Shown: positions 1-64,000 of the stretch, piece by piece
Layout of the letters: each line of letters begins with the position of its first letter
Numbering within the stretch: position 1 is the first letter of the stretch
DNA from: Tetradesmus obliquus
Taxonomy: Eukaryota; Chlorophyta; Chlorophyceae; Sphaeropleales; Scenedesmaceae
Length of the DNA: 64,000 nt
Assembly (NCBI GenBank): GCA_030272155.1
Contig: CP126204.1
Span: 3,215,501 to 3,279,500 of the forward strand
Direction of reading: 5' to 3'
Notes under the pieces: model-generated
Told to the model about the DNA's origin: nothing
Database searches by the model: none
What the model saw: the letters and a program-made list of their open reading frames with translations, nothing else
Position numbers and translations under genes: made by a program

Positions 1-466
1 GAAAACGTGGAACGTCGCAGATGACTCAGCAAAACAGGCTGTCACTCAAGGAGACTCACCCCAGAAAGTCTCTGTGTGTGTAACTTGACATATGGCCTTG
101 CAGGCAAAGCAGTCAGCCACAGCACACACAGTGTTGATGCTAAACAACGGTAGGACTAGTGTAAACAGTGTCAGTGACAGCAAGCTGCACTTTATGCAGT
201 GCAGCGGGCGGGCTGAATCCCCAGAACAACACTTCTCATTGCAGTGCTGCTGTGCATTGCTAATGTGCTGCTGAGCTTTTGTGCAGTTGTTATTCCTGCA
301 AGACTGGACATGGGCGTGCATTCCCTGTGCTTAAGCTCTGACGAAGCCAGCGTTATGTGTGTTAGCCTCCAGACACTGATCATCACCCGCTCTGAGACAT
401 GTGCCTGATTTGAGAACCCCCTTCCTGTCTGTTGCTGCTGCCTGCTATGGACGTTGCTGCTTGCAG
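1..466. other. 5' flank of the NHL gene, no gene recognised
   Basis: I see no recognisable coding region. In the frame of the following gene, 409-466 is open and would encode a Cys/Leu-rich stretch resembling a signal peptide, but a good 3' splice site (ttgcag, ending at 466) suggests that it may be intron instead. The first exon and start codon of the NHL gene are not resolved. Confidence 0.4.
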
Positions 467-1277
467 TGTGTGCAGCCGGTGAGGCCTTTGCACCTGCCGG
501 CACGGCTACCGCTCAAGGTGAAACTGGCGGTCACAGAAACGGCGTGCTCCCCACTAATGACGGCAAGTACGTTTGGATGGCTGATTACCTCAACAACAGG
601 ATTGTGGTCTACTCACCAAAGGACCTCAGCTACTTAACGGAATGGACAGGCATCTCTGAACCAAGCTTTCTTGCCGAAGCCTCTGGTACAGGTGGCCCTC
701 TGTTGTGACCAACTACAACTCAGTAACCCTTACAGAGCTCGACCCGACCTCCGCGAACCCATCTGCCACGATCAAGAGCAGGGCGTTGGGCTATGCAGGG
801 TTTCTAGGCGTGGCACTCGACGGCATGGGCGATGTGCTCATCGTAAAGGATGGCCCTACCAAGCATCTGGCACATTGGTCAGATGACTTCACATCTGCGT
901 CCAACTTTGCGCTTCTAGGCATGCCGTTTGGTATCGCTGCTGACAGAAAGAAAGGCAAAGCGTACATCACAGACCAAGACAATGGAGCTGTGGTGATTTT
1001 CGACATTGGTGGAAATCAAGTCCAAAATGCGACCTTCATCACTGGGTACAAGCAGTATGCACTCAAGGGGGTAGCTGTTGACGCTGCCGGAAACATCTTT
1101 CTGGTGGACAGCAAAAGCGGCAAACTCATGAAGTATGACAGTGCCGGCAAACTGCTGAGCACATGGGGTGCACCCCGTGGTAGTTTGATGTCTCCCAATG
1201 GTGTTGTTGTTGGGGCGGATGGCGTGGTCCGGGTGACAGAGGAGGCTGGGAGCGCTTACAAGATCACATGCATGTAG
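467..1277 (+). CDS. NHL-repeat (beta-propeller) protein, N-terminus unresolved, one frame break
   Basis: The translation shows about five NHL-type repeats, each with a pattern of hydrophobic-G-V/I-x-V/A-D...G-x-hydrophobic-Y/V-hydrophobic-x-D followed by N/S-G/R and a valine-rich strand. Clear units lie near 541-610 (DGKYVWMADYLNNRIVVY), 807-870, 927-1010, 1066-1140 and 1195-1270. The family forms a six-bladed propeller, usually a binding platform. A Leu/Val/Ala-rich segment just upstream of 480 could be the end of a signal peptide. The reading frame changes by one base near 690: the first part ends in frame at 708 unless the frame is shifted, while the second frame continues seamlessly from 690. 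A base missing from the sequence or a decayed gene explains this best, since no plausible intron fits the local sequence. The stop is TAG at 1275-1277. No start codon could be chosen; it may lie on an upstream exon before 466. Confidence 0.72.
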
Positions 1278-3640
1278 CTACACCAAGCAACATGCATCAG
1301 GTGATTCTGCAAGGATCTGCGGCAGCTCCAACAGCAATGATACACGCTGCAGCAGCAGAGACGGCGCCGGCGGCACCAGCAGCAACAGGCACCAGGCTGC
1401 TGACTGCATGATTCTTACAGCTGAGATGTTCTCCGTAGTATGCTTCATTTCCTTGCCACGCTGGTGTGCAGCAGATTTGTCTGCGTTGCAGCAACCATTG
1501 CTGCCGTGTTATCCGTAGTATGCTTCATTCTCTTGCCACATCGCATCCGCTGTTTGCAGCAGCATTCACATGTTCACATGTTCACATGTTCACATGATCA
1601 AGTCCTGAATCAACTACTCCGCATTTCACGCACGTGCGAGTTTCTGTTTTGATCCGCTGGCGTGGCTTGCCCCTAACAGGCCAGGCCCTCGTGACAGTTG
1701 GTTGTCTGTCCTTGGCTCCCTAGTGCTGCAGTATTGTGTTGCACGTGGACACCAGTGCCGTGCCTTGGCACTGCCTGCACCTTCATCACCATCCATTCAC
1801 CCATCAAGTCATAGTACCTTGACCATTGCAGGAGCCAACTATGTAGTATACTTGCATGCCCTGTGGATTGTGATCCACACCATCCCATATGCGCCCAATT
1901 GTTGATGGAACATACACTTCTTCCTCATATCATCTCCGAGTTGGGCCATGGGCAGCTGTGCCTGCCAGATCCACCAGGGGTGCAGAATGCAGCAAGCCTG
2001 CCACAGTGCAGGCTGCAGCTTTGACAGGGTGCGTTGCATCAGCACTCATGTATTGAACTGTTCCGGCTTGTGCTGCTGAATCCATGGCATACGTTTGCTT
2101 GCATTTGATTTTGCCGTGGTGCATTGTTTACGATGACCTCATGCAACATAGGATTTTGGTTTTTTCCTGGTGCGGCCGCCGGCGGCTGGCGTTCAAGCAT
2201 GTCCACGCGTTGGTAGGCAGCCCTTAGCTGCACTCTGCTGCTTCTGTGTACTGCTCAGCAGTACAAACATGTTGTACCACAGAATCTGTGGTTGTGTAAA
2301 CCTGCAATAACACACGCCCTGCTCTGCACTTGCCAATTTTCAGGACGCTTGCATGCAGGTTCTGTTCGGGGTCACCGTGCTTGCCTTGGTTTCTGCCAGC
2401 GGCTTTTATAATGGGTCATTAGATTTGGTGCTTATCTACTGCCTTTGGCATCATCATCATGTTACCCATGATCTTATCTACTGGCTTCGTATGGGCAAGT
2501 TTGTCACTGCAGCTGTGCAACATCTGCATGTTCCTGTTTGGTGTGCCACTTTCAGATACGGTGTCTGTGGGTTCTGGTCTGGATTCTGTGGGTGCTTGCA
2601 CGCTGTGCACAGCGGCTTAGCTTGCCTTTCTCCGCCAGCTGCTTTCGTTGGTTCTGTTGGCCTGTGATGGTCTGCTTGTGCTTCGGTCTTTCCCTTTCTC
2701 AGAAGGGATGAAGCGCTAAGCTACACACAACGCTGACTGTTAGACTTCACTGTGAGCTTTGATGTCTGAAATGCCACATCGGCAGCATGCTGTGCGTTGT
2801 GAGTTCATGATAGAATGGTACCAGAGCTTCTATGTGTACGCCTGCTGCTGGACAGTATCACTGCGCTGCTGGATACAACTGTCATAACAGCATTGTGTTG
2901 ACTCAGCGTAACGCCGTTAGTAGCGGCTACTGTTGATGCACATAGTTGATGTACGCTATAAGCCTGCAGCAGTACAGTATGTGAAATGGCAAATTCTAGA
3001 CAAAGCCAGGATCCCAAAGGACGCTGGTCATGCACAGCTGCGCACCTGCAAGCAAGGCTGAGCCAGAAGACCCCCGCCAAAGTCTCCTGGCACCTGGGTA
3101 TGCAAAAGGACGAATAAATGCAGTACGCATAGAAAGCAATCGGTTGCATCGCTGTGCTCAAGCTTGAGCAGACTCTCTCACATCAGTTACTGGTAGTTGT
3201 CTCAAGCCGCAGGCTAGCTGTAGCAAGCACTGCCTTGGGTTGGATTAACAGTTCACCGCTTTGCCGGTACCGGTGGGCTTGATCACACTGGCTGAGCTGA
3301 CGTTTGTGTGTAGACAATCTGTACAGCGAGCCTTCAGGAGCCACATCGCCGTAGAAGTTACCATGCAGGTGTAGGGAATGTACATGCCAAGCTGGCCGCC
3401 AGCACGGCAGTGGTCATTTACATAATATTTTGACTGCAGTTCTGCTTCCGGCAGATGGCAGCTGCCTAGCAACACCCTGCACCAACACACATGCAGGACT
3501 GCCTTCCCAATACACCTAGCAATGCGGCATATTTGTGTACATACACCACACGCTAAGGTGGCCAAACTCTGGGCCAGCATGAAATGCAGCACACGCAGCT
3601 GTCTCATGTCTGCAAGGCAGGTGTCCGCCAAAAGAATGAG
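1278..3640. other. Gene-poor stretch, no gene recognised
   Basis: No reading frame here has domain-like composition or a convincing exon structure. Two near-copies of a 27-bp segment (ccgtagtatgcttcatt plus cttgccac) occur at about 1433-1459 and 1512-1539, 79 bp apart. A short (ACATGTTC)n run lies at 1567-1597. An open frame at 2353-2667 begins with a hydrophobic stretch (MQVLFGVTVLALVSASG) but lacks splice context, conserved motif or similarity that I can recognise. Confidence 0.5.
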
Positions 3641-4144
3641 GGACAGGGAGAATGTGAAAGAGGATGAGTCAATGGCCGCCGCGGCTAGGCTAGCTGCAGC
3701 TGCTGCCAGCAGCATCATCTGCAAGTCAGCAACTCATCAACTCTGTGCCTCCAGCACCAGCACCAGCACCAGGCACAGCCGCAGATGCAGCTTCCAGCAG
3801 CAGCACACAGCGAGCGCAGGCACGCCAATTGGCGTGTCTTGCAAGACAACCAAATAAACTGCAAAATCAGGCAAAGGTAAGCAGCTAATGCAGCACGAAC
3901 CGGCACCCAAGCAACAGCAGCAGCACAGCTGCAGCGCAGGCAGGACAGACAGCTGCAGCACAACCAACATTGCCGGTGCCTACAACTCAGAGAAAGGCTG
4001 CACCAGCCTGCAGTAGCTGACACAGCTGACTGTGCAGCAGCTGGAGGAGCTGATGGGCAACAACACGGGGGTCCGCATGCTGCCAGCAGTGCACGACTTC
4101 CTGCATGCGCCCTGCCCAGTAGCACAGACGATTGGGCCGATGTG
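3640..4144 (+). other. Possible exons of an unrecognised gene
   Basis: Several pieces look protein-like but cannot be joined with confidence. One is an Ala-rich, charged stretch around 3641-3720 (RDRENVKEDESMAAAARL). A second is a Pro/Ala/Gln-rich stretch at about 3739-3876, ending in a good donor (aag|gtaagc). The third is a candidate terminal exon from 4017 (after cagtag) reading LTQLTVQQLEELMGNNTG and ending at TGA 4142-4144. Another frame through 4020-4200 is also open, so the coding frame is undecided. I do not recognise a family. Confidence 0.25.
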
Positions 4145-5096
4145 ATGGGGATGCAGGAGGGCAGGGTGGTTTCGGCGCAAAGATTCAAATGCTCTGATCA
4201 GACTCATGAGTGTTTTGCTTGCCGCAAGCACGGCGTCGTTGCTTGCTGGCATATGCTGCATACCGTATACATCCATAGGCTATGGATTGGCAACAGGGCT
4301 GTTGTTGCAGCCCTCGCAGTATGCAGCAGACCTGCCCAGGCACTGGCACGGTCCGACCGTGAAAATATGGGGGGTGAATCATGGCATGGAATGACACTAC
4401 AGCCACTCCCATCGTCAGCAGTGCCGCACTCATGTTTGACTCTTCTAGAGCTGCTAGCTACTAGCTACAGGCGACGCATCTTTCAAAAACCTGAACTGGA
4501 GGGCTGTGAACTGCTCAGATGTGACCAGGTGTGCAGGTGGACTTGCAATTGCATGGTTCACATGCTGGCAGCAGCAGCAGCCCCGCTCAGCTTACAGCCT
4601 GAAGAACCAGCCTTTCGCAAAACTGTCGACTGCGCTTGTTGGCGCCTTAAATCAGGGGTCATGTTGCAGTTCATAACTGTTAGTTCGACGACAACATCCG
4701 TGGCTTAGCCCAGTAGCTGTTCGCAGCTGACATCTGGTGCGAGGTTTGAATAGGGTTACTGTGACCCATGGTAGCGGCAGCGGCCGCATCATTCCCTGTC
4801 AGCGCTTGAACCGCGTAAGGGAAACCGTTTTCTGTTTTCGCAAGTCCCTGACAACGCCTCGCTGCATTGTTGCTGCGGATTGCACATGTCTGGTCTTGAT
4901 GGCAAGGCTTCGCACGGAAGGGCTGGCTCGCTGATCAAACAATTTGTAGAAAACATGCAGTAGCTGAAAATAATCAGCGGACATGTCAGCAATAGCTGCG
5001 GGAGAAGCAGCAGCGGCAGCAGCAACAGCAGCAACACCGCAGAGTCATAACTTCACATTGTAGCCTTCTCATCCTCGGGAGCTACAAGAGGCGAAC
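4145..5096. other. Intergenic, upstream of the bestrophin gene
   Basis: I see no gene. The stretch is rich in CAG/GCA triplets and lies immediately 5' of the short first exon of the bestrophin gene, so it probably holds that promoter and 5' UTR. No TATA-like element stands out. Confidence 0.4.
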
Positions 5097-5220
5097 ATGA
5101 TCATATACAGGTACGTTTACAAGTGTTTGCTGCCTGGCAACGGGGTGCTGCACCCCTACAGTGCTGGTGTTGCAGCCCGCACGCGTGCTGCAGCACATAC
5201 ATCTGCTACCTTCAACTGCA

Positions 5221-5280
<60 letters not shown>

Positions 5281-5564
5281 TTCTCCTGTACATGCACTCG
5301 TTCCTCAATGCATTTAGCCGCTGTTCAGCCTGCACTGTTGTACTTGACATCCTAGCTCTGCTGCAGCCTCTTCTCTTTCCAGGCCTCGCTCGCAAACATT
5401 GCCTCAGCCGCACCACCACTCACCTGCCCTCTCACCCCTCCTTGCAAACCATCTCACACCTGCAGCAAAACCCTGTGGGGCTTCCCCCTTGCTTACCCGT
5501 GTATATGGATCAGCGCTGCCGCGCTCGCTGCTGCAGGCGCTGCTGAGTGGCTTGATCACCATGG

Positions 5565-5651
<87 letters not shown>

Positions 5652-6564
5652 AGGATCACTCAAACACACGTCTGCCGCCTGCACCATCTGCGCTCTGCTG
5701 CGTACCGGTGTCTCTGCACATCCCTCACACATCAACTCCTGCACCCTTACCAAGCTGACTCTGCCTTTGTTCCTGCCTTGCATCCTATCTGTGTTACCCT
5801 TGCAGCAAGACCCTCTGGGGTTTCCCCCTACTCACGCGCGTGTACGGGTCAGCGCTGCCGCGCTCGCTGCTGCCGGCGCTGCTGAGCGGGCTCATCACGC
5901 TGCTGCTGCTGCTGCTGCGGGAGCAGATGCAGCACCTGTGGGTGCACCCCTACCCCTACCAGCCACTGGTGCTGATTGCTACCTTTGTGCTCACCTTCAG
6001 GTGCGTAATAGGGTGGGTCTAGACAATACCTGGGGCTTGTAGCAGTGTGGCAGGTGCAGCAGCAGCAGCAGCAGCAGGGAAGCAACAGCCTCTGGTGCTC
6101 AGTCGTGCTTCGGTGAGATGGGGTGAGATGGGCACATGCAGCACCTGTGGGTGCACCCCTACCCCTACCAGCCGCTGGTGCTCATTGCCACCTTTGTGCT
6201 CACCTTCAGGTGCGTGGTGTGATGCGGGCCTAGCACCAGCAGCAGCAGTGAGAGAAGCAGCGACATGAGGAGCAGCAGCTGCAGCAGCGGCAGATGCAGC
6301 AGCAGTAGGCTGACGTTTGTGTCTGCATGATGATGGCTGCAGACACGTTTCAAGTAAAGAGCATGCTGAGCGGCATGTGAAGCAGCAAGTGAATCAGCGC
6401 AGGAGCTGCAGCAGCAGTTGCAGCTGCATGATGCGAATGCAGCGGCGCAAGGAAACTAGCTGCCACACTGGGGCTGTGCTAACCCAGCGCCTGGCACAAC
6501 AACCGCAGCTGCTGCACCACCAGCAACAGAGATGTTGCTGCTTATTTCCTTGGCTCCTCGTGCT

Positions 6565-6597
<33 letters not shown>

Positions 6598-8681
6598 GCC
6601 TGTGCGCCTTTCTCACGGCGCTCATGCCTGTGCGCAACTGCATGTTGTGCTTGATGCATGTTGCTGCTGCCCCGCAGGTCCAACTATGCCTACCAACGCC
6701 ACTGGTGAGGCTGGCTAGTCAGCAGCAGCAGCAGCCGCAGCAGCAGCAGCAGCCGCAGCAGCAGCAGCCGCAGCAGCAGCAAGGGCACAACTATAGACTG
6801 CTGTCGGAGCTGCGTGCAGGGTGCAACGCAGTGCTAGCAGCTGCAGCACTGCATGTGCACGAGCAGTAGCGCTGCTGGCAGCGACAGCAGCGGCAGCATT
6901 TGGGGTGCTGTGTGTGGTTCACCAGCAGCAGATCAAGCTGGAGGCAGTAGCACAGCATCATGTGATTCAAATGCTGCAGCTGACGCTTACAATTAGGCAG
7001 CTGTGGCTGCATATGCAGCAGTGCTGCTGGGAATGACAGACAACAGCAGTTACAGCAAAGTGTCACCAGCAGATGCATTTTCACCGTTATGTTGGTTACC
7101 TGTTTGACGATGGTGGATGCGTGCAAGGCTTTGATCAACCCTTGTGTCTGCTGCTGCTGCTGCAGGGAGGCGTACACTCAAATGCAGACCATGACAGCTC
7201 GCTGGCTGGATGCGACAGTGCAGGTGGGACGGGCAGCACAGCTGTAGCACAGTGCAGGTGGGACGGGCAGCACAGCTGTAGCACAGTGCAGGTGGGACGG
7301 GCAGCACAGCTGTAGCACAGTGCAGGTGGGACGGGCAGCACAGCTGTAGCACAGTGCAGGTGGGACGGGCAGCACAGCTGTAGCAGCATCTCTGCCCGTT
7401 GGCCTTGTCAGGATACACCTGTCAGCATGCACGCATGCTTGCGTGATCTCCTTTTGCCCTGATTGCAGCCATGCTATCACTACTCTTTGACTGCCACTGC
7501 CATCACCCCCACAGGCCATCGTGTTTGACCGCCACCCGCAGCCGCCAGGCGGCAAGCTGCCCTCGCCAGCCAGCCACCACCAGTTTGTTGCAGAGCTGGT
7601 GCAATTGTCACTGCTGTCCTCCAACCATTCCCACTTCCTTTGCAGGCCATCATTCTGAAGGCCACCACTTTGACTGCCACCTGCATGCACTGGCACCAAA
7701 CCCCACCATACCCCCCCCCCCCCGCCTGTTGTTTTCCCTGCAGGCCATCATGTTTGACCGCCACCCGCAGCCGCCAGGCGGCAAGCTTCCTTCCCCGGCC
7801 AGCCACCACCAGTTCGTTGCCGAGCTAGTGCACCTCGTCAGCCTGCTGCACGCCACCTGCTGCGCTGCACTGCGGCGGGACCCAGATGTAGCAAACCTAG
7901 TCAAGCACAGCAGGCTGGCTGAAGCCCCGCCAACAGATCCAGCACAGCTCTTAAATCTGCAGCGAGGCAGCTTGCAGGGTGGCAGTGCTCCAAATTCACC
8001 ACGAGGTGGCGGTGGTGGTGGGTCAGGTTTAGGTTCTGCTGCAGGGCGGCGTGCAAGCGCAGATGAGCCGCGATTGAGCCGCAGGCGCAGCGGCGAATCC
8101 AGCGGGGGTGCATTTGGATCAGCAGCAGCAGCAGCAGCAGCAGCAGGGTCGCCGCGGGTGGGCCGGCGGCGCAGCGCTGAGGGCAGCAGCCCTTTTGCTA
8201 CTGCTGCTGCTGCTGCTGCTGGAAGCAACAATGCAGCGGCAGCAGCAGGTGACGAGGCGTTGCCGGCAGATGGCGCTGGTGGAAGCTCTTTGCTGCATTG
8301 GACCGCCACACTAAGTGCTGCGCTGCCGTTTTACCGGCATGGGGAGTACAGCATTGTGGGTGCAGCAAACTGGCGTGATATTTTCATGTTACGAGGCAGC
8401 CCGCATGCTGTGTCAGAGTACAATGCAGCACAGCCTCTGCCAGTTGTGGGTGGCGTTTTAAAGCAGGAGCTCGCAGCGCTCGGCTGCAAGCTGCGGCAGC
8501 AGCAGGAGGATGCAGCGAGTGGGACAGGGAGGGGTCTAGGTAGTGTAGATGAGGATGGGTTTGACGCCAGGCAGCAGCAGCAGCAGCAGCAGTATGCGGC
8601 GGCTGCTGATACTGCAGCAGTGCGAGATAATGGGCAGGGCGGGAAGGCGCTGTGGGGCATGCTGCGGCACCGCACTGGCGC

Positions 8682-8714
<33 letters not shown>

Positions 8715-8823
8715 ACAGCAGCAGCCGGGGCGTGCGCGATCGCTGTCTTTCTCAGAAGGGCTGAGCTCAAATGAGAATAACCAGCACAGCCACCACCATA
8801 CTCTTCACCATCAGCAGCATCAA

Positions 8824-8863
<40 letters not shown>

Positions 8864-11183
8864 GTCACCCGCTGGGGGCCCGCTCAACCTCAGACAACGC
8901 ATACAGCCACAGCAGCAGCAGCGCCCACCACCACAGCAGCAGCAGCAATGGGCTTGGATTCCGGCCGCTGGTGCAGCTGAGCGGCTACTTTGACATAGCC
9001 GCGTTGAGCAGCAGGCTGCAGTCGGCGCGCAGCTTCGGGCGCAGCCCCAGTGCGCCCTCGCTTGCGGGTATGGCAGGTGCGTGGTGCATGGTGCATCCGA
9101 CAACATAGATCGGGTGCAGCAAGCCTGTCCCACAGCACCTCAATAAACCTAGAGCTGAATGTGCGCCCCCGCCCCCCCCCCCCCCCCCCCCCACACACAC
9201 ACACCCCACACCCCTGCAACCCACAAAATAGTTAAAATCCTGGTTGTGGCGTGGCCCCTCGCAGGTGCCAATCCCTTGACCCGCAGCCCCTCAATCAACC
9301 TCAAGCTGAATGTGGCACCCCCCACACCCTGCCGCATCAAGGTCAGCCTGAACCACACCTGCTGCTGGGCTGCCACCTACTGCACCTCGCAGGCACAGCA
9401 GCTGCAGCGAGCCCCTCAATACACCTGAAGCTGAAGGTGACCCCGCCTCTCCCCCCCCCCCCCCACACACACACACTTTCAAAGCACAAAATCAACAGGA
9501 ATCCTTAATGTTGTCGCCACCCCTCGCAGGTTCCAACCCCTTGATCCGCAGCCCCTCAATAAACCTGAAGTTGAATGTAGCACCCCCCACACCCCGCCGC
9601 ATCAAGGTCAGCCTGAACCACACCTGCTGCTGGGCGCACCTGCCCTACATGGACCGGCCGCTGCTGCTGCTGTCGTGGGTGCACGAGCTGATGCTGCAGC
9701 GGCAGACCGCAGGAGGGCTGCGCATGCCTGCACCCATCCTGGCGCGCGTCTACACGGTGAGCAGCAGATTGTAAATTATTTGTATGCTATAGGTGTTTGC
9801 AATGGTGCTTGAGCCATTGCTGCTGCAGCGGCAGAGCGCAGGATGCCTGCGCATTTGCCTGCCCCAATTCTGGCGCGAGTCTACACGGTGAGCAGCAGTA
9901 GCTGTTGTTTGAAGTATCGCCTGGGTGTGTTGTGGGTGCACGAGCTGATGCTGCAGCCGCAGAGCGCAAGAGGGCTACGCATGCCAGCACCATTTTTTTT
10001 GGCCCGCGTCTACACGGTGAGCAGCAGATTTGAAATCGTTTGTACCTTGTATGTCTTTCCAATGGTGCTTGAGCCATTGCTGCTGCAGCGGCAGAGCGCG
10101 GGAGGGCTGCGCATGCCTTCAACCATCCTGGCACGGGTGCACACGGTGAGCATCCAGCGTTGGCCTTCACTGGTTATGTTTCTTTGGTGGTGGTACTTGT
10201 GCCTGTTCTGCTGCAGCGGCACAGCGCAGGCGGCTGCTTCGTGCCTGCATTCCCTTGAAGGCATGTATACGTGCAACACATCAAGCACAGTCAGCGCGCG
10301 GGCACATGGGCAAAAATGAGCTTCGTTGTTGCTTTGCATGGTGCACGAGTTGCTGCTGCAGCAGCAAACCGCGAGTGTACAGCGGGAGTGGGGGCTGCTG
10401 GTGTCAGTGCATCCAATGATTGTATTGCTTGGCAGGGGGAGGCGTTGCTGCAGCAGCTGCTGTTGCCGGTTGCTGGGCTGGCTACTGCATGCGCGCATCC
10501 TTGCACATTTGTATGCGGCGAGCGCTATTCTATGGGGTTGCTGCCCCTGCTGCTGCTGCTGCCGCTGCTGCTGCAGGGCTTGTCTGACGGCCTGACTGCA
10601 TATGAGCAGTGCCGCAAGCTGGCTGACACACCCTTCCCATTCCCATGGTGAGTGCATGGTGCTTCCTGCAGTCAACCTGATGCCGCAGCACCTGCAACAG
10701 ATCAACACGCATCCCAAGCGTCAACACAGGCAGCAGCTAGCAGTGCTAGCCTTGCCACACATGAGCCGGCCACGCCTGCATGTTGCACTAAGCCACAGCT
10801 GCTACCACTGCTGCAGCTTGTGTGTGAGCATGTGGCCTGCTTTCTGCTGTTATGCGCAGACTGTTTCCGTGTCAGGACAAGGACTTGAATTGCATTGGTG
10901 GACCTCAGCCATGTGCCTGCTCACTCTGACATTCCAGCTTTGCGTTGCTTTCTCTTGCCAACACGCTGCTGCTGCCACTTTCATGATGCCAACATGCATG
11001 TGGGTGTCTCTTGTTTGCTGCTGCTTCTGTAGGGTGCAGTTTGTGCTGGTGGTGCCGGTGCTGTTCACGGTGACGCTCACACTGGCACTGTTGCCACTGC
11101 TGCTGCTGCTGCTGCTGTAGGGCGCAGTTTGTGCTGGTGATGCTGGTGCTGTTCACGGTGACGCTCACACTGGCACTGTTGCC

Positions 11184-11218
<35 letters not shown>

Positions 11219-12922
11219 AGGGCGCAGTTTGTGCTGGTGATGCTGGTGCTGTTCACGGTGACGCTGCCGCTGCTGGTCGTGGCGTATGTGCAGAACAGCA
11301 GCATGGCGGTTGTCATAACGGTAATGACAACAGCCATCTTTTGGACTGTGAACGAGGTGGCGCGCGATGTGGAGGATGCTTTCATCATGGAGCCCAACAG
11401 TGAGTGCTAATCCTTTTGTTACTTTTATGTTATGTATTGTTACATTTGTATCACAATGTGCTATGTTACAAGCATGGCTTGCATGGTGCTGTGTGGATGT
11501 GGAGGATGCCTTCTGATGCAGCCAACAGTGAGTGCCAGTCTTTTGTGTCACATAGCGTCACATGCCTCTCGCAAACACACAGCTCCATTTCAACAAGCTC
11601 TCGCAGCGTATCATCCAAACTGTCACATTACTCCTCTACTGTATCTTGCCTGCAGACATGCCCCTCGCCAACACGCAGTTCCACTTCAACGAGCTCTTGC
11701 AAGTTGACGCCTGACATGTTTCATGCTGGGTTTCTTGCATGCAGACATGCCCCTCGCCAACACGCAGTTCCACTTCAACGAGCTGCTGCTCACTCTGTCA
11801 GTGGCAGAGCGCCCAGCCAGCGGTGTAGTGCCTGTTGTATTGCCCATGCCACCTGGAATGCGCCTGCCTGGCAGCATCCACGCAGTGGGCAATGCAGGTG
11901 ACCTGGCAGCAGCAGCTGCTGCAGCTGCTGCTGCTGCTGAGGGAACAGGCCTGCGGGTTGAGACTAGGCGGCCAGCTGGGCCGGCAATAGAAGCAGCAGC
12001 TGCAGCAGCAGCAGCAGCGGCGGCGGCAGCAGCGCCTGGCGTTGTTGTGAATGGGCCTACTGCAGCAGCAGCTGCTGAAGCTGCCGCTAGGCGGCCAGTG
12101 CCATCAGCAGCAGACCCTGTGACAGCAGCAGCAGCTGCAGCAGTGGCTGATGCTCCGTATGGAGAGCATGTTGCGGCGCACGATGCCTCACCTCGCAGCA
12201 GCAGCAGCAGCAGCAGCAGAGGCCACAGCCGCAGCCACAGCGGTAGTGATGCGGGGCTGCACCATCACCAGCAGCAGCAGCATGATGACCAACAGCAGGA
12301 GCTGCAGCAGCAGCAGGAGCTGCAGCAGCAGCAGGAGCTGCAGCAGCAGCAGCAGCCCTTTCAGTTCCAGGCACTGAAGCCGCTGCTGGTGCCCCGTAGC
12401 AGCATTGGCAGCAGCATGAACAGCATGGGCCATGGCACGCCGCGCTGTGCGAGTGATCCAGGCATGCAGCACACTGCTGCTGCTTCTGCTGCTGCTGCTG
12501 CTGCTGGCAGTACAGCTATCACTGCTGGACATGGCGTGAGCACTGGAGGTGTCAGCACTGCTGATGGGCAGTACAGCCTGATTTCAGGGCAGCACAATGC
12601 TGGGCAGCAGCAGTACAACGTCACCTGGGAGGATGACGTCAGCAGTACAGCCAGGGATAGCTGTAGCATGGCAGCAGATGCTGCAGAGCTCGAAACAACA
12701 GGCACTGCTGCTGCAAGGGCCGTGCTTGTGGCATCTGCTGCATCAAACATCCAAAGTATGGAGGCGTTTGCTGGTGGCAGTGCTAGTCCTGCTGCTGCTG
12801 GCGGAGCTAGTCCTGTGGCGACTGGCGGCGCTAGTCCTGTGCCTGCTGAGGCTGCTGCTGGCCATGGTGTGTTTGGCTGGGAGATGCAGCCTGTAGCAAG
12901 CAGCAGCGATGACATGGTGTGA
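5097..12922 (+). CDS. Bestrophin-family anion channel with long low-complexity insertions
   Basis: Exons: 5097-5110, 5806-6000, 6678-6704, 7166-7223, 7744-9076, 9530-9756, 10577-10647, 11221-11399 and 11745-12922. All phases agree; the model gives about 1093 residues, more than twice the usual 350-450. Bestrophin-family landmarks in order are: MIIYSKTLWGFPLLTRVYGS at the N-terminus; a first membrane segment; HPYxYQPLVLIATFVLTFRSNYAYQRHWEAY; AELVHLVSLLHATCCAALR; then, after a 350-residue insertion, RPLLLLSWVHELMLQR, LSDGLTAYEQCRKLADTPFPFPWAQFV (the most diagnostic stretch), a membrane segment and NEVARDVEDAFIMEPN. The family forms pentameric chloride/bicarbonate channels; in algae some act in the thylakoid, but I see no transit peptide here. 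Exon 5 adds Gln, His, Ser and Gly runs in what should be a cytosolic loop. The last exon adds an Ala/Gln/Ser-rich tail. Introns are full of partial exon copies. The 14-nt first exon was chosen because its donor and phase fit and the protein then starts as bestrophins do. Confidence 0.9.
5223..5652. repeat. Two trinucleotide microsatellites in bestrophin intron 1
   Basis: An uninterrupted (CAG)n of about 19 units lies near 5223-5280, and a (CTG)n of about 30 units near 5564-5652. The second begins exactly where the exon-2 echo copy runs into its own Leu-coding CTG stretch, so it seems to be an expansion of an exonic CTG run carried into the intron by the duplication. Confidence 0.9.
5466..5570 (+). 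repeat. Echo copy of bestrophin exon 2 (5' part with 3' splice site)
   Basis: The segment matches 5806-5905 closely, including the preceding tgcag acceptor, but a one-base insertion shifts the frame after the KTLWGF equivalent. It then dissolves into a (CTG)n tract. It lies in the intron upstream of the real exon. Confidence 0.85.
6139..6210 (+). repeat. Echo copy of bestrophin exon 2 (3' part with donor)
   Basis: The segment is nearly identical to 5929-6000 (coding for MQHLWVHPYPYQPLVLIATF) and is followed by the same gtgcg donor. It lies in the intron downstream of the real exon. Confidence 0.9.
6577..6870 (+). repeat. CTG and CAG runs flanking bestrophin exon 3
   Basis: A (CTG)n run near 6567-6595 lies about 80 bp before the 27-nt exon 3, and a CAG/CAGCCG-rich tract at about 6721-6781 follows it. 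Both are intronic in the model. Confidence 0.7.
7224..7385 (+). repeat. 34-bp minisatellite at the exon 4 donor site
   Basis: The unit starts gtgggacgggcagcacagct and ends gtgcag; it is repeated about 4.8 times with almost no divergence, beginning at the first base of the intron (7224). Because the unit ends in gtgcag and restarts with gtggga, every unit recreates the exon 4 splice donor context (gtgcag|gtggga). Confidence 0.95.
7513..7700 (+). repeat. Echo copies of bestrophin exon 5 (5' part)
   Basis: 7513-7605 matches the start of exon 5 (7744-7832), with its own cag acceptor, an open frame (AIVFDRHPQPPGGKLPSPAS) and a possible gtgcaa donor just after it, so it is a complete pseudo-cassette. 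A decayed second copy starts near 7643 (caggccatcattctgaaggcc). Confidence 0.9.
9120..9445 (+). repeat. Echo copies of bestrophin exon 6 (5' part)
   Basis: 9263-9400 matches 9529-9640 with its own tcgcag acceptor and encodes the same NPL.RSPSINLKLNVAP segment before diverging. Decayed shorter copies of the cctcaat...ctgaa core lie near 9137-9160 and 9413-9440, each followed by a poly-C/CA run. Confidence 0.85.
9790..10260 (+). repeat. Echo copies of bestrophin exon 6 (3' part with donor)
   Basis: Copies of the exon end (coding ELMLQRQTAGGLRMPAPILA, then tctacacg|gtgagc) occur at about 9810-9897, 9936-10022 and 10070-10150, with a weak trace at about 10210-10260. The first two carry frame shifts or substitutions, and the donor sequence is kept in most of them. 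Confidence 0.88.
11033..11220 (+). repeat. Two echo copies of bestrophin exon 8 (5' part with acceptor)
   Basis: ag|ggtgcagtttgtgctg at 11031 and ag|ggcgcagtttgtgctg at 11119 repeat the first 50-60 nt of exon 8 (11221 onward). Each then passes into a (CTG)n run that ends in tag, which is the acceptor of the next copy. Confidence 0.92.
11465..11715 (+). repeat. Echo copies of exon 8 end and exon 9 start
   Basis: About 11480-11535 repeats the end of exon 8 (gtggaggatgc...cc.aacagtgagtgc) with its donor. About 11565-11610 and 11653-11700 repeat the start of exon 9 (gcagacatgcccctcgccaa), the second almost perfectly. Confidence 0.88.
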
Positions 12923-12958
12923 GGGGCGGCCACAGACATGTGGCGGCCATTGAATATT

Positions 12959-12963
12959 TGTAA
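12959..12963 (+). promoter_or_regulatory. TGTAA polyadenylation signal of the bestrophin gene
   Basis: TGTAA, the usual chlorophyte polyadenylation signal, lies 37 nt after the TGA stop. Confidence 0.55.
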
Positions 12964-13510
12964 CAACCTGTGAATTGCGCTGCAGCTGAATGAACCTTGT
13001 TGGGTGAGGCCAACTCACAAAGGCTTACTGGCGAATCTGGAATTTCAATGATATCATATAACTATTATATAACTATCATATAACTGCATGATGTAGTTCA
13101 TGGCCTTGACAGATGAGCCAGTCGGCATGTAACATCTTATAAGATGCTCCAAGCTGTCAAGTTGCAGCTGCACTTCCTGCGCAGCAGCGGCTCATTGCAT
13201 TGACTACAGCGTATACAGAGTTGCAGGAAGCAAACTTCTGCAAGAGCACAATGTGCGTGGCCCCACATGCAGGGAACGTGGTAGTCTGGGAGTAGTCCGG
13301 GACTACTGTAGCTAGGACTATAGACCGACTATAGTCCTAGCTACGGCTATAGTAGGCTAGCTATAGTCCTAGCTACGGTAGCTGCAGCTGATTACCACAG
13401 CACTTGCAGCGCTACTGCAACTGCTGACAGGTTGACACAGCTGTGTCAGTTGCAACTGCAGTTGCTGACGTCAGGTATTAATGGGAATGCAGCTGGATGT
13501 TGCAGCAGTC
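12964..13510. other. Intergenic between bestrophin and the hAT element
   Basis: No gene is seen. The stretch holds an AT-rich tandem motif (atataacta and variants, about 13050-13085) and an inverted-repeat block: arms 13308-13323 and 13329-13344 are perfectly complementary over 16 bp with a 5-nt loop, and a third copy of the right arm lies at 13361-13376. Confidence 0.7.
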
Positions 13511-13864
13511 CAGGGTAGCACGAAACGTTTCAGACGTTGCGAAACGTTTCGTTTTGAAACGCGTTTGAAACGTTTCCATGGACATGCCACTGACATGAAA
13601 CGTGCGTGGGAAACGCCATATTTGCACTGCATTCGAGTCTTTAAGGGCCCGATCTGGTCGCGAAAGCTGAAAACATATAAATAATCGTGCCGTTAGTACT
13701 TCAAACCGGTTCACATTGAAGGCAGTACATGCTACATGGCCTGTGACTCAGGCTGGGAGTACTGCCCTGTCACAAGCGCGTTTCAGCTCGTTTCAAAACG
13801 AAACGTTTTGAAACGCGTTTGAAACGTTTCAAATTGGCCAAATCACGCGTTTCGTGCTACCCTG
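13511..13864. mobile_element. Non-autonomous hAT-type element (MITE), 354 bp
   Basis: Terminal inverted repeats CAGGGTAGCACGAAACG (left) and CGTTTCGTGCTACCCTG (right) are flanked by a perfect 8-bp target duplication, cagcagtc (13503-13510 and 13865-13872). An 8-bp duplication and a CAG-starting terminus are typical of the hAT superfamily. Subterminal regions hold several GAAACGTTTC-like palindromes. No transposase coding is present, so it must depend on a source elsewhere. The same subterminal motif appears in the element at 46077-47048. Confidence 0.9.
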
Positions 13865-14035
13865 CAGCAGTCGGTCATTGTGACAGCCAGGATTGCACAC
13901 GACGGTATCATGAGCAACTGTTGCCAATCGAGGCGGCGGTGCTGGGATGCCTTGCCGCCATGCAATCATATTCCAGCAACAGCGCAAGCGAGATCATGGC
14001 TCTGCAGCAGCTGCAATAAATTCTTCACCATCAGG

Positions 14036-14040
14036 TTACA
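14036..14040 (-). promoter_or_regulatory. Possible TGTAA signal of the folylpolyglutamate synthase gene
   Basis: TTACA on the + strand reads TGTAA on the gene strand, about 470 nt past the stop and just beyond the terminal-exon echo copies. It is a plausible but unproven polyadenylation signal. Confidence 0.3.
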
Positions 14041-14084
14041 TTGAGCAACAAACCACACAACATCTGACATATTGCCTGCGTGAT

Positions 14085-14323
14085 GCGGCTGCTGCTGCAG
14101 CAGCACCAAGTAGTCTCTCTCTCACTATATACAAGTTGCCAGAAACTAGCACCTGCAGCTGCAGCTCAGCTGCCTGAGTCAGGCCTGGCTGCTGCTGCTG
14201 CTGGTGCTGCTGCTGCTGCTGCTGCTGCCAGGGGCCAATCTACTGCGGCTGCTGCTGCAGCCCCATCAAGCAGTCTCCCACTAGGTACAGGCTGCCAGTC
14301 ACCAGCACCTGCAGCTCAGGCCT

Positions 14324-14363
<40 letters not shown>

Positions 14364-14450
14364 GACCACGCTACTGTGGCTGCTGCTGCAGTCCCACCAA
14401 GCAGTCTCCCACTAGGTACAGGCTGCCAGTCACTAGCACCTGTAGCTGCA
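14085..14450 (-). repeat. Three echo copies of folylpolyglutamate synthase exon 9
   Basis: Copies of the terminal coding segment ([14 protein letters not shown]) lie at about 14395-14450, 14265-14320 and, decayed, 14085-14165, downstream of the true stop (14511-14513). The spacing is about 130 bp. They are separated by (CTG)n tracts on the + strand. Confidence 0.9.
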
Positions 14451-14460
14451 GCTCAGGCGT

Positions 14461-14506
<46 letters not shown>

Positions 14507-14510
14507 CACG

Positions 14511-15878
14511 CTACTGCGGCTGCTGCTGCAGCCCCACCAAGCAGTCTCCCACTAAGTACAGGCTGCCAGTGACCAGCACCTGCAGCTGCAGCTCAGGCCT
14601 GGCGGCTGCTGCTGACGCCAGCCAGTCCAGAGCTGTGCCCACTGAGGGCAGCACAGCAGAGCCGGCCGACACCGCCTGCTGCCCTAGCCCTGTGGAAACA
14701 AGCGAATGGAGGCACCATAAGTAGCCGGTGACTCAGGCCCGCACGAAAGAGCAGGGGCATTACTGCTGCTATTATTGCTTGGTGCTCAAGCAGGGAGCAG
14801 ATCTGTGCAGTCTGGGATGGGCTGTCTGCTGCTGGCAAGAGACAAGCGTGTGGCTGTTGTTGCTGCTACTGACATGCAGGTGGGTGGGTGTCTCCTTTTG
14901 GTGCTGCGGCATGCAGGTGGCAGTCCGAAGACCAGCCACGTGCCAAATTTTTGTACTAACATATGCAACCAGCAGGGTGCCCGCAGCGTGCAGCGAGGTT
15001 GTGCAGACGTGCACATTATTCTTGCAAACATGTGCAACCAGCAGCCACGCACCTGATACTTCAGGGAGCGGCGGCAGCAGCCCCCGACCTTCTGCCAGCT
15101 GCTGCTCACTGCTTGCCGCTGCTGCTTCCTGACACTGCTGCCATACACCGCGCAGCTGCTGCTGCCAGCTCAGGTCCTGGTGTGCCTCTGCAACCAGCTG
15201 CTGCGTACTGCTGCTTGGCAGGAATGCATACTGGCTATCGGGCGGTACAAAGAGCGCCAAATGTACTGCTGATTCATGCTGCTGAAGTTCACTGTGAAGG
15301 TGTGGTAGCAATACAGCTGGGTCCCTCTCCTTCATGCAGTTGAACACCAGGACTCGAACAACTTGCTGCTGCTGCTGCTGCTGGTTGTTGGCAGCAGCTG
15401 CTGACGCAACTTGCGCAAACCATGTGCCGCAGGTGATCATGCTTTCTGGTGTGTGTGCGCCATCTAGGAAGAATGTCAACCTGCTGCTGCTGCTGCCTTG
15501 CTGCTGGAACTTTGGGTCTGGTACCACCTGTCGCAAGAAATGCAGCAGCACACAATGACCACTGATGGATGACATCGCATGGCTACAGGCTGGGACAAAA
15601 CGACTTTCTGCCTGGCAACCTTGTGCAAAGCAACATGCTCATGACGATGGTTCTCATCCCAAGCAGATTACAGGAATCTGCAGCACCATGCAGCAGTGGG
15701 TACCTTTGGGTCCTGACAGCTGCGAGTAACGACACACTGTGAGTAACAACACACCACTTGTGCACCCTGTACATCACTTTCACCAGAAAAGCTGTCGGCA
15801 GCAACAGCATTGTACTATGCAGCACAAGCCACCTGACTCATGCACGGCCTAGCCCTTGCCAGCCCCAACAACAACATG

Positions 15879-15919
<41 letters not shown>

Positions 15920-18072
15920 CTGGCACCACCCACCTGCCTCCTGCCCGGCCATGCAGCCCTGGCCAGCCCCTGGCAATACTCCTCATGCGGCAACAGCAAC
16001 AACAACAGCAACAGCAGCAGCAGCAGCAGCGACCTGACAGAACCCACCTGGCTCCTGCCTGGCCACGCTGCCCTAGCCAGCCCCAACACCAACATGAAAG
16101 CAGCAGCAGTAGCAGCAGCAACCTGGCACCACCCACCTGGCTCCTGCCCGGCCACGCTGCCCTAGTCAACCCCAACACCAACCAGAAGAAAGCAGCAGCA
16201 ACAGCAGCAACAGCAAGCCACCACCCACCACCCACCTGGCTCCTGCCCGGCCACGCTGCCCTAGTCAACCCCAACACCAACCAGAAGAAAGCAGCAGCAA
16301 CAGCAGCAACAGCAAGCCACCACCCACCTGGCTCCTGCCCGGCCGTGCTGCCCTTGCCAGCCCCAACAACAACATGACAGCAGCAGCAGCAGCAGCAACC
16401 TGGCACCACCCACCTGGCTCCTGCCCGGCCATGCTGCCCTCGCCAACCCCTGACCGTACTCCTGCGGCAGCAACCCCTGCTGCAGCTGCTGCAGCCGCCG
16501 CTCCGCACCAGCAGCACCACCACCCAGCTCCTGCTGCTGCTGCTGCTGCTGCTGTTGTTTGGTGGCTGCTTGCTGCTCCCAGCTGCGCACAAGGGCCACA
16601 GCCAGTGACGCATTCAGCAGCTGGTGCTCTCCTGCCAGGCCAACTGAGATGGGCTGGCCTGCTGCTGCTGGCTGGAAGTTGCTCAGGCTGGGGGCAAGCT
16701 GCAGGGGCGCACCAACGCTGGCTGCGCATGCCTGCGCGCAAGACAGAGCAGGAAAGTTGAAGTACTTGGAGAGTGAGACCCGACAGTGGATGAACAGTGA
16801 CACCTGCCGGCTGCTATGCTGCATGCTGTGCTGCTTGCGCAAGCATGTACAGTTCAGCAGCGCCCAGTGATCAATCGCCCGATACAACAGTTCACCTGCA
16901 GCGAGCCCATGCCATCTGGGGGCCCTGCCGCACCATCGGGGCATTCCCTGTCAGTAATGTGCATAGGCATCATCATCATCAACAATGTCAGCAGAAGCTC
17001 ACCTCCAACGAACCCATGGCGTCTGCCGGCTGCTGCACTGTGAAGCAAGGCACCCCCTGTCGCATGATGCCTGCCTTCTCAGCAGCGATGAGGTCCAGGG
17101 TATGGCCTAGCAGCTCCATGTGGTCAAAGCCCAGGCTGGTGATGCCTGGAGAAAGTCAAACACAACATAACACAAATAACAACATGACAGGTTCAGATAG
17201 TGTGTGACGAGCAACCGATGAGGTTCAGAGTGTGACCAGCAGCTCCATGTGGTCAAAGCCCAGGCTGGTGATGCCTGCAGGAAGTCAAACATAACACAGC
17301 ACAAACAACAACACGACAGGTTCAAACAGTGTGTGACGGGCCAGCGATGAGGTCCAGCGTATGGCCCAGCAGCTCCATGTGGTCAAAGCCCAGGCTGGTG
17401 ATGCCTGCATGAAAGGGTGGACAGGTGTGACAAGTGTGAACAGCAACTGTGTTTAGCCAACTATCAAACTTGTCGCAGTCGATATCAACCAACATACCAC
17501 CTGCTCCCGTGCCCCACCTGTGACTGCGGGTGCGCGCAGGATGTTGGTGGCGTCGATGCGCCCGCCAGTGCCCACCTCCAGGATGACCACGCCCAGCAAA
17601 AGGGTGCGGGAATGCTGAAACCAGCATAAAACTGTACAAAACACAATTCAGATTGCTCTCGCTCACACCTGTGACTGTTGGCGCCTGCAGGTAGCAAACA
17701 ACACCAGCAATATCCAACGGTAATGGTAATACACTGCTCCCCTGCCCCACCTGTGACGGCTGGCGCGCGTAGGATGTTGGTGGCGTCAATGCGGCCGCCA
17801 ATGCCCACCTCCAGGATGACCACGTCAGGCAACAACACGCTTTTGTCGAACCCGCAGCCGACGTGCTAAAAGAGCCGCTAACTGCGGTGACAATAGCTGC
17901 CTGCGCCGTCTGTGATTGACGGCACCCAAAGGGACTCCGATTAAAAAAGGGACGCAACCCACCTGTGACTGCGGGTGCGCGTAGGATGTTGGTGGCGTCA
18001 ATGCGGCCGCCAATGCCCACCTCCAGGATGACCACGTCAGGCTGCGCGTCAATGAAAATGCGCAAGCCTGCC

Positions 18073-18105
<33 letters not shown>

Positions 18106-19627
18106 GTGGGTGTGAGCCGTTGCATGGCTGGGGCCATTGCCACGGCGGCAGCGCTAGCACAGATGCAGCTCGCTTGCAGGAGGCTGTAGGCTGCAGTGAG
18201 CTGCTTGCGCTCTTTTACTATGAGAGAAACATCTGCTACAGACCTTCACTGTGGCTGCAGGCGAGGCAGAGCTCGCGATGCTGACGCCTGCTCACCCAGC
18301 AGCGTCAGGAAGCGAAAGTGGCCATGTCACATTCAAATACCATATGCACTTGTTACTGACTGTTACTAAAGTGTCACTGACGACCCAACATCTGCTCACC
18401 CAGCAGTGTGAGGAAGCGGAAGTATCCTGGCATGCCCACTTCGTCTGTGGCTGCCGCCTGCAGCGTGTTGTAGCACTGCCAGAAAGCGTCAGCAAACACC
18501 GCCTTGGACACCATCTGCCTGCAGCAGCAGCAGCAGCAGCAGCTGTAAGGAAGTGTGTCGTGGCTGGAAGCCGTGCAGCAGTACAGCAGAGCGTATTGCA
18601 CGCCGCCATCGCAACTGAGCACAGTGCTGATGTGTCGAGGAGCCTTTGCAGGAACGCTGCTGCTGGCTGTGCTGGTAGTACGTCATCGTAACGCTGCTGC
18701 TTGTAGTCAAACACAACAAGTCAAACTACAGTAGCAAGCCTGAGGCACCACACCCGTTGATGCGCACTCGCTCCCGCACATCACACAAGTGTGGCGAGGT
18801 GAACAGCCCAGTGCTGTAGCCTGATGCACGCAGCATGCTCTCAACCATAGCACACGTTGAACCCTGCAGGTAGAAGCAGTGCAGGGCGCAGATTCTACAG
18901 CAGACGGTGCACCAGCGCTTGCTAGGCAAAGATGACGCAGGTGCCACATCAGCCTTGTATTATAGAGCAGCCTCACTGTGCATACCCTGTTGATGTTGCT
19001 AATGCTGGCGTTAAGGTTGAGCTGCAGCAATCAGCTGTTGCCAGATCATCTAAGGGAAGGCTGCACAACAGCATCTGCCATCAGCTGCCTGTGCATATTG
19101 TGACAAGCCATTGCTGGTGCTGCCAGCTCTGTGCTCCTACCTTGCCCTTTGTGCCAGCCACATGGATGACGTTCAGCTTCTGCACGCTCTCTTCAATTCC
19201 CAGCCGCTGGAAAACATCAATTTGGTAGCAGGAGGCCACAACCGGTGAGACGTTGCCGAAACAAGCATCAGCAACAAGCATGGGAGCTGAGCCTAATGAT
19301 GCTGCTGCTGATTGCTGCTGCCAGCTGCTGCACTGTTGAACCTACTTTGAGGTACACAGGCATGTTCTCGTGTGCATCCCTCCAGTTCTTGCCATCCGCA
19401 CGAGTCTTATGCTTGATTAAGCTGCTGAGGATGTCTTTCACGCGATCCCAGGACTCGCCATTGCTCGCTGCTGCAGCAGGGCTTTCGCTGGCTGCCTGCG
19501 AGCTGCTGGCAAAGCAGGCGGCAGGATGCAGCCCATTGACGTTTGATAATCCAGCCATTGCGTTTCGTCGGAGTTGACGCGCACCACCGGCACCCAGCAA
19601 CCGCACTGCTCTGTTCAAGCTGTTCAT
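14511..19627 (-). CDS. FPGS: Folylpolyglutamate synthase (FPGS)
   Basis: Exons on the complement: 19346-19627, 19141-19206, 18754-18863, 18400-18518, 17963-18067, 17003-17145, 16414-16731, 15053-15527 and 14511-14689. All phases agree; the model gives 598 residues. The enzyme adds glutamates to tetrahydrofolates with ATP, retaining them in the cell or organelle. Landmarks in order: [13 protein letters not shown] (ATP-binding P-loop, about residues 107-119, split by an intron); [33 protein letters not shown] (about 204-219); [52 protein letters not shown] (about 400); and [11 protein letters not shown] near the C-terminus. The first 45 residues are Arg/Ser/Ala-rich with almost no acidic residues, which suggests an organellar transit peptide. 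The start is the first ATG of exon 1. Exon 7 holds a poly-Gln run. Nearly every intron carries partial copies of its flanking exons. Confidence 0.95.
15885..16365 (-). repeat. Five echo copies of FPGS exon 7 (3' part with donor)
   Basis: The exon end (coding [12 protein letters not shown], then gtgggt) is repeated at about 16325-16355, 16236-16265, 16135-16165, 16045-16075 and 15925-15965, all in the downstream intron. Periods are about 90-115 bp, and the spacers are CAG/CAA-rich. The real exon end is at 16414. Confidence 0.92.
16890..16930 (-). repeat. Decayed echo of FPGS exon 6 (3' part)
   Basis: Read on the gene strand, this segment encodes DGMGSLQ followed by gtgaac, paralleling DAMGSLE|gtgagc at the true exon 6 end (17003). 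Confidence 0.65.
17210..17410 (-). repeat. Two echo copies of FPGS exon 6 (5' part with acceptor)
   Basis: Segments at about 17217-17280 and 17347-17406 repeat the exon start ([20 protein letters not shown]), each with its own cag acceptor. They lie about 130 bp apart, and the spacer sequence is duplicated too. Confidence 0.93.
17515..17835 (-). repeat. Two echo copies of FPGS exon 5 (3' part with donor)
   Basis: Segments at about 17745-17830 and 17515-17595 repeat the ATP-site exon ([20 protein letters not shown]), open in frame and followed by gtgggg donors. Both lack the start of the exon. Confidence 0.93.
18060..18105 (-). repeat. CAG/CTG run before FPGS exon 5
   Basis: About eight CTG units (gene strand) stand just upstream of the ccggcag acceptor at 18068. 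This is one of many CTG runs at 3' splice sites in the window. Confidence 0.75.
18285..18330 (-). repeat. Echo of FPGS exon 4 (3' part with donor)
   Basis: On the gene strand this reads cgcttcctgacgctgctggg followed by tgagc, matching FRFLTLLG|gtgagc at the exon 4 end (18400). Confidence 0.8.
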
Positions 19628-20673
19628 ATCACTGCTTCCAGCACATGATGCTGGAGTGTGCGTGATCGAGCGGAACAGCTTGGTCAGCCTTGCACATGTT
19701 TTTCAACTTTCTGAAGCTCTATGCAAGGCATAATCATGCCAGAACCCTAGCAGCATGTGCTATGTCAACCAGATGCCCAAGTTGGCATCAGACACAGACA
19801 GTTCAAACTTTGAAGAGTTGCAGGAAGCACACCTTGTCGATCATACAGAAGTCAAGAGTGTTACCCATTTGCTATGGCAAGTACCACGATCACGAGGTGA
19901 AACTGCATCCCTGTGGTTGCGGCATGGGTCACGCAGATGCAGTTGCACCCTTCACAACCTCCCAACAGCTCAACCTTCAAACTACTGGGAAAGCTGCACC
20001 TCAGATCTCGCCCTGCAGGTAAAGTACAGTTTGCTGCCAGGCAATCACGTCGAACATGCCTGTGTGCAGCCCCCTGGAAAAGGCAGACCATCCACAAACG
20101 CAGCATAAACACCTTCAAACAGCAGATGGCCAGCGCTCAAAGACCAACCAGCCACAGCAGCTCTACACAGAATGAATCTCGAAGCCCAATACAACACACA
20201 CAGCTTGTACAGTTTGGCTGCAGTGCATACAATCAATTCCAGTATCATCTGCAGCTCATAGTAGTAAAGACCAGTGCCTGTTTGCAGGACACACAGCTAC
20301 ACACAGCAACATTCAACCACACAAGCGCTACGCATGCGCTTGCAGCAGCGTCAACACCACCAGCGCGCCCCAAACATGCACAGCATGCAGTTGCTTACAT
20401 CATCACCACGTGGTTCAGGCCAGCACTCGTATGTATAATGGCCTATGTAGCACACCGCTCAACACCGCAGGAGCGACATAACACCGGGACCAGAGCAACC
20501 GCAACACTACATGCCCTAGCGATGTTGCAGCCAGGCAGTCCCATCATACATTCTGCAGCAGGCTGCTTTCTGCTTTGCTGTTTCCAGAGCACAGCACCCA
20601 GCACCAGACCCGAGACAACTGCAGATCCATGCCCTGTGTGTCAGCACAAGCACAAACCCTCCATTACGTCATG
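19628..20673. other. Intergenic between FPGS and the CURT1-like gene
   Basis: The stretch contains the presumed FPGS promoter and 5' UTR and the 3' flank of the CURT1-like gene, both on the - strand. I see no further gene and no clear repeats. Confidence 0.45.
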
Positions 20674-20678
20674 TTACA
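20674..20678 (-). promoter_or_regulatory. TGTAA polyadenylation signal of the CURT1-like gene
   Basis: TTACA on the + strand (TGTAA on the gene strand) lies 32 nt past the stop codon, a close but possible position for a chlorophyte polyadenylation signal. Confidence 0.45.
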
Positions 20679-20709
20679 CGTCATCACAGCCAGCAAATTG
20701 TGAAGGGAT

Positions 20710-22293
20710 TTACTTGCCGTACACCTTCTTCAGGAAAGCCTTCACGTTGGACACCAGCTCCTCCCTGTCGGGGCCGAACACCAGGTAGCGGTAGGTGAAC
20801 CTGCGGGCAGGTGCAGCGCAGCACAGAGGAGTAAAGAAAAGTGTCAGCAAATGAAACACAGCACGTGACAGGACAGCAGGTCTTTCGTGTTGGGGCCCAA
20901 CACCAGGTAGCGGTGAACCTGCAGAAACATGGCAAGGCAGCAAGCAGCAGCAGCAAGGTGTCAAGCACATGCGACAAACAAGGGCCCTGAGGCTAGAATA
21001 CTGCAATGTGATTGTGTTGCAGCAGCAGGCTGTGTGTGTGTGCAGCACACCATTGCACAAGCACAATCAGTATCAGGGCAACTGCAGGCATAAAACGTCA
21101 GCTGCGCTGCCTGCGCCTGCAGGCAACTGGTCCCTGCACAGCACAGCAAGGCAGCCGCTGCACGATCCTGCAAGGCACAGCAGTCATCCAGCTAGTAACC
21201 ACGCCAACCAGCTCGATGAGGTTACACAGTACAGCACAGCCAGGCAGCCAGCACCACACATCACAAGAAAGCAGCAGCAGCAACTCACCATCCGGTGACA
21301 ACCACGCCGACCAGCTCGATGAGGTCTGAGATGATGGGGATCTTGTCGACAGCATCCACCACGCTGCTTGCGGCCACCAGCAGCAGCAGGGCACCGCCAG
21401 TCACTGCCAGGGCAGCGGGCTTGTCCTCTGTCTCCTCCCACTTGGCCTGCGGGCGCAGAAAAGGGTTTGCAGGAAGATGTTGTATTGAGCTGATGATAGA
21501 AGTATGAGTGACACATGATGCAAGGAAAGCTGAGGGAGAGCTGAGAGTAGGGCAGCAGCAAGTGGCAGTTGTAGGATAGATCCAACCGCCGCTGCTGGTA
21601 TCAAGGGGCTGCAGCAGCACAGCTGTCCAACCCTTCCACATATGCTTGGTGACATGAACATCGGTTTTAGAGTGCAGATGCTGCTGATCCTGCCTGCTGC
21701 TGCGAATACGACGAGCTGCAGAGCGTTATGGTTGTTGGCGCCAAAGACTACCTGCAGGTAGCTGCTGGTGTTGGTGAGGGTCTCGTTCAGCTTCTTGTTG
21801 ATGTCCTCAGTGTCAACCTCGTTGTTGGCAGCCTTGACAGCCACGGCAGCGCCACGGGGCAGAGGCAGACCTGCGAAGCACGTCAAGCGCGGTCAGTCAA
21901 ACGCTGCAAAAGCTGCAAGCGTACAGGGAAGCTTGCAAAGGACCAGCTGTTACGTGTTCATGTGCTTGGGTAGCGCTGGATAGGCAGGCGGAGCGGGATC
22001 ACGTCGGTCTGCTGTTCACTACACGTACCTGCCTTCAGGCCGACCATGGCGGGCCTCTGGGTCCTGCAAGCGGCGTAAAACAGCAACACGTTACTAAAAT
22101 AAACTGTTTGACTTAGATCAGCTGCGTCTCCTTGCTGTGGGCTGCGTCAGTTTGAAAGCTGGAGCGCTAAAGGCGACCAAGCTGCCTAGGTCGCGTGCTA
22201 CTTGTCGGCACAGCAGTCATTGCTTCTCTATCAGAAGCATTGTCCCTACCTGGCCACAAGGCCGGCGTTCGCGGTGCGTGCAAGCAGGGCCAT
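20710..22293 (-). CDS. CURT1-like thylakoid curvature protein (CAAD domain)
   Basis: Exons on the complement: 22250-22293, 22029-22063, 21752-21870, 21289-21446 and 20710-20800. All phases agree; the model gives 148 residues. The protein begins MALLARTANAGLVARTQRPA, an Ala/Arg/Thr-rich transit peptide. An acidic amphipathic linker (EVDTEDINKKLNETLTNTSS) follows, then the CAAD core: KWEETEDKPAALAVTGGALL, a first membrane helix, SSVVDAVDKIPIISDLIELVG, a second helix, then FTYRYLVFGPDREELVSNVK and a C-terminal amphipathic helix. CURT1 proteins oligomerise at grana margins and bend thylakoid membranes. Length, two membrane helices and both amphipathic flanks fit the family. It is divergent from the ASCH gene with 338 bp between start codons. 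Confidence 0.94.
20878..20926 (-). repeat. Echo of CURT1-like exon 5 (5' part with acceptor)
   Basis: On the gene strand this reads ctgcag, gttcaccgctacctggtgtt, gggccc, matching ag|gttcacctaccgctacctggtg at the true exon start (20800) with a 6-nt deletion. Confidence 0.88.
21185..21225 (-). repeat. Echo of CURT1-like exon 4 (3' part)
   Basis: On the gene strand ctcatcgagctggttggcgt, ggttactagctgg repeats the end of exon 4 (LIELVGVVVTGW); the donor has been lost. Confidence 0.85.
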
Positions 22294-22631
22294 CTTCGCG
22301 AAAGCAGGTGAGTACCTTGTAAAATATGAGGACGAGTTGTGTTGAGCACAGGCTATGAAACTATTCATACTGCCCTGTGGTGCTTTGTAGTGATCAGCAG
22401 GCCAACCAACTTCCTGTCATTGACAGTTGTTTTGAACGCGAACACGCGCAACCAGGGGATCCAGCAACTTTTCCACGCGACTGGCTCCTTTAATCGCAAC
22501 ATACCCACGAGTGCAGACTGCTTGCTCGTACGCTCTGAGGATCACATCAAGTCTCTGCAATTTCCCGCCCAGCGTGTGCATTGTTCAAGCAGCTTTCTGC
22601 TCGCCCCATCACACTAAATAGTGATGTAGTA
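22294..22631. promoter_or_regulatory. Shared divergent promoter region (CURT1-like / ASCH)
   Basis: Only 338 bp separate the two start codons, which point away from each other, so both promoters and 5' UTRs must fit here. I see no TATA-like box or known motif. Confidence 0.45.
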
Positions 22632-22701
22632 ATGCAGCCAGGCGCTTTGGGACTGGAGCTCAAGGTAGGTCACCCGTGGTCCCGTGCCAGCAGCAGCAAC
22701 A

Positions 22702-22760
<59 letters not shown>

Positions 22761-23804
22761 GCCAACTGGGCGCAACGCCAGGGTGTCACAGTGCCATTGC
22801 AGAATGTACTGCTCACAAGTATCAGCTCCGGCCACATACTGCAATCAAAATGTGCAGCATTGGCTTTATGTTGCCCGCGTGCATTCTGCTTTAGGTCCGT
22901 GCAATCAGTGCGCTGTCACTGCTCAAGCCTGCCACAGCCTGCACTTGCCTTGGTCACACCTGCAGGAGCGCTGGTGCAAGAAGCTGCTGCAAGGTGGCTC
23001 CTGCAGCTAAGGCTCATGCTGCAGCATGCAGCAGCATGCAGTTTCTACATGCATCTTGCAGCAGGCTCTGTGGCTGATTCTGGCCCCGCAGGTTTTTGGA
23101 TTGCTGCAGCATGAAACACCCGGTGATCTGATACACATAATCGTAACAGATTTGCTATTATCATGGCAAGTTCTGACGAGCAGCCCACCTGCTGCCGGCA
23201 GGGGAGAAGAAGCTGGAGCTGCGGCGCTACGCCATACCAGAGGAGTTCCTCAGTAAGCTTGCAGCACCTGCTGGCAGACCAGCCGCAATTATATGACATT
23301 TTTAGGCATGGTAAATGCACAACTGCGCACCTTCAAGCAATGCTGGTCCAGAAGACCCCCTGCCCGAAGCTTCTGCCGCTCCAAGTGGGCAGACCAGCCG
23401 TGTAGCAACAGCGATGACGCATCTCTGAGGAGTTCCTGGTAAAAATCCACTGCAGTTGTGGCTACTGGCAGACCAAGCAGACATGCGTAGCAGCAGAGGC
23501 ATTGCTGTGCTGTTTGTGCTTTTGTGTGTGTGGACGCTGCTCAGCAGCATGCAGCGATGGTTCTGCGAGTGCTGTATCAGCAGCTGCAGTGCACGCGTAG
23601 AACCAGCTGAGCTTGATGCTGCCTTGGTTTGCTGCGCGTTGCACAACGCAACCCATGAACAGCTAACAAAACCATGAGTGCAACCTGCTCTTGTGCACTG
23701 GTTTGATTGGCATGGCATGTTTAGCACCAGGGACGGAAACACATGCCTTGACGGCTGCTTGATGTGCTCATGTTTCAGCTTGAAACCTATTTGTGCTGCT
23801 CTCT

Positions 23805-23835
<31 letters not shown>

Positions 23836-24929
23836 GCTGCTGGTGCTGGTGCTGGTGCTGTGAAGACCAACCGGTGTACCTGCTGAGCACGCCAGATGGA
23901 CACGAAGGCCAGTCAACGCTGCCGCCAGAGACCATGCCTGCTGCCCACCCAGGCGTCTGCATTGTAAGCTGTGTAAAGCCTTGTTGCGTCACAACAAATC
24001 CCAGAGTGTTGCTCTGGGAATATGCTGTGCCTGTGCAAGCTGATTCAGTGAAGTGAAGGTGCTGTCGATGTTCTATGAGTGCGGCTTCTGCAGCCAAATG
24101 GCTTTGTCAGAGCTTCAGAACGCTGCTGCCCACTGTTACCAGGGAGCAGCAAAGCATGCTGCAGGGAATTGAAGGCATAGTAAAGGCATAGTGCAAACCC
24201 TGCTGCTGCCGCCGCTGCTGCTGCTGCTGCTACGCAGGCCGGCACTGTGACCTTCAGTGGGCAGGTGGTGTACAGCAGCTACGAGCAGTGGCTGGGCGAC
24301 GTCACCCTGCACTGCGTGGAACCAGGCACACCCTACAGCTGGCAGCCAGGTGAGTGGCTGCAGTTGCTGCTGCTTTGGAAACTTACAAACGGGTGACCCT
24401 AGCAGTTGCAGTTGCATGTGGTTAGAACAAGCACACACACACACACTGCCTGGCCGCTGCCTGTTGCGGACATGGTGCTACTGTTGATGCGGCGTGACAG
24501 CAGCAGTTGGTGCCGACGGTGCGACGGGTTGACTGCTGGTGCAAACAGCAGCTGCTAGGCACGAGCTGGAACATCACAACAAGCATGTAGCACCCATGCT
24601 TTGAAAATGGTGCACGTCTGCCGTTCACTCCCTGTTAGGGGTAGATAGGAATTGGCCACGCGTGGCTACCTTCTATCTGGAATGCCTCTGTGCCGGTCAC
24701 TCCCTCTTACAGTTATCTCTGAAGTTGATGTTTACAATCCAACAGTGTGCCAGTCTTTGTGTGTGCGCGCTGCTGTGCAGGCATCACAAAGGAGATGTTT
24801 GGCTGGCGCATTGCGTCAGTGCAGGCAGCAGCAGCGCCGCAGCCGGTGCCAGCAATGCGGCGGGTGCTGAGCTCCTGGTTCAAGGTGCTGGAGGTTCAAG
24901 GTGCAGAGCAGCCACGTCAAGCGATTGCT

Positions 24930-24980
<51 letters not shown>
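22632..24980 (+). CDS. ASCH-domain protein with poly-Gln tail
   Basis: Exons: 22632-22664, 22966-22993, 23202-23252, 23866-23963, 24238-24349 and 24781-24980. All phases agree; the model gives 173 residues. The N-terminal half matches the ASCH fold pattern (ALGLELKERWCKKLLQGEKK, then LELRRY, and VYLLSTPDGHEGQ): a conserved G-E-K-x-x-E-L-R motif followed by a V-Y-L-L strand. The second half has GTVTFSGQVVYSSYEQW, then HCVEPGTPYSW and MFGWRIASV, which resembles the C-terminal strands of ASCH proteins. ASCH domains are PUA-like and are thought to bind RNA; the substrate here is unknown. The C-terminus is a run of about 14 Gln from (CAG)n, ending at TAG 24978-24980. Exon 2 is only 28 nt; I chose it because phase and motif both fit, so it is the weakest part of the model. 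Confidence 0.78.
22699..22760. repeat. (CAG)n microsatellite in ASCH intron 1
   Basis: About 19 perfect CAG units, intronic in this model. Confidence 0.92.
23400..23450 (+). repeat. Decayed echo of ASCH exon 3 (3' part with donor)
   Basis: The segment ctgaggagttcctggtaaaa repeats cagaggagttcctcagtaag at the exon 3 end (23252). Confidence 0.6.
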
Positions 24981-25067
24981 CCACGACTTTCACAACAGCT
25001 CGTTATTGAGCTTGCGAGCAAGCAGAAGCCATGCCAGTAGCTGTTGACAGAGCGTTTGTGTTGCACA

Positions 25068-25072
25068 TGTAA
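25068..25072 (+). promoter_or_regulatory. TGTAA polyadenylation signal of the ASCH gene
   Basis: TGTAA lies 87 nt after the stop codon. A second near-copy of the sequence around it (agctgttgacagag) occurs at 25040 and 25091, a short tandem echo in the 3' flank. Confidence 0.5.
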
Positions 25073-25220
25073 GTGTACAGCTGGACCTAAGCTGTTGACA
25101 GAGAGTTTTCACGTGTATATAAGCAGTGCACCTAAGCTGGGGTCGCCGGTGGGAAACCTGTGTGACAATGTTGAGTTCATGAGTGCAGGTTTTGAGGTTG
25201 ATCATGGTGATCGTCTCAGT

Positions 25221-26647
25221 TCTTAGGAACACATGTACGCTCTTGTACTCGTGTGTCGCGGCACGGCCCGTGTCCGCCACGCTGAAACACGTGTGCCGAA
25301 CACGGCAGCAGGGGGCGCCCCGGCTCACCGTGTCGAGCCGTGTCTCGTGTCCAAGGGTGTGTCAGGCCGTGTTCACTAGAGCACCACACTGCGGTCAGCG
25401 GAGCGCAGGTTCGAATCCTGTAGCATATAGTCTGTAATTTGTTTCAAGCCGTGCAGCTGCATGTAAGGCCTTAGAACCCGTGACTGCTGTATGTAAGGCA
25501 TTGCCTTTGCAGCCTGGTGAACAACCTGCTGCACTGAGGCACAACCAAAGTCCATTCCTGGCGCATGCGAATTGTTCCTCGAGGCTGCTGCCATCAAGTG
25601 CCTTCCATACAAACGCTTTTCAGCTAAGCAGTGGCACCTCAAGACTAATGATGTGTGAAGGATGTACAGGGACAGCAGAGCTGCACTGCAGCTGGTGACC
25701 AGCACGCTGGCAGCTGCTGTACAGTTGACCGACATTGAGGCACAGCGCGTTGCTCAAAGAATCCTAGATACAAAGCAGTAGTCATCTGGCTTCCACAACC
25801 TTTTTATAGTGTCTAATAGAGCAATGTAGGGCCGCATCGAGACTCTGTCAGGTGTTTTACAGTACAAACTCAGTAGACAGGTACTACCTAAGCACGGCTA
25901 TGCACGTCGCTCATAGAGATCGAATGAAATGCATGCACCTGTAAGTATGTAACTAAACAATAACCATCAGGATCGCACACTCGGGGCCACGATGCGCCTA
26001 GGATCGCGCACCGCGGCTGCCTCGGGGCCACGATGCGCCTAGAGCAGACTGCGAGCGAGACTCCGCGGCAGCTCGCTCTGATTCCTACCTGATCATGGGA
26101 AAAACGGGTGCTGTGAGCGTCAACAGCCAAGATCGCTGATGATCAACCTGTTCGAGCAGCAGACGGTTGTGCAACGGTCAGGTGCGTCCTGAAGCGTACT
26201 GCAGGACGTCGCACGCTGTCTGATGCTGTCACTCCCTCTTGTGAAAGCGGCACTACTTGTAATGCCATGGTGAGCTACCACGGGCAGCTCAGCAGCGGGC
26301 AGATGGACAGCACCTAGGTGCAGGCCCGGCCTGCAGGTTGAACCTGCTGCTGCTGCCTGCCAATGGGGCAGTGCGCTGCACAGCTGCAGCCGTGCAGCAC
26401 TTTGATGCTAGTGTGAAACCTGCCTTTACTGTCAGCAATCACCGCTGTACCAGCACAGCTGTGCTACTTGCAGTTGAATCCCTGCAGGTTCAGCCAAGGC
26501 CGTTGCTGCAGTGCAGTTGCGCATCACATGCACTGCTGTTGCTTGATGCTTGCAGGCAGCCACCTGTCCCACAGAACTGCATCCAAGGTGCGTGACAGTA
26601 GTGCTTGGAACAGGTTTGTTGTGCTGGCTCGCAGCGGGCTGGTTTGT

Positions 26648-26680
<33 letters not shown>

Positions 26681-28290
26681 AGTAATATATGTGTTTGCCA
26701 CAGCTTAGAGGGTTGCGGCCTCCAGGCATTCTTTGCATAGTATACATGCACCAAGCAATATCAGCAAATCACCTGCTTGCCCTGCTGGCAGACCACACAA
26801 CGCAACCAGACACAAATCTAACCACTACCCAGCAGGCGTTTTCCTGTCCGGTGCTGCTGATGCAACTGCCGCTGACGTTGCATTGCTGTCTGCACTGCAG
26901 AATTGTTGCGCTGAGCCACCCTTACATTGCTCCACAAACCACCACAACATCATGGGAGGTCGGCAAGCGCAGCATGCACCAGTGGCGGTGAGTGCAGTGA
27001 AGTGGTGTCACCCTAAAAGAATTCATGAATTTTGTGAGGAGAGTCCTCTCCCTCTACTGCGGAATGGGACAATAAACTGTGCTGTGCATGTGTGCCGTTG
27101 CTGCTTCAACAATCAATGCTCTGGAAGCACCAGGCACCAGCAGTTGCAGTTGCGCTGTGCTCCAGCGTGGATCACACAGCCGCTCTGTGTCGCCAGGCCG
27201 TCACACAGAGTTTGCTTGCGGCATGCTTCACTTGCTAGCATTTGCGTATCATCTTGTCCACAGAAGAGCTTTGCTGCAAGCAGTCTGCTTTGACTGACTT
27301 GTCTGCTGTTTTGTTCCTGCTGCACTGCTGCAGGGAAATTTCCAAGAACACGGTTACCATAGTCTGACTGTCCATCGACACAATCGCTGAAAGTTGAGCA
27401 GACAATCATTGTGTGTCAGATCATGCGCAACGACCTTGGCACAGCTGCCGCCTAGGGATATGCAGTTGGTGTGCTCTTGTCAAAATGACATGCCAACAGA
27501 ACAGCAGTGGTGGTTTTGGCTGGCTGAGATGTGGTTGATGGCACTCGCCATATGGTTGGGTGCCCTTGTGCCAGCAGTCAGCGCGGTGCCATCAAGCGGT
27601 GCTGTAGAGGTGGCGTGTTTGTGCGAGTTGTTTGCCACAGTGCTCGTGCCATGTAGTGTGCTTCAAGCAGCACTTTAAAGTTGCTGCAGCGCTTGAAGAT
27701 CTAGTTGAACTGTAGCAACTGCTAGTGGCAGCTTCCAACCTATGCATGTTGGGTTGCGGGCAGCACTGCTGCTCAAATGCTGGTCTGCTGACAGCTGGTG
27801 CACTTCAGCAAGGCTTGACAAGTGCATTTTGATGAGTGACAGGTACGACAGTTTTGCGCATTTGCAAGGCGTGCTTCCTGCAACTCTCTGCATTGTGTGC
27901 GCTGCAAGTGAGCTGCAGCACTGTGACCTGCAGCCTGAACTGTTGGGGTTGGGTTGATGTGTGATTGCACATCATAAGGCTTATAAAATTGTAACTATAC
28001 TATTATACATTGCATAAATGAATTTCTGTAGCAGAATACGCTGCTATGATCAAGGACCGCAGTGGGAACACATCATACACAACGTCGTGTTGACACGCTA
28101 TAATTGATGTATGAAGACACGGGTCGTGTGCTTTCGTGTCCACCTGTGTCAAGACACGGTTCGTCTCACAGGCGTGTCCAGGCGTACCGCGCTGACACGT
28201 GTGAACCTACGTGTCTGGTTCAGTGCGACACGACCCCGTGTCAGAGGTGTAAGGGCCCCCGTGTAAACACGAGCCCCAGGAACTGAGACG
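25221..28290. mobile_element. Possible old DNA element with inverted CGTCTCAGTTC ends
   Basis: CGTCTCAGTTC near 25214-25225 reappears inverted (GAACTGAGACG) near 28279-28290. Behind each end lies a block dense in CGTGTC/GACACG motifs. If the terminus is CAGTTC, the outer 8-bp flanks (gatcgtct and agacgtct) match at only five positions. No transposase is visible. It could equally be two unrelated repeats sharing a motif. Confidence 0.25.
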
Positions 28291-29699
28291 TCTTGTGTGA
28301 GGCGCCTGAGGCATACGTGACATATCAGGACATCAGTAACATGTTACTTTGAACAAACGCAGTTCCTGGCTCATCGGTAAAATTCGCACTGCTCACTTAG
28401 CCGGACTTATGATCAAATTCAACATTGCAGCTGCACTGCACTGCAGTGAAAACCTGGACACCTCTTGCCGCAAGAAACCTGCTGCCACTAGGCAAACAGC
28501 ACACATACTACGCGTGTCAGTAGCCTACACGGTACAGATTATATTGAGAACCTATACGGTACAGGTTATATTGAGAAAATACAACAGACAGGATGACGCA
28601 CATTACTAACGTCGGACAACTGAGACGACTGTAGGCAGCCAAGACAACATAACTGAGATTCTGCCAAGAGTGTGGAAGCCTTGGAAGCCAAATGATGTGT
28701 ACAATGTGACAGCTGCGCTCAAAACCGTGCCTCAAAGTGCAGAATACGTAGCACTTTCGTTGTACAAGGAACCCAGGCAGCTGTCCCTACAAAAACATAA
28801 CGCACAACGCAAACAACTGCTGCAAAGCCACCACAGCAGTACAAAAACTTGCGCGCTCGCTGCACCTTTGAAAACAGTCACGCCTGGTACAATACACCTG
28901 GCCCGATATCGTCTCATCTCCAAAACGATCTCATACGTCAGTAGCACAAGGGCTGCGGCCTGTCAGCCTGACTTCACACACAAAGTACTTGTCACAATAC
29001 ACTGCTAGTCCTTTACTCCTGGCCATGCTTCGCTGGGTGATAGATGTTCACCACACACTGTGTATGATACGCGTGTCACTGAAATGCGCGCGCAACTGTG
29101 CCTTTTAGTGTGTGGCACACTCAGCTGCCTCAACCCCGCAACCCAATTACAAGGCACAACTACAAACGGCCCACATCCACATCACACTGGACGGTGCTGG
29201 AGCACCCAAAACACAAGAAAAACCACAAATTTACACAGGCACAGCACACCCACGCACATGTAGGCTTGTGCAGCCAAGGCAGCCAGAGCACGTGCAGCTA
29301 GGCAGACAAAATCAAAAAAGGGGAGATGTCAGAAACAAAGGATGTGCAAAATGGGGCTGCGCTCCATACGCTCACGCAACAGCACTGGAAATACCTGGCG
29401 GTAAACCCTGCTGATGTACCCTGCCGATGCACCTTGCAGAACGTCCCTAGAACCTTGACAGCGATGAAAACCAAGCGCAGCTGCTGTGCCAGCTGAATGC
29501 CGAGCACTCACGGCATGATGCTCTCTGTACAGCCCTGCCAACCCGTGGATGCACCACACATGTGCAGCACGTGCGGCGTCAGGTTGATGTACAATGTGTG
29601 GGCCTTCTGCTGCTGCAGCATATGCTCTTGCTTTCTGCAGCAGTGTATTCAAGCCATTTGATGCGGCACTGCTGGTACAATGCCCCTGCATCCTTGCAG

Positions 29700-29835
29700 G
29701 GCTTTTCATGCTTGCAGGAAACTGCATGCTTGCAGGACGCTGCATGCTTGCAGGACGCTGCATGTGTGCCAGCCACTGCATGCTTGCAGGAGATGCCTGC
29801 CCAGGCAGCATGCTTGCAGGAAACTGAATGCTTGA
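29700..29835. repeat. 18-bp minisatellite
   Basis: Units close to tgcatgcttgcaggacgc are repeated about seven times with variation (LAGxCM in one frame). No coding role is evident. Confidence 0.75.
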
Positions 29836-30102
29836 AGGGGATGCATGCCGTGGCAGCAAGCTTGAAGCAAAGCACACTTCCAGTGCTAGAGAACCCTAGC
29901 TTACTCCTGGAAATTGCAGCAGAAAATAACAGTGCCAGACCACAGAAACAATGCAGCACAGCACACGGAAACACTACTGACCGTTCAATCATCACAGCTC
30001 ACACCCACATACACCATCACAACAGCTGCTGCTGCTGCGCCTGCTGCTGCTGTGGTGGCGGCGGCTGCCTGTTGCTGTACAGAGGCTACGATCCCAGGAC
30101 CT

Positions 30103-33100
30103 TCACCGCGCTGCAGTGATAGCAGCGCCAACCAGCTCGCGCTGCAAGTCCACCTCCTGCTGCTGCCGGTCAACTTCGTGCTGTTGCTGCTGCTGCTGCT
30201 GCTGCTCGTTGCGTGCCGACACACGCATGTGCAGCCCCCTCGTCTCATTGAAGTTCATCGTGATATCATAGCTCACCGGGATCAGCGGGCTGGCTGGCGT
30301 CACCGGCTCGAATTTGAATTTCTGCAGCAGTGACGCCACCATGAGTGACACACTCATCTGTGCAAAGCTTGCCCCCAGGCACATGCGGGCTCCAGCTCCG
30401 AAAGGCAGGAACTGGAAGCGGTGGTGGGAGGCTTCTGCTGCTGGGGAGAAGCGTGAGGGGTCGAAGGTGAGGGGGCTCGGCCAGATTGCGGGGGAGCGGC
30501 CGAGTGCGTAGGAGCTCATGAAGACCACGTCACCTTCAGGTGCGGCAGGAACAGTGACTGCACGTCAGCGCTTGCAGTGATTCCACAAAGCCATGGCCCA
30601 AAGCTGTTGAACAATGTCAGCTGCAGCCAGCAAGTGGTGCAGTGGGCTGAGCATGCAGGACTGCAATGTAACTCTTTGTGATGCTGAGAAGCGTGACGGG
30701 TCAGAGGTGAGGGGGCTGGGCCAGATTGTGGGAGAGCGGCCCAGGGCTCAGCTGCTCATCAACACGGCGTTACCTGCAATGCGGAATGCAGCGTACCATC
30801 GGATGGTGGAAGTGTCAGTATCAACGAGCCCACACACGTGTGCTCTGTAACCAGTAGGTGACATGTTTACGAAGTGCGAATCAATCGCTGTTTGCAGATA
30901 CAACAACAGCACATCAACAAAAGGAGCAGCAGCAATGTGACGTTTTAGCACGCTCAAAAACTGGCTGCCCCACCTTTGCTGACCGGGTGCCCGCTGGGCA
31001 GCACATCATCCGCTGCTGCTTCCCTAGGGAACACTGGGATAGCTGGGTACAGCCGCATCACCTCCTTGATGCAGGCCTGCAGGAACCGCAGCTACTTCAG
31101 GTCAGCGATAGAAGGCAAGAGCAGAGCACAGATACAGCGCTATAAAGGTAAAAGAACGTACCACAAGCATTGAGAAAGACCTATACCATCCATGATGCTT
31201 TCAGGCACTCATCATGCGTTCATCAAGTCATTGTTTGTGGCTCATACGACTAAGATGGCGCCTGGGCCCACAGGAAACCTAAATCCCTCTTCTTATATGC
31301 ATACATAGCACGCTATCAAGGGCCACACACCTGCAGGTACGGCAGCTGCTCCAGGTCAGCATAGGCAGGCGGCCTGCCACCCAGCACTGCCTGCAGCTCT
31401 GCCATCAGCCGTGACTCCACAGCTGGGTGTGCTGAGATGCAGTAGAGCGCTGCGGCGGTGGTGGTGGCAGTCGTCTCGTGGCCTGCAGCACAAGAGTGGT
31501 CAAAGCAATCAGCTTGGGTGGGCAGGAGTGGAATTCAGGGAAAGAGGTGGTGTCCAGCTGTAACAGGGCCGTCAGCACTGCCTGCAGCTCTGCCATCAGC
31601 CGTGACTCCACAGCTGGGTGCGCTGAGATGCAGTAGAGCGCTGCGGCGGTGGTGGTGGCAGTCGTCTCGTGGCCTGCAGCCAAAGCGCAGCAAAAGAGCA
31701 AGTCATTCTACTGACAACAAGTGACGATAACAATGATATCAATGTTATCCTTGTCAGTCATTGCCTGGCCAGCCATGTTTGCAGCATCAAAAGCGGCAAC
31801 CCCGAATTGCTCGATGGCGTTGAGCCCGATGGCGTTGATGCTGTGGCTTGATGGGTAACATGATGATGAACCCCAAATTGCAAAACCCAAACCGTAAACC
31901 CCTCATAACAACAGCAAAATCACCTGCGCCCATGACGTCATGCACGTCCACCCACAGCTCTTCGGCAGCCATCACCTGACCCAGCTGACCAGCAGCATAA
32001 ACAGCTGTAGTCCTACACCCCAACTTCTCAACCCTAACCCCGTTACAAATAAAGTGTGATCACCTGCGCCCATCACGTCATGCACGTCCTCCCACAGCTC
32101 CTCGATTGTCACTGCCTGACCCGGCTGACCAGCAGCTTCAATAGCAGCAATCCTGCACCCCAACTTCTCAAGCAAAACCCTGTTCCAAAACAGTGTCATC
32201 ACCTGCGCCCATGATGTCGTGCACATCCTCCCATAGATGGGAGGAGATATATATCTCCTCATCAGCCACTGCCGGGCATGCTGCTGCAGCATGCAGCAAG
32301 CAACTGTACACCTACAGCAGCATATAGCAAGCAACTGTACACCTACAACCTAGACCATAAAATAAAGCCCTAAAAAATGTTCAGTGCCATCACCTGCGCC
32401 CATGACCTCGTGCACGTCCTCCCACAGCTCCTCGTCAGTCATCGCCTGGCCAGCCCTCAGCAGCATACAAGCAGCCAGCATCAAACCCCTCTCTTTGAAA
32501 ACTATAACCTGAACCCACCTGCACCCATGACGTCGTGCACGTCTTCCCACAGCTCCTCGTCAGTCATTGCCTGACCTGCCTCGTCAGCTGCAGTCAGCAG
32601 GATGCCCAGCAGATCCTGAGGCACTGGCTGGCCAGCAGCCAGGGCAATGCGGCGCTCCTGCAATTGCAGCGGCAACAGCAGCAAGCGAACTGAACTGACA
32701 TGCAGTCAGCACATTAGCAGGTGCTGAGGCACGGGGCGGCCCCCAGCTGGAAGGATGCGGCGCCGTGATGTGCAGCAGCAGCAGCAGCAGCAGCTGCTGC
32801 AGACGGATGCTTGAGAACCAACATCCGTCAGCAAGATGCCCAGCACGACAAGGCGATGTAATGCATGACCCTCAGCCAGCGACATTCCGGGCTCCTGCAG
32901 ACAAAACAGAACGCAGGCACACCATCTGCAGTCAGCCGTGCTCAGCTGGCCCTGCTGGTTATGCATCGCACCATCTCAACTTGGTGTGCAAGTAACAGAT
33001 CCTCCACCCAGCTGGATGATGTCCAGCATGGCACCCCGCATGCCGCTGACCACCTCATACAGGTTCCTCAGGTGCGGCAGCCGCATCCCTCAACACCTAA

Positions 33101-34685
33101 ATGCCAACCCCAAAACCACAGCAAATCATGTTCTACACCTGAGAGATAAACCCTCCAAAACACACCTGGATAACGTCCAGCATGGCGCCCCGCATGACGC
33201 TCACTGCTTCATCCAGGTTCCTCAGGTGTGGCAGCCCCATGGCGTGACCTGCCCGCAGCAGCGGCATAGGCGTGATGAACACCTAGCATACAGCAGCATG
33301 AAGCAGCAGGATTCTAGGGTTGAGGTTGTGCAAAAAGCATCCGGAGTTCCGCAGGTGCGGCAGCCCCATTGCATGCCCTGCCCGCAGCAGTGGCATGGGC
33401 GTAATGAACACCTGATGGTAGGAGGCGTGGAGGCGCATGAGGTATCCTCATCGCCACACACGTCCCCTTCCTTAACTTACGCGGGTGTTAAGTGTGAACA
33501 CACCACGCGTAGCTCATTCATTCATTCATTCATTCATGATCACCTAGCATACAGCAGCATGAATCAGCAGGATTTGAGGTTTGGGGTTGTTAGGAAGGCA
33601 TGCTCAGGTTCCTCAGGTGCGGGCAGTTCCATCGCGTGACCAGCACGCAGCAGCGGCATACGCATGATGAACACCTAGTATGACACAGCAGAGCAGGGTG
33701 TAGCGTGTGAGGTAGGGTTGATGCAAAGAACCGCTGCTGTTACCTCAACTTTGGTGGTGTGATGACCAGACAAAGGAGAGGGAACGCAGCGCACAGAAAA
33801 GCTCACATCTTGCTGTGCAGTAGCCTGCATTCATGCCTGCGTCCACTCAGCGCATGTCATTTTTACTTGGTTGTTTGACGCATGGACAACCATGACGCTG
33901 TAGCCGGAAGCAGCTGACACAACACACGTTTAAGACGCCATTGAATGCAGGTTTGCTGGCAACACAGCACATGCAACACAACGACACCTCACCTCAGCAA
34001 GCGACTCCCCAAAGGTGTTGACTGCCCACAGCAGCCTGTCAGTGGCCTGCGTGGAGTCGCCAGCAGCACCCGACAGGTCATCTGCAATGCGCTGAACCTG
34101 CAGCAGCAGCAGCAGCAGCAGCAGCAGCGTGTGCCGGGTGAGGTTCAGGCAGCAGGTCGGCAATCGACACTGTGCACTGGTGTTGCAGCAGGCACCATCA
34201 TCTGCAGCAAAGAAGCGTACTCTTGCCTTGAATCACCCCCAGAAACACACAGGACGCCAAACTGCATTACACAGCCCAGAGCAGTAGCCTCCACCCTTAC
34301 GTGTCTGAAGTCGTGGCTGAAAGCTGTCAGTCCTACCACATTTAATTGAACGAAAACTGGAAAACTAAAGACAATACACCTACACCGCAACATGCATAGC
34401 ATGGGGCCAAACCCTCACCTGCTTGAAGTCATGGCTGAAGGCAGTCAGCCCCATCATGTCCAACTTTTGAATTGTGATACCAAACCAAAGCACCTGAAGC
34501 ACAAAATGCACAGCATGAGTCCTCATATCGCACCTGCTTGAAGTCATGGCTGAAAGCTGTCAGCCCCACCACATCCAGAGTTAGGCGCTGTGTCTGCGTG
34601 GCTACGTCTGTCAAAAAGCTGCTGCTGCTGCTGCTGCTGCTGGCCAGGTGCTGCTGCCAGATCTCTGCCAGCCGTGCGGACCTGC

Positions 34686-34722
<37 letters not shown>

Positions 34723-35803
34723 CAGCGCGCAAAGAGCATAAGGCTTCGTCCAGCCACGCACACATTCAGCAACTGCTGGGAAGCTCTGACGACCAAACCA
34801 ACACCACACGACCAGCGAAAGACAGCAAGGCGTACACGGGCCATACATGGAGAGGCCAAAAGAACAAGGCAAACTCACCGCTGCACCACCACGTCAGCAA
34901 AGCGCTCCAGCTGCGCCCTGTTCCTGAAGGGCGGCGCGCACAGCCGCCTGTGGCGCGCGGTCACATTAACTACAGGTCAACTCCATCAAACACGGTCACA
35001 CACGGACAACTCACCGCTGCACCACCACGTCAGCAAAGCGCTCCAGCTGCGCCTTGTTCCTAAAGGGCGGCGCGCACAGCCGCCTGTGGCGGTCGTTGTA
35101 GGCGCCCTGGCTGCCCAGGATGCCCTTCTCATGCGTCACATACTTGTAAATATCCTGCAATATATGTTAGCAAAGCCACGAAGCAGCCAGCAGTGATTAA
35201 ATGCATGTGTACCCAGAGATGCACTGGATTGCCGTGGCTGCCCAGGATGCCCTTCTCATGCGTTGCATACTTGTAGATGTCCTGCAGTGGTTTGAACACG
35301 AGTGTGCAAGAGGGGGCGAGTGTGGTAAGATACACAGATCAGCGAGGCCTAGAGCCTACTTGGGGTGTGGCACTGCTGCTGCTGCTGCAGTTGCTGTTGC
35401 TGCTACTGCTGCTGTCCTTACAACCTCATTCGTTGGTCACGCCACGCACCGGCAGGTAGCGCATGGTGTAGTTCTTCACGTTGGCAGCACACACGTGCTG
35501 GATGTTCTGCGGCGAGTTGAGGAACACCCAGCTGGTGGCGCCGTTGAGGGACGCGGGGTTGGCAAACCTGAAAACAAATGTCAGCAAACAACACAAGCAG
35601 TGGGGCACCGCAATCAGATGGCCAGCAGTTCCGGCACCGCCAGCTGGTGTCGCCACGGCTGCTGCTGCTGGTGCTGCTGCTGGTGTTGCTGCTGCTGTTG
35701 CTGTTGCTTGCTCCATGTTCTCACCTGCACACTGGGTCTTACTTTGCGCTGAACTACAGCATGGCCACACTGCTGAGCACCTGCTGCTGTTCTAATGCTG
35801 CAA

Positions 35804-35848
<45 letters not shown>

Positions 35849-35947
35849 AAATTGCTTTTCTTTTGCTCACCTGCACACTAGGTCCTATTTTCGCTGAACT
35901 TCAGCACTGCACATCACTGAAAAGCTGCTGCTGCTGATCCCAGTGTT

Positions 35948-36006
<59 letters not shown>

Positions 36007-36600
36007 TTATGTGCCCACCTGCACACTGGGCCGTACTTCGCGCTGAACTTCAGCATGGCCACGTGCAGCCCCTCAAAGAAGATGGTGCCCACATCGCCCA
36101 GTGACTCCAGGCTGCAGGGACATCACAGGATATACACACATGTAAGTAAATAATCCAGATAGCATGCGCAGCAGCATCAGGCTTAGTAGCAGGGAGGGAT
36201 CGGCTACAGCTCGGCATCACTGGCTCAGAGCTACAGCTGGCAGTTGCTGGTGATCATGGTCACTTGACGTTGATCTGCTGCAGCAACCGCCAGCAAAAAC
36301 GAGATCAAGCGGCGTAAAGCAACATTCAGCAATATCCTAGGCTCACCTGAAAGGTGCTGGGCCCGGCACATCTACTTGCACTTGATCTGGCTTGGGCCTC
36401 GTCAGCTGGCTCTTCAGCGCAGTGAAGGGGCAGCCAGACGCCTCTGCACTTTCTGTAAGCGCGGTCAAACTTCTTGTTGCTGCTGATCCTGCCGGGTTTG
36501 TGGCGACGCGCGCTACCAAGGAGCATGTGCGCCCAGCTGATGCAGATTTGGCTCGTGTCACGCAGCAGCTTCCGGGCAAGGTGTGTTTGCTGCTCAGCAT
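30103..36600 (-). CDS. Cytochrome P450 monooxygenase
   Basis: Exons on the complement: 36347-36600, 36019-36111, 35450-35567, 35015-35154, 34534-34681, 33993-34097, 33166-33282, 32519-32657, 31331-31482, 30974-31076 and 30103-30533. All phases agree; the model gives 599 residues. The protein starts MLSSKHTLPGSCC with a Ser/Ala/Thr/Arg-rich region of about 60 residues and no N-terminal membrane anchor, which suggests a plastid transit peptide. P450 landmarks in order: YGPVCRFANP near the N-terminus; THEKGILGSQGAYNDRHRRL, then PPFR (C-helix region); MGAGHETTATTTAA (I-helix oxygen-binding motif, about residue 371); KEVMRLYPAIPVFPREA (K-helix E-x-x-R, about 427-430); FDPSRFSP; and FLPFGAGARMCLG with the haem-ligand Cys at about 508. 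The C-terminus has a poly-Gln run. Substrate and CYP family are not assigned. The start is the first ATG in the exon 1 frame. Its introns carry the richest set of exon echoes in the window. Confidence 0.95.
30670..30775 (-). repeat. Echo of P450 exon 11 (5' part)
   Basis: On the gene strand the segment repeats the first 100 nt of exon 11 (gagcagctgag...ggccgctctcccacaatctggcccagccc), with cag and gtaacg in place of the true acceptor. Several differences break the frame. Confidence 0.87.
31570..31680 (-). repeat. Near-identical echo of P450 exon 9 (5' part with acceptor)
   Basis: 31573-31678 matches 31383-31488 with only one or two differences, including the ctgcag acceptor. The I-helix half AGHETT-side exon start is therefore present twice within 200 bp, the youngest-looking echo in the window. 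Confidence 0.95.
31921..32455 (-). repeat. Four-copy echo array of P450 exon 8 (3' part with donor)
   Basis: The exon end (coding QAMTDEELWEDVHDVMGA, then ggtg donor) is repeated at 31921-31996, 32061-32140, 32200-32280 and 32391-32455, with a weak fifth trace near 31755-31785. The two middle periods are about 140 bp and include intron sequence (cccaacttctcaa...), so exon end and intron start were copied together. Confidence 0.95.
32710..32900 (-). repeat. Two echo copies of P450 exon 8 (5' part with acceptor)
   Basis: Segments at about 32710-32772 and 32820-32898 repeat gcag|gagcgccgcattgccctg and the following GQPVPQDLLGILLT region in decayed form, upstream of the true exon start (32657). 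Confidence 0.85.
33005..33095 (-). repeat. Echo of P450 exon 7 (3' part)
   Basis: On the gene strand this encodes GLPHLRNL, EVVSGMRGAMLDIIQ-like sequence parallel to the exon 7 end (33166), but the donor gt is replaced by ct. Confidence 0.88.
33335..33690 (-). repeat. Two echo copies of P450 exon 7 (5' part with acceptor)
   Basis: Segments at about 33345-33415 and 33605-33680 repeat the exon start (VFITPMPLLRAGHAMGLPHL), with changed or lost acceptors. A short (TCAT)n run lies between them at 33515-33536. Confidence 0.9.
34295..34470 (-). repeat. Two echo copies of P450 exon 5 (3' part)
   Basis: Segments at about 34417-34465 and 34296-34345 repeat the coding of DVVGLTAFSHDFKQ at the exon 5 end (34534). 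The first keeps a gtgagg donor; the second is decayed. Confidence 0.9.
34684..34720 (-). repeat. CTG run at the 3' splice site of P450 exon 5
   Basis: About eleven CTG units (gene strand) directly precede the tgcag acceptor at 34682. Confidence 0.85.
34880..35290 (-). repeat. Echo copies on both sides of P450 exon 4
   Basis: 34880-34975 repeats the exon 3' part (CAPPFRNRAQLERFADVVVQR) with its gtgagt donor downstream. 35222-35288 repeats the exon 5' part (ctgcaggacatctacaagta and GILGSHG) with its acceptor upstream. The real exon is 35015-35154. Confidence 0.93.
35720..36002 (-). repeat. Echo copies of P450 exon 2 (3' part) and CTG runs
   Basis: Segments at about 35722-35765 and 35868-35910 repeat the exon end (MLKFSAKYGPVC, then aggtg donor). 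They alternate with (CTG)n tracts on the + strand at about 35808-35850 and 35950-36002. Confidence 0.9.
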
Positions 36601-37351
36601 GGTGTCTGATGGCGCGAGATGCTTTTCTAAAGTATTAGAATCGCAGTTTGATGCTGTTTGCCGCAAACAGGGACTTCACAGCAGGACTGAGTGACCTGAA
36701 CAAGCTGTACAGAAGCCCTGCTGCAATAACGTTTCCTTCAAAAGCCACATATACTGTTTGGTTACAGAATTGGTAAGCAGATCTTGTCAACAGCTCAACA
36801 AACAGAAAGATCGTCGTGGCACTCGGTCAAAAACCCAGGACGCAGCTGCAGACATACAGCGGCAAGCAACTTCATCAGCAAACCTTACTTTTCTACGATT
36901 TAGTTTGTTTCATCTCGCAGCACGCGTACCATGGCTGTTCAACTCTTGTTACTTGACATGTGACCCTTGTGTGTTGATTCAATCCAAAAATTCACTAGAA
37001 TGACATCAGTTAAGCTATATTGCTCTGAAGTTGAACATGAGCAGAGCCACTACCAGCGTCAGCAAGCTGTTCTAGCCCCGGCAACTGGTTCCGGTCACCT
37101 CGGCGGCACACTCGGCTTCGTGCTTGCGTATGTATCAGCGTAATTCGGCTGTATACGTCACAAAGTGCAACAAATCACCCAGGCGACAACTGAAAGTTGA
37201 CGGTGATTCACACAGTTGCCTGAAGACGGTAGCAGCAGCAGCACCAGCAGCAGCACCGGCAGCACTAACAGACCGGAGCTAGTAACCACAGTGATAGCTT
37301 GTCAAAGCACATCACAACGTTTACTGTACTAAAAACACTACCAGCAGCAGC

Positions 37352-37383
<32 letters not shown>

Positions 37384-37387
37384 TGCC
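36601..37387. promoter_or_regulatory. Divergent intergenic region (P450 / DEAD-box helicase)
   Basis: 787 bp lie between the two outward-facing start codons. The right end holds a (CAG)n-rich 5' UTR-like tract (about 37335-37385). No other gene or motif is recognised. Confidence 0.45.
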
Positions 37388-40300
37388 ATGGGTCAGGACT
37401 ACGTGGCCCGCAAGGCAGCCAAGAAGCAGCGCAAGCGCGATGCACGCAGCGCTGAGATGCCAGGCCGCGGCAGGAAGCGCAAGCAGCGCGGAAAGGATGG
37501 CTTGGATGTTGTAGGTGGGTAGGGGCGGCCTAGTGGGCCCAATGAGGCCAGTCATTGGAGCCACTGAGTGGGGAGTAGGGCCGATGGCGCCCTTGCAACA
37601 GGCTGCAGCGCACAGAAACTCAACGGTTTTTCCTTACAATGAAGCTTGCACCCAGTGGGATCAGTGAGGTCTAGTGGGGCGTGTTGGGACCGGCGGCGCC
37701 TGTGCAAGTCATGCTGCAGCAGACAGAAACTTTAAAACTCCTTCCTTTGAATGTCGCAACATGGCACAACATCCCTTTCTTAATCTTTGCAATGCATCAA
37801 GTCAGGTATGCCGTTGTTAACAAGACGATGGTGGTGGCATGGGTGCTGCAGGGGATGGCGATGATGGGCTGATTGCGCCTGGCGAGGCCAAGCGGCAGCG
37901 CAAGAAGGGCAACAGGGTGGCACTACGCATCGCCAGGTAAGGGCAGTGCGTCATGCCATGGTTCCTATGTTGCATGGCGACAAAAACTACAGACTGTGCA
38001 TTTCACTGTGTTGCATGGGCTGTTGGCAAATGGGGAGGCCAAGCGGCAGCGCAGGAAGGGCAACAGGGCGGCGTTGCGCATCGCCAGGTGCGGCTGCAGG
38101 TCTCTTGGAGCAACACAACATGTTACAAGACGCCACAGTCGTTGCTGGTATATTCACATGGTTAGTCATCTTGCATGCACTGAATATGACCACACCACAG
38201 CTGCCCGCCAAAACCATTAATCGCGCCCCATGTGCATCTACAACCATGCCTGTGCTTCTGCCACCATGTGTGTGCTCCTATGACCACGCCTGTGCATCTG
38301 CAATCACGCCTTTGCTTCTGCGGCCATGCCTGCAGGAGCCTGTGTTACAAGGAGCCGCAAATAACAGAGGAGGACAAAGACTGGGATGGCAGTTGGGAGG
38401 GCGGAGCAGCAGCAGCAGATGGCAGCCGCATGCCGTCTTTGGCAGGCCTCACACAGTCTGGATACGACTCAGATGTCGAGGAGCAGCTGCAGAAGCTGCC
38501 ACCGCAGCAGCGGCAGCAGCAGCAGCAACAGCAGAAGCCCAAGCAGCAGCAGCAGCAGCAGCAGCCCAAGCTAAAGATGTCGACAGGTGGGTGGAATTTA
38601 TATGACATTGGAGACGCTGCGGTTCAATTTGTATGTTGTTTGTACCTTCAGCAGTGACGGCTGCTGCGTCACACACTGGCCACTCGTAGCAGTAGGTGTT
38701 TGACCAAATGTTGGCTGTGTTTGGCCAAGTTTGACTGTGCTGCTCCGGCCAATTGCTGGGCGTCAGCCTGCGGCAGTCCAGTTGCTGCTTGTCATGCGCA
38801 AAGCACACTGACTATTGTCATTTGTTGTTATGTTTGACCAAGGTTTGACTTTGCTGTGCTTGCCTGCTGCAGGTGTCGGCCTGCTGGACCCAGTACAGGC
38901 AGCCCAGCAGCAGCAGCAGCGCCGGCAGCAGCAGCAGCAGCGCCAGCAGCAGCAGCAGCAGCTGGACGAGGTCATTACCTCAGCCCCAGCCCTAGCCGCC
39001 ATCTCTCAAACCCTAAACCCCCTGCTAGCTCGCTGCATGGCTAAGCTTGGCTACTTGGAGCCAACCCCTATCCAGCAAGCTGCATGGACGCCGGCAGTTG
39101 CAGGCAGAGATGTGCAGGGAGTAGCAGAACCTGGCAGCGGCAAAACCCTAGCATATCTGCTGCCGCTGCTGGTCCGGCTGGCTGGCATACAGTCGCCAGC
39201 AGATGCAGCCGCTGGCAGCAGCAGCAGCAGCCAGGCACCAGTGCAGCCGCATGGTTTAGTGGTTGTACCGTCTCGCGAGCTTGCGCAGCAGGTGCAGTCT
39301 GTTGCTGCCTCACTCACTGCTGTCACTGGCATCAGCAGCAGCTGCGTGTTTGGTGGCGTGCCGAAGCAGCAGCAGATGGAGAGGCTATCAGCGCTGCTGC
39401 CGAGGCTGCTGGTAGCCACTCCTGGCAGGCTGCTGGAGCTGATTGGTGATGGCTTGATTGGGCTAGGCAGTGTGCGCGTTGCAGTGCTGGACGAAGCAGA
39501 CAAAATGCTGTCGGTGGGGTTTGAACCGCAGCTGCAGGTACTGAAGGGCATGCTGCTAAGCAGCAGGGGAGAGGCAGCAGCAGGGGACAGCAGCGGCAGC
39601 AAGCAGAAGAAGAAGCGCAAGCAGGCAGACTCAGCAGCAGCAGCAGGGCCAGGCTCCAGCCAGCAGCAGCAGCAGCAGCAGAGCAGTAGTCAGCTGCAAG
39701 TGCTGCTGTTTACTGCAACACTGCCAGAGGCAGTGCAGGCTACTGCAGGCGTGTGGCTGCTGCCTGATGCTGTGCGTGTGAGCTGCACTGCTGGCGCTGA
39801 CTCCATCAGCAGAACCATCACCCAGGTGAGCCGGTCTTGAACTTATTGCAGCAGTTGGCAGTTTCGCTGTTGGGCTGTCCGGCTGTGTCAACACTGCATG
39901 CATATATACTTCTATGAGCTGCACTTCTGGCGTTCATTCCATCGGCCACACCATCACCCAGGTGAGCCGAACATGAACATAATGCAACGAGGGTAGCAGT
40001 TTAGCTGTTGGGCTGTGCGGCTGTGTATGCATGTTCGTGTGAGCTGCACTGCTGGCGCTGACTCCATCAGCCGCACCATCACTCAGGTGAGCAGAACATG
40101 AACATATTGCAGCAGTTAGCAGTTGTGTTGTCGGGCTGTGCGGCTGTGTATGGATGCATATGGTCGTTTGAGCTGCACTGCTGGCGCTGTCTCCATCAGC
40201 CACCCGCGTACAACAAGTTCAATTGCACAGCAGACGCGATTCATTGTATTACATGATGGGCTTCTGCAGGTGGTGCATGTGTGTGCTGAGCACAAGAAGC

Positions 40301-40651
40301 CCGCCAAGCTGCTGAAGCACCTGGGCGCCATCAAGGTGGCGTCAGCGGGGCTGCGCAACCCGCCGCGCGTGCTGGTCTTCGCCAACAAGATCAAGGTGTG
40401 TGTGCAGCAGTACGTATGCATTGCTTCGGCCATACAGATTAGGCCATTACTTGTGCATGTGAGCAGCAGCTGCGCAACCCGCCGCACGTGCTGCTCTTCG
40501 CCAACAAGATCAAGGTGCGGTGAGGCGCAGCATACATTGATAAGTTGTCGCAGTTGTGATTGGTTATATGCATGCTGTGCTGGCTGTGCATGCGGCCCCC
40601 CCTGCTCTTCGTGTCCTCCCTGCTGCTGCTGATGCTGCACTGCACACTCAC

Positions 40652-40694
<43 letters not shown>

Positions 40695-42258
40695 AGACGG
40701 TGCTGTTCATTCACCGCACTCTGGCTGCCGAGAGCTACCGGGTGGTCATGCTGCACGGCAAGCGCTCACAGGCGGAGCGTAACGCAGCAGTGGCAGACTT
40801 CAAGTCTGGCAAGGCACAGGTGCGGCTTCATGTTACGTTATGATATGTTATGTTGTGTTATGTTATGTTATGATATGATACGTTGTGAATGCCAGTGTAT
40901 CTAGACAGCGTGAAGCTATGCTCACAGGCTGAACGCAGCGCAGCAGTGGCAGACTTCAAGTCTGGCAAGGCACAGGTGCGGCTTGATGATAAGGCATGTG
41001 ACCTTCTTTCCACAAAATGCGTCATGTTGTAAATGCTAGCGTCCATATTGTCTCCACAGGTGCTGTTGGCGTCTCAAGTTGCTTTGCCATCTGCTGTGCA
41101 TCCTGCCACATCTACTGCAGGTGCTGGTGGCATCTGATGTGGCGCCGCGGGGGCTGGACATCACTGGGCTGCCGTACGTGGTGCAGTACAACCTCCCCAG
41201 CAACCTGACAACCAATAAGCCACTCGGAGACCTGCAACCTCACTACTGCCTGCTGCTGCTGCTGCTGCTGCTGCTTCTGCTGCTGCAATCACAGGTCCTG
41301 GTCGCCTCAGACGTTGCATTACGCGGGCTGGACATCACGGGGTTGCCGTACGTGGTGCAGTACGACTTCCCCAGCTACCTAAAATCCAACCCTGCATTCA
41401 GACATGTGCCACATTGTCACTTCCTGCTGCTGCTTCTGCTGCAAATACAGATTTTAGTCGCATCAGACGTTGCGTCACGAGGCTTGGACATCACTGGCTT
41501 GCCGTATGTGGTGCAGTACGACTTCCCCAGCAACCTGGAGACATACGTCCACCGTGTGGGCCGCACGGGGCGGCTGGCTGCACAGGGCCACGCCTACTCC
41601 TTCTTCACTCGCTCACTGGTGAGTATAAATTGGTGTTCAAGCTTGCAGGACGGCTGGTGTGTCATGTGCGCGTCCTTGAACCCCGCCAGGCTCGTTTGGC
41701 AGCTTGGCTTGTGCTATGCACCTTGAGGCTGTGTTACTCGTCAATGTGATGCAAGGCACTTGGTGGCGTGTGCTGGGGGATGTGGTGGCTGGGTTGTGTC
41801 AGGGAGACGTACATCCACCGCGTGGGCCGCACGGGGCGGCTGGCTGCCCAAGGGCACGCCTACTCCTTCTTCACACGCTCCCTGGTGAGTCTTTTTATCA
41901 AAGGCGTCCGATTTAGAGCTTGCAGGAGTGGGCCTTGTCCCGATCTTTCCGCACACGCACCCCTGGTGTGGCTGCTGTTTGCTATTGGATGCGTACAGTG
42001 GTAGCTGGTGCGCCTTGTGCTTCTGTATTTCAAGTCACAGCTGACCGCCCGCACTCTTGACATGCATTTGTGGTTATGTCTTTGGCATGTTGTGCCTGCA
42101 GGCGCGCCTTGCAGGGCCTGTGGCGGAGCTGCTGCAAGCACACGGCCAGTCCGTGGACCCCAACCTGCTGGCGCTGGCGCAGGCCTGGCAGCAGGCAGAA
42201 GCAGCACTGGCGGCACAGGGCAAGTCAGTAGAGGAGCTGGCAGGTGAGCACGTGGGCT

Positions 42259-42296
<38 letters not shown>

Positions 42297-44005
42297 TGCT
42301 TGCATCAGCAGCAACATGCACCAGCTCAAAGTTGGTGCCGTCGTCAGCAGAATATGTGCAACGCGCCAGAAGCAGGCATCGGCGGCTGGAAGATGGCAGG
42401 AATGGTCAGCTTCGCTGTCTGCAGCTGCGCAACTGCCGTAACAGCATGATGTGCAATGAGCACGGTCCAAGGCGCAGTGGATCTGCCACTGAGCTGACCA
42501 GCTCACTGCTGCTGGCTGCATTGCACCGTAAGGTTGGCACTGGACGCGCTTCTGAAGTCCCTGACACCTGCATATGCCGCACTGCGGCTGTGTATGTCTG
42601 TAGCTGCTGCTGCTGCTGGTGATGATGAGCGCGAGGAGGAGGAAGGGGAGGCTGCTGCTGCTGCTGCCAGTGAGCTGAACAACTGTTTGTTGCTGGCTGC
42701 AGTGTGCTGTACCTCTGGCACTTGAAGGCTGTGAAACTTCCCTGACACCTGTGTTTGCCATACTGCTGTTGCATATGATCGCGTGCTGCTGTAGCTGCTG
42801 CTGCTGCTGGTGGTGATGATAATGGCGAGGAGGAGGAAGGGGAGGCTGCTGCTGCTGCTGGCCAGCTGGGCGCAGCAGACCACCTGCTAACACCAGAGGA
42901 CTTGCAGGTGTGCTGGGTTGCTGTTGTGATGTAACAGCATTACTTCAATGTGACTTTACTGCTGATACCCAGTGCATGACAGGGCACCTGAATGGTCACC
43001 AAGTTGATGCTTGGCAGTTGACTGTATATGACAGTGGCTTTCATGATGACATCGCCAGCTTCACCGGTGCAGCTGTGTGCTACCACATCACACAGTGGGA
43101 CGGCGGCGTGCATGCGCTTGGAGCACTGATGACTCTTCCTGACATGCCTAACTCATTTACCTGGCTGCTGCCGCCTGTGCTCTTTGGCTTTGCAGGAGGG
43201 CCTGGCTCTGCTCAGGAAGCAGCAGGGTGCCACAACAGCAGCAGCAGTAGCAGATCTCAGCAAGCAGCAGCAGGAGGAGGACGATGCCTCCCTCAGCAGC
43301 AGCAAGAAGAAGAAGGCTCGGCATGCAGGAGACATTCTGCTGGTACCCCAAGCTGCAGCAGCAGCAGGAGCCGGCGTTGCCAACGGCTCAGCAGCAGCTG
43401 TAGCGCCTGCAGCAGCAGCTGAGTTCCTGCCTTGCAAGGCTTTTGTGGGTGCCAAGCTAGGTATGGTGTTCAAGAAAGGCCCGAGGGGGCTAGGATACTA
43501 CACAGATGCTGTCGCAGCGGCAGCAGCAGCCAAGAAGCAGCAGCTAGCAGCCAAGATTGCTGCCAAGCAGCAGCAGAAGCAGGCCCAGCAGCAGCAGCAG
43601 CAGCAGCAGCAGAAGGAGAAGAAGAAGGCACCAGAGAAGCAGAAGGCGCATGCACTGCCGATGCTTCCAGGTTTAGCGATAAAGATGAAGCGGCATGCCT
43701 TTTTTGAATCCACGCTGTCAGATGATGATGGTGGTGATGTGTTAGATGCAGCAGCAGCAGGTGGCAGCAGCAGCGGTGATGACAGCAGCGGCGATGAAGG
43801 GGCAGGCAGGGGCGGCTCATTTGCAGCACGGCTGCAGCAGCAGCAGCAGCAGCAGGGGGCAGGGGGCAAGCGCAAGGCGCTGCCTGGCAGGCTGAGGAAG
43901 AAGCTGGCAGGGCAGAAGGCTGCACAGGCTGCTGCAGCAGCGGGCAAGGCAAAGGGCGGCAGCCCAGGCAAGGCTATTGCAAAGCGTGGGCGGCCTGGGA
44001 AGTAG
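37388..44005 (+). CDS. DEAD-box ATP-dependent RNA helicase
   Basis: Exons: 37388-37514, 37852-37936, 38336-38586, 38873-39825, 40270-40395, 40697-40819, 41451-41618, 42102-42243, 42795-42907 and 43196-44005. All phases agree; the model gives 965 residues. The N-terminus is very basic ([20 protein letters not shown]), fitting nucleolar location. Helicase motifs in order: Q-motif region [14 protein letters not shown]; motif [20 protein letters not shown] (Ia); [11 protein letters not shown] (Ib); motif [10 protein letters not shown]; motif III as FTATLP, with TAT in place of the usual [33 protein letters not shown]; motif [14 protein letters not shown]; and motif [10 protein letters not shown]. 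The C-terminal 270 residues are Lys/Gln/Ala-rich with [13 protein letters not shown], a short motif I associate with ribosome-biogenesis proteins, and end in repeated GKAKGG/KRGRPGK. A role in rRNA processing is inference. I do not assign a subfamily. Confidence 0.95.
38030..38097 (+). repeat. Echo of helicase exon 2 (3' part with donor)
   Basis: Repeats gaggccaagcggcagcgcaa and the following [12 protein letters not shown] coding plus the aggtg donor of the exon end at 37936. Confidence 0.93.
39920..40205 (+). repeat. Three echo copies of helicase exon 4 (3' part with donor)
   Basis: Copies of the exon end (coding [15 protein letters not shown], then gtgagc) lie at about 39925-39968, 40039-40094 and 40168-40205; the period is about 115-130 bp. 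The intron start (ttattgcagcagttggcagttt) is copied with it. Confidence 0.94.
40455..40520 (+). repeat. Echo of helicase exon 5 (3' part with donor)
   Basis: Repeats gctgcgcaacccgccgc and the coding of VLLFANKIK, followed by gtgcgg. Confidence 0.92.
40648..40696 (+). repeat. CTG run forming the 3' splice site of helicase exon 6
   Basis: About 15 CTG units run without a break into the ctgcag acceptor (40691-40696). Confidence 0.92.
40820..40985 (+). repeat. TGTTA-type repeats and echo of helicase exon 6 (3' part with donor)
   Basis: A (TATGT/TATGA)n stretch at 40833-40880 is followed at about 40915-40985 by a copy of the exon end ([18 protein letters not shown], then gtgcggctt), nearly identical to 40768-40827. 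Confidence 0.92.
41110..41400 (+). repeat. Two echo copies of helicase exon 7 (5' part with acceptor)
   Basis: Copies at 41121-41210 and 41295-41395 encode [21 protein letters not shown] like the true exon at 41451, with Pro and Leu at x in place of Ser. Both have cag acceptors. All three copies share one frame, with no stop between 41079 and 41726. Confidence 0.95.
41800..41892 (+). repeat. Echo of helicase exon 7 (3' part with donor)
   Basis: Repeats the motif VI segment ([20 protein letters not shown]) and the ctggtgagt donor, downstream of the true exon (ends 41618). Confidence 0.95.
42470..42794 (+). repeat. Tandem duplication including helicase exon 9 start
   Basis: About 42601-42690 repeats the exon 9 acceptor and acidic segment ([16 protein letters not shown]). 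The upstream spacer (cttccctgacacctg...gccgcactgc) is duplicated too, with a period of about 190 bp. Confidence 0.85.
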
Positions 44006-44094
44006 CGCCGCAACTCCTGAAGATGAGGATGAATGGGGTTTAACATCTTTCTTGGAGCATTGAACCTTAGCTTCCCTCTCCGATACTGCACGTG

Positions 44095-44357
44095 GAGATT
44101 GGCTTCACTGCAGCCAGGGAGGCTTGGGCTGCCTGGCAGGCTGCGGAAGAAGCTTGCAGGGCAGACGGCCGCGCAGGCTGCTGCAGCAGCTGGCAAGGCA
44201 AAGGGCGGCGGCAGCGCAGGCAAGGCTGCTGCGAAGCGTGGCAGGCCTGGCAAGTAGTGCAGCAGGCTGCGCAGGCTGCAACAGCAGCCGGCAAGGCAAA
44301 GGGCGGCAGCAGCACAGGCAAGGCCATTGCAAAGCGTGGGCGGCCTGGAATGTAGTG
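44095..44357 (+). repeat. Two echo copies of the helicase C-terminal exon
   Basis: 44104-44257 and 44258-44357 repeat the Lys/Ala-rich tail ([19 protein letters not shown]) including a stop-codon equivalent (tag), downstream of the true stop at 44003-44005. Confidence 0.93.
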
Positions 44358-45114
44358 CATCAAGAGGTGGCTGAGGTTTGATATTTGCTAACTGCGCAGC
44401 AGCGCAAACCTTCAGATTTCCTCTCTGCAACTTCACGACAGATGGACCTCTTGGTCACGTCAATCTGCTCTTCAGTGCGCGAATTGCCCAGCTTTGTTAT
44501 TGCAGTCGCTGGCTGCACGGCCGGCTGGTGCGCGCAATGGGTATGCTGCACACTGCGCAGTCATGGCATGATTTTGTGCGCAGCTGGGGTGGGGTGTAAA
44601 CAAACCTGAACATCCAGCTGTATGAGCTAGTTCTGGGTAAACATGGCACAGGAGAGTTGAACATGGCATTGTTCAGTGTTGGTAGCATGCACTTCCCCAT
44701 AGCCATCATGGCTATGGCATGGGCACTGCTGGCTCAGCCAGTGGCCGCACCACGTGGTACCACTGAGCAGCAGTGGCCAACTAACTGTTCAGCACCGTGC
44801 TGGCTTCAGCAGACAACTGCTCAGCTGGCCAACGGGTTTGATTCAGGCTTTCAGGGGTGTGAGGCCGACGAGACTGTTCTGGCGTGTTGGATGCATCCAA
44901 GGCAAGTTGCCACTGTGGCATTCCCACATGCAACATGTGTTACGGCACGGTGCGTCAGCAGCAGCCTGCCCAGCATCAACTTCGCGTGCTTAAACGCCTG
45001 ATTCTTTCGATGTACTTTGCGTTTGTCGTACCGCCACCGGACCCGGCACAACGGCAACAGCAGCGGGAGTACATTCGGTCTCGGAAACCGTGTCAAGGCT
45101 TGCAAAGGAGCGCC
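44358..45114. other. Intergenic between helicase echoes and the MGNTLGGC gene
   Basis: A possible small secreted protein is open at 44663-45001 (112 codons, MALFSVGSMHFPIAIMAMAW as a signal-like start, then a Cys-rich tail), but there is no other support for it. Nothing else is recognised; the 3' end should contain the promoter of the next gene. Confidence 0.3.
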
Positions 45115-47651
45115 ATGGGCAATACTTTAGGCGGTTGCTTTACTAATTCTACTGTAGCAGGCCGCGCATGGCTGAAAGATGCGTATACGTCAGTACAACA
45201 ACCCAGCCCTGCTGTCACTCTCCAGCACAACTACGGGCTCTACGACATTCTCCGCAGCAACTCACCCGAGGACGTGGCTGTGTACGAGGTTTCACTCATA
45301 CAGAAGCTGCCGTATCAACGCGCAGTGCAAATCATCATCACCACAGTCAAGGCCAACATGGAGACTGTGGCGGTGGCAGCACAGCCTGATCCTCTGGCTG
45401 CTATCAACATCACTCAACCAAACACCGCAGCGAACATCAAAGTAAATGCAAAAATAGAAATCGGCTGTTTTGGCTTGGGAGTGGAATGCCCAGTCAGTGT
45501 GTGCTGCTGCTGCAGCAGCAGCAGCTGCTGCTGCGGGCCAGAAGGGATGACACATGAGCAGCTACGAAAGAGTTACACCTCTGTAGCATAAAACATCATC
45601 ATCAAAGGCAAGGGAGTCAGCTGTAACCGCGCACAAGAGACCCTGGAAAGCATCCTGGATCCCAGCTTTCTGCGCACAAACAAGCAGTGCGTACTGGTTG
45701 GCAGCTGCTACAATGCCAACGAGGGTCACCCATGCGGTATGCTGCGTGTGCTAGAGTGGGTAGACGATGCTGAGGCGGGCCTCAACCTGCACTGCAAGTA
45801 AGTACTCAGAGAGAGGAAAGAGGGGAATGATGCAATATGTACAGCCTGCACATGAGTCGTGGACATGCAGCGCTGCAGCTACGGCTACACATGCTGTATA
45901 GCTCAGCAGGAATCTCTTGTCGCTAAACCTTTGTAACACATGGATAGTGGAAGGAAACTTGCTTGTGTTCCCCCTAAATGCTAGCCACAGGGCCGTCCCT
46001 GTGCCGAGTTGCTCTGGTTGCAACAACACACTGCCGCGCCAAGCCAATCACTTACACAGTCGCAGCATCACGAGACCATAGTTGCACTAAACGTGGGGTC
46101 AGGCTGTTTATGAAACGAAACGAAACGTTTAAAACGCGCGTTTTAAACGCTTTCAGTGTGAAACGCTGTATCTAAACGGCAGCTCTAGTGGGGCTCAGGC
46201 GTTTGAATGCAGAACCCCTTGTTACTCGGCCTAGCGGCCCGTTCAGGTACTCGGGGATATTCGTAACATTTACTTTATATCGTTGATGTTGTTTGAACAC
46301 CTTTTGGTGTCCCATCAGTCACCAGTATGGGCAAGAAGGCCACTGATCAGGCTACCATAGCCTGGCAGAATGTTGACAAGCTAGAGGAAAGAAACAACTA
46401 CAGCAAAGTCATATGCAAACACTGTGATCACTCCTTCAGTGGTGGGGCCAGCAGGATCGTTTCGCACCTGCTCGGCACCGGCTCGGGCGTGAAGGCCTGC
46501 AGCAAGTGCCGAGAGGATGTCAGGAGTCGCCTGTCAGCTGCCAAAGCTTCCACTGATGCCAGATGAAGTTCATCCCTCTTACGCCGAGCAGCCCTCCAGC
46601 TGCTGTGCAGTGGTGCCTCGCGGCACGTGGTCCGTCACCATCAACACACTCACACGATATCATGTGTAATCAGTAGATCACGCACTGACACGTTGATTCA
46701 TCGTGACTCTGTGAAGATGTGTCACGCGACAATCGCCAAGTATGTTCAAGTGTTATAGCTAAGTGTTATAGCTATAGCGCTATAGCCGTACTGCTGTCAA
46801 CTACCTTGACAGCCCTCAAAGCCCGGCAGGCACAGTTCTGGGGTCAAGTATTGACTATAAAGACTGGAAACAATGATATAGTGTAAGGCAAAGCATAGGT
46901 GTACCTGGCCTCTACATGCCTCTACAGTGCATACTGTGACATGGCGTTTCAGCAGCGTTTCAGCAGCGTTTCAGTCAAGGCACTGGCGTTTTAAATGCGT
47001 TTAGAAACGAAACGTTTCGTTTCAATTGAAACGTTTAGTGCAACTATGCACGAGACCATGCCTACTCATGCAGCATGAGCAGCCTCACCACATAACTGAT
47101 TATCATCAGTGATGAGCATGCCCAGCGGCAGCCGCACTGCTTGGTGCAGTCTATGGCTTCAGTACTGCTGTGGCAGTGTGTGGACCAATCTGTTGATGCT
47201 GGTATATGCGCGCAGGTACGTCCTGTTCAATGTGCCAATTGCCTTGATGACCGGGTACACCAGAGTCTCCTGTAGCGTGATTGTGCGGCACACCACAGAG
47301 CACGCATCATCAGTAGGCATCTTCACAAATGACCAGAAAACCTGGAAATCTGTGCAGAAAAGCAGGGTGCAGGTGCAGCCATCGCCAGCAAATCCTGGTG
47401 CTGCCAATCAAGACCCCACAGCTGCAGCTGCCTACCCAGGCTCTAGCTGGAGCTGGCGCAGCACCTTTTTCGGCACTCAGGGCAATCTGGATGCTGGTGC
47501 TGACAAAATCTGCAACCCTGACGGTGATGATGGCCTGTACCTGTGCGCGTCCATCCCTGCTGTAATGGCCCTGGCAATCACAAAGGCACAGGACTTCCGG
47601 GACTTTGACTTCACCAGTACGCACCAAATGGGGCAATGCATCAAGTCCGCA

Positions 47652-47704
<53 letters not shown>

Positions 47705-47837
47705 AAGGTGTATGCATGGCTTTGGCCATATAGCAGCAAAGCAGTTGGCTCAGAAGGTGGGCAGCGACTGGGTGGCAGCCGTGCTGGCGTTTGACCCAAA
47801 AGAGGCATGGAACTACGCCCTGTATATGTGGGATTGA
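45115..47837 (+). CDS. Unknown protein with N-terminal MGNTLGGC acylation-like motif
   Basis: Exons: 45115-45797 and 47216-47837, joined by a GTAAGT donor and a gcgcag acceptor in matching phase. Exon 1 contains an in-frame TAA at 45589-45591. The same frame is coding-like on both sides, so this is either a nonsense mutation or a 111-nt intron (45497-45607), whose removal keeps phase and gives 397 residues. The protein starts MGNTLGGCFTNS, a typical N-myristoylation (Gly2) plus palmitoylation (Cys) pattern, which suggests membrane anchoring on the cytosolic face. Later stretches (LQHNYGLYDILRSNSPED, GSCYNANEGHPCGMLRVLEW, IRCMHGFGHIAAKQLA) are soluble and mixed. I do not recognise the family. 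A Ser run from (CAG)n lies at about 47653-47700. The intron is occupied mostly by a hAT element. Confidence 0.62.
46077..47048 (+). mobile_element. hAT-type element with BED zinc finger, 972 bp, inside an intron
   Basis: Terminal inverted repeats CATAGTTGCACTAAACG and CGTTTAGTGCAACTATG are flanked by a perfect 8-bp target duplication, cacgagac (46069-46076 and 47049-47056). Subterminal GAAACGTTTC-type palindromes match those of the 13511-13864 element, so the two belong to one family. It carries only the N-terminal part of a transposase and lacks any catalytic or dimerisation domain, so it is a deletion derivative. It sits wholly within intron 45798-47215. Confidence 0.93.
46327..46566 (+). 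CDS. BED-type zinc finger fragment of a hAT transposase
   Basis: The 79-residue open frame has MGKKATDQATIAWQNVDKLE, then ICKHCDHSFSGGASRIVSHL and a further GVKAC. This is the BED pattern: an aromatic position (W), C-x2-C, then H and C ligands spaced as in the N-terminal DNA-binding fingers of hAT transposases. A full hAT transposase has 600 or more residues with an RNase H-like core and a C-terminal dimerisation region, none of which follows here. Whether the fragment is expressed is unknown; it might bind the element ends as a repressor, which is inference. Confidence 0.85.
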   Translation: MGKKATDQATIAWQNVDKLEERNNYSKVICKHCDHSFSGGASRIVSHLLGTGSGVKACSKCREDVRSRLSAAKASTDAR

Positions 47838-47939
47838 TGTCAGCTAAAAGGCAGGTGGGTTCACCAGAAAGGCCGGGGTCCGCTCTGTGTTGAAGCGAGT
47901 TGCTGTCAGGAGCGTTGCTGCAGCGCTGACAGCGGCAGT

Positions 47940-47944
47940 TGTAA
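47940..47944 (+). promoter_or_regulatory. TGTAA polyadenylation signal
   Basis: TGTAA lies 102 nt past the stop of the MGNTLGGC gene. Confidence 0.45.
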
Positions 47945-48044
47945 TGGCACTGCCAAGGCAACTGCTACAGGGCAGCGGTGGCTTTTTTAAACATCATATT
48001 GAATGGACTGGATGATCCAGCCGATCAGCTGCTGCGGTCTGGCT

Positions 48045-48047
48045 TGT

Positions 48048-48078
<31 letters not shown>

Positions 48079-48168
48079 ACAGCACCAACACTAGCACCAA
48101 CACCAGCACCAGCACCGGCACCAGCACCAGCGCCTGGCTTTGCTGCTGGCAGCAGTGTCGCCGGCGGC

Positions 48169-48235
<67 letters not shown>

Positions 48236-48240
48236 GCTCC
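48045..48240. repeat. Compound CAG/CACCAG microsatellite
   Basis: CAG/CAACAG units at about 48049-48083 are followed by CACCAACACCAG/CACCAG units to about 48132, then a perfect (CAG)n of about 23 units at 48164-48233. No gene is recognised around it. Confidence 0.92.
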
Positions 48241-48654
48241 ACCTAGCATCCATTGGTAGCATTCATGAGCTTTGTAGGTTCTGGCTGGCATCCCGGCTGG
48301 CATCCCGGCTGAACTCAGCTGCACCAACCTGGCGGAGAAGTTGTAAATCAGCATATGCAACTCAAGTGATCGTTTGGCTCATATCAAGCCATGAATTGCT
48401 GTAGTAGATATCAAAGCATTGGGTGCTACTTTGGCCACCGTGCATCAGAACAATCAGCACGCATGATGTGCATTTGCGTACTTATCTGGCATGTGAGTGC
48501 TAGCTGTGACGTAACAATATGGCCTAGTGGGTGCGGCGACGCAGTGATTCACCTTGCTGATTCTGTGGCGATGCGTTATATGCAGCAACAACAGTTTGTG
48601 GCAGCAGCGACGGTAAAGCAGCGGCCATGAAGGAGGCAGCAGGGGAGGCTCGTT

Positions 48655-48666
48655 AGGAGCACGGCT

Positions 48667-48698
<32 letters not shown>

Positions 48699-49072
48699 GT
48701 GCAGGGGGCAAGCGCAAGGCGCTGCTTGGCAGGCTGAGGAAGAAGCTGGCAGGGCAGAGGGCCGCGCAGGCTGCAACAGCAGCCGGCAAGGCAAAGGGCG
48801 GCGGCAGCCCGGGCAAGGCTGCTGCCAAACGTGGCAGGCCTGGCAAGTAGTGCAGAAGGCCGCGCAGGCTGCAGCAGCAGCGGGCAAGGCAAAGGGCGGC
48901 AGCCCAGGCAAGCCTGCTGCGAAATCTGGCAGGCCTGGCAAGTAGTGCAGAAGGCTGTGTAGGCTGCAGCAGCAGCTGGCAAGGCAAAGGGCGGCAGCAG
49001 TTATACCCCTTTTATACAGTGCAGGCAAGCCTGCCGTGAAGCGTGCACGTGGCCCGCCTGGCAAGTAGTGAT
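48655..49072 (+). repeat. Three distant echo copies of the helicase C-terminal exon
   Basis: 48657-48850, 48851-48945 and 48946-49072 repeat the helicase tail ([30 protein letters not shown]-like, tag). They lie 4.65 kb from the helicase stop and are separated from the proximal echoes by the MGNTLGGC gene. Confidence 0.92.
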
Positions 49073-49945
49073 GGAAGGCTGGGAGAGGACTTGACTTTGC
49101 TTTTCAGTAGCACAGAGTTAAACGTCGGATGATCTCGGCTTGCACGCCAGGTAGAGGGGTTGCACGGTGTGTTTATGCTGCACACGGCTTGCTCGAGCTC
49201 GAGAGAGAGAGGTCTGTTACAGGGGTGGGCAAGCTGTCGCCCTAGAGCGAGTCACGTGCCCCTCTTTCAGCTCACATGCTCGCCAATAATTTCGAATTTG
49301 CATGTGGTTGCGTATAGATGCACCTATGATGGCAGTCTGAGCATGGCGGCTCGTGAAGCAAAATACCTGGCGCCCAACTGTAAAGTTGACTGATCATACT
49401 GATCGGTGGGAAGCGCATGTGGGAAACGCCGATCGAACCTCGCTTTTTGATCAGCGTACTGTCCCTTTTTCTGCTGCCAGCAAACGTAACACAGGCAGCA
49501 CGGACCGTGGAGAGACGATCCACGCATACAAACAATGCAATGTACAGAGGCGTGCTATCTGATGCCTGGTTTGTCCACATCGTCCAAAATTCGACACAAA
49601 CTGTCGCGAACCTGCTGGCGGTCAATGGCGGGCTTTGGCGGGCTAGCCCAGCGCTGGCATTGCAGAGACAAGCCACACAGACTGATCAGACCACTCAGTG
49701 ACTGGTGTTCCTGATCCTATGGCGTCCTACTATCTCAGGGTTGATGTACACCGGAAAATGTTTTCTGGGTACAAGGCGATTGGTACAAGGCGTGTAGGCT
49801 TCCATGCACACGTTCCATCAATCAGCAAAGGCCGGGGGCGGGCCGTCACACCGGCTAGTTCATGATCAGTGCCGGCTGCAGAACACCGCATCTCAACCAA
49901 ATGCAGCAGTCATCACTGAATCACAACAGCAGGTTGCACTCTCAC
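49073..49945. other. Gene-poor stretch, no gene recognised
   Basis: No convincing coding region. A short GA-rich run (gagctcgagagagagagg) lies near 49195. The sequence agaggggttgcacggtgtgt at about 49153-49172 recurs at 51861-51880. Confidence 0.4.
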
Positions 49946-50465
49946 ATTCCCTTTGGCCGGCCGATGCCGTCGTCCGCCGGCTTTGCCTTCAGCGCAGCCA
50001 CATACATCACCCCAGCGACCCGTAAACCTTTATCTGTTCCCGTCGCAATGAATGTTTTCGACGCACTTTTTGTTCGAACGTACTCAGGATACTTCCATGC
50101 TTACATGCTATATGCAAGCTCTCTGTGAACATTTGCGTGGGCTCCATGGCAGGGCGCATTGCCAATGCCAACGGAGCCAACAGCCAGTGATGACCACTGA
50201 CACACAACACACAACCAGACCCTCATTCAGTGAGAATAATTTCATGAGGGACCTGACACCATCGTTAGCCGCCGCCTACATTTGGTATCAGCCGCAACAT
50301 CTCACAGCCCTGCTGGCCGGCCGATGCCGTCATCTGCAAGCTTCGCCTTCAGCGCCGCCACATACGTTTGGATCGGCTCCATGGCAGGGTTGATCGCCAG
50401 CGCCCTTCAAAACGCAGCCAGCGCCGCAGGGCTCTTCTAGCTGCAGATGGCACATGCTCATGCCA
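49945..50465 (-). repeat. Echo copies of the TPR gene's terminal exon
   Basis: 50305-50460 repeats 50569-50735 (gene-strand coding for AAFxRALAINPAMEPIQTYV, ALKAKLADD). A shorter copy is at about 49950-50008, and a trace (ctccatggcaggg) near 50140. All lie past the true stop at 50561-50563. Confidence 0.9.
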
Positions 50466-50560
50466 CTGGCTGTTGTGGACCACTACTAAAAAGCGTGTAG
50501 CTGCATGTGGGTCCGAGACCTGGCACCATCATGGGACACTGGTAACAAAGAAACCAGATC

Positions 50561-51263
50561 TCACAAGCCCTCTGGCCGGCTGATGCCATCATCCGCGAGC
50601 TTCGCCTTTAGTGCTGCCACATACGTTTGAATTGGCTCCATGGCAGGGTTTATCGCCAGCGCCCGCTGAAACGCAGCCAGCGCTGCAGGGTGGTCTTCTA
50701 GCTGCAGGTGGCACATACCCATGCCGCTGGCTGCCCCAAAGTGGTAAGGGTTGAGCTGCAGCACCAGCTGACACACCTCGATGCTCTCCTCGTATCGGTG
50801 CATCAGGTACAGCAGCGTGGCGCGCTTGTTGTGCGCCTGCAGACCGATGCATGCGGGCAAAAAAACAAGGTTGCTGCCAGAAGAGGGGGTGGGTACGCTG
50901 AGGCAACGCTACAGCTGCTGCCGCGGCATAAGCAGCTCGCAACTGTTGCTGCTGCTGCTGCTGCTGCTCACCTCAGCAAAGCTGGTCCCCAGCTTGAAGG
51001 CCTCACCAGCACTTCCAGTGCTGCTGCTGCTTGTCATCTCTGCAAAGCTGGGCTCCAGCTTGCATGGCCCCATCAAACACCTCCAGCACTGCTGTTGGTG
51101 CTGCCGCTCCCACTGCTGCTGCCACCGCTACTGCCGGTGCCACAGCTGCTTCTTCTTCTGCTTGACATCTGGAAAGCTCAACTCTGTGAAGCTGGGCTCC
51201 AGCTTGCACGCCTCATCAAATACCTCGCTCGCTGCTACTGCCACTGCTGCTCTCACTGCTGCG

Positions 51264-51295
<32 letters not shown>

Positions 51296-51394
51296 GTCTC
51301 TACAAAGCCGCTGCTGCTCACCTCTGCAAAGCTGGGCTCCAACATGCATGCCTCATCAAATACCTCCAGCGCTGCTACTGCCACTGCTGCTCTC

Positions 51395-51443
<49 letters not shown>

Positions 51444-53796
51444 GTCTCTACAAAGCTGCTGCTGCTCACCTCTGCAAAGCTGGGCTCCAACTTCACCTCC
51501 AGCACTGCTGCTGCCACCGCCACTGCCCATGCCGCTACTGCTATTGCTGCTTGTCGCTAAAAAAGCAGCTGTGCCTCACCTCTGCGAAGCTTGGCTCCAG
51601 CTTGCACGCCTCATCAAACACCTCCAGCGCTGCCCTAAACTTCACCAGGGGGCTGCCAGGCTGCAGCAGCGCCACACCCTGCAGCAGCAACAGCAGCAGC
51701 AGCAGCAGCAGCAACAGACCCAGCAGCAGCATGATGAGCAGCGATGGTGGTGGTGAAGCCTAGCCAGCTACAGCTAAAAGCCTAGGTCACTGAGCTGGCT
51801 TGGCAACCATGCTGTAGCTGTGCAAACAAGCTGACACCCATAACCACTGTTCAGATAGATAGAGGGGTTGCACGGTGTGTTCATGCGGCATACGCCACCA
51901 TAGACACCTGGTGAAACAGGAACCTGCAAGCAGCTCAGCTCGGGCTGTCACTCTGAGGTGAGGAACTCTTCAACCACTGTTCAATACAGTGAGCATCACA
52001 CAACAGTACTGTATAACATGTTTCCATGATGACAGTGTGTTGCTTCACCTGCTCGATGATTTTGTTCACTGCCGGGTTGGGGTGACAACTATGCCTGGTA
52101 GTAACAAAGCAGTGATTTGGTAATTGTTACGTAACAGCGCATCATCACCTGCTCCATGAGTTTGTTCACTGCGGGGTTGGGGTGCCTGTGGAAGACCGCC
52201 CACATGGCATCACACCCTGCCTTGTTCAGCTCCTGGTCATGTAAGCAGCTGGCTAGCTCTGGCAGGCATGACTCGTCCCCCACCTCGCCTGCAACACCAT
52301 GAAGGGTGCAGCACAACAGGAAACATAGCTTCTGTGTTTGAGGTTGAGGTGCAGTTGCATACCGCTCAGTGCTGTCACCTAGCTCCTGGTCATGTAAGCA
52401 GCTGGCCAGCTCTGGCAGGCACGATTCGTCGCCCACTTCACCTGCAGTACAGTGCAATGCAGGGTGAAGCGCAACAGAGAGCATTGCTTTGGAGTTTGCA
52501 TGTGGTGTGCATATCGCTCAGTGCCATCACTCAGTTCCTGGATGCAGGCAAGATGCTAGCTCTGGTGGGCACGACTCGCTACCCACTTTGCCTACAGCAC
52601 CAGTGATCCACAACGCAAGGGCCAGCACAGCAGGAAGCTTGGCTGCCTGCAGCAGCTTGCTTGCAGTAAGTGCCATTTGCAACATTGTAGGCTGAGCTGT
52701 TGCTGAGCTGCTGCAGCAGCAGGTGCCGTGTTGCCCACCTAGCGCGTTGACTGCTGCTCGCCGTTCTGCTGCGTTGCTGCTGCTCAGCTTTGCCACCTGC
52801 GCCAGCATGTACTGCTGCACAGGCGGCAGCTGCTGCTTCAATGCCTGCATATGTGTGCAACAACCGGCATCAATATCACTTCTTCTGGCACTGGCGATTG
52901 TTGCAATGGCCAGGGACGAATGCTGCTGCTTGCATGCTGTCAGGACAGGATCAGCTTTGCTCGCTGACCAATGTAGTACAGCACCATCCAAGCAGCAAAC
53001 ATGGTGGAGTTCCAGAAGACGCTGGGGCAAGTACTGCAGCTAGCAAATTGCACTGGCGCACAGGTCAACGCACTGTGCGATTACAGGTGCGCAAGCAAAG
53101 GAGCGATGTCTTTCACATGTCTGCAGCGCCACCTGCGGATATGTCTACACTGCTTTGGCTGCGATGCCCGACTCACGTCTGCCCTCTCCTTCAGCTGCTG
53201 GGCTGCTGCATAGTCCTCCTGCGCTACAGCTGTGCTGAGTTGGCTGCAGGCAAGGAAGGTTTGAACCGCAACAGCAAGCAGGCATGAAACAGGTGATGTA
53301 AGGTCTGAACAGGCCCGGTGTGCACAACTTGCAGGAGAGCTTTTCAACTCAGAAGAGCCGCACCATCTGTAAACGGCTAATGCTGAAGGATGCGACAGCA
53401 AGCCAGGTCACGCAGAGCATGCGCAAGAGCAAAATGCACATCATGTTTCAGTGCCACGTAAAGTTAACTTCATTTGCAGCACCGCACAACACAGTTGGCG
53501 CACCTCTTCAGGAGGTTGAGCTGCTGCAGCAATGCTTCTGTGTCCTGCAAGGCTGATGTTGTGGGGGGTGCATCATCTGGCGTTGAGTCAAAGATGACAC
53601 CCCGGTCAACTTGTGGCACTTCATTTCCGCTGCTTGCTTCACTGCTTGTAGCTCTGCTACGCTGCTTGTGTCTCTGCTGTTGCCTGCTGCGGAGCCCGTT
53701 GTGCCATGGCTGTTGCTGCTGTACTGCTGAGGCAGTTGGAGCCCCAGATCGCCTGATGCATGGCCTCAGCGGCGTGTGAGCTGTGATCGGAAGCAT
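50561..53796 (-). CDS. UVR / HEAT / TPR-repeat protein, probably plastid-targeted
   Basis: Exons on the complement: 53504-53796, 53177-53243, 52739-52844, 52149-52288, 51580-51678 and 50561-50836. All phases agree; the model gives 326 residues. The start is MLPITAHTPLRPCIRRSGAP, a long Arg/Gln/Ser-rich segment with few acidic residues, so a chloroplast transit peptide is likely. Next comes an acidic linker (GVIFDSTPDDAPP). A UVR-like helix pair follows (LSTAVAQEDYAAAQQLKERA), then a HEAT-like unit (AERRAAVNALGEVGDESCLP) and a second helical unit (CDAMWAVFHRHPNPAVNKLM). The C-terminal tetratricopeptide region has the TPR pattern (FRAALEVFDEACKLEPSFAE, AHNKRATLLYLMHRYEESIE, ALAAFQRALAINPAMEP). 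Such proteins act as protein-binding scaffolds; the exact partner is unknown. It is divergent from SF3B6 with 628 bp between start codons. Confidence 0.87.
50960..51500 (-). repeat. Five echo copies of TPR gene exon 5 (3' part with donor)
   Basis: The exon end (ALEVFDEACKLEPSFAE, then gtgagg) is repeated at about 51466-51510, 51314-51375, 51180-51240, 51036-51095 and 50968-51020, with (CTG)n runs (+ strand) between them. Most copies keep ctcacct (an aggtgag donor). The real exon ends at 51580. Confidence 0.93.
52045..52610 (-). repeat. Echo copies on both sides of TPR gene exon 4
   Basis: 52050-52085 repeats the exon 3' end (HPNPAVNKIIEQ, then gtgaag) downstream. 52376-52442 and 52528-52602 repeat its 5' start (GEVGDESCLPELASCLHDQE, decayed in the second) with cag acceptors upstream. 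Confidence 0.9.
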
Positions 53797-54424
53797 GCTG
53801 TGCTCTTGCTGGGGAGTTAAGGTCACAGCACTGATGCTGTGGCAGTAAAGCAGCAACAAGTCACCAACAGACAGGCAGGTTTCAAGTGGGTACTGCTCGC
53901 CGACAATTAGGAGGGGTAAAGTAACTCAAATCAGCTAGGTTAAGCATATGCAAGGGCGCCTTTGGGAGATTTACGGCCTAAATGGGAGGAAGCAAACACT
54001 GTCAGTGGACCAGGGCTTTGGATTCCAGGTACTGACGGAACAGGAATGAGGTAGGTCGATTCAGCTGCTTCTGCAGCACACACATGCTATTTTTATCCTT
54101 TATCAGCTGAAGCAGTCGCGATCACAGCTATATTGCACAAGCATAGCTGCACCTCTCCGCCCGTTTGCTTTGTGCTGAAGTCATCTGCACATCGTATGAG
54201 CGGTGTATCACATTAAGTACTTTGACTGCCAGGATCGCCTGATTTCCGTGGTCCGGAGGCCAGACTTTGCTACTTTCTTGTGTGCTTGCCGTGGTATCCA
54301 AGCTGTGGCCGAGTTTGCATCGATATCGTGCAGTCTAACTGGTATAACTTGCTTGTGCAAAGGGCAGCAGAGCAGCGCGTGGGCTAGGGGAGAGCAGCAG
54401 CAGTAGCAGCAGGCACTCGTCGCC
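53797..54424. promoter_or_regulatory. Divergent intergenic region (TPR gene / SF3B6)
   Basis: 628 bp lie between outward-facing start codons. It must hold both promoters. No gene or clear motif is recognised. Confidence 0.45.
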
Positions 54425-55745
54425 ATGGCTGCAGCAGCAGCCAGGCGCCAGGCTCGCCTGCCCCCTGAAGTCAACAGGTGTGTTATCAAACACATGAGGT
54501 GATGCAGCTTCCAGTCCCGTTGACCCCATGCCTCGGTGCTTGTTGAGACAGTAGCAGCAGGACAGTTCTGTGCTGCTGCCGCTGATGTGTATATGCGTGC
54601 CTGCATCCTGCTGCTATTTCCTGCAGGGTCATCTACGTGAGGAACCTGCCCTTCAGCATCAGCTCAGAAGAGGTGAGAGGGATGGCATGCCATCATCACA
54701 GTAGTTTGGACTGTGCACCTCACCTACCCGTTGATCGAGCAGCAGCCAGCGTGCATCAGTCCACACTTGTGCACCATGCGCTTCATTTATTTGCACTCCT
54801 AGCAGCTGCTCTTATGATTGGCACACCATTATGGTCTTATTATCCCGGGTACGGAATCCTCATGCTGTGTGTTTGCCTCTGGACTGCCTGCCTGCCGCCT
54901 TGTGTCTTGCTGCAGATGTATGAGCTTTTTGGCAAGTATGGAGCTATCCGGCAGATACGCATGTGAGTGCGCCTGCACACGCCACTCCGGCGCCGCCGCC
55001 GCCGCCGCAGCAGCAGCAGCAGCAGCAGCATTATTCGACAGCCTTGTAGGAGCAGCAGCAGCAGCAGTGATAGCACATGGTGGTACATACTACTGTGCTG
55101 TGCTGTGCCTGTACATGCCAAGTCTTGTCGCTTGTGGACTGTCAAGCAACCGGCTTCATCTGCTTGCTGGCTGGGTTGGTCGGTTTAGCTGTCACATGCA
55201 TGTGACTTTCGCGCCCCTTTGTATGTAAACACTCACTTGGTCTTGTCATGTTTTGACTGCAGCGGCAACACCAAGGAGACGCGTGGCACTGCCTACATAG
55301 TGTATGAAGACATCTACGATGCCAAGCAGGTTTGTTTTCTATGTGCACGAAAGAGGCGCTTGCCGCATGCCAGCTGACTACAGCGAATGCCTGCGCAGTT
55401 CTGCTTTTCAGTTGCCACAAAAATGGACACAGCTGGCCTGTGTGCGCAGCGTGCTATGTATATGTATGCTGCAGCCGGCAACTGCAGAACCTCATCGTGC
55501 TCCGCACACATCACATGACCTCTGATCAATGCCACCCTCCTTTCTATTGATTGCTGCCGCAGGCTGCGGACCACCTGAGCGGCTTCAATGTGCAAAACCG
55601 CTACCTCATCGTGCTCTACTATAACCCCAGCCGCCAGAACAAAAAGAGCAACCTCAAAGACCAGGAGGAGAAGCTGCGGGCAATGCAGGAGAAGCATGGA
55701 GTGGACGGCGAGCAGCACGCAAAGCCAAAGGCAGCCAAGCAGTGA
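54425..55745 (+). CDS. SF3B6: Splicing factor SF3B subunit 6 (p14)
   Basis: Exons: 54425-54477, 54627-54672, 54916-54962, 55263-55329 and 55563-55745. All phases agree; the model gives 131 residues, matching the family (about 125). It is a single RRM protein: [20 protein letters not shown] (RNP2), [34 protein letters not shown] (RNP1 region), then [20 protein letters not shown], a C-terminal helix and a basic tail. SF3B6 is the U2 snRNP subunit that contacts the branch-point adenosine and binds SF3B1. Sequence agreement across the full length is very strong. The first ATG also has a good context (cgccATGG). Its own introns and 3' flank contain echo copies. Confidence 0.97.
54990..55065 (+). 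repeat. CGC/CAG-rich stretch in SF3B6 intron 3
   Basis: Runs of (CGC)n then (AGC)n, followed by a second short (AGC)n, all intronic. Confidence 0.7.
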
Positions 55746-56240
55746 GGCTGCTGCTGCTGGTGGCTAGCACAGTCAAGGGCTGCAGCAGCGTGCAGTGGTC
55801 GGCCAGCAGCGTGCCGCATCCCATGCATGCAGGGCAACATGTTGCTTTTTTGTCATTTCCAGCTGACATTTTCAGCTGAGTGGCAGCTGCTGTCAGGGTG
55901 CTGCAACTCGAAGGACCAGGAGGAGAAGCTGCGGGCAGTGCAGGAGAAGCACGGAGTGGACGGAGAGCAGCACGCAAAGCCAGCAGGCAGCCAAGCAGTG
56001 AGGCAGCAGCGGAATCTGGCTGGTGCTGCTGCTGCGGCGGCTGCTGGCTAGACGGGCACGGAGGCGAGCAGCACGCAAAACTACCTCGTCCAAGTTGTGA
56101 CACAGCAGCAACATTCTGCTGCTACTGCTGTTGGCTTGGGCACTCCAGGGCTGCAGCAGGTTGGAGAGCAGCATGTCAAGCTCACAGTGGCCAAGCAGTG
56201 GCAGTTGGCGGCTGCTGGCTAGCGCTGTCAAGGCCTGCAG
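55480..56240 (+). repeat. Echo copies of SF3B6 exon 5
   Basis: A trace in intron 4 (cctcatcgtgctccgc, near 55491) copies LIVLYY coding. Past the stop, 55905-56000 repeats the last 90 coding nt almost exactly ([20 protein letters not shown], then caagcagtga). Decayed copies follow at about 56045-56085 and 56165-56240. Confidence 0.9.
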
Positions 56241-57340
56241 CAGCAGCGCCTGCTTTCCAGTTATAATTGCAGCAATCAGCGGCAGCGCCCAGCAGTGGCT
56301 GTTATGTCAGCTGCAAGAGGACTGTAGAGGACTTGCAAGCTCCGGACAGCCAGCGCATAAGCCCTGATGCAGTGCCGTGGGTGGCTTGCAGTCAGCCTTA
56401 CCATGGCCTAGCAGCGACTTTGTTGCAGGGCGACTTCGCAGCTGAAAGCATGAAAGTCTTAAGTCTGAGCTGTAGATGAGTGCAAAATGGTGATTTCTTC
56501 AGAGGCGGTTGATGTTTTGGCCGTGTCATGCACTGTGTGTGCAGCGCTGTCAAGTACAGTAGCAGGCTCGGCACCACAAGGTCATGATGCTGGTGTGTGT
56601 TGCTGGTGGCTGAAAACCCTGGTTGGAGAATGTGGTCTTGCACACCATGGCGATGGCAGGTACATTTTGTTGTGCAGCGCCAGCTGCGTTGTCATCGCAT
56701 ATGGCTTGATTATCGGATGCTTTTGCAGCGGTGCCTCAGCAATGGCACAGCACTGTAGCCCAGCTGCTTGCAGCCGGAGCCCTGCCCGGCTGGCAATGTC
56801 TTATTCTGAACCATGTAATATTGGCGTGTGCGGTCGGGAAACAGAAGCAATGTAACTCTTTGTTAGCATGGTGAAGCGCATTGTTGTTTTGGAGCAAGCA
56901 GCGACCCAGACTGCCTCAGGTCTTTTGAATCACATGCGCCACATGCGCCAGCCCGCCGGGCCAGTCAACAGCAGAGCATCACAGCAAGGAGAAGCAACAG
57001 CACCTGCTGATGAACACCACACCTCCAACTAGCGGGCTTGAACGCGTTGCTTATCGTCTGCCTCAACAGCATGAGCAGAAGACTCAAAATGATGAGTAGG
57101 GCTTACACCAGCAGCACCTGACAAGTAACTTGTCATGCCAGCCTAGCTGTTCCACCCAAACGCAAGGTGCGCTGTTATCTGGCTGACAATCTTATGCCTC
57201 GTGTGTTGTGCGGTCACTGCCAGCAACCGGATACGTAGTAGCGTGTTCAAGCGCCAGATCACCGCCAGCCAGGTCACCACGCCTGACTCAACGTTTTTAT
57301 AATACATTAAACGTTCCTTTTAGTTTAGGTTCTCGGCACC
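56241..57340. other. Intergenic between SF3B6 and TIM23-like genes
   Basis: No gene is recognised. The right end carries the promoter and 5' UTR of the TIM23-like gene; a weak AT-rich stretch (tttttataatacattaaacg) at about 57294-57313 lies 30-45 bp before the ATG. Confidence 0.4.
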
Positions 57341-59236
57341 ATGGGGCTGCTAGACATATTGGGCGGCCGTGATAGGAACGCACAGCGAGAGCCAGAGGAG
57401 GAAGCACCAGCAGCAGCAGAACCCACGACATCTTCATCAAGTAGAGAGATGCTGCGCGATCCAGCTGCTTCGCTTGGAGGCTTCGAACCCCCAAACAGGT
57501 ACAGCAGTAACCCAGCAGCAGCAGCCTCTGGTGCCTGCAAATGCAACCTGGGGCACGTTCATATGGATGAAGAAGCAGCGCTGAATGTTATAGTGGGGAC
57601 TTATGAATTTGATTATCTCACATCAACACCTGTTGACACCTGCAATGCGCTCGTGGTGTGAAGTGCAGCAAGTTTGTGCATGCCCGCCACCAGCAGTAAC
57701 GCCAGAGAGTTGTGGCAGCGCATGCTGCTGCTGACAGCAGCCAAAACATAACAGAACGCCATGACAGATCTCTTCTATGCGGAAGAGCAGCAGAATAGTA
57801 CGCGCATGCAGTGCACACGCACATGCTCACATGTTTCAAGTGCACAGCTTGTGCAGTACGCAGCCTGTAAGTACACATGTCTCGTGGAAATCAATGTTCT
57901 GCACCACCACATAGCCACACCACACACCAACAACTGTCTGCCTTGGCGCACATGCATCCTGCTTTTGACCTGGCTACTGCTGCTGCTGCTGTCTGTCCTC
58001 CGCGCAAACTTGTGTAGGCTGTACGATCCATATGCCGACATATCAACAGCAATGGGCGGCAGGCGAGCAGCGTTCCAGCTGCCGGAGGGGCCAGAGTTTG
58101 TGTTCCAGGAAGAGGCAGCGGCGCGGCGGCGAGGCTGGACAGAGAACCTGCAGTTTTACACAGGCATAGGGTACCTTGGAGGTGCGCTGCTGTGCAGCAG
58201 CTTGTTTGTATGGACATGTGAATAGACATGTAGTGTTTTGAGGAATGCAGGGTGCAGTTGCCCAGCATCCCTTGCCTTGTATGCTGCAAGATAGTTGCTA
58301 AGCGTCAAGGTGCTTGCTGGGGCTGGGGCCGAAGTGCAGCAGTGTGTGTGATATCTGGAGCTAGTATGCGCTTTGCGCTAGGAGCGTGGTGGTGGCTGCC
58401 TCACCTGCAGCATAGAAGACTGATGTAGAAGCTACTTTGCACGCGGCGGCAGCAGCAGCAGCAGGAGCTTCACCTCTCAAAGCCCAATGGCAGTTCTGCT
58501 GTGGTGACTGATGCCTGGGTGCAGCTGCAGCTCAAGTCCTACGTTGTGACGTTTTGGCAAACACAACGTTCGGTGGCAACTTGTGCGCTTGATTACCACG
58601 GTCTATCTGTCCTGTTGACGTTTGACGCACCTTCTTGCAAATATCAATTGCAGGCGGCGCGACGGGCTTTGCCAATGGCGGCCACCGCTACCTCAACCTG
58701 CCACCATATGCCTTGAAACACATTCGCATAATCTACATTGTTTCAACGTATGCTATGCTGCAGGCGGCGCGACCGGTTTTGCCATAGGCGGCTTCCGCTA
58801 CCTCAACCTGCCTGCTGACCCGGCCTTCAGCACAGCCAAGCTCAAGGCAAACAGGCTCATCAACACATCAGGTGGGATGATAGCAGGCTATGTGTTGTAC
58901 TTGCTGTGCTGCCAGCGCCGCACGATACAAGGCAGGCAGTACGTGGATAGTTGGATGTGTGCATGTTATTATGTGCTTCTTTCTGCCTGACTGCTGCTGC
59001 TATTGGTGCTGCTGCTGTTGTTGCTGCTGCTGTTGTTGCAGGCTTTTTTGGGAAGCGCATGTCGTGCGGCTCGGCTATTTTGGGGCTGTTCCTTTGAACA
59101 TGCTGTGACCTCACTGCTGCTGATGATGATGATGATGATGATGATGATGCTGATGCTGCTGTTGCAGGCTCGCTTGGGAAGCGCATGGCATGCAGCTCAG
59201 CCATTCTTGGGCTGTACTTGTCAACATGCTGTGACC

Positions 59237-59303
<67 letters not shown>

Positions 59304-59374
59304 GCAGGCTGGCTTGGGAAGCGCATGGCGTGCAGCTCAGCCATTCTTGGGCTGTACTTGTCAACATGTCGTGT

Positions 59375-59434
<60 letters not shown>

Positions 59435-60290
59435 GCAGGCTCGCTTGGGAAGCGCATGGCATGCAGTTCAGCTATTCTTGGGCTGTACTTCTCCACCAGT
59501 GAGAGCTACATCGGGTACCTGGCTGATGGGCGGGTGCCTGATGAGGCGTGCACAGTAGCAGCAGGTGGGTGCGCTGGGACAGGCTTGTGGCGGGTTGCGT
59601 GATTGATATATGTTATGTATTCAATTGTGCTTGAGGTGGAATGCCCTTTTTGGCTGGAGTAGCTCTGAAGCAGCACGCGCACATCTGCTAGCGGGTACAA
59701 TCAATGTTTGTGGTTGAGATCCTAGCTTGGGCTGTACTTCTCCACCAGTGAGAGCTACATCGGGTACTTGGCAGATGGCAGGGTGCCTGATGAGGCGTGC
59801 ACAGTAGCAGCAGGTGGGCGGGGGCACAACAGCAGCAGCCATTGCACATGTTTGCACCTGTGTTGTTCCTGGATGTTGGGTTCTAACACGTGTCACGTGT
59901 GAAGGTCCAAATCAGGCGTTAGCTGCGAGAGGGCTGTCACGTCAGGAGGTGTGCATCACTTGCCGTTTGCACCACACATGCATCCAAAATTAAATCACTC
60001 TATCAAACTTCCTGCCTGTTGACACACCACAGCTGATGGCATGCTATTTGGATGCAACGGCGTGTTGCTGCGTGCTGCAGAATCGGGTTACGCCAAGGCT
60101 TGGCTCTGCGGCAAACCGAGTACTGTGCCTGTCCCGCTGCTGCTGGTGCTGTTACTGTCCTGCAGGTTTCTTTGCAGCAGGCCTGTTCAGGTCGGTACGC
60201 GGGCCAAAGGCAGCAGCTATAGCAGGAACAGTAGGAGCAGTGGCAGCTGGCGGCCTGGCAGCAGCACGGCAGTACTTTCCTAGCCTGTAA
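57341..60290 (+). CDS. Mitochondrial import inner membrane translocase subunit, TIM23-like
   Basis: Exons: 57341-57498, 58018-58181, 58764-58871, 59439-59564 and 60166-60290. All phases agree; the model gives 226 residues. The hydrophilic N-terminal domain (about 100 residues) contains LYDPYADISTAM and LPEGPEFVFQEEAAARRRGW, followed by TENLQFYTGIGYLGGGATGF, which begins the Tim17/22/23 membrane domain. That domain continues with KLKANRLINTSGSLGKRMAC, a membrane helix, GYLADGRVPDEACTVAAG, then GLFRSVRGPKAAAIAGTVGA and a last helix. The glycine-zipper helices and the G-x2-RSVRGP-like segment fit TIM23, the protein-conducting channel of the inner membrane; family sister TIM17 lacks such an N-terminal domain. 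Introns around exon 4 are filled with exon copies. Confidence 0.93.
58654..58715 (+). repeat. Echo of TIM23-like exon 3 (5' part with acceptor)
   Basis: tgcag|gcggcgcgacgggctttgcc at 58654 repeats the exon 3 start (58764), including RYLNLP coding, then diverges. Confidence 0.94.
59042..59438 (+). repeat. Three echo copies of TIM23-like exon 4 (5' part) with CTG runs
   Basis: Copies with cag acceptors at 59041, 59169 and 59310 repeat the exon start (LGKRMACSSAILGLY coding) for about 50 nt. Periods are about 130-140 bp. The second and third are followed by (CTG)n tracts of about 18-22 units that lead into the next acceptor; a GAT/TGA run (59118-59150) lies after the first. Confidence 0.95.
59720..59820 (+). 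repeat. Echo of TIM23-like exon 4 (3' part with donor)
   Basis: Repeats LGLYFSTSESYIGYLADGRV coding and the gcag|gtggg donor, about 155 bp after the real exon end (59564). Confidence 0.95.
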
Positions 60291-61260
60291 AGGCAGCAGC
60301 AGCAGCATTTGTGGCAGCAGCTGCAGTGGCAGCTGTTGGTGTGATGATCAAGGTGGCTTTCATTGGCGTGCCATTGCTGGCCGTTAGTGTCAAAATTGTA
60401 GCCAGCAAGTAACAGCGGACTAGATGGATGCATGGGGCACTGCTGTGTTGCAGTGTGTGCTATCGAGTGCGCTTGCAGTGGACCGTCAGGGCGGGATACG
60501 ATTACTGGCATGGCTAACGCCTGTTTAAATTGGCGATGCCTGCACTGATCTAGCAAGTGCCAGGCTTGCTACTTGCAGCGTCTGCAAGGGATGTGTTGCA
60601 AGCAGTAGCTGTGGGGAGCCCCCAGCCATTGTGTATGATGCATCCGATGCTGAGTCAGCAGCGACTTGCAGGTAGCACTTGCTCGCTGGTGACGCAGCAT
60701 AGCGCCTTCATGGTATCTCATGGAAGTTCATCTGGACACCTAGCATATGTCTGAGCAGACAGATAGCGGACCAACGTGTTTTCCCGATGTCTTCGGATGT
60801 CCTTGCATGATTGACCTGCTTGCACGTTGTACCAATTGAATACACATGGTGCCACATCAGTCTGCTTTACCGCCCCCATGTACCAGGCTGTGGTGTTTGC
60901 TGTGAACACTGCAGCAGCTCGTAACGAATTATCTGCTATCTTTCCGATGTTTCGACCAGCAGCATTGCAGCGGAATTGCGCGGTCACTGCAACGTTTGTT
61001 ATCAAACAGTTGTCTTGTCACTCCCGTAGCCGCGTTCAGCACTTCCCGTGCCTGGTGGCTGCGGACTTCCACAACTTTGCAACATGTTGTTTATCAGTTG
61101 AATTTGGGGTTTTCATAGCGCTTGCCTGCAGCAAGTCAGCGGCTACGGAAGTTCTCTTACCACAAGTTCACCGCAGCATCAACATCATCCATCATGGCCC
61201 GGTTTTGATGAAGAATATAGGAATTTGATGAAATTATTCGATCATTGCCGGATCGCGATC
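60291..61260. other. Intergenic between TIM23-like and metalloprotease genes
   Basis: No gene is recognised. A CAG-rich 3' UTR-like stretch follows the TIM23 stop (60292-60340). Confidence 0.4.
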
Positions 61261-62805
61261 ATGGCGGTGGTCCCGAACAATCGCATAATGTTCCGGGCGC
61301 AGCGAGGGGTGCAAGGAAACAGAGTGATGTGGTGCCTGTGGCACATCCTGCTGCTCGGGTAAGACTTACTAACTCAAATCAGTAGTTGAGATGCATGCAT
61401 ATAGCATCTGGAGGAATTTCTGATAGTCTTAGCATGCATAGCCTGCTCCAAACTGCTGTCACCAGCCAGGCTCATGAGCCTGATCATCACAGTTTCTGTG
61501 TTTGTGCAGGTCCTGCAATGGTCTGAGTGGCCATGTCCAACAGCAGTTGAACCAGCAGCAATCCGGGGTTTCATGGCCTCAGGCCGGTCTCCAGGCACAC
61601 AGGTCAGCAGCTGCTGCAGGAGCAGCAGCTCTGCATGGCAGAGTGCACACTGCTGGCACCAGCACCAGGAGCAGCAGCAGCGGCAGCAGGTTACCAATGC
61701 TACGGCTAGGTGCACCTGTGCCAATTCCTCAAGGCAGCCACACAGCAGTGCAGCTAGATATGCAGCCCGAAAGGCCACTCAGCTGGCGACTCAGGCGGCG
61801 GCGAAACCTTGTCTCCTCGCATGCTGAAGCAGCAGGGCCTAGGTCTCAGCAGGTGCTGCCATACCCAAAAGATCCTGCAGGGATCCAGTGGTATCTGCAG
61901 GAAGCAGAGAGCAGCTCAGCAGCGCCTTACGTAATACCCGTGTGGTTTGTGGTGGTGGTGGATCCGGCCAACCCACAAGCCACAAACATAAGCAGCCAGC
62001 AGGTGGCTGAGCAGCTGCAGCTGCTGAACACTGCCTATGCAACGGGCCTGCCAAGCAGCAGCAGCAGCAGCAGCAGCAACATTGTAACAGAGTCTGGCAG
62101 CGGCAGCAATCTGCGGCTGGGCAATGCGGCAGCGATGGTTGCAGCTGCACGTGGGCGTGCAAAACTGCGGACTCGCAGGCGGCCTTTGGCCGCCACCACT
62201 ACCAGCAGCAGCAGTGGCGGCGGTGGCAGTGCCGGACTTTGGCGATTCAGTTTGATGGATATCCGTTATACAACCAGCAGCATTCCCATGTGTGTTGGCA
62301 GCAGCACCGAGCAGCACATAAAGCAGGCCTGGCGGCAGAAGCTTATCGAAGAAGGCAAGACAGTAGAGGACCGTACGCTCGTGGTTTATGTCTCAGACAT
62401 AACAGCAGCGTCCTGCAAGGGCAAGGTAGCTGGTTACTCAGTGGTTTTTGGCTATGGCAGTACTCCATTTGACCTGGTGTTTTGGAAGCAGCGCAACATG
62501 CAGCACCGAGATGGCGTGGTGATTGATGCGAGGTACCTGCTGCATCCTGGCATGCAGCAGGCGGGAGCAGGCATGCTGCATGGAGCTGCAAGTGGGGCAC
62601 AGCTGGTGCACGAGGTGAGCCGGTTTCCTGCAGAGCAGAGCAAGTCTGTGATAGACTGCACACCGGCTGCAGTGCTGTGGCACCCACTTCAACGCAAGTG
62701 ACAAGCATCTGGTGGCTTCTGGTGTGACTCGTCACACATTGTTGTCAAATCGTCATGCAATAGACGGAGACTTAAGTCTCAACGTGCAAGTGTGGTGCTG
62801 ACCAG

Positions 62806-62900
<95 letters not shown>

Positions 62901-63199
62901 AGATCGGGCACTGGATGGGCCTGGTGCATACCTGGGATGGTGGCTGCCAGCCATCAGAGGCAGAAACTGACCAGGTTGATGACACGCCTGCAGAAGCACA
63001 CCCAACAAAATGGGGAGTTGACATGAGGGATGCAAGCTCAGGCTGCAGGGTCAGGGACAGCTGCGGAAACCTGCCTGGTCAGGACATGTATGAGAACTAC
63101 ATGACGTATAACAACCTGGCATGTGCGCAAAGCTTCACTGCAGGGCAGCAGGCGCGCATGCTGTACTTATTCAAAGCAGTGCGGAAGCACAGGCGGTGA
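61261..63199 (+). CDS. Zinc metalloprotease of the M43 (pappalysin-like) family
   Basis: Exons: 61261-61358, 61510-62614 and 62903-63199. All phases agree; the model gives 499 residues. The N-terminus has basic residues followed by VMWCLWHILLLGSCNG, which looks like a signal peptide; an internal Met (RVMWCL) may be the true start. A Gln/Ser/Ala-rich propeptide-like region follows, then YVIPVWFVVVVDPANPQATN, SQQVAEQLQLLNTAY, FSLMDIRY and GYSVVFGYGSTPFDL, as in the M43 catalytic domain. The zinc site HEIGHWMGLVH (about residues 400-410) fits HExxHxxGxxH exactly but is split after Glu by intron 2. Downstream are GGC, DQVDDTPAEA, DSCGNLPGQDMYENYMTYNN (Met-turn) and FTAGQQARMLYLF, all family-typical. 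It is likely secreted and could act on the extracellular matrix or cell wall, which is inference. No exon echoes were seen here. Confidence 0.9.
62807..62900 (+). repeat. (CTG)n of about 29 units forming a 3' splice site
   Basis: The run, with one CTA interruption near 62826, continues directly into ctgcag, the acceptor of metalloprotease exon 3. Confidence 0.95.
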
Positions 63200-64000
63200 G
63201 CAGGACAGCACGTTAGGGTTGAGTTCAACCGCATGGCTGGAGGCTAATGTCAAAACACAAAGAGGGCTGCCAAGTCTGTTATTTCAGGTTGCAGTAGCTG
63301 CAGCTAGGCTGCGAGTTACTGTGGACGTGGTGGTTTACAGCAAAGAAATGCAGCAGTGAAATTTCTATTGTGAATGCTGTTTGCCTGCTGTACTTGCTTG
63401 CAGCAGCTGTGAACGTTTGGCATGCTCGATGCAGCTGCAGAACAAATTGATGTCTTCGTGCTTTTTTAAATTGAGCAAGAACGATGCGGACAGTGTGATG
63501 ATGCTGACACATGTGTTGGGCTGGAATTGGCATAGTGGTTGGTTTGCAGGCCATTGATATGCAACAGCAAGAACTTTGTTGATTGGTCAGGTGCTAGATA
63601 ATGTTGCGGCTTCAGAGCAGATCTGCTGGTGTGCTGCTGATGAAGCAAGCGGTCACCGGGTGTATGTCGGCCGTACGAGTTTGATGGTGTGCAACAAGCA
63701 ACACTCAATGAGAAATGTGATGGTACATACATACAAATATACCCTGTGTTATTGAGTGCGCACTATGCTGCTGTTTTTGATGCTGGTGGGTGGCAGACTG
63801 CAGCACAGCTGTGCTGGCGCCGCACCCCCAATGAATTTTCCATCTCCAATGTTTGGGGGAAGCTGATGTGCCTGCTGCGGCAGTCAAATGCTCACGTTAC
63901 ATGCATTAGATTGAGTTTTCATTGATTTTACGTTTCGCGCAGCAGACATACTGGGACCCAGCTGCAACCTGATGCGGTCAATCCGGCAGTCAATCTGCCA
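63200..64000. other. 3' flank of the metalloprotease gene, no gene recognised
   Basis: No convincing exon is visible. A possible acceptor and open frame in the last 60 bases (cgcag, then ...ctgggacccagctgcaacc) could begin an exon continuing beyond the window, but nothing supports it. Confidence 0.35.

Follow-up and report, generated by a model that had tools for sequence, protein, structure and literature searches.

Partial direct copies of exon ends in the introns of Tetradesmus obliquus genes

The introns of eight genes in a 64,000-nucleotide stretch of Tetradesmus obliquus DNA (contig CP126204.1; hereafter the window) carry partial, direct copies of the ends of their flanking exons. We call these copies echoes. 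The final gene models contain 69 merged intronic echoes in 31 of 45 introns, 40 on the donor side and 29 on the acceptor side, with none inverted. They occupy 4,085 of 20,961 intron bases (19%). The original observation of more than 60 partial exon copies on both strands was confirmed. We estimate a probability of about 0.7 that echoes arise by recurrent short direct duplication across coding-sequence edges, filtered by selection, with the copies spliced out or lying past the stop codon.

Echoes in the window

Gene models were rebuilt for bestrophin, a DEAD-box helicase, TIM23, FPGS, a P450, SF3B6, a TPR/HEAT-like gene (TPR) and CURT1/CAAD. Several are partial at their ends, and an "ASCH" gene was left out. 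In all eight models, GT..AG introns join the exons into a single open frame. A first pass compared 49 exons with their own flanks at E≤1e-3. It gave 77 direct matches, 59 of which reach a splice site or coding end (21/28 upstream, 38/49 downstream); two of the 77 (FPGS exon 8, near 14580-14618) fall inside the true terminal exon of FPGS, and a small number of the rest are weak. Leaving exons unmasked also produced 14 inverted matches; extending the simple-repeat mask to exons left 75 direct matches and none inverted. Dinucleotide-shuffled flanks gave no matches, so within the window the echoes exceed shuffled pairs, as proposed. Flanks of other genes gave 2 direct matches in 294 comparisons, and non-adjacent introns of the same gene gave 2 direct and 5 inverted in 255. 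The features are listed below with percent identities.

5466-5559, +: bestrophin exon 2 acceptor-side echo, exon nt 1-93, AG kept, 83%
6132-6209, +: bestrophin exon 2 donor-side echo, GT kept, 95%
7215-7385, +: five 34-bp head-to-tail units that include the last 9 nt of bestrophin exon 4 plus donor, 100%
7515-7623, +: bestrophin exon 5 acceptor-side echo, 86%
9265-9405, +: bestrophin exon 6 acceptor-side echo, 85%; fragments at 9130-9170 and 9410-9447
9804-10145, +: three bestrophin exon 6 donor-side echoes (9804-9887, 9928-10016, 10064-10145), GT kept in 3/3; worn fragments beyond them reach 10372
11033-11172, +: two bestrophin exon 8 acceptor-side echoes, 88% and 94%
11496-11700, +: bestrophin exon 8 donor-side echo (11496-11527), then exon 9 acceptor-side echoes at 11560-11599 (AG lost) and 11656-11700
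14084-14461, -: FPGS coding-end copies past the stop, 92% and 96%; a third (76%) stops 4 nt short
15934-16364, -: FPGS exon 7 donor-side echo array
17216-17404, -: two FPGS exon 6 acceptor-side echoes, 17342-17404 (97%) and 17216-17274 (92%), in a 129-bp head-to-tail array
17518-17830, -: two FPGS exon 5 donor-side echoes, 17751-17830 (96%) and 17518-17591 (95%)
18296-18319, -: FPGS exon 4 donor-side echo, 88%
20871-21222, -: CURT1/CAAD exon 2 donor-side match (21197-21222) and exon 3 acceptor-side match (20871-20914)
30679-30773, -: P450 exon 10 acceptor-side echo, 79%
31077-31111, -: P450 exon 8 donor-side match just before exon 9, without GT, 86%
31573-31673, -: P450 exon 8 acceptor-side echo; intron flank alignment not above background
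31748-32474, -: five P450 exon 7 donor-side echoes (32394-32474, 32203-32236, 32064-32136, 31924-31997, and 31748-31786, internal only)
32701-32894, -: two worn P450 exon 7 acceptor-side echoes, 68-70%
33012-33086, -: P450 exon 6 donor-side echo, GT lost
33338-33674, -: two P450 exon 6 acceptor-side echoes, 86% and 87%
34306-34462, -: two P450 exon 4 donor-side echoes (34306-34341, 34419-34462)
34879-34955, -: P450 exon 3 donor-side echo, 97%
35231-35281, -: P450 exon 3 acceptor-side echo, 90%
35627-35654, -: weak internal upstream match of P450 exon 2, 79% over 28 nt, E 1e-3
35725-35768, -: P450 modelled exon 1 donor-side echo, 91%, with 2 stops
37868-37936, +: upstream copy of DEAD-box N-terminal exon (end 38087, start uncertain), 84% over 69 nt
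39915-40200, +: three donor-side echoes of DEAD-box exon 38873-39825
40469-40514, +: donor-side echo of DEAD-box exon 40270-40395, 96%
40920-40975, +: donor-side echo of DEAD-box exon 40697-40819, 93%
41127-41380, +: two acceptor-side echoes of DEAD-box exon 41451-41618, 83% and 88%
41803-41884, +: donor-side echo of DEAD-box exon 41451-41618, 90%
44128-44355, +: DEAD-box coding-end copies with stop codon, past the stop, 88% and 76%
49942-50472, -: TPR coding-end copies past the stop, 50302-50472 (86%) and 49942-50005 (81%), with an internal match at 50129-50192 (70%)
50972-51493, -: five TPR exon 3 donor-side echoes, GT kept in 3/5
52049-52084, -: TPR exon 2 donor-side echo, 92%
52381-52591, -: two acceptor-side echoes of TPR modelled exon 2, 92% and 73%
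55903-56200, +: SF3B6 coding-end copies past the stop, 55903-56001 (91%) and 56138-56200 (69%, without the last nt)
58654-58702, +: TIM23 exon 3 acceptor-side echo, 88%
59048-59365, +: three TIM23 exon 4 acceptor-side echoes (59048-59089, 59168-59225, 59308-59365)
59439-59564, +: TIM23 true exon 4
59726-59813, +: donor-side echo of TIM23 exon 4, 95%; corresponds to an additional segment of T. obliquus protein P0121

The strict arrangement originally described was found again. In all seven introns that hold both kinds, the donor-side copies come first, and none of the 77 first-pass matches spans a complete exon. Match length was 24-174 nt in 76 of them and 17 nt in one. The maximum was five copies per exon end. 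AG is kept in 19/21 echoes and GT in 30/34. Divergence, first described as ranging from one or two differences to barely recognisable, here spans a single difference over 101 nt (31573-31673) to 68% identity, and the echoes contain indels and a few stops. Fourteen of the 45 introns have no echo, including all four of SF3B6. Copies of the coding end past the stop codon, a new observation, occur in 4/8 genes (DEAD-box, FPGS, SF3B6 and TPR). Thus a splice site is not required at the duplicated edge.

Repeats elsewhere and the excess on exons

The process was proposed to reach beyond the window, and local direct repeats do. Nineteen readable 10-kb samples from elsewhere in the genome contain 174 direct and 0 inverted repeats less than 1 kb apart, covering 16% of bases (pairs within arrays counted separately). 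Window and samples together gave 57 rows of head-to-tail arrays. One sample array (L020, 4383-4936; 96% match) has an end that reaches an AAA_lid_3 match, and a window array at 59247-59490 also matches at 96%. Exon edges in sample arrays were judged by eye; Pfam named genes only in L020, L022 and L025, and gave no family for L013. There are 11 window array rows with a period of at least 60, of which 6 overlap modelled exons and the other 5 look exon-derived by reading. Three short-period window rows (13309, 29775, 32286) neither overlap exons nor look exon-derived. Near-identical copies, such as whole-unit arrays with 96-97% match, are what suggests that duplication may be ongoing. Among 45 sample pairs of at least 90% identity, 33 fill <0.6 of their spacing and 9 fill at least 0.9, with masked CAG runs possibly shortening some. 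Most high-identity copies are therefore not plain head-to-tail duplicates now.

At 85% identity or more, 18/20 window families touch a modelled exon, whereas random duplications that spare the protein would put 25% there (p 1.6e-9). This count was obtained after adding DEAD-box end exons and allowing 9-nt overlaps. The first pass, with 15-nt overlap and fewer exons, gave 15/20 against 6.8 ± 2.1, and 15 was the maximum in 4,000 random placements. The proposed concentration of duplication on exon edges is supported, but the edge may be a coding end at a stop codon and need not be a splice site.

Introns, splice sites and transcripts

Each additional echo goes with about 99 bp more intron (Spearman 0.71, p 4e-8; 45 introns). 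The median intron is 281.5 bp without echoes and 631 bp with three or more. The median donor score is 9.6 for echoes, 9.8 for true sites and -2.9 for random intronic GT; the acceptor scores are 7.8, 10.1 and, for random intronic AG, -1.1. The echoes thus lengthen introns and create competing splice sites, both as predicted. New introns had been suggested as a further outcome. None was seen; in FPGS, the gene that was tested, a transcript-like protein equals the echo-free model at 534/539 residues with no added sequence. In this single spliced product the echoes are ignored.

In another T. obliquus protein record (P0121), the TIM23 exon 4 echo seems to stand as an additional exon. A purpose-made scan of 273 proteins for internal repeats flagged P0121 and 14 others; blastp self-comparison missed even the known repeat.

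Origin of the echoes

Under recurrent edge duplication, a stretch over a coding edge (some 25-175 nt of exon in the observed matches, at times together with adjoining non-coding DNA) would be copied repeatedly and directly beside the original. Only copies that spare the protein would survive. Upstream survivors would then join an acceptor to the start of an exon, downstream ones the end of an exon to its donor, and those past the gene the coding end to its stop. Splicing would go on using the outermost sites, with echoes removed by splicing or sitting past the stop, and each copy would add about 100 bp to its intron. The head-to-tail units visible in many cases point to direct duplication as the origin. 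The true exon may be recognised because an echo lacks the exon's partner splice site (exon definition). Later exon-echo homogenisation, or a bias of origin, could keep exon parts alike while intron flanks diverge.

One of the two is needed to explain the excess on exons and the near-identical exon parts beside unalignable flanks. Identity is 0.90-0.97 at the splice dinucleotide and 0.42-0.56 six to seven bases off. Exon parts have a median identity of about 89%, and parts 95-100% identical occur beside flanks that no longer align, as at P450 exon 8 and L022 4508-4572 (65 identical nt). The extra step is inferred rather than observed and counts against edge duplication, as do the largely unfilled spacings of most high-identity sample pairs and the excess on exons among whole-unit arrays.

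The window's third-position concentration also counts against it. By our own reckoning, a freely decaying copy should show a third-position share of differences of about 0.45. Echoes of at least 85% identity gave 148/221, and all window echoes gave 332/613; with rising identity the share was 0.42 (<80%), 0.52, 0.63, 0.75 and 0.65 (≥95%). The window regression for this effect had an intercept of 0.175 (95% interval 0.137-0.216), which counting noise can inflate. Exons with two or more echoes had private changes of 48/31/70 at positions 1/2/3. Of the 174 sample pairs, 114 were dropped (short, array or unclear) and 60 were used, reduced to 55; frames were inferred by codon usage, which was right for 38/40 known exons at that margin. 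The independent sample gave 85/160 (0.53) at 85% identity or more and 292/680 (0.43) overall. Several echoes with synonymous differences only had suggested that echoes evolve as coding sequence. The sample enrichment is weaker and the 48/31/70 pattern could be produced by older echoes plus synonymous exon change, so we do not claim coding constraint.

An origin in staggered double-strand breaks, filled and joined with filler DNA so that the spacer was never a flank copy, is unlikely. It fits the direct-only orientation. Eighteen stretches were compared with the surrounding 3 kb for a source of the spacers, and the spacers of P450 exon 8, TIM23 exon 4 and the first of FPGS exon 5 had no match there. 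Daphnia is a precedent with shorter repeats (PMC4202315), and many NUMTs are reported in T. obliquus (PMC5966456). However, most echoes are 24-174 nt rather than 4-17, about half of the tested flanks exceed the 95th percentile of foreign-flank scores, and breakpoints would need to land almost on the splice site, only a few nt away, time after time.

Uniform random tandem duplication with protein selection and neutral decay, in which exon copies are simply easier to see, is less probable still. Any protein-sparing direct duplication over an exon edge must give the strict layout, so that layout does not mark a special mechanism. Whole-unit arrays, overall third-position shares near neutral, indels and a few stops agree with it too. 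Against it stand the 18/20 families on exons and the sharp identity fall at the splice site beside well-kept exon parts. If exon pairs stayed visible 1.5 times longer, we reckon 34% would be expected, still p 3e-7.

We doubt strongly that echoes are functional, as alternative exon ends or regulatory decoys under protein or splice-site selection. Kept dinucleotides, donor scores like those of true sites and the third-position enrichment in similar window echoes would suit such a role, but the FPGS protein omits its echoes, indels and stops are present, coding-end copies past stops need no splice site, and the enrichment weakens in the sample.

An assembly artefact, with a second haplotype stitched beside the first, is hardly credible: some copies do differ mostly synonymously, but exon ends have up to five copies and the TIM23 echo in a separate protein record argues against it, which answers, for this one checkable echo, the concern that an independent assembly might lack them. 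Equally improbable is the insertion of introner-like mobile elements that duplicate long target sites; it matches the piece-spacer-piece layout, but the repeats seem far too long, and the single region compared with the whole genome, the P450 exon 8 echo with its spacer and flank, matched only itself and one 74% stretch and showed no family.

Three other candidates were dropped. For recursive splicing, the obstacle is the stop-codon copies, which do without a splice site. End joining with templated insertion is expected to yield inverted copies as well, and no inverted echoes were seen. With an allelic template, introns should still align at 1% exon divergence.

Related systems and significance

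Echoes resemble boundary-crossing tandem genomic duplication, in which the intron 3' end and exon 5' part are copied directly and splice signals inherited; such copies, adjoining the original, occur in the window. The known case is one event giving a new intron in mRNA, whereas echoes are many, lie inside existing introns and occur also on the donor side and after stops. Tandem exon duplication, as in mutually exclusive exons, places whole, usable exon copies in introns. Echoes are similarly exon-like but only partial, and 0/77 matches hold a complete exon with both splice sites.

In the AGGT model (Rogers 1989; Hellsten et al. 2011), as presented in PMC4974935, an intron is made from a duplicated exon segment. 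Tandem duplication near splice-like motifs is shared, but echoes sit in pre-existing introns with different order and content: they make up 19% of intron bases, donor echo first in 7/7. In Daphnia neointrons, internal direct repeats from staggered-break repair may lengthen introns (PMC4202315); there the repeats span 4-17 bases and are most frequent in newly gained introns. Echoes are likewise intronic direct repeats above chance, but mostly 24-174 nt and in 31/45 introns. Rogers and Bendich 2025 (PMC11782384) describe direct repeats of 4-30 bp at or near intron borders, found by comparing one border of an intron with the other and read as insertion marks. Echoes instead repeat exon ends inside the intron.

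Echoes are a countable source of intron lengthening, with excess length scaling with echo number. PMC5966456 gives mean introns of 462 bp in T. obliquus and 230-302 bp in four other algae; our echo-free introns (median 281.5 bp) resemble the latter. Annotation needs care, as one public T. obliquus protein record apparently includes an echo as a false exon. It is possible, though we hold this only tentatively, that coding edges in this lineage are a self-renewing hot spot: exon ends would be copied into introns and 3' UTRs, and gene conversion would hold them nearly identical to the exon as the intron flanks diverge. Genes would then carry a shifting stock of extra exon ends whose splice sites work, and correct splicing would rest on exon definition against decoys almost as strong as the true sites. 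Each echo-bearing gene amounts to a natural experiment in splicing, its true sites adjoined by decoy donors and acceptors that score much like them, so exon definition is testable in a unicellular alga.

Copies of exon edges, probably made by direct duplication

The window was placed on contig C14 of a genome of 17 contigs (104.66 Mb). Eight genes (bestrophin, DEAD-box helicase, TIM23, FPGS, P450, SF3B6, TPR/HEAT-like (TPR) and CURT1/CAAD) were remodelled by hand as open frames joined through GT..AG introns, several of them partial at the ends. Alignment of exons with their flanks gave 77 direct matches, none of which covered a full exon. With all simple repeats masked, there were 75 direct and 0 inverted matches, compared with none after dinucleotide shuffling. 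Foreign flanks gave 2 matches in 294 comparisons, and non-adjacent introns of the same gene gave 2 direct and 5 inverted matches in 255.

In the final models, with copies merged per intron, 40 donor-side echoes (exon end plus GT) and 29 acceptor-side echoes (AG plus exon start) occupied 31 of 45 introns and covered 19% of intron bases. Donor copies preceded acceptor copies in all seven introns holding both kinds. Within the window, these 69 copies uphold the original prediction of dense partial exon copies in a strict arrangement, exceeding shuffled pairs.

Copying was not confined to introns. Four of the eight genes (DEAD-box, FPGS, SF3B6 and TPR) have copies of the coding end, stop codon included, in the post-stop region, so the process needs no splice sites. 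No copies were found in any of the eight genes within 700 bp upstream of the first modelled exon; of these first exons only four start with ATG, and one of the four is 14 nt long. A second, more distant copy resembling the DEAD-box coding end (48754-49000, with 44167-44359) lies ~4.7 kb downstream of the gene and is itself built of 95-bp head-to-tail units.

Among simulated protein-preserving duplications, 25% straddled an exon edge. Of the 20 repeat families with at least 85% identity, 18 touched a modelled exon by at least 9 nt, a tally that covers the eight modelled genes. The two families without modelled-exon overlap were:

15924-16364, by our own reading an FPGS exon 7 echo pair
13526-13830, an intergenic family with GAAACGTTTC-like motifs and no exon tie

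At 70% identity or more, 28 of 31 families touched modelled exons. An earlier count, made with fewer modelled exons and requiring 15 nt of overlap, had placed 15 of 20 families on exons, versus 6.8 ± 2.1 at random placement. Plain random duplication is not enough to explain this excess together with the mismatch between exon and flank identity described below. The pattern is real and dense, and probably stems from direct duplication across exon edges. Elsewhere in the window, open frames at 61484-63196 resemble a zinc metalloprotease by motif and may encode one.

Intron length and splice-site choice

The predicted lengthening of introns was borne out. Median intron length was 281.5 bp without echoes (n=14), 476.5 bp with one or two (n=20) and 631 bp with at least three (n=11). 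The slope was 99 bp per echo (Spearman 0.71), and the link is well supported. PMC5966456 gives a mean intron length of 462 bp in T. obliquus, against 230 bp in R. subcapitata, 302 bp in M. neglectum, 284 bp in C. zofingiensis and 270 bp in C. reinhardtii.

Echo splice sites looked intact, with AG kept in 19/21 and GT in 30/34, and their scores agree with the expected competition between sites. The median donor score was 9.6 at 35 echo ends (three being coding ends without a splice site) versus 9.8 at true sites; for acceptors it was 7.8 (n=17) versus 10.1. Random intronic GT and AG scored -2.9 and -1.1. The true pair was the outermost one in the gene models, which means that the choice must follow some rule other than site strength. 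The natural candidate for this rule is exon definition, since an echo is missing the splice site found at the other end of an exon.

A transcript-like protein supports the leaving out of echoes. The contigs behind the FPGS record P0154 (595 aa) are no longer than 1,875 bp, and the gene here spans ~5.1 kb, so the record must stem from spliced sequence. Residues 1-539 of the FPGS model, covering eight exons and seven introns, agreed with P0154 at 534 positions; the last exon was added afterwards, guided by P0154 itself. Echoes are present in three of eight FPGS introns, and comparison with the model found none of them in P0154.

Divergence of echoes from their exons

For 16 acceptor and 31 donor echoes, the exon parts had a median identity of ~89%. 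Ungapped flank identity was 0.90-0.97 at the splice dinucleotide, dropping to 0.42-0.56 at a distance of six to seven bases. About half of the echo flanks stayed at or below the 95th percentile of scores for foreign flanks, as did 8 of the 9 flanks of echoes with at least 95% identity. The P450 exon 8 echo differed at 1 of 101 nt, yet its flank was unlike and its spacer had no local match. Similar flanks were retained by other echoes, for instance that of TPR exon 2 (72% over 80 nt) and the second one of FPGS exon 6 (86%). At FPGS exon 6, the unlike-flank echo was 97% identical to the exon and the shared-flank echo 92%, an order that argues against simple duplication and decay. Gene conversion would homogenise exon and echo and would yield the exon 6 pattern; from these few cases, we infer that it may operate here.

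Differences at codon positions 1/2/3 were 147/134/332 in the window, with a stronger skew at 85% identity or more (148/221 at position 3). The independent sample gave 196/192/292 overall and 85/160 at position 3 for the same identity. By our own reckoning, an echo decaying beside a constrained exon should have a position-3 share of ~0.45. Given this mixed result, coding selection on echoes is not claimed.

Local repeats across the genome and consequences for annotation

Nineteen readable 10-kb stretches at fixed positions were sampled, a twentieth consisting entirely of N. At spacings below 1 kb they held 174 direct repeats and no inverted ones; these occurred in 16 of the 19 stretches and made up 30,837 of 190,000 bases. 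At such spacings the window had 65 direct and 0 inverted. Sample repeats more than 1 kb apart were 6 direct and 2 inverted. Spacing was mostly 100-300 bp, and head-to-tail arrays were frequent (57 rows in window and samples together). Pfam matches in three samples, in sample-internal coordinates, were:

L020, AAA ATPase; the AAA_lid_3 match at ~4314-4424 meets, by our own arithmetic, the end of an array at 4383-4936
L022, minus strand, HisG
L025, importin-11-like, inside a stretch (1-10000) with local direct repeats over 72%, the highest of the 19

CAG/CTG repeats are very abundant in the window, 4.7% of which was masked as simple repeats. Some introns carry long CTG tracts just ahead of the acceptor, which might favour duplication. 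The 339 nuclear mitochondrial DNA insertions reported for T. obliquus, far more than in its relatives (PMC5966456), would fit a genome prone to insertional break repair.

As the original prediction supposed, none of the open-access papers listed in the searches was seen to describe introns filled with partial flanking-exon copies; as far as these searches show, the dense pattern is undescribed. The nearest published cases among them are a potato gene in which one duplication over an intron-exon boundary created a new intron (PMC4974935), a likeness in crossing that boundary; Daphnia neointrons whose internal repeats are short (PMC4202315); and direct repeats close to splice sites (PMC11782384).

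The TIM23 model matched the T. obliquus protein P0122 at 99% over 226 aa, which marks the alga as T. obliquus or a very close strain. Another T. obliquus record, P0121, carries 23 additional residues, GESYIGYLTDGRVPDEACTVAAG, right behind the motif ending TIM23 exon 4. By our reading these residues are probably the counterpart of the exon 4 donor-side echo (59726-59813), taken for an exon by the gene prediction of another assembly. The insert has T where the window echo encodes A, and P0121 shows a few further differences from the window protein elsewhere. With such a counterpart in another assembly, this one echo is probably not an assembly artefact. Annotated T. obliquus proteins may hold echoes as false exons, and gene sets of the Scenedesmaceae need checking for them.
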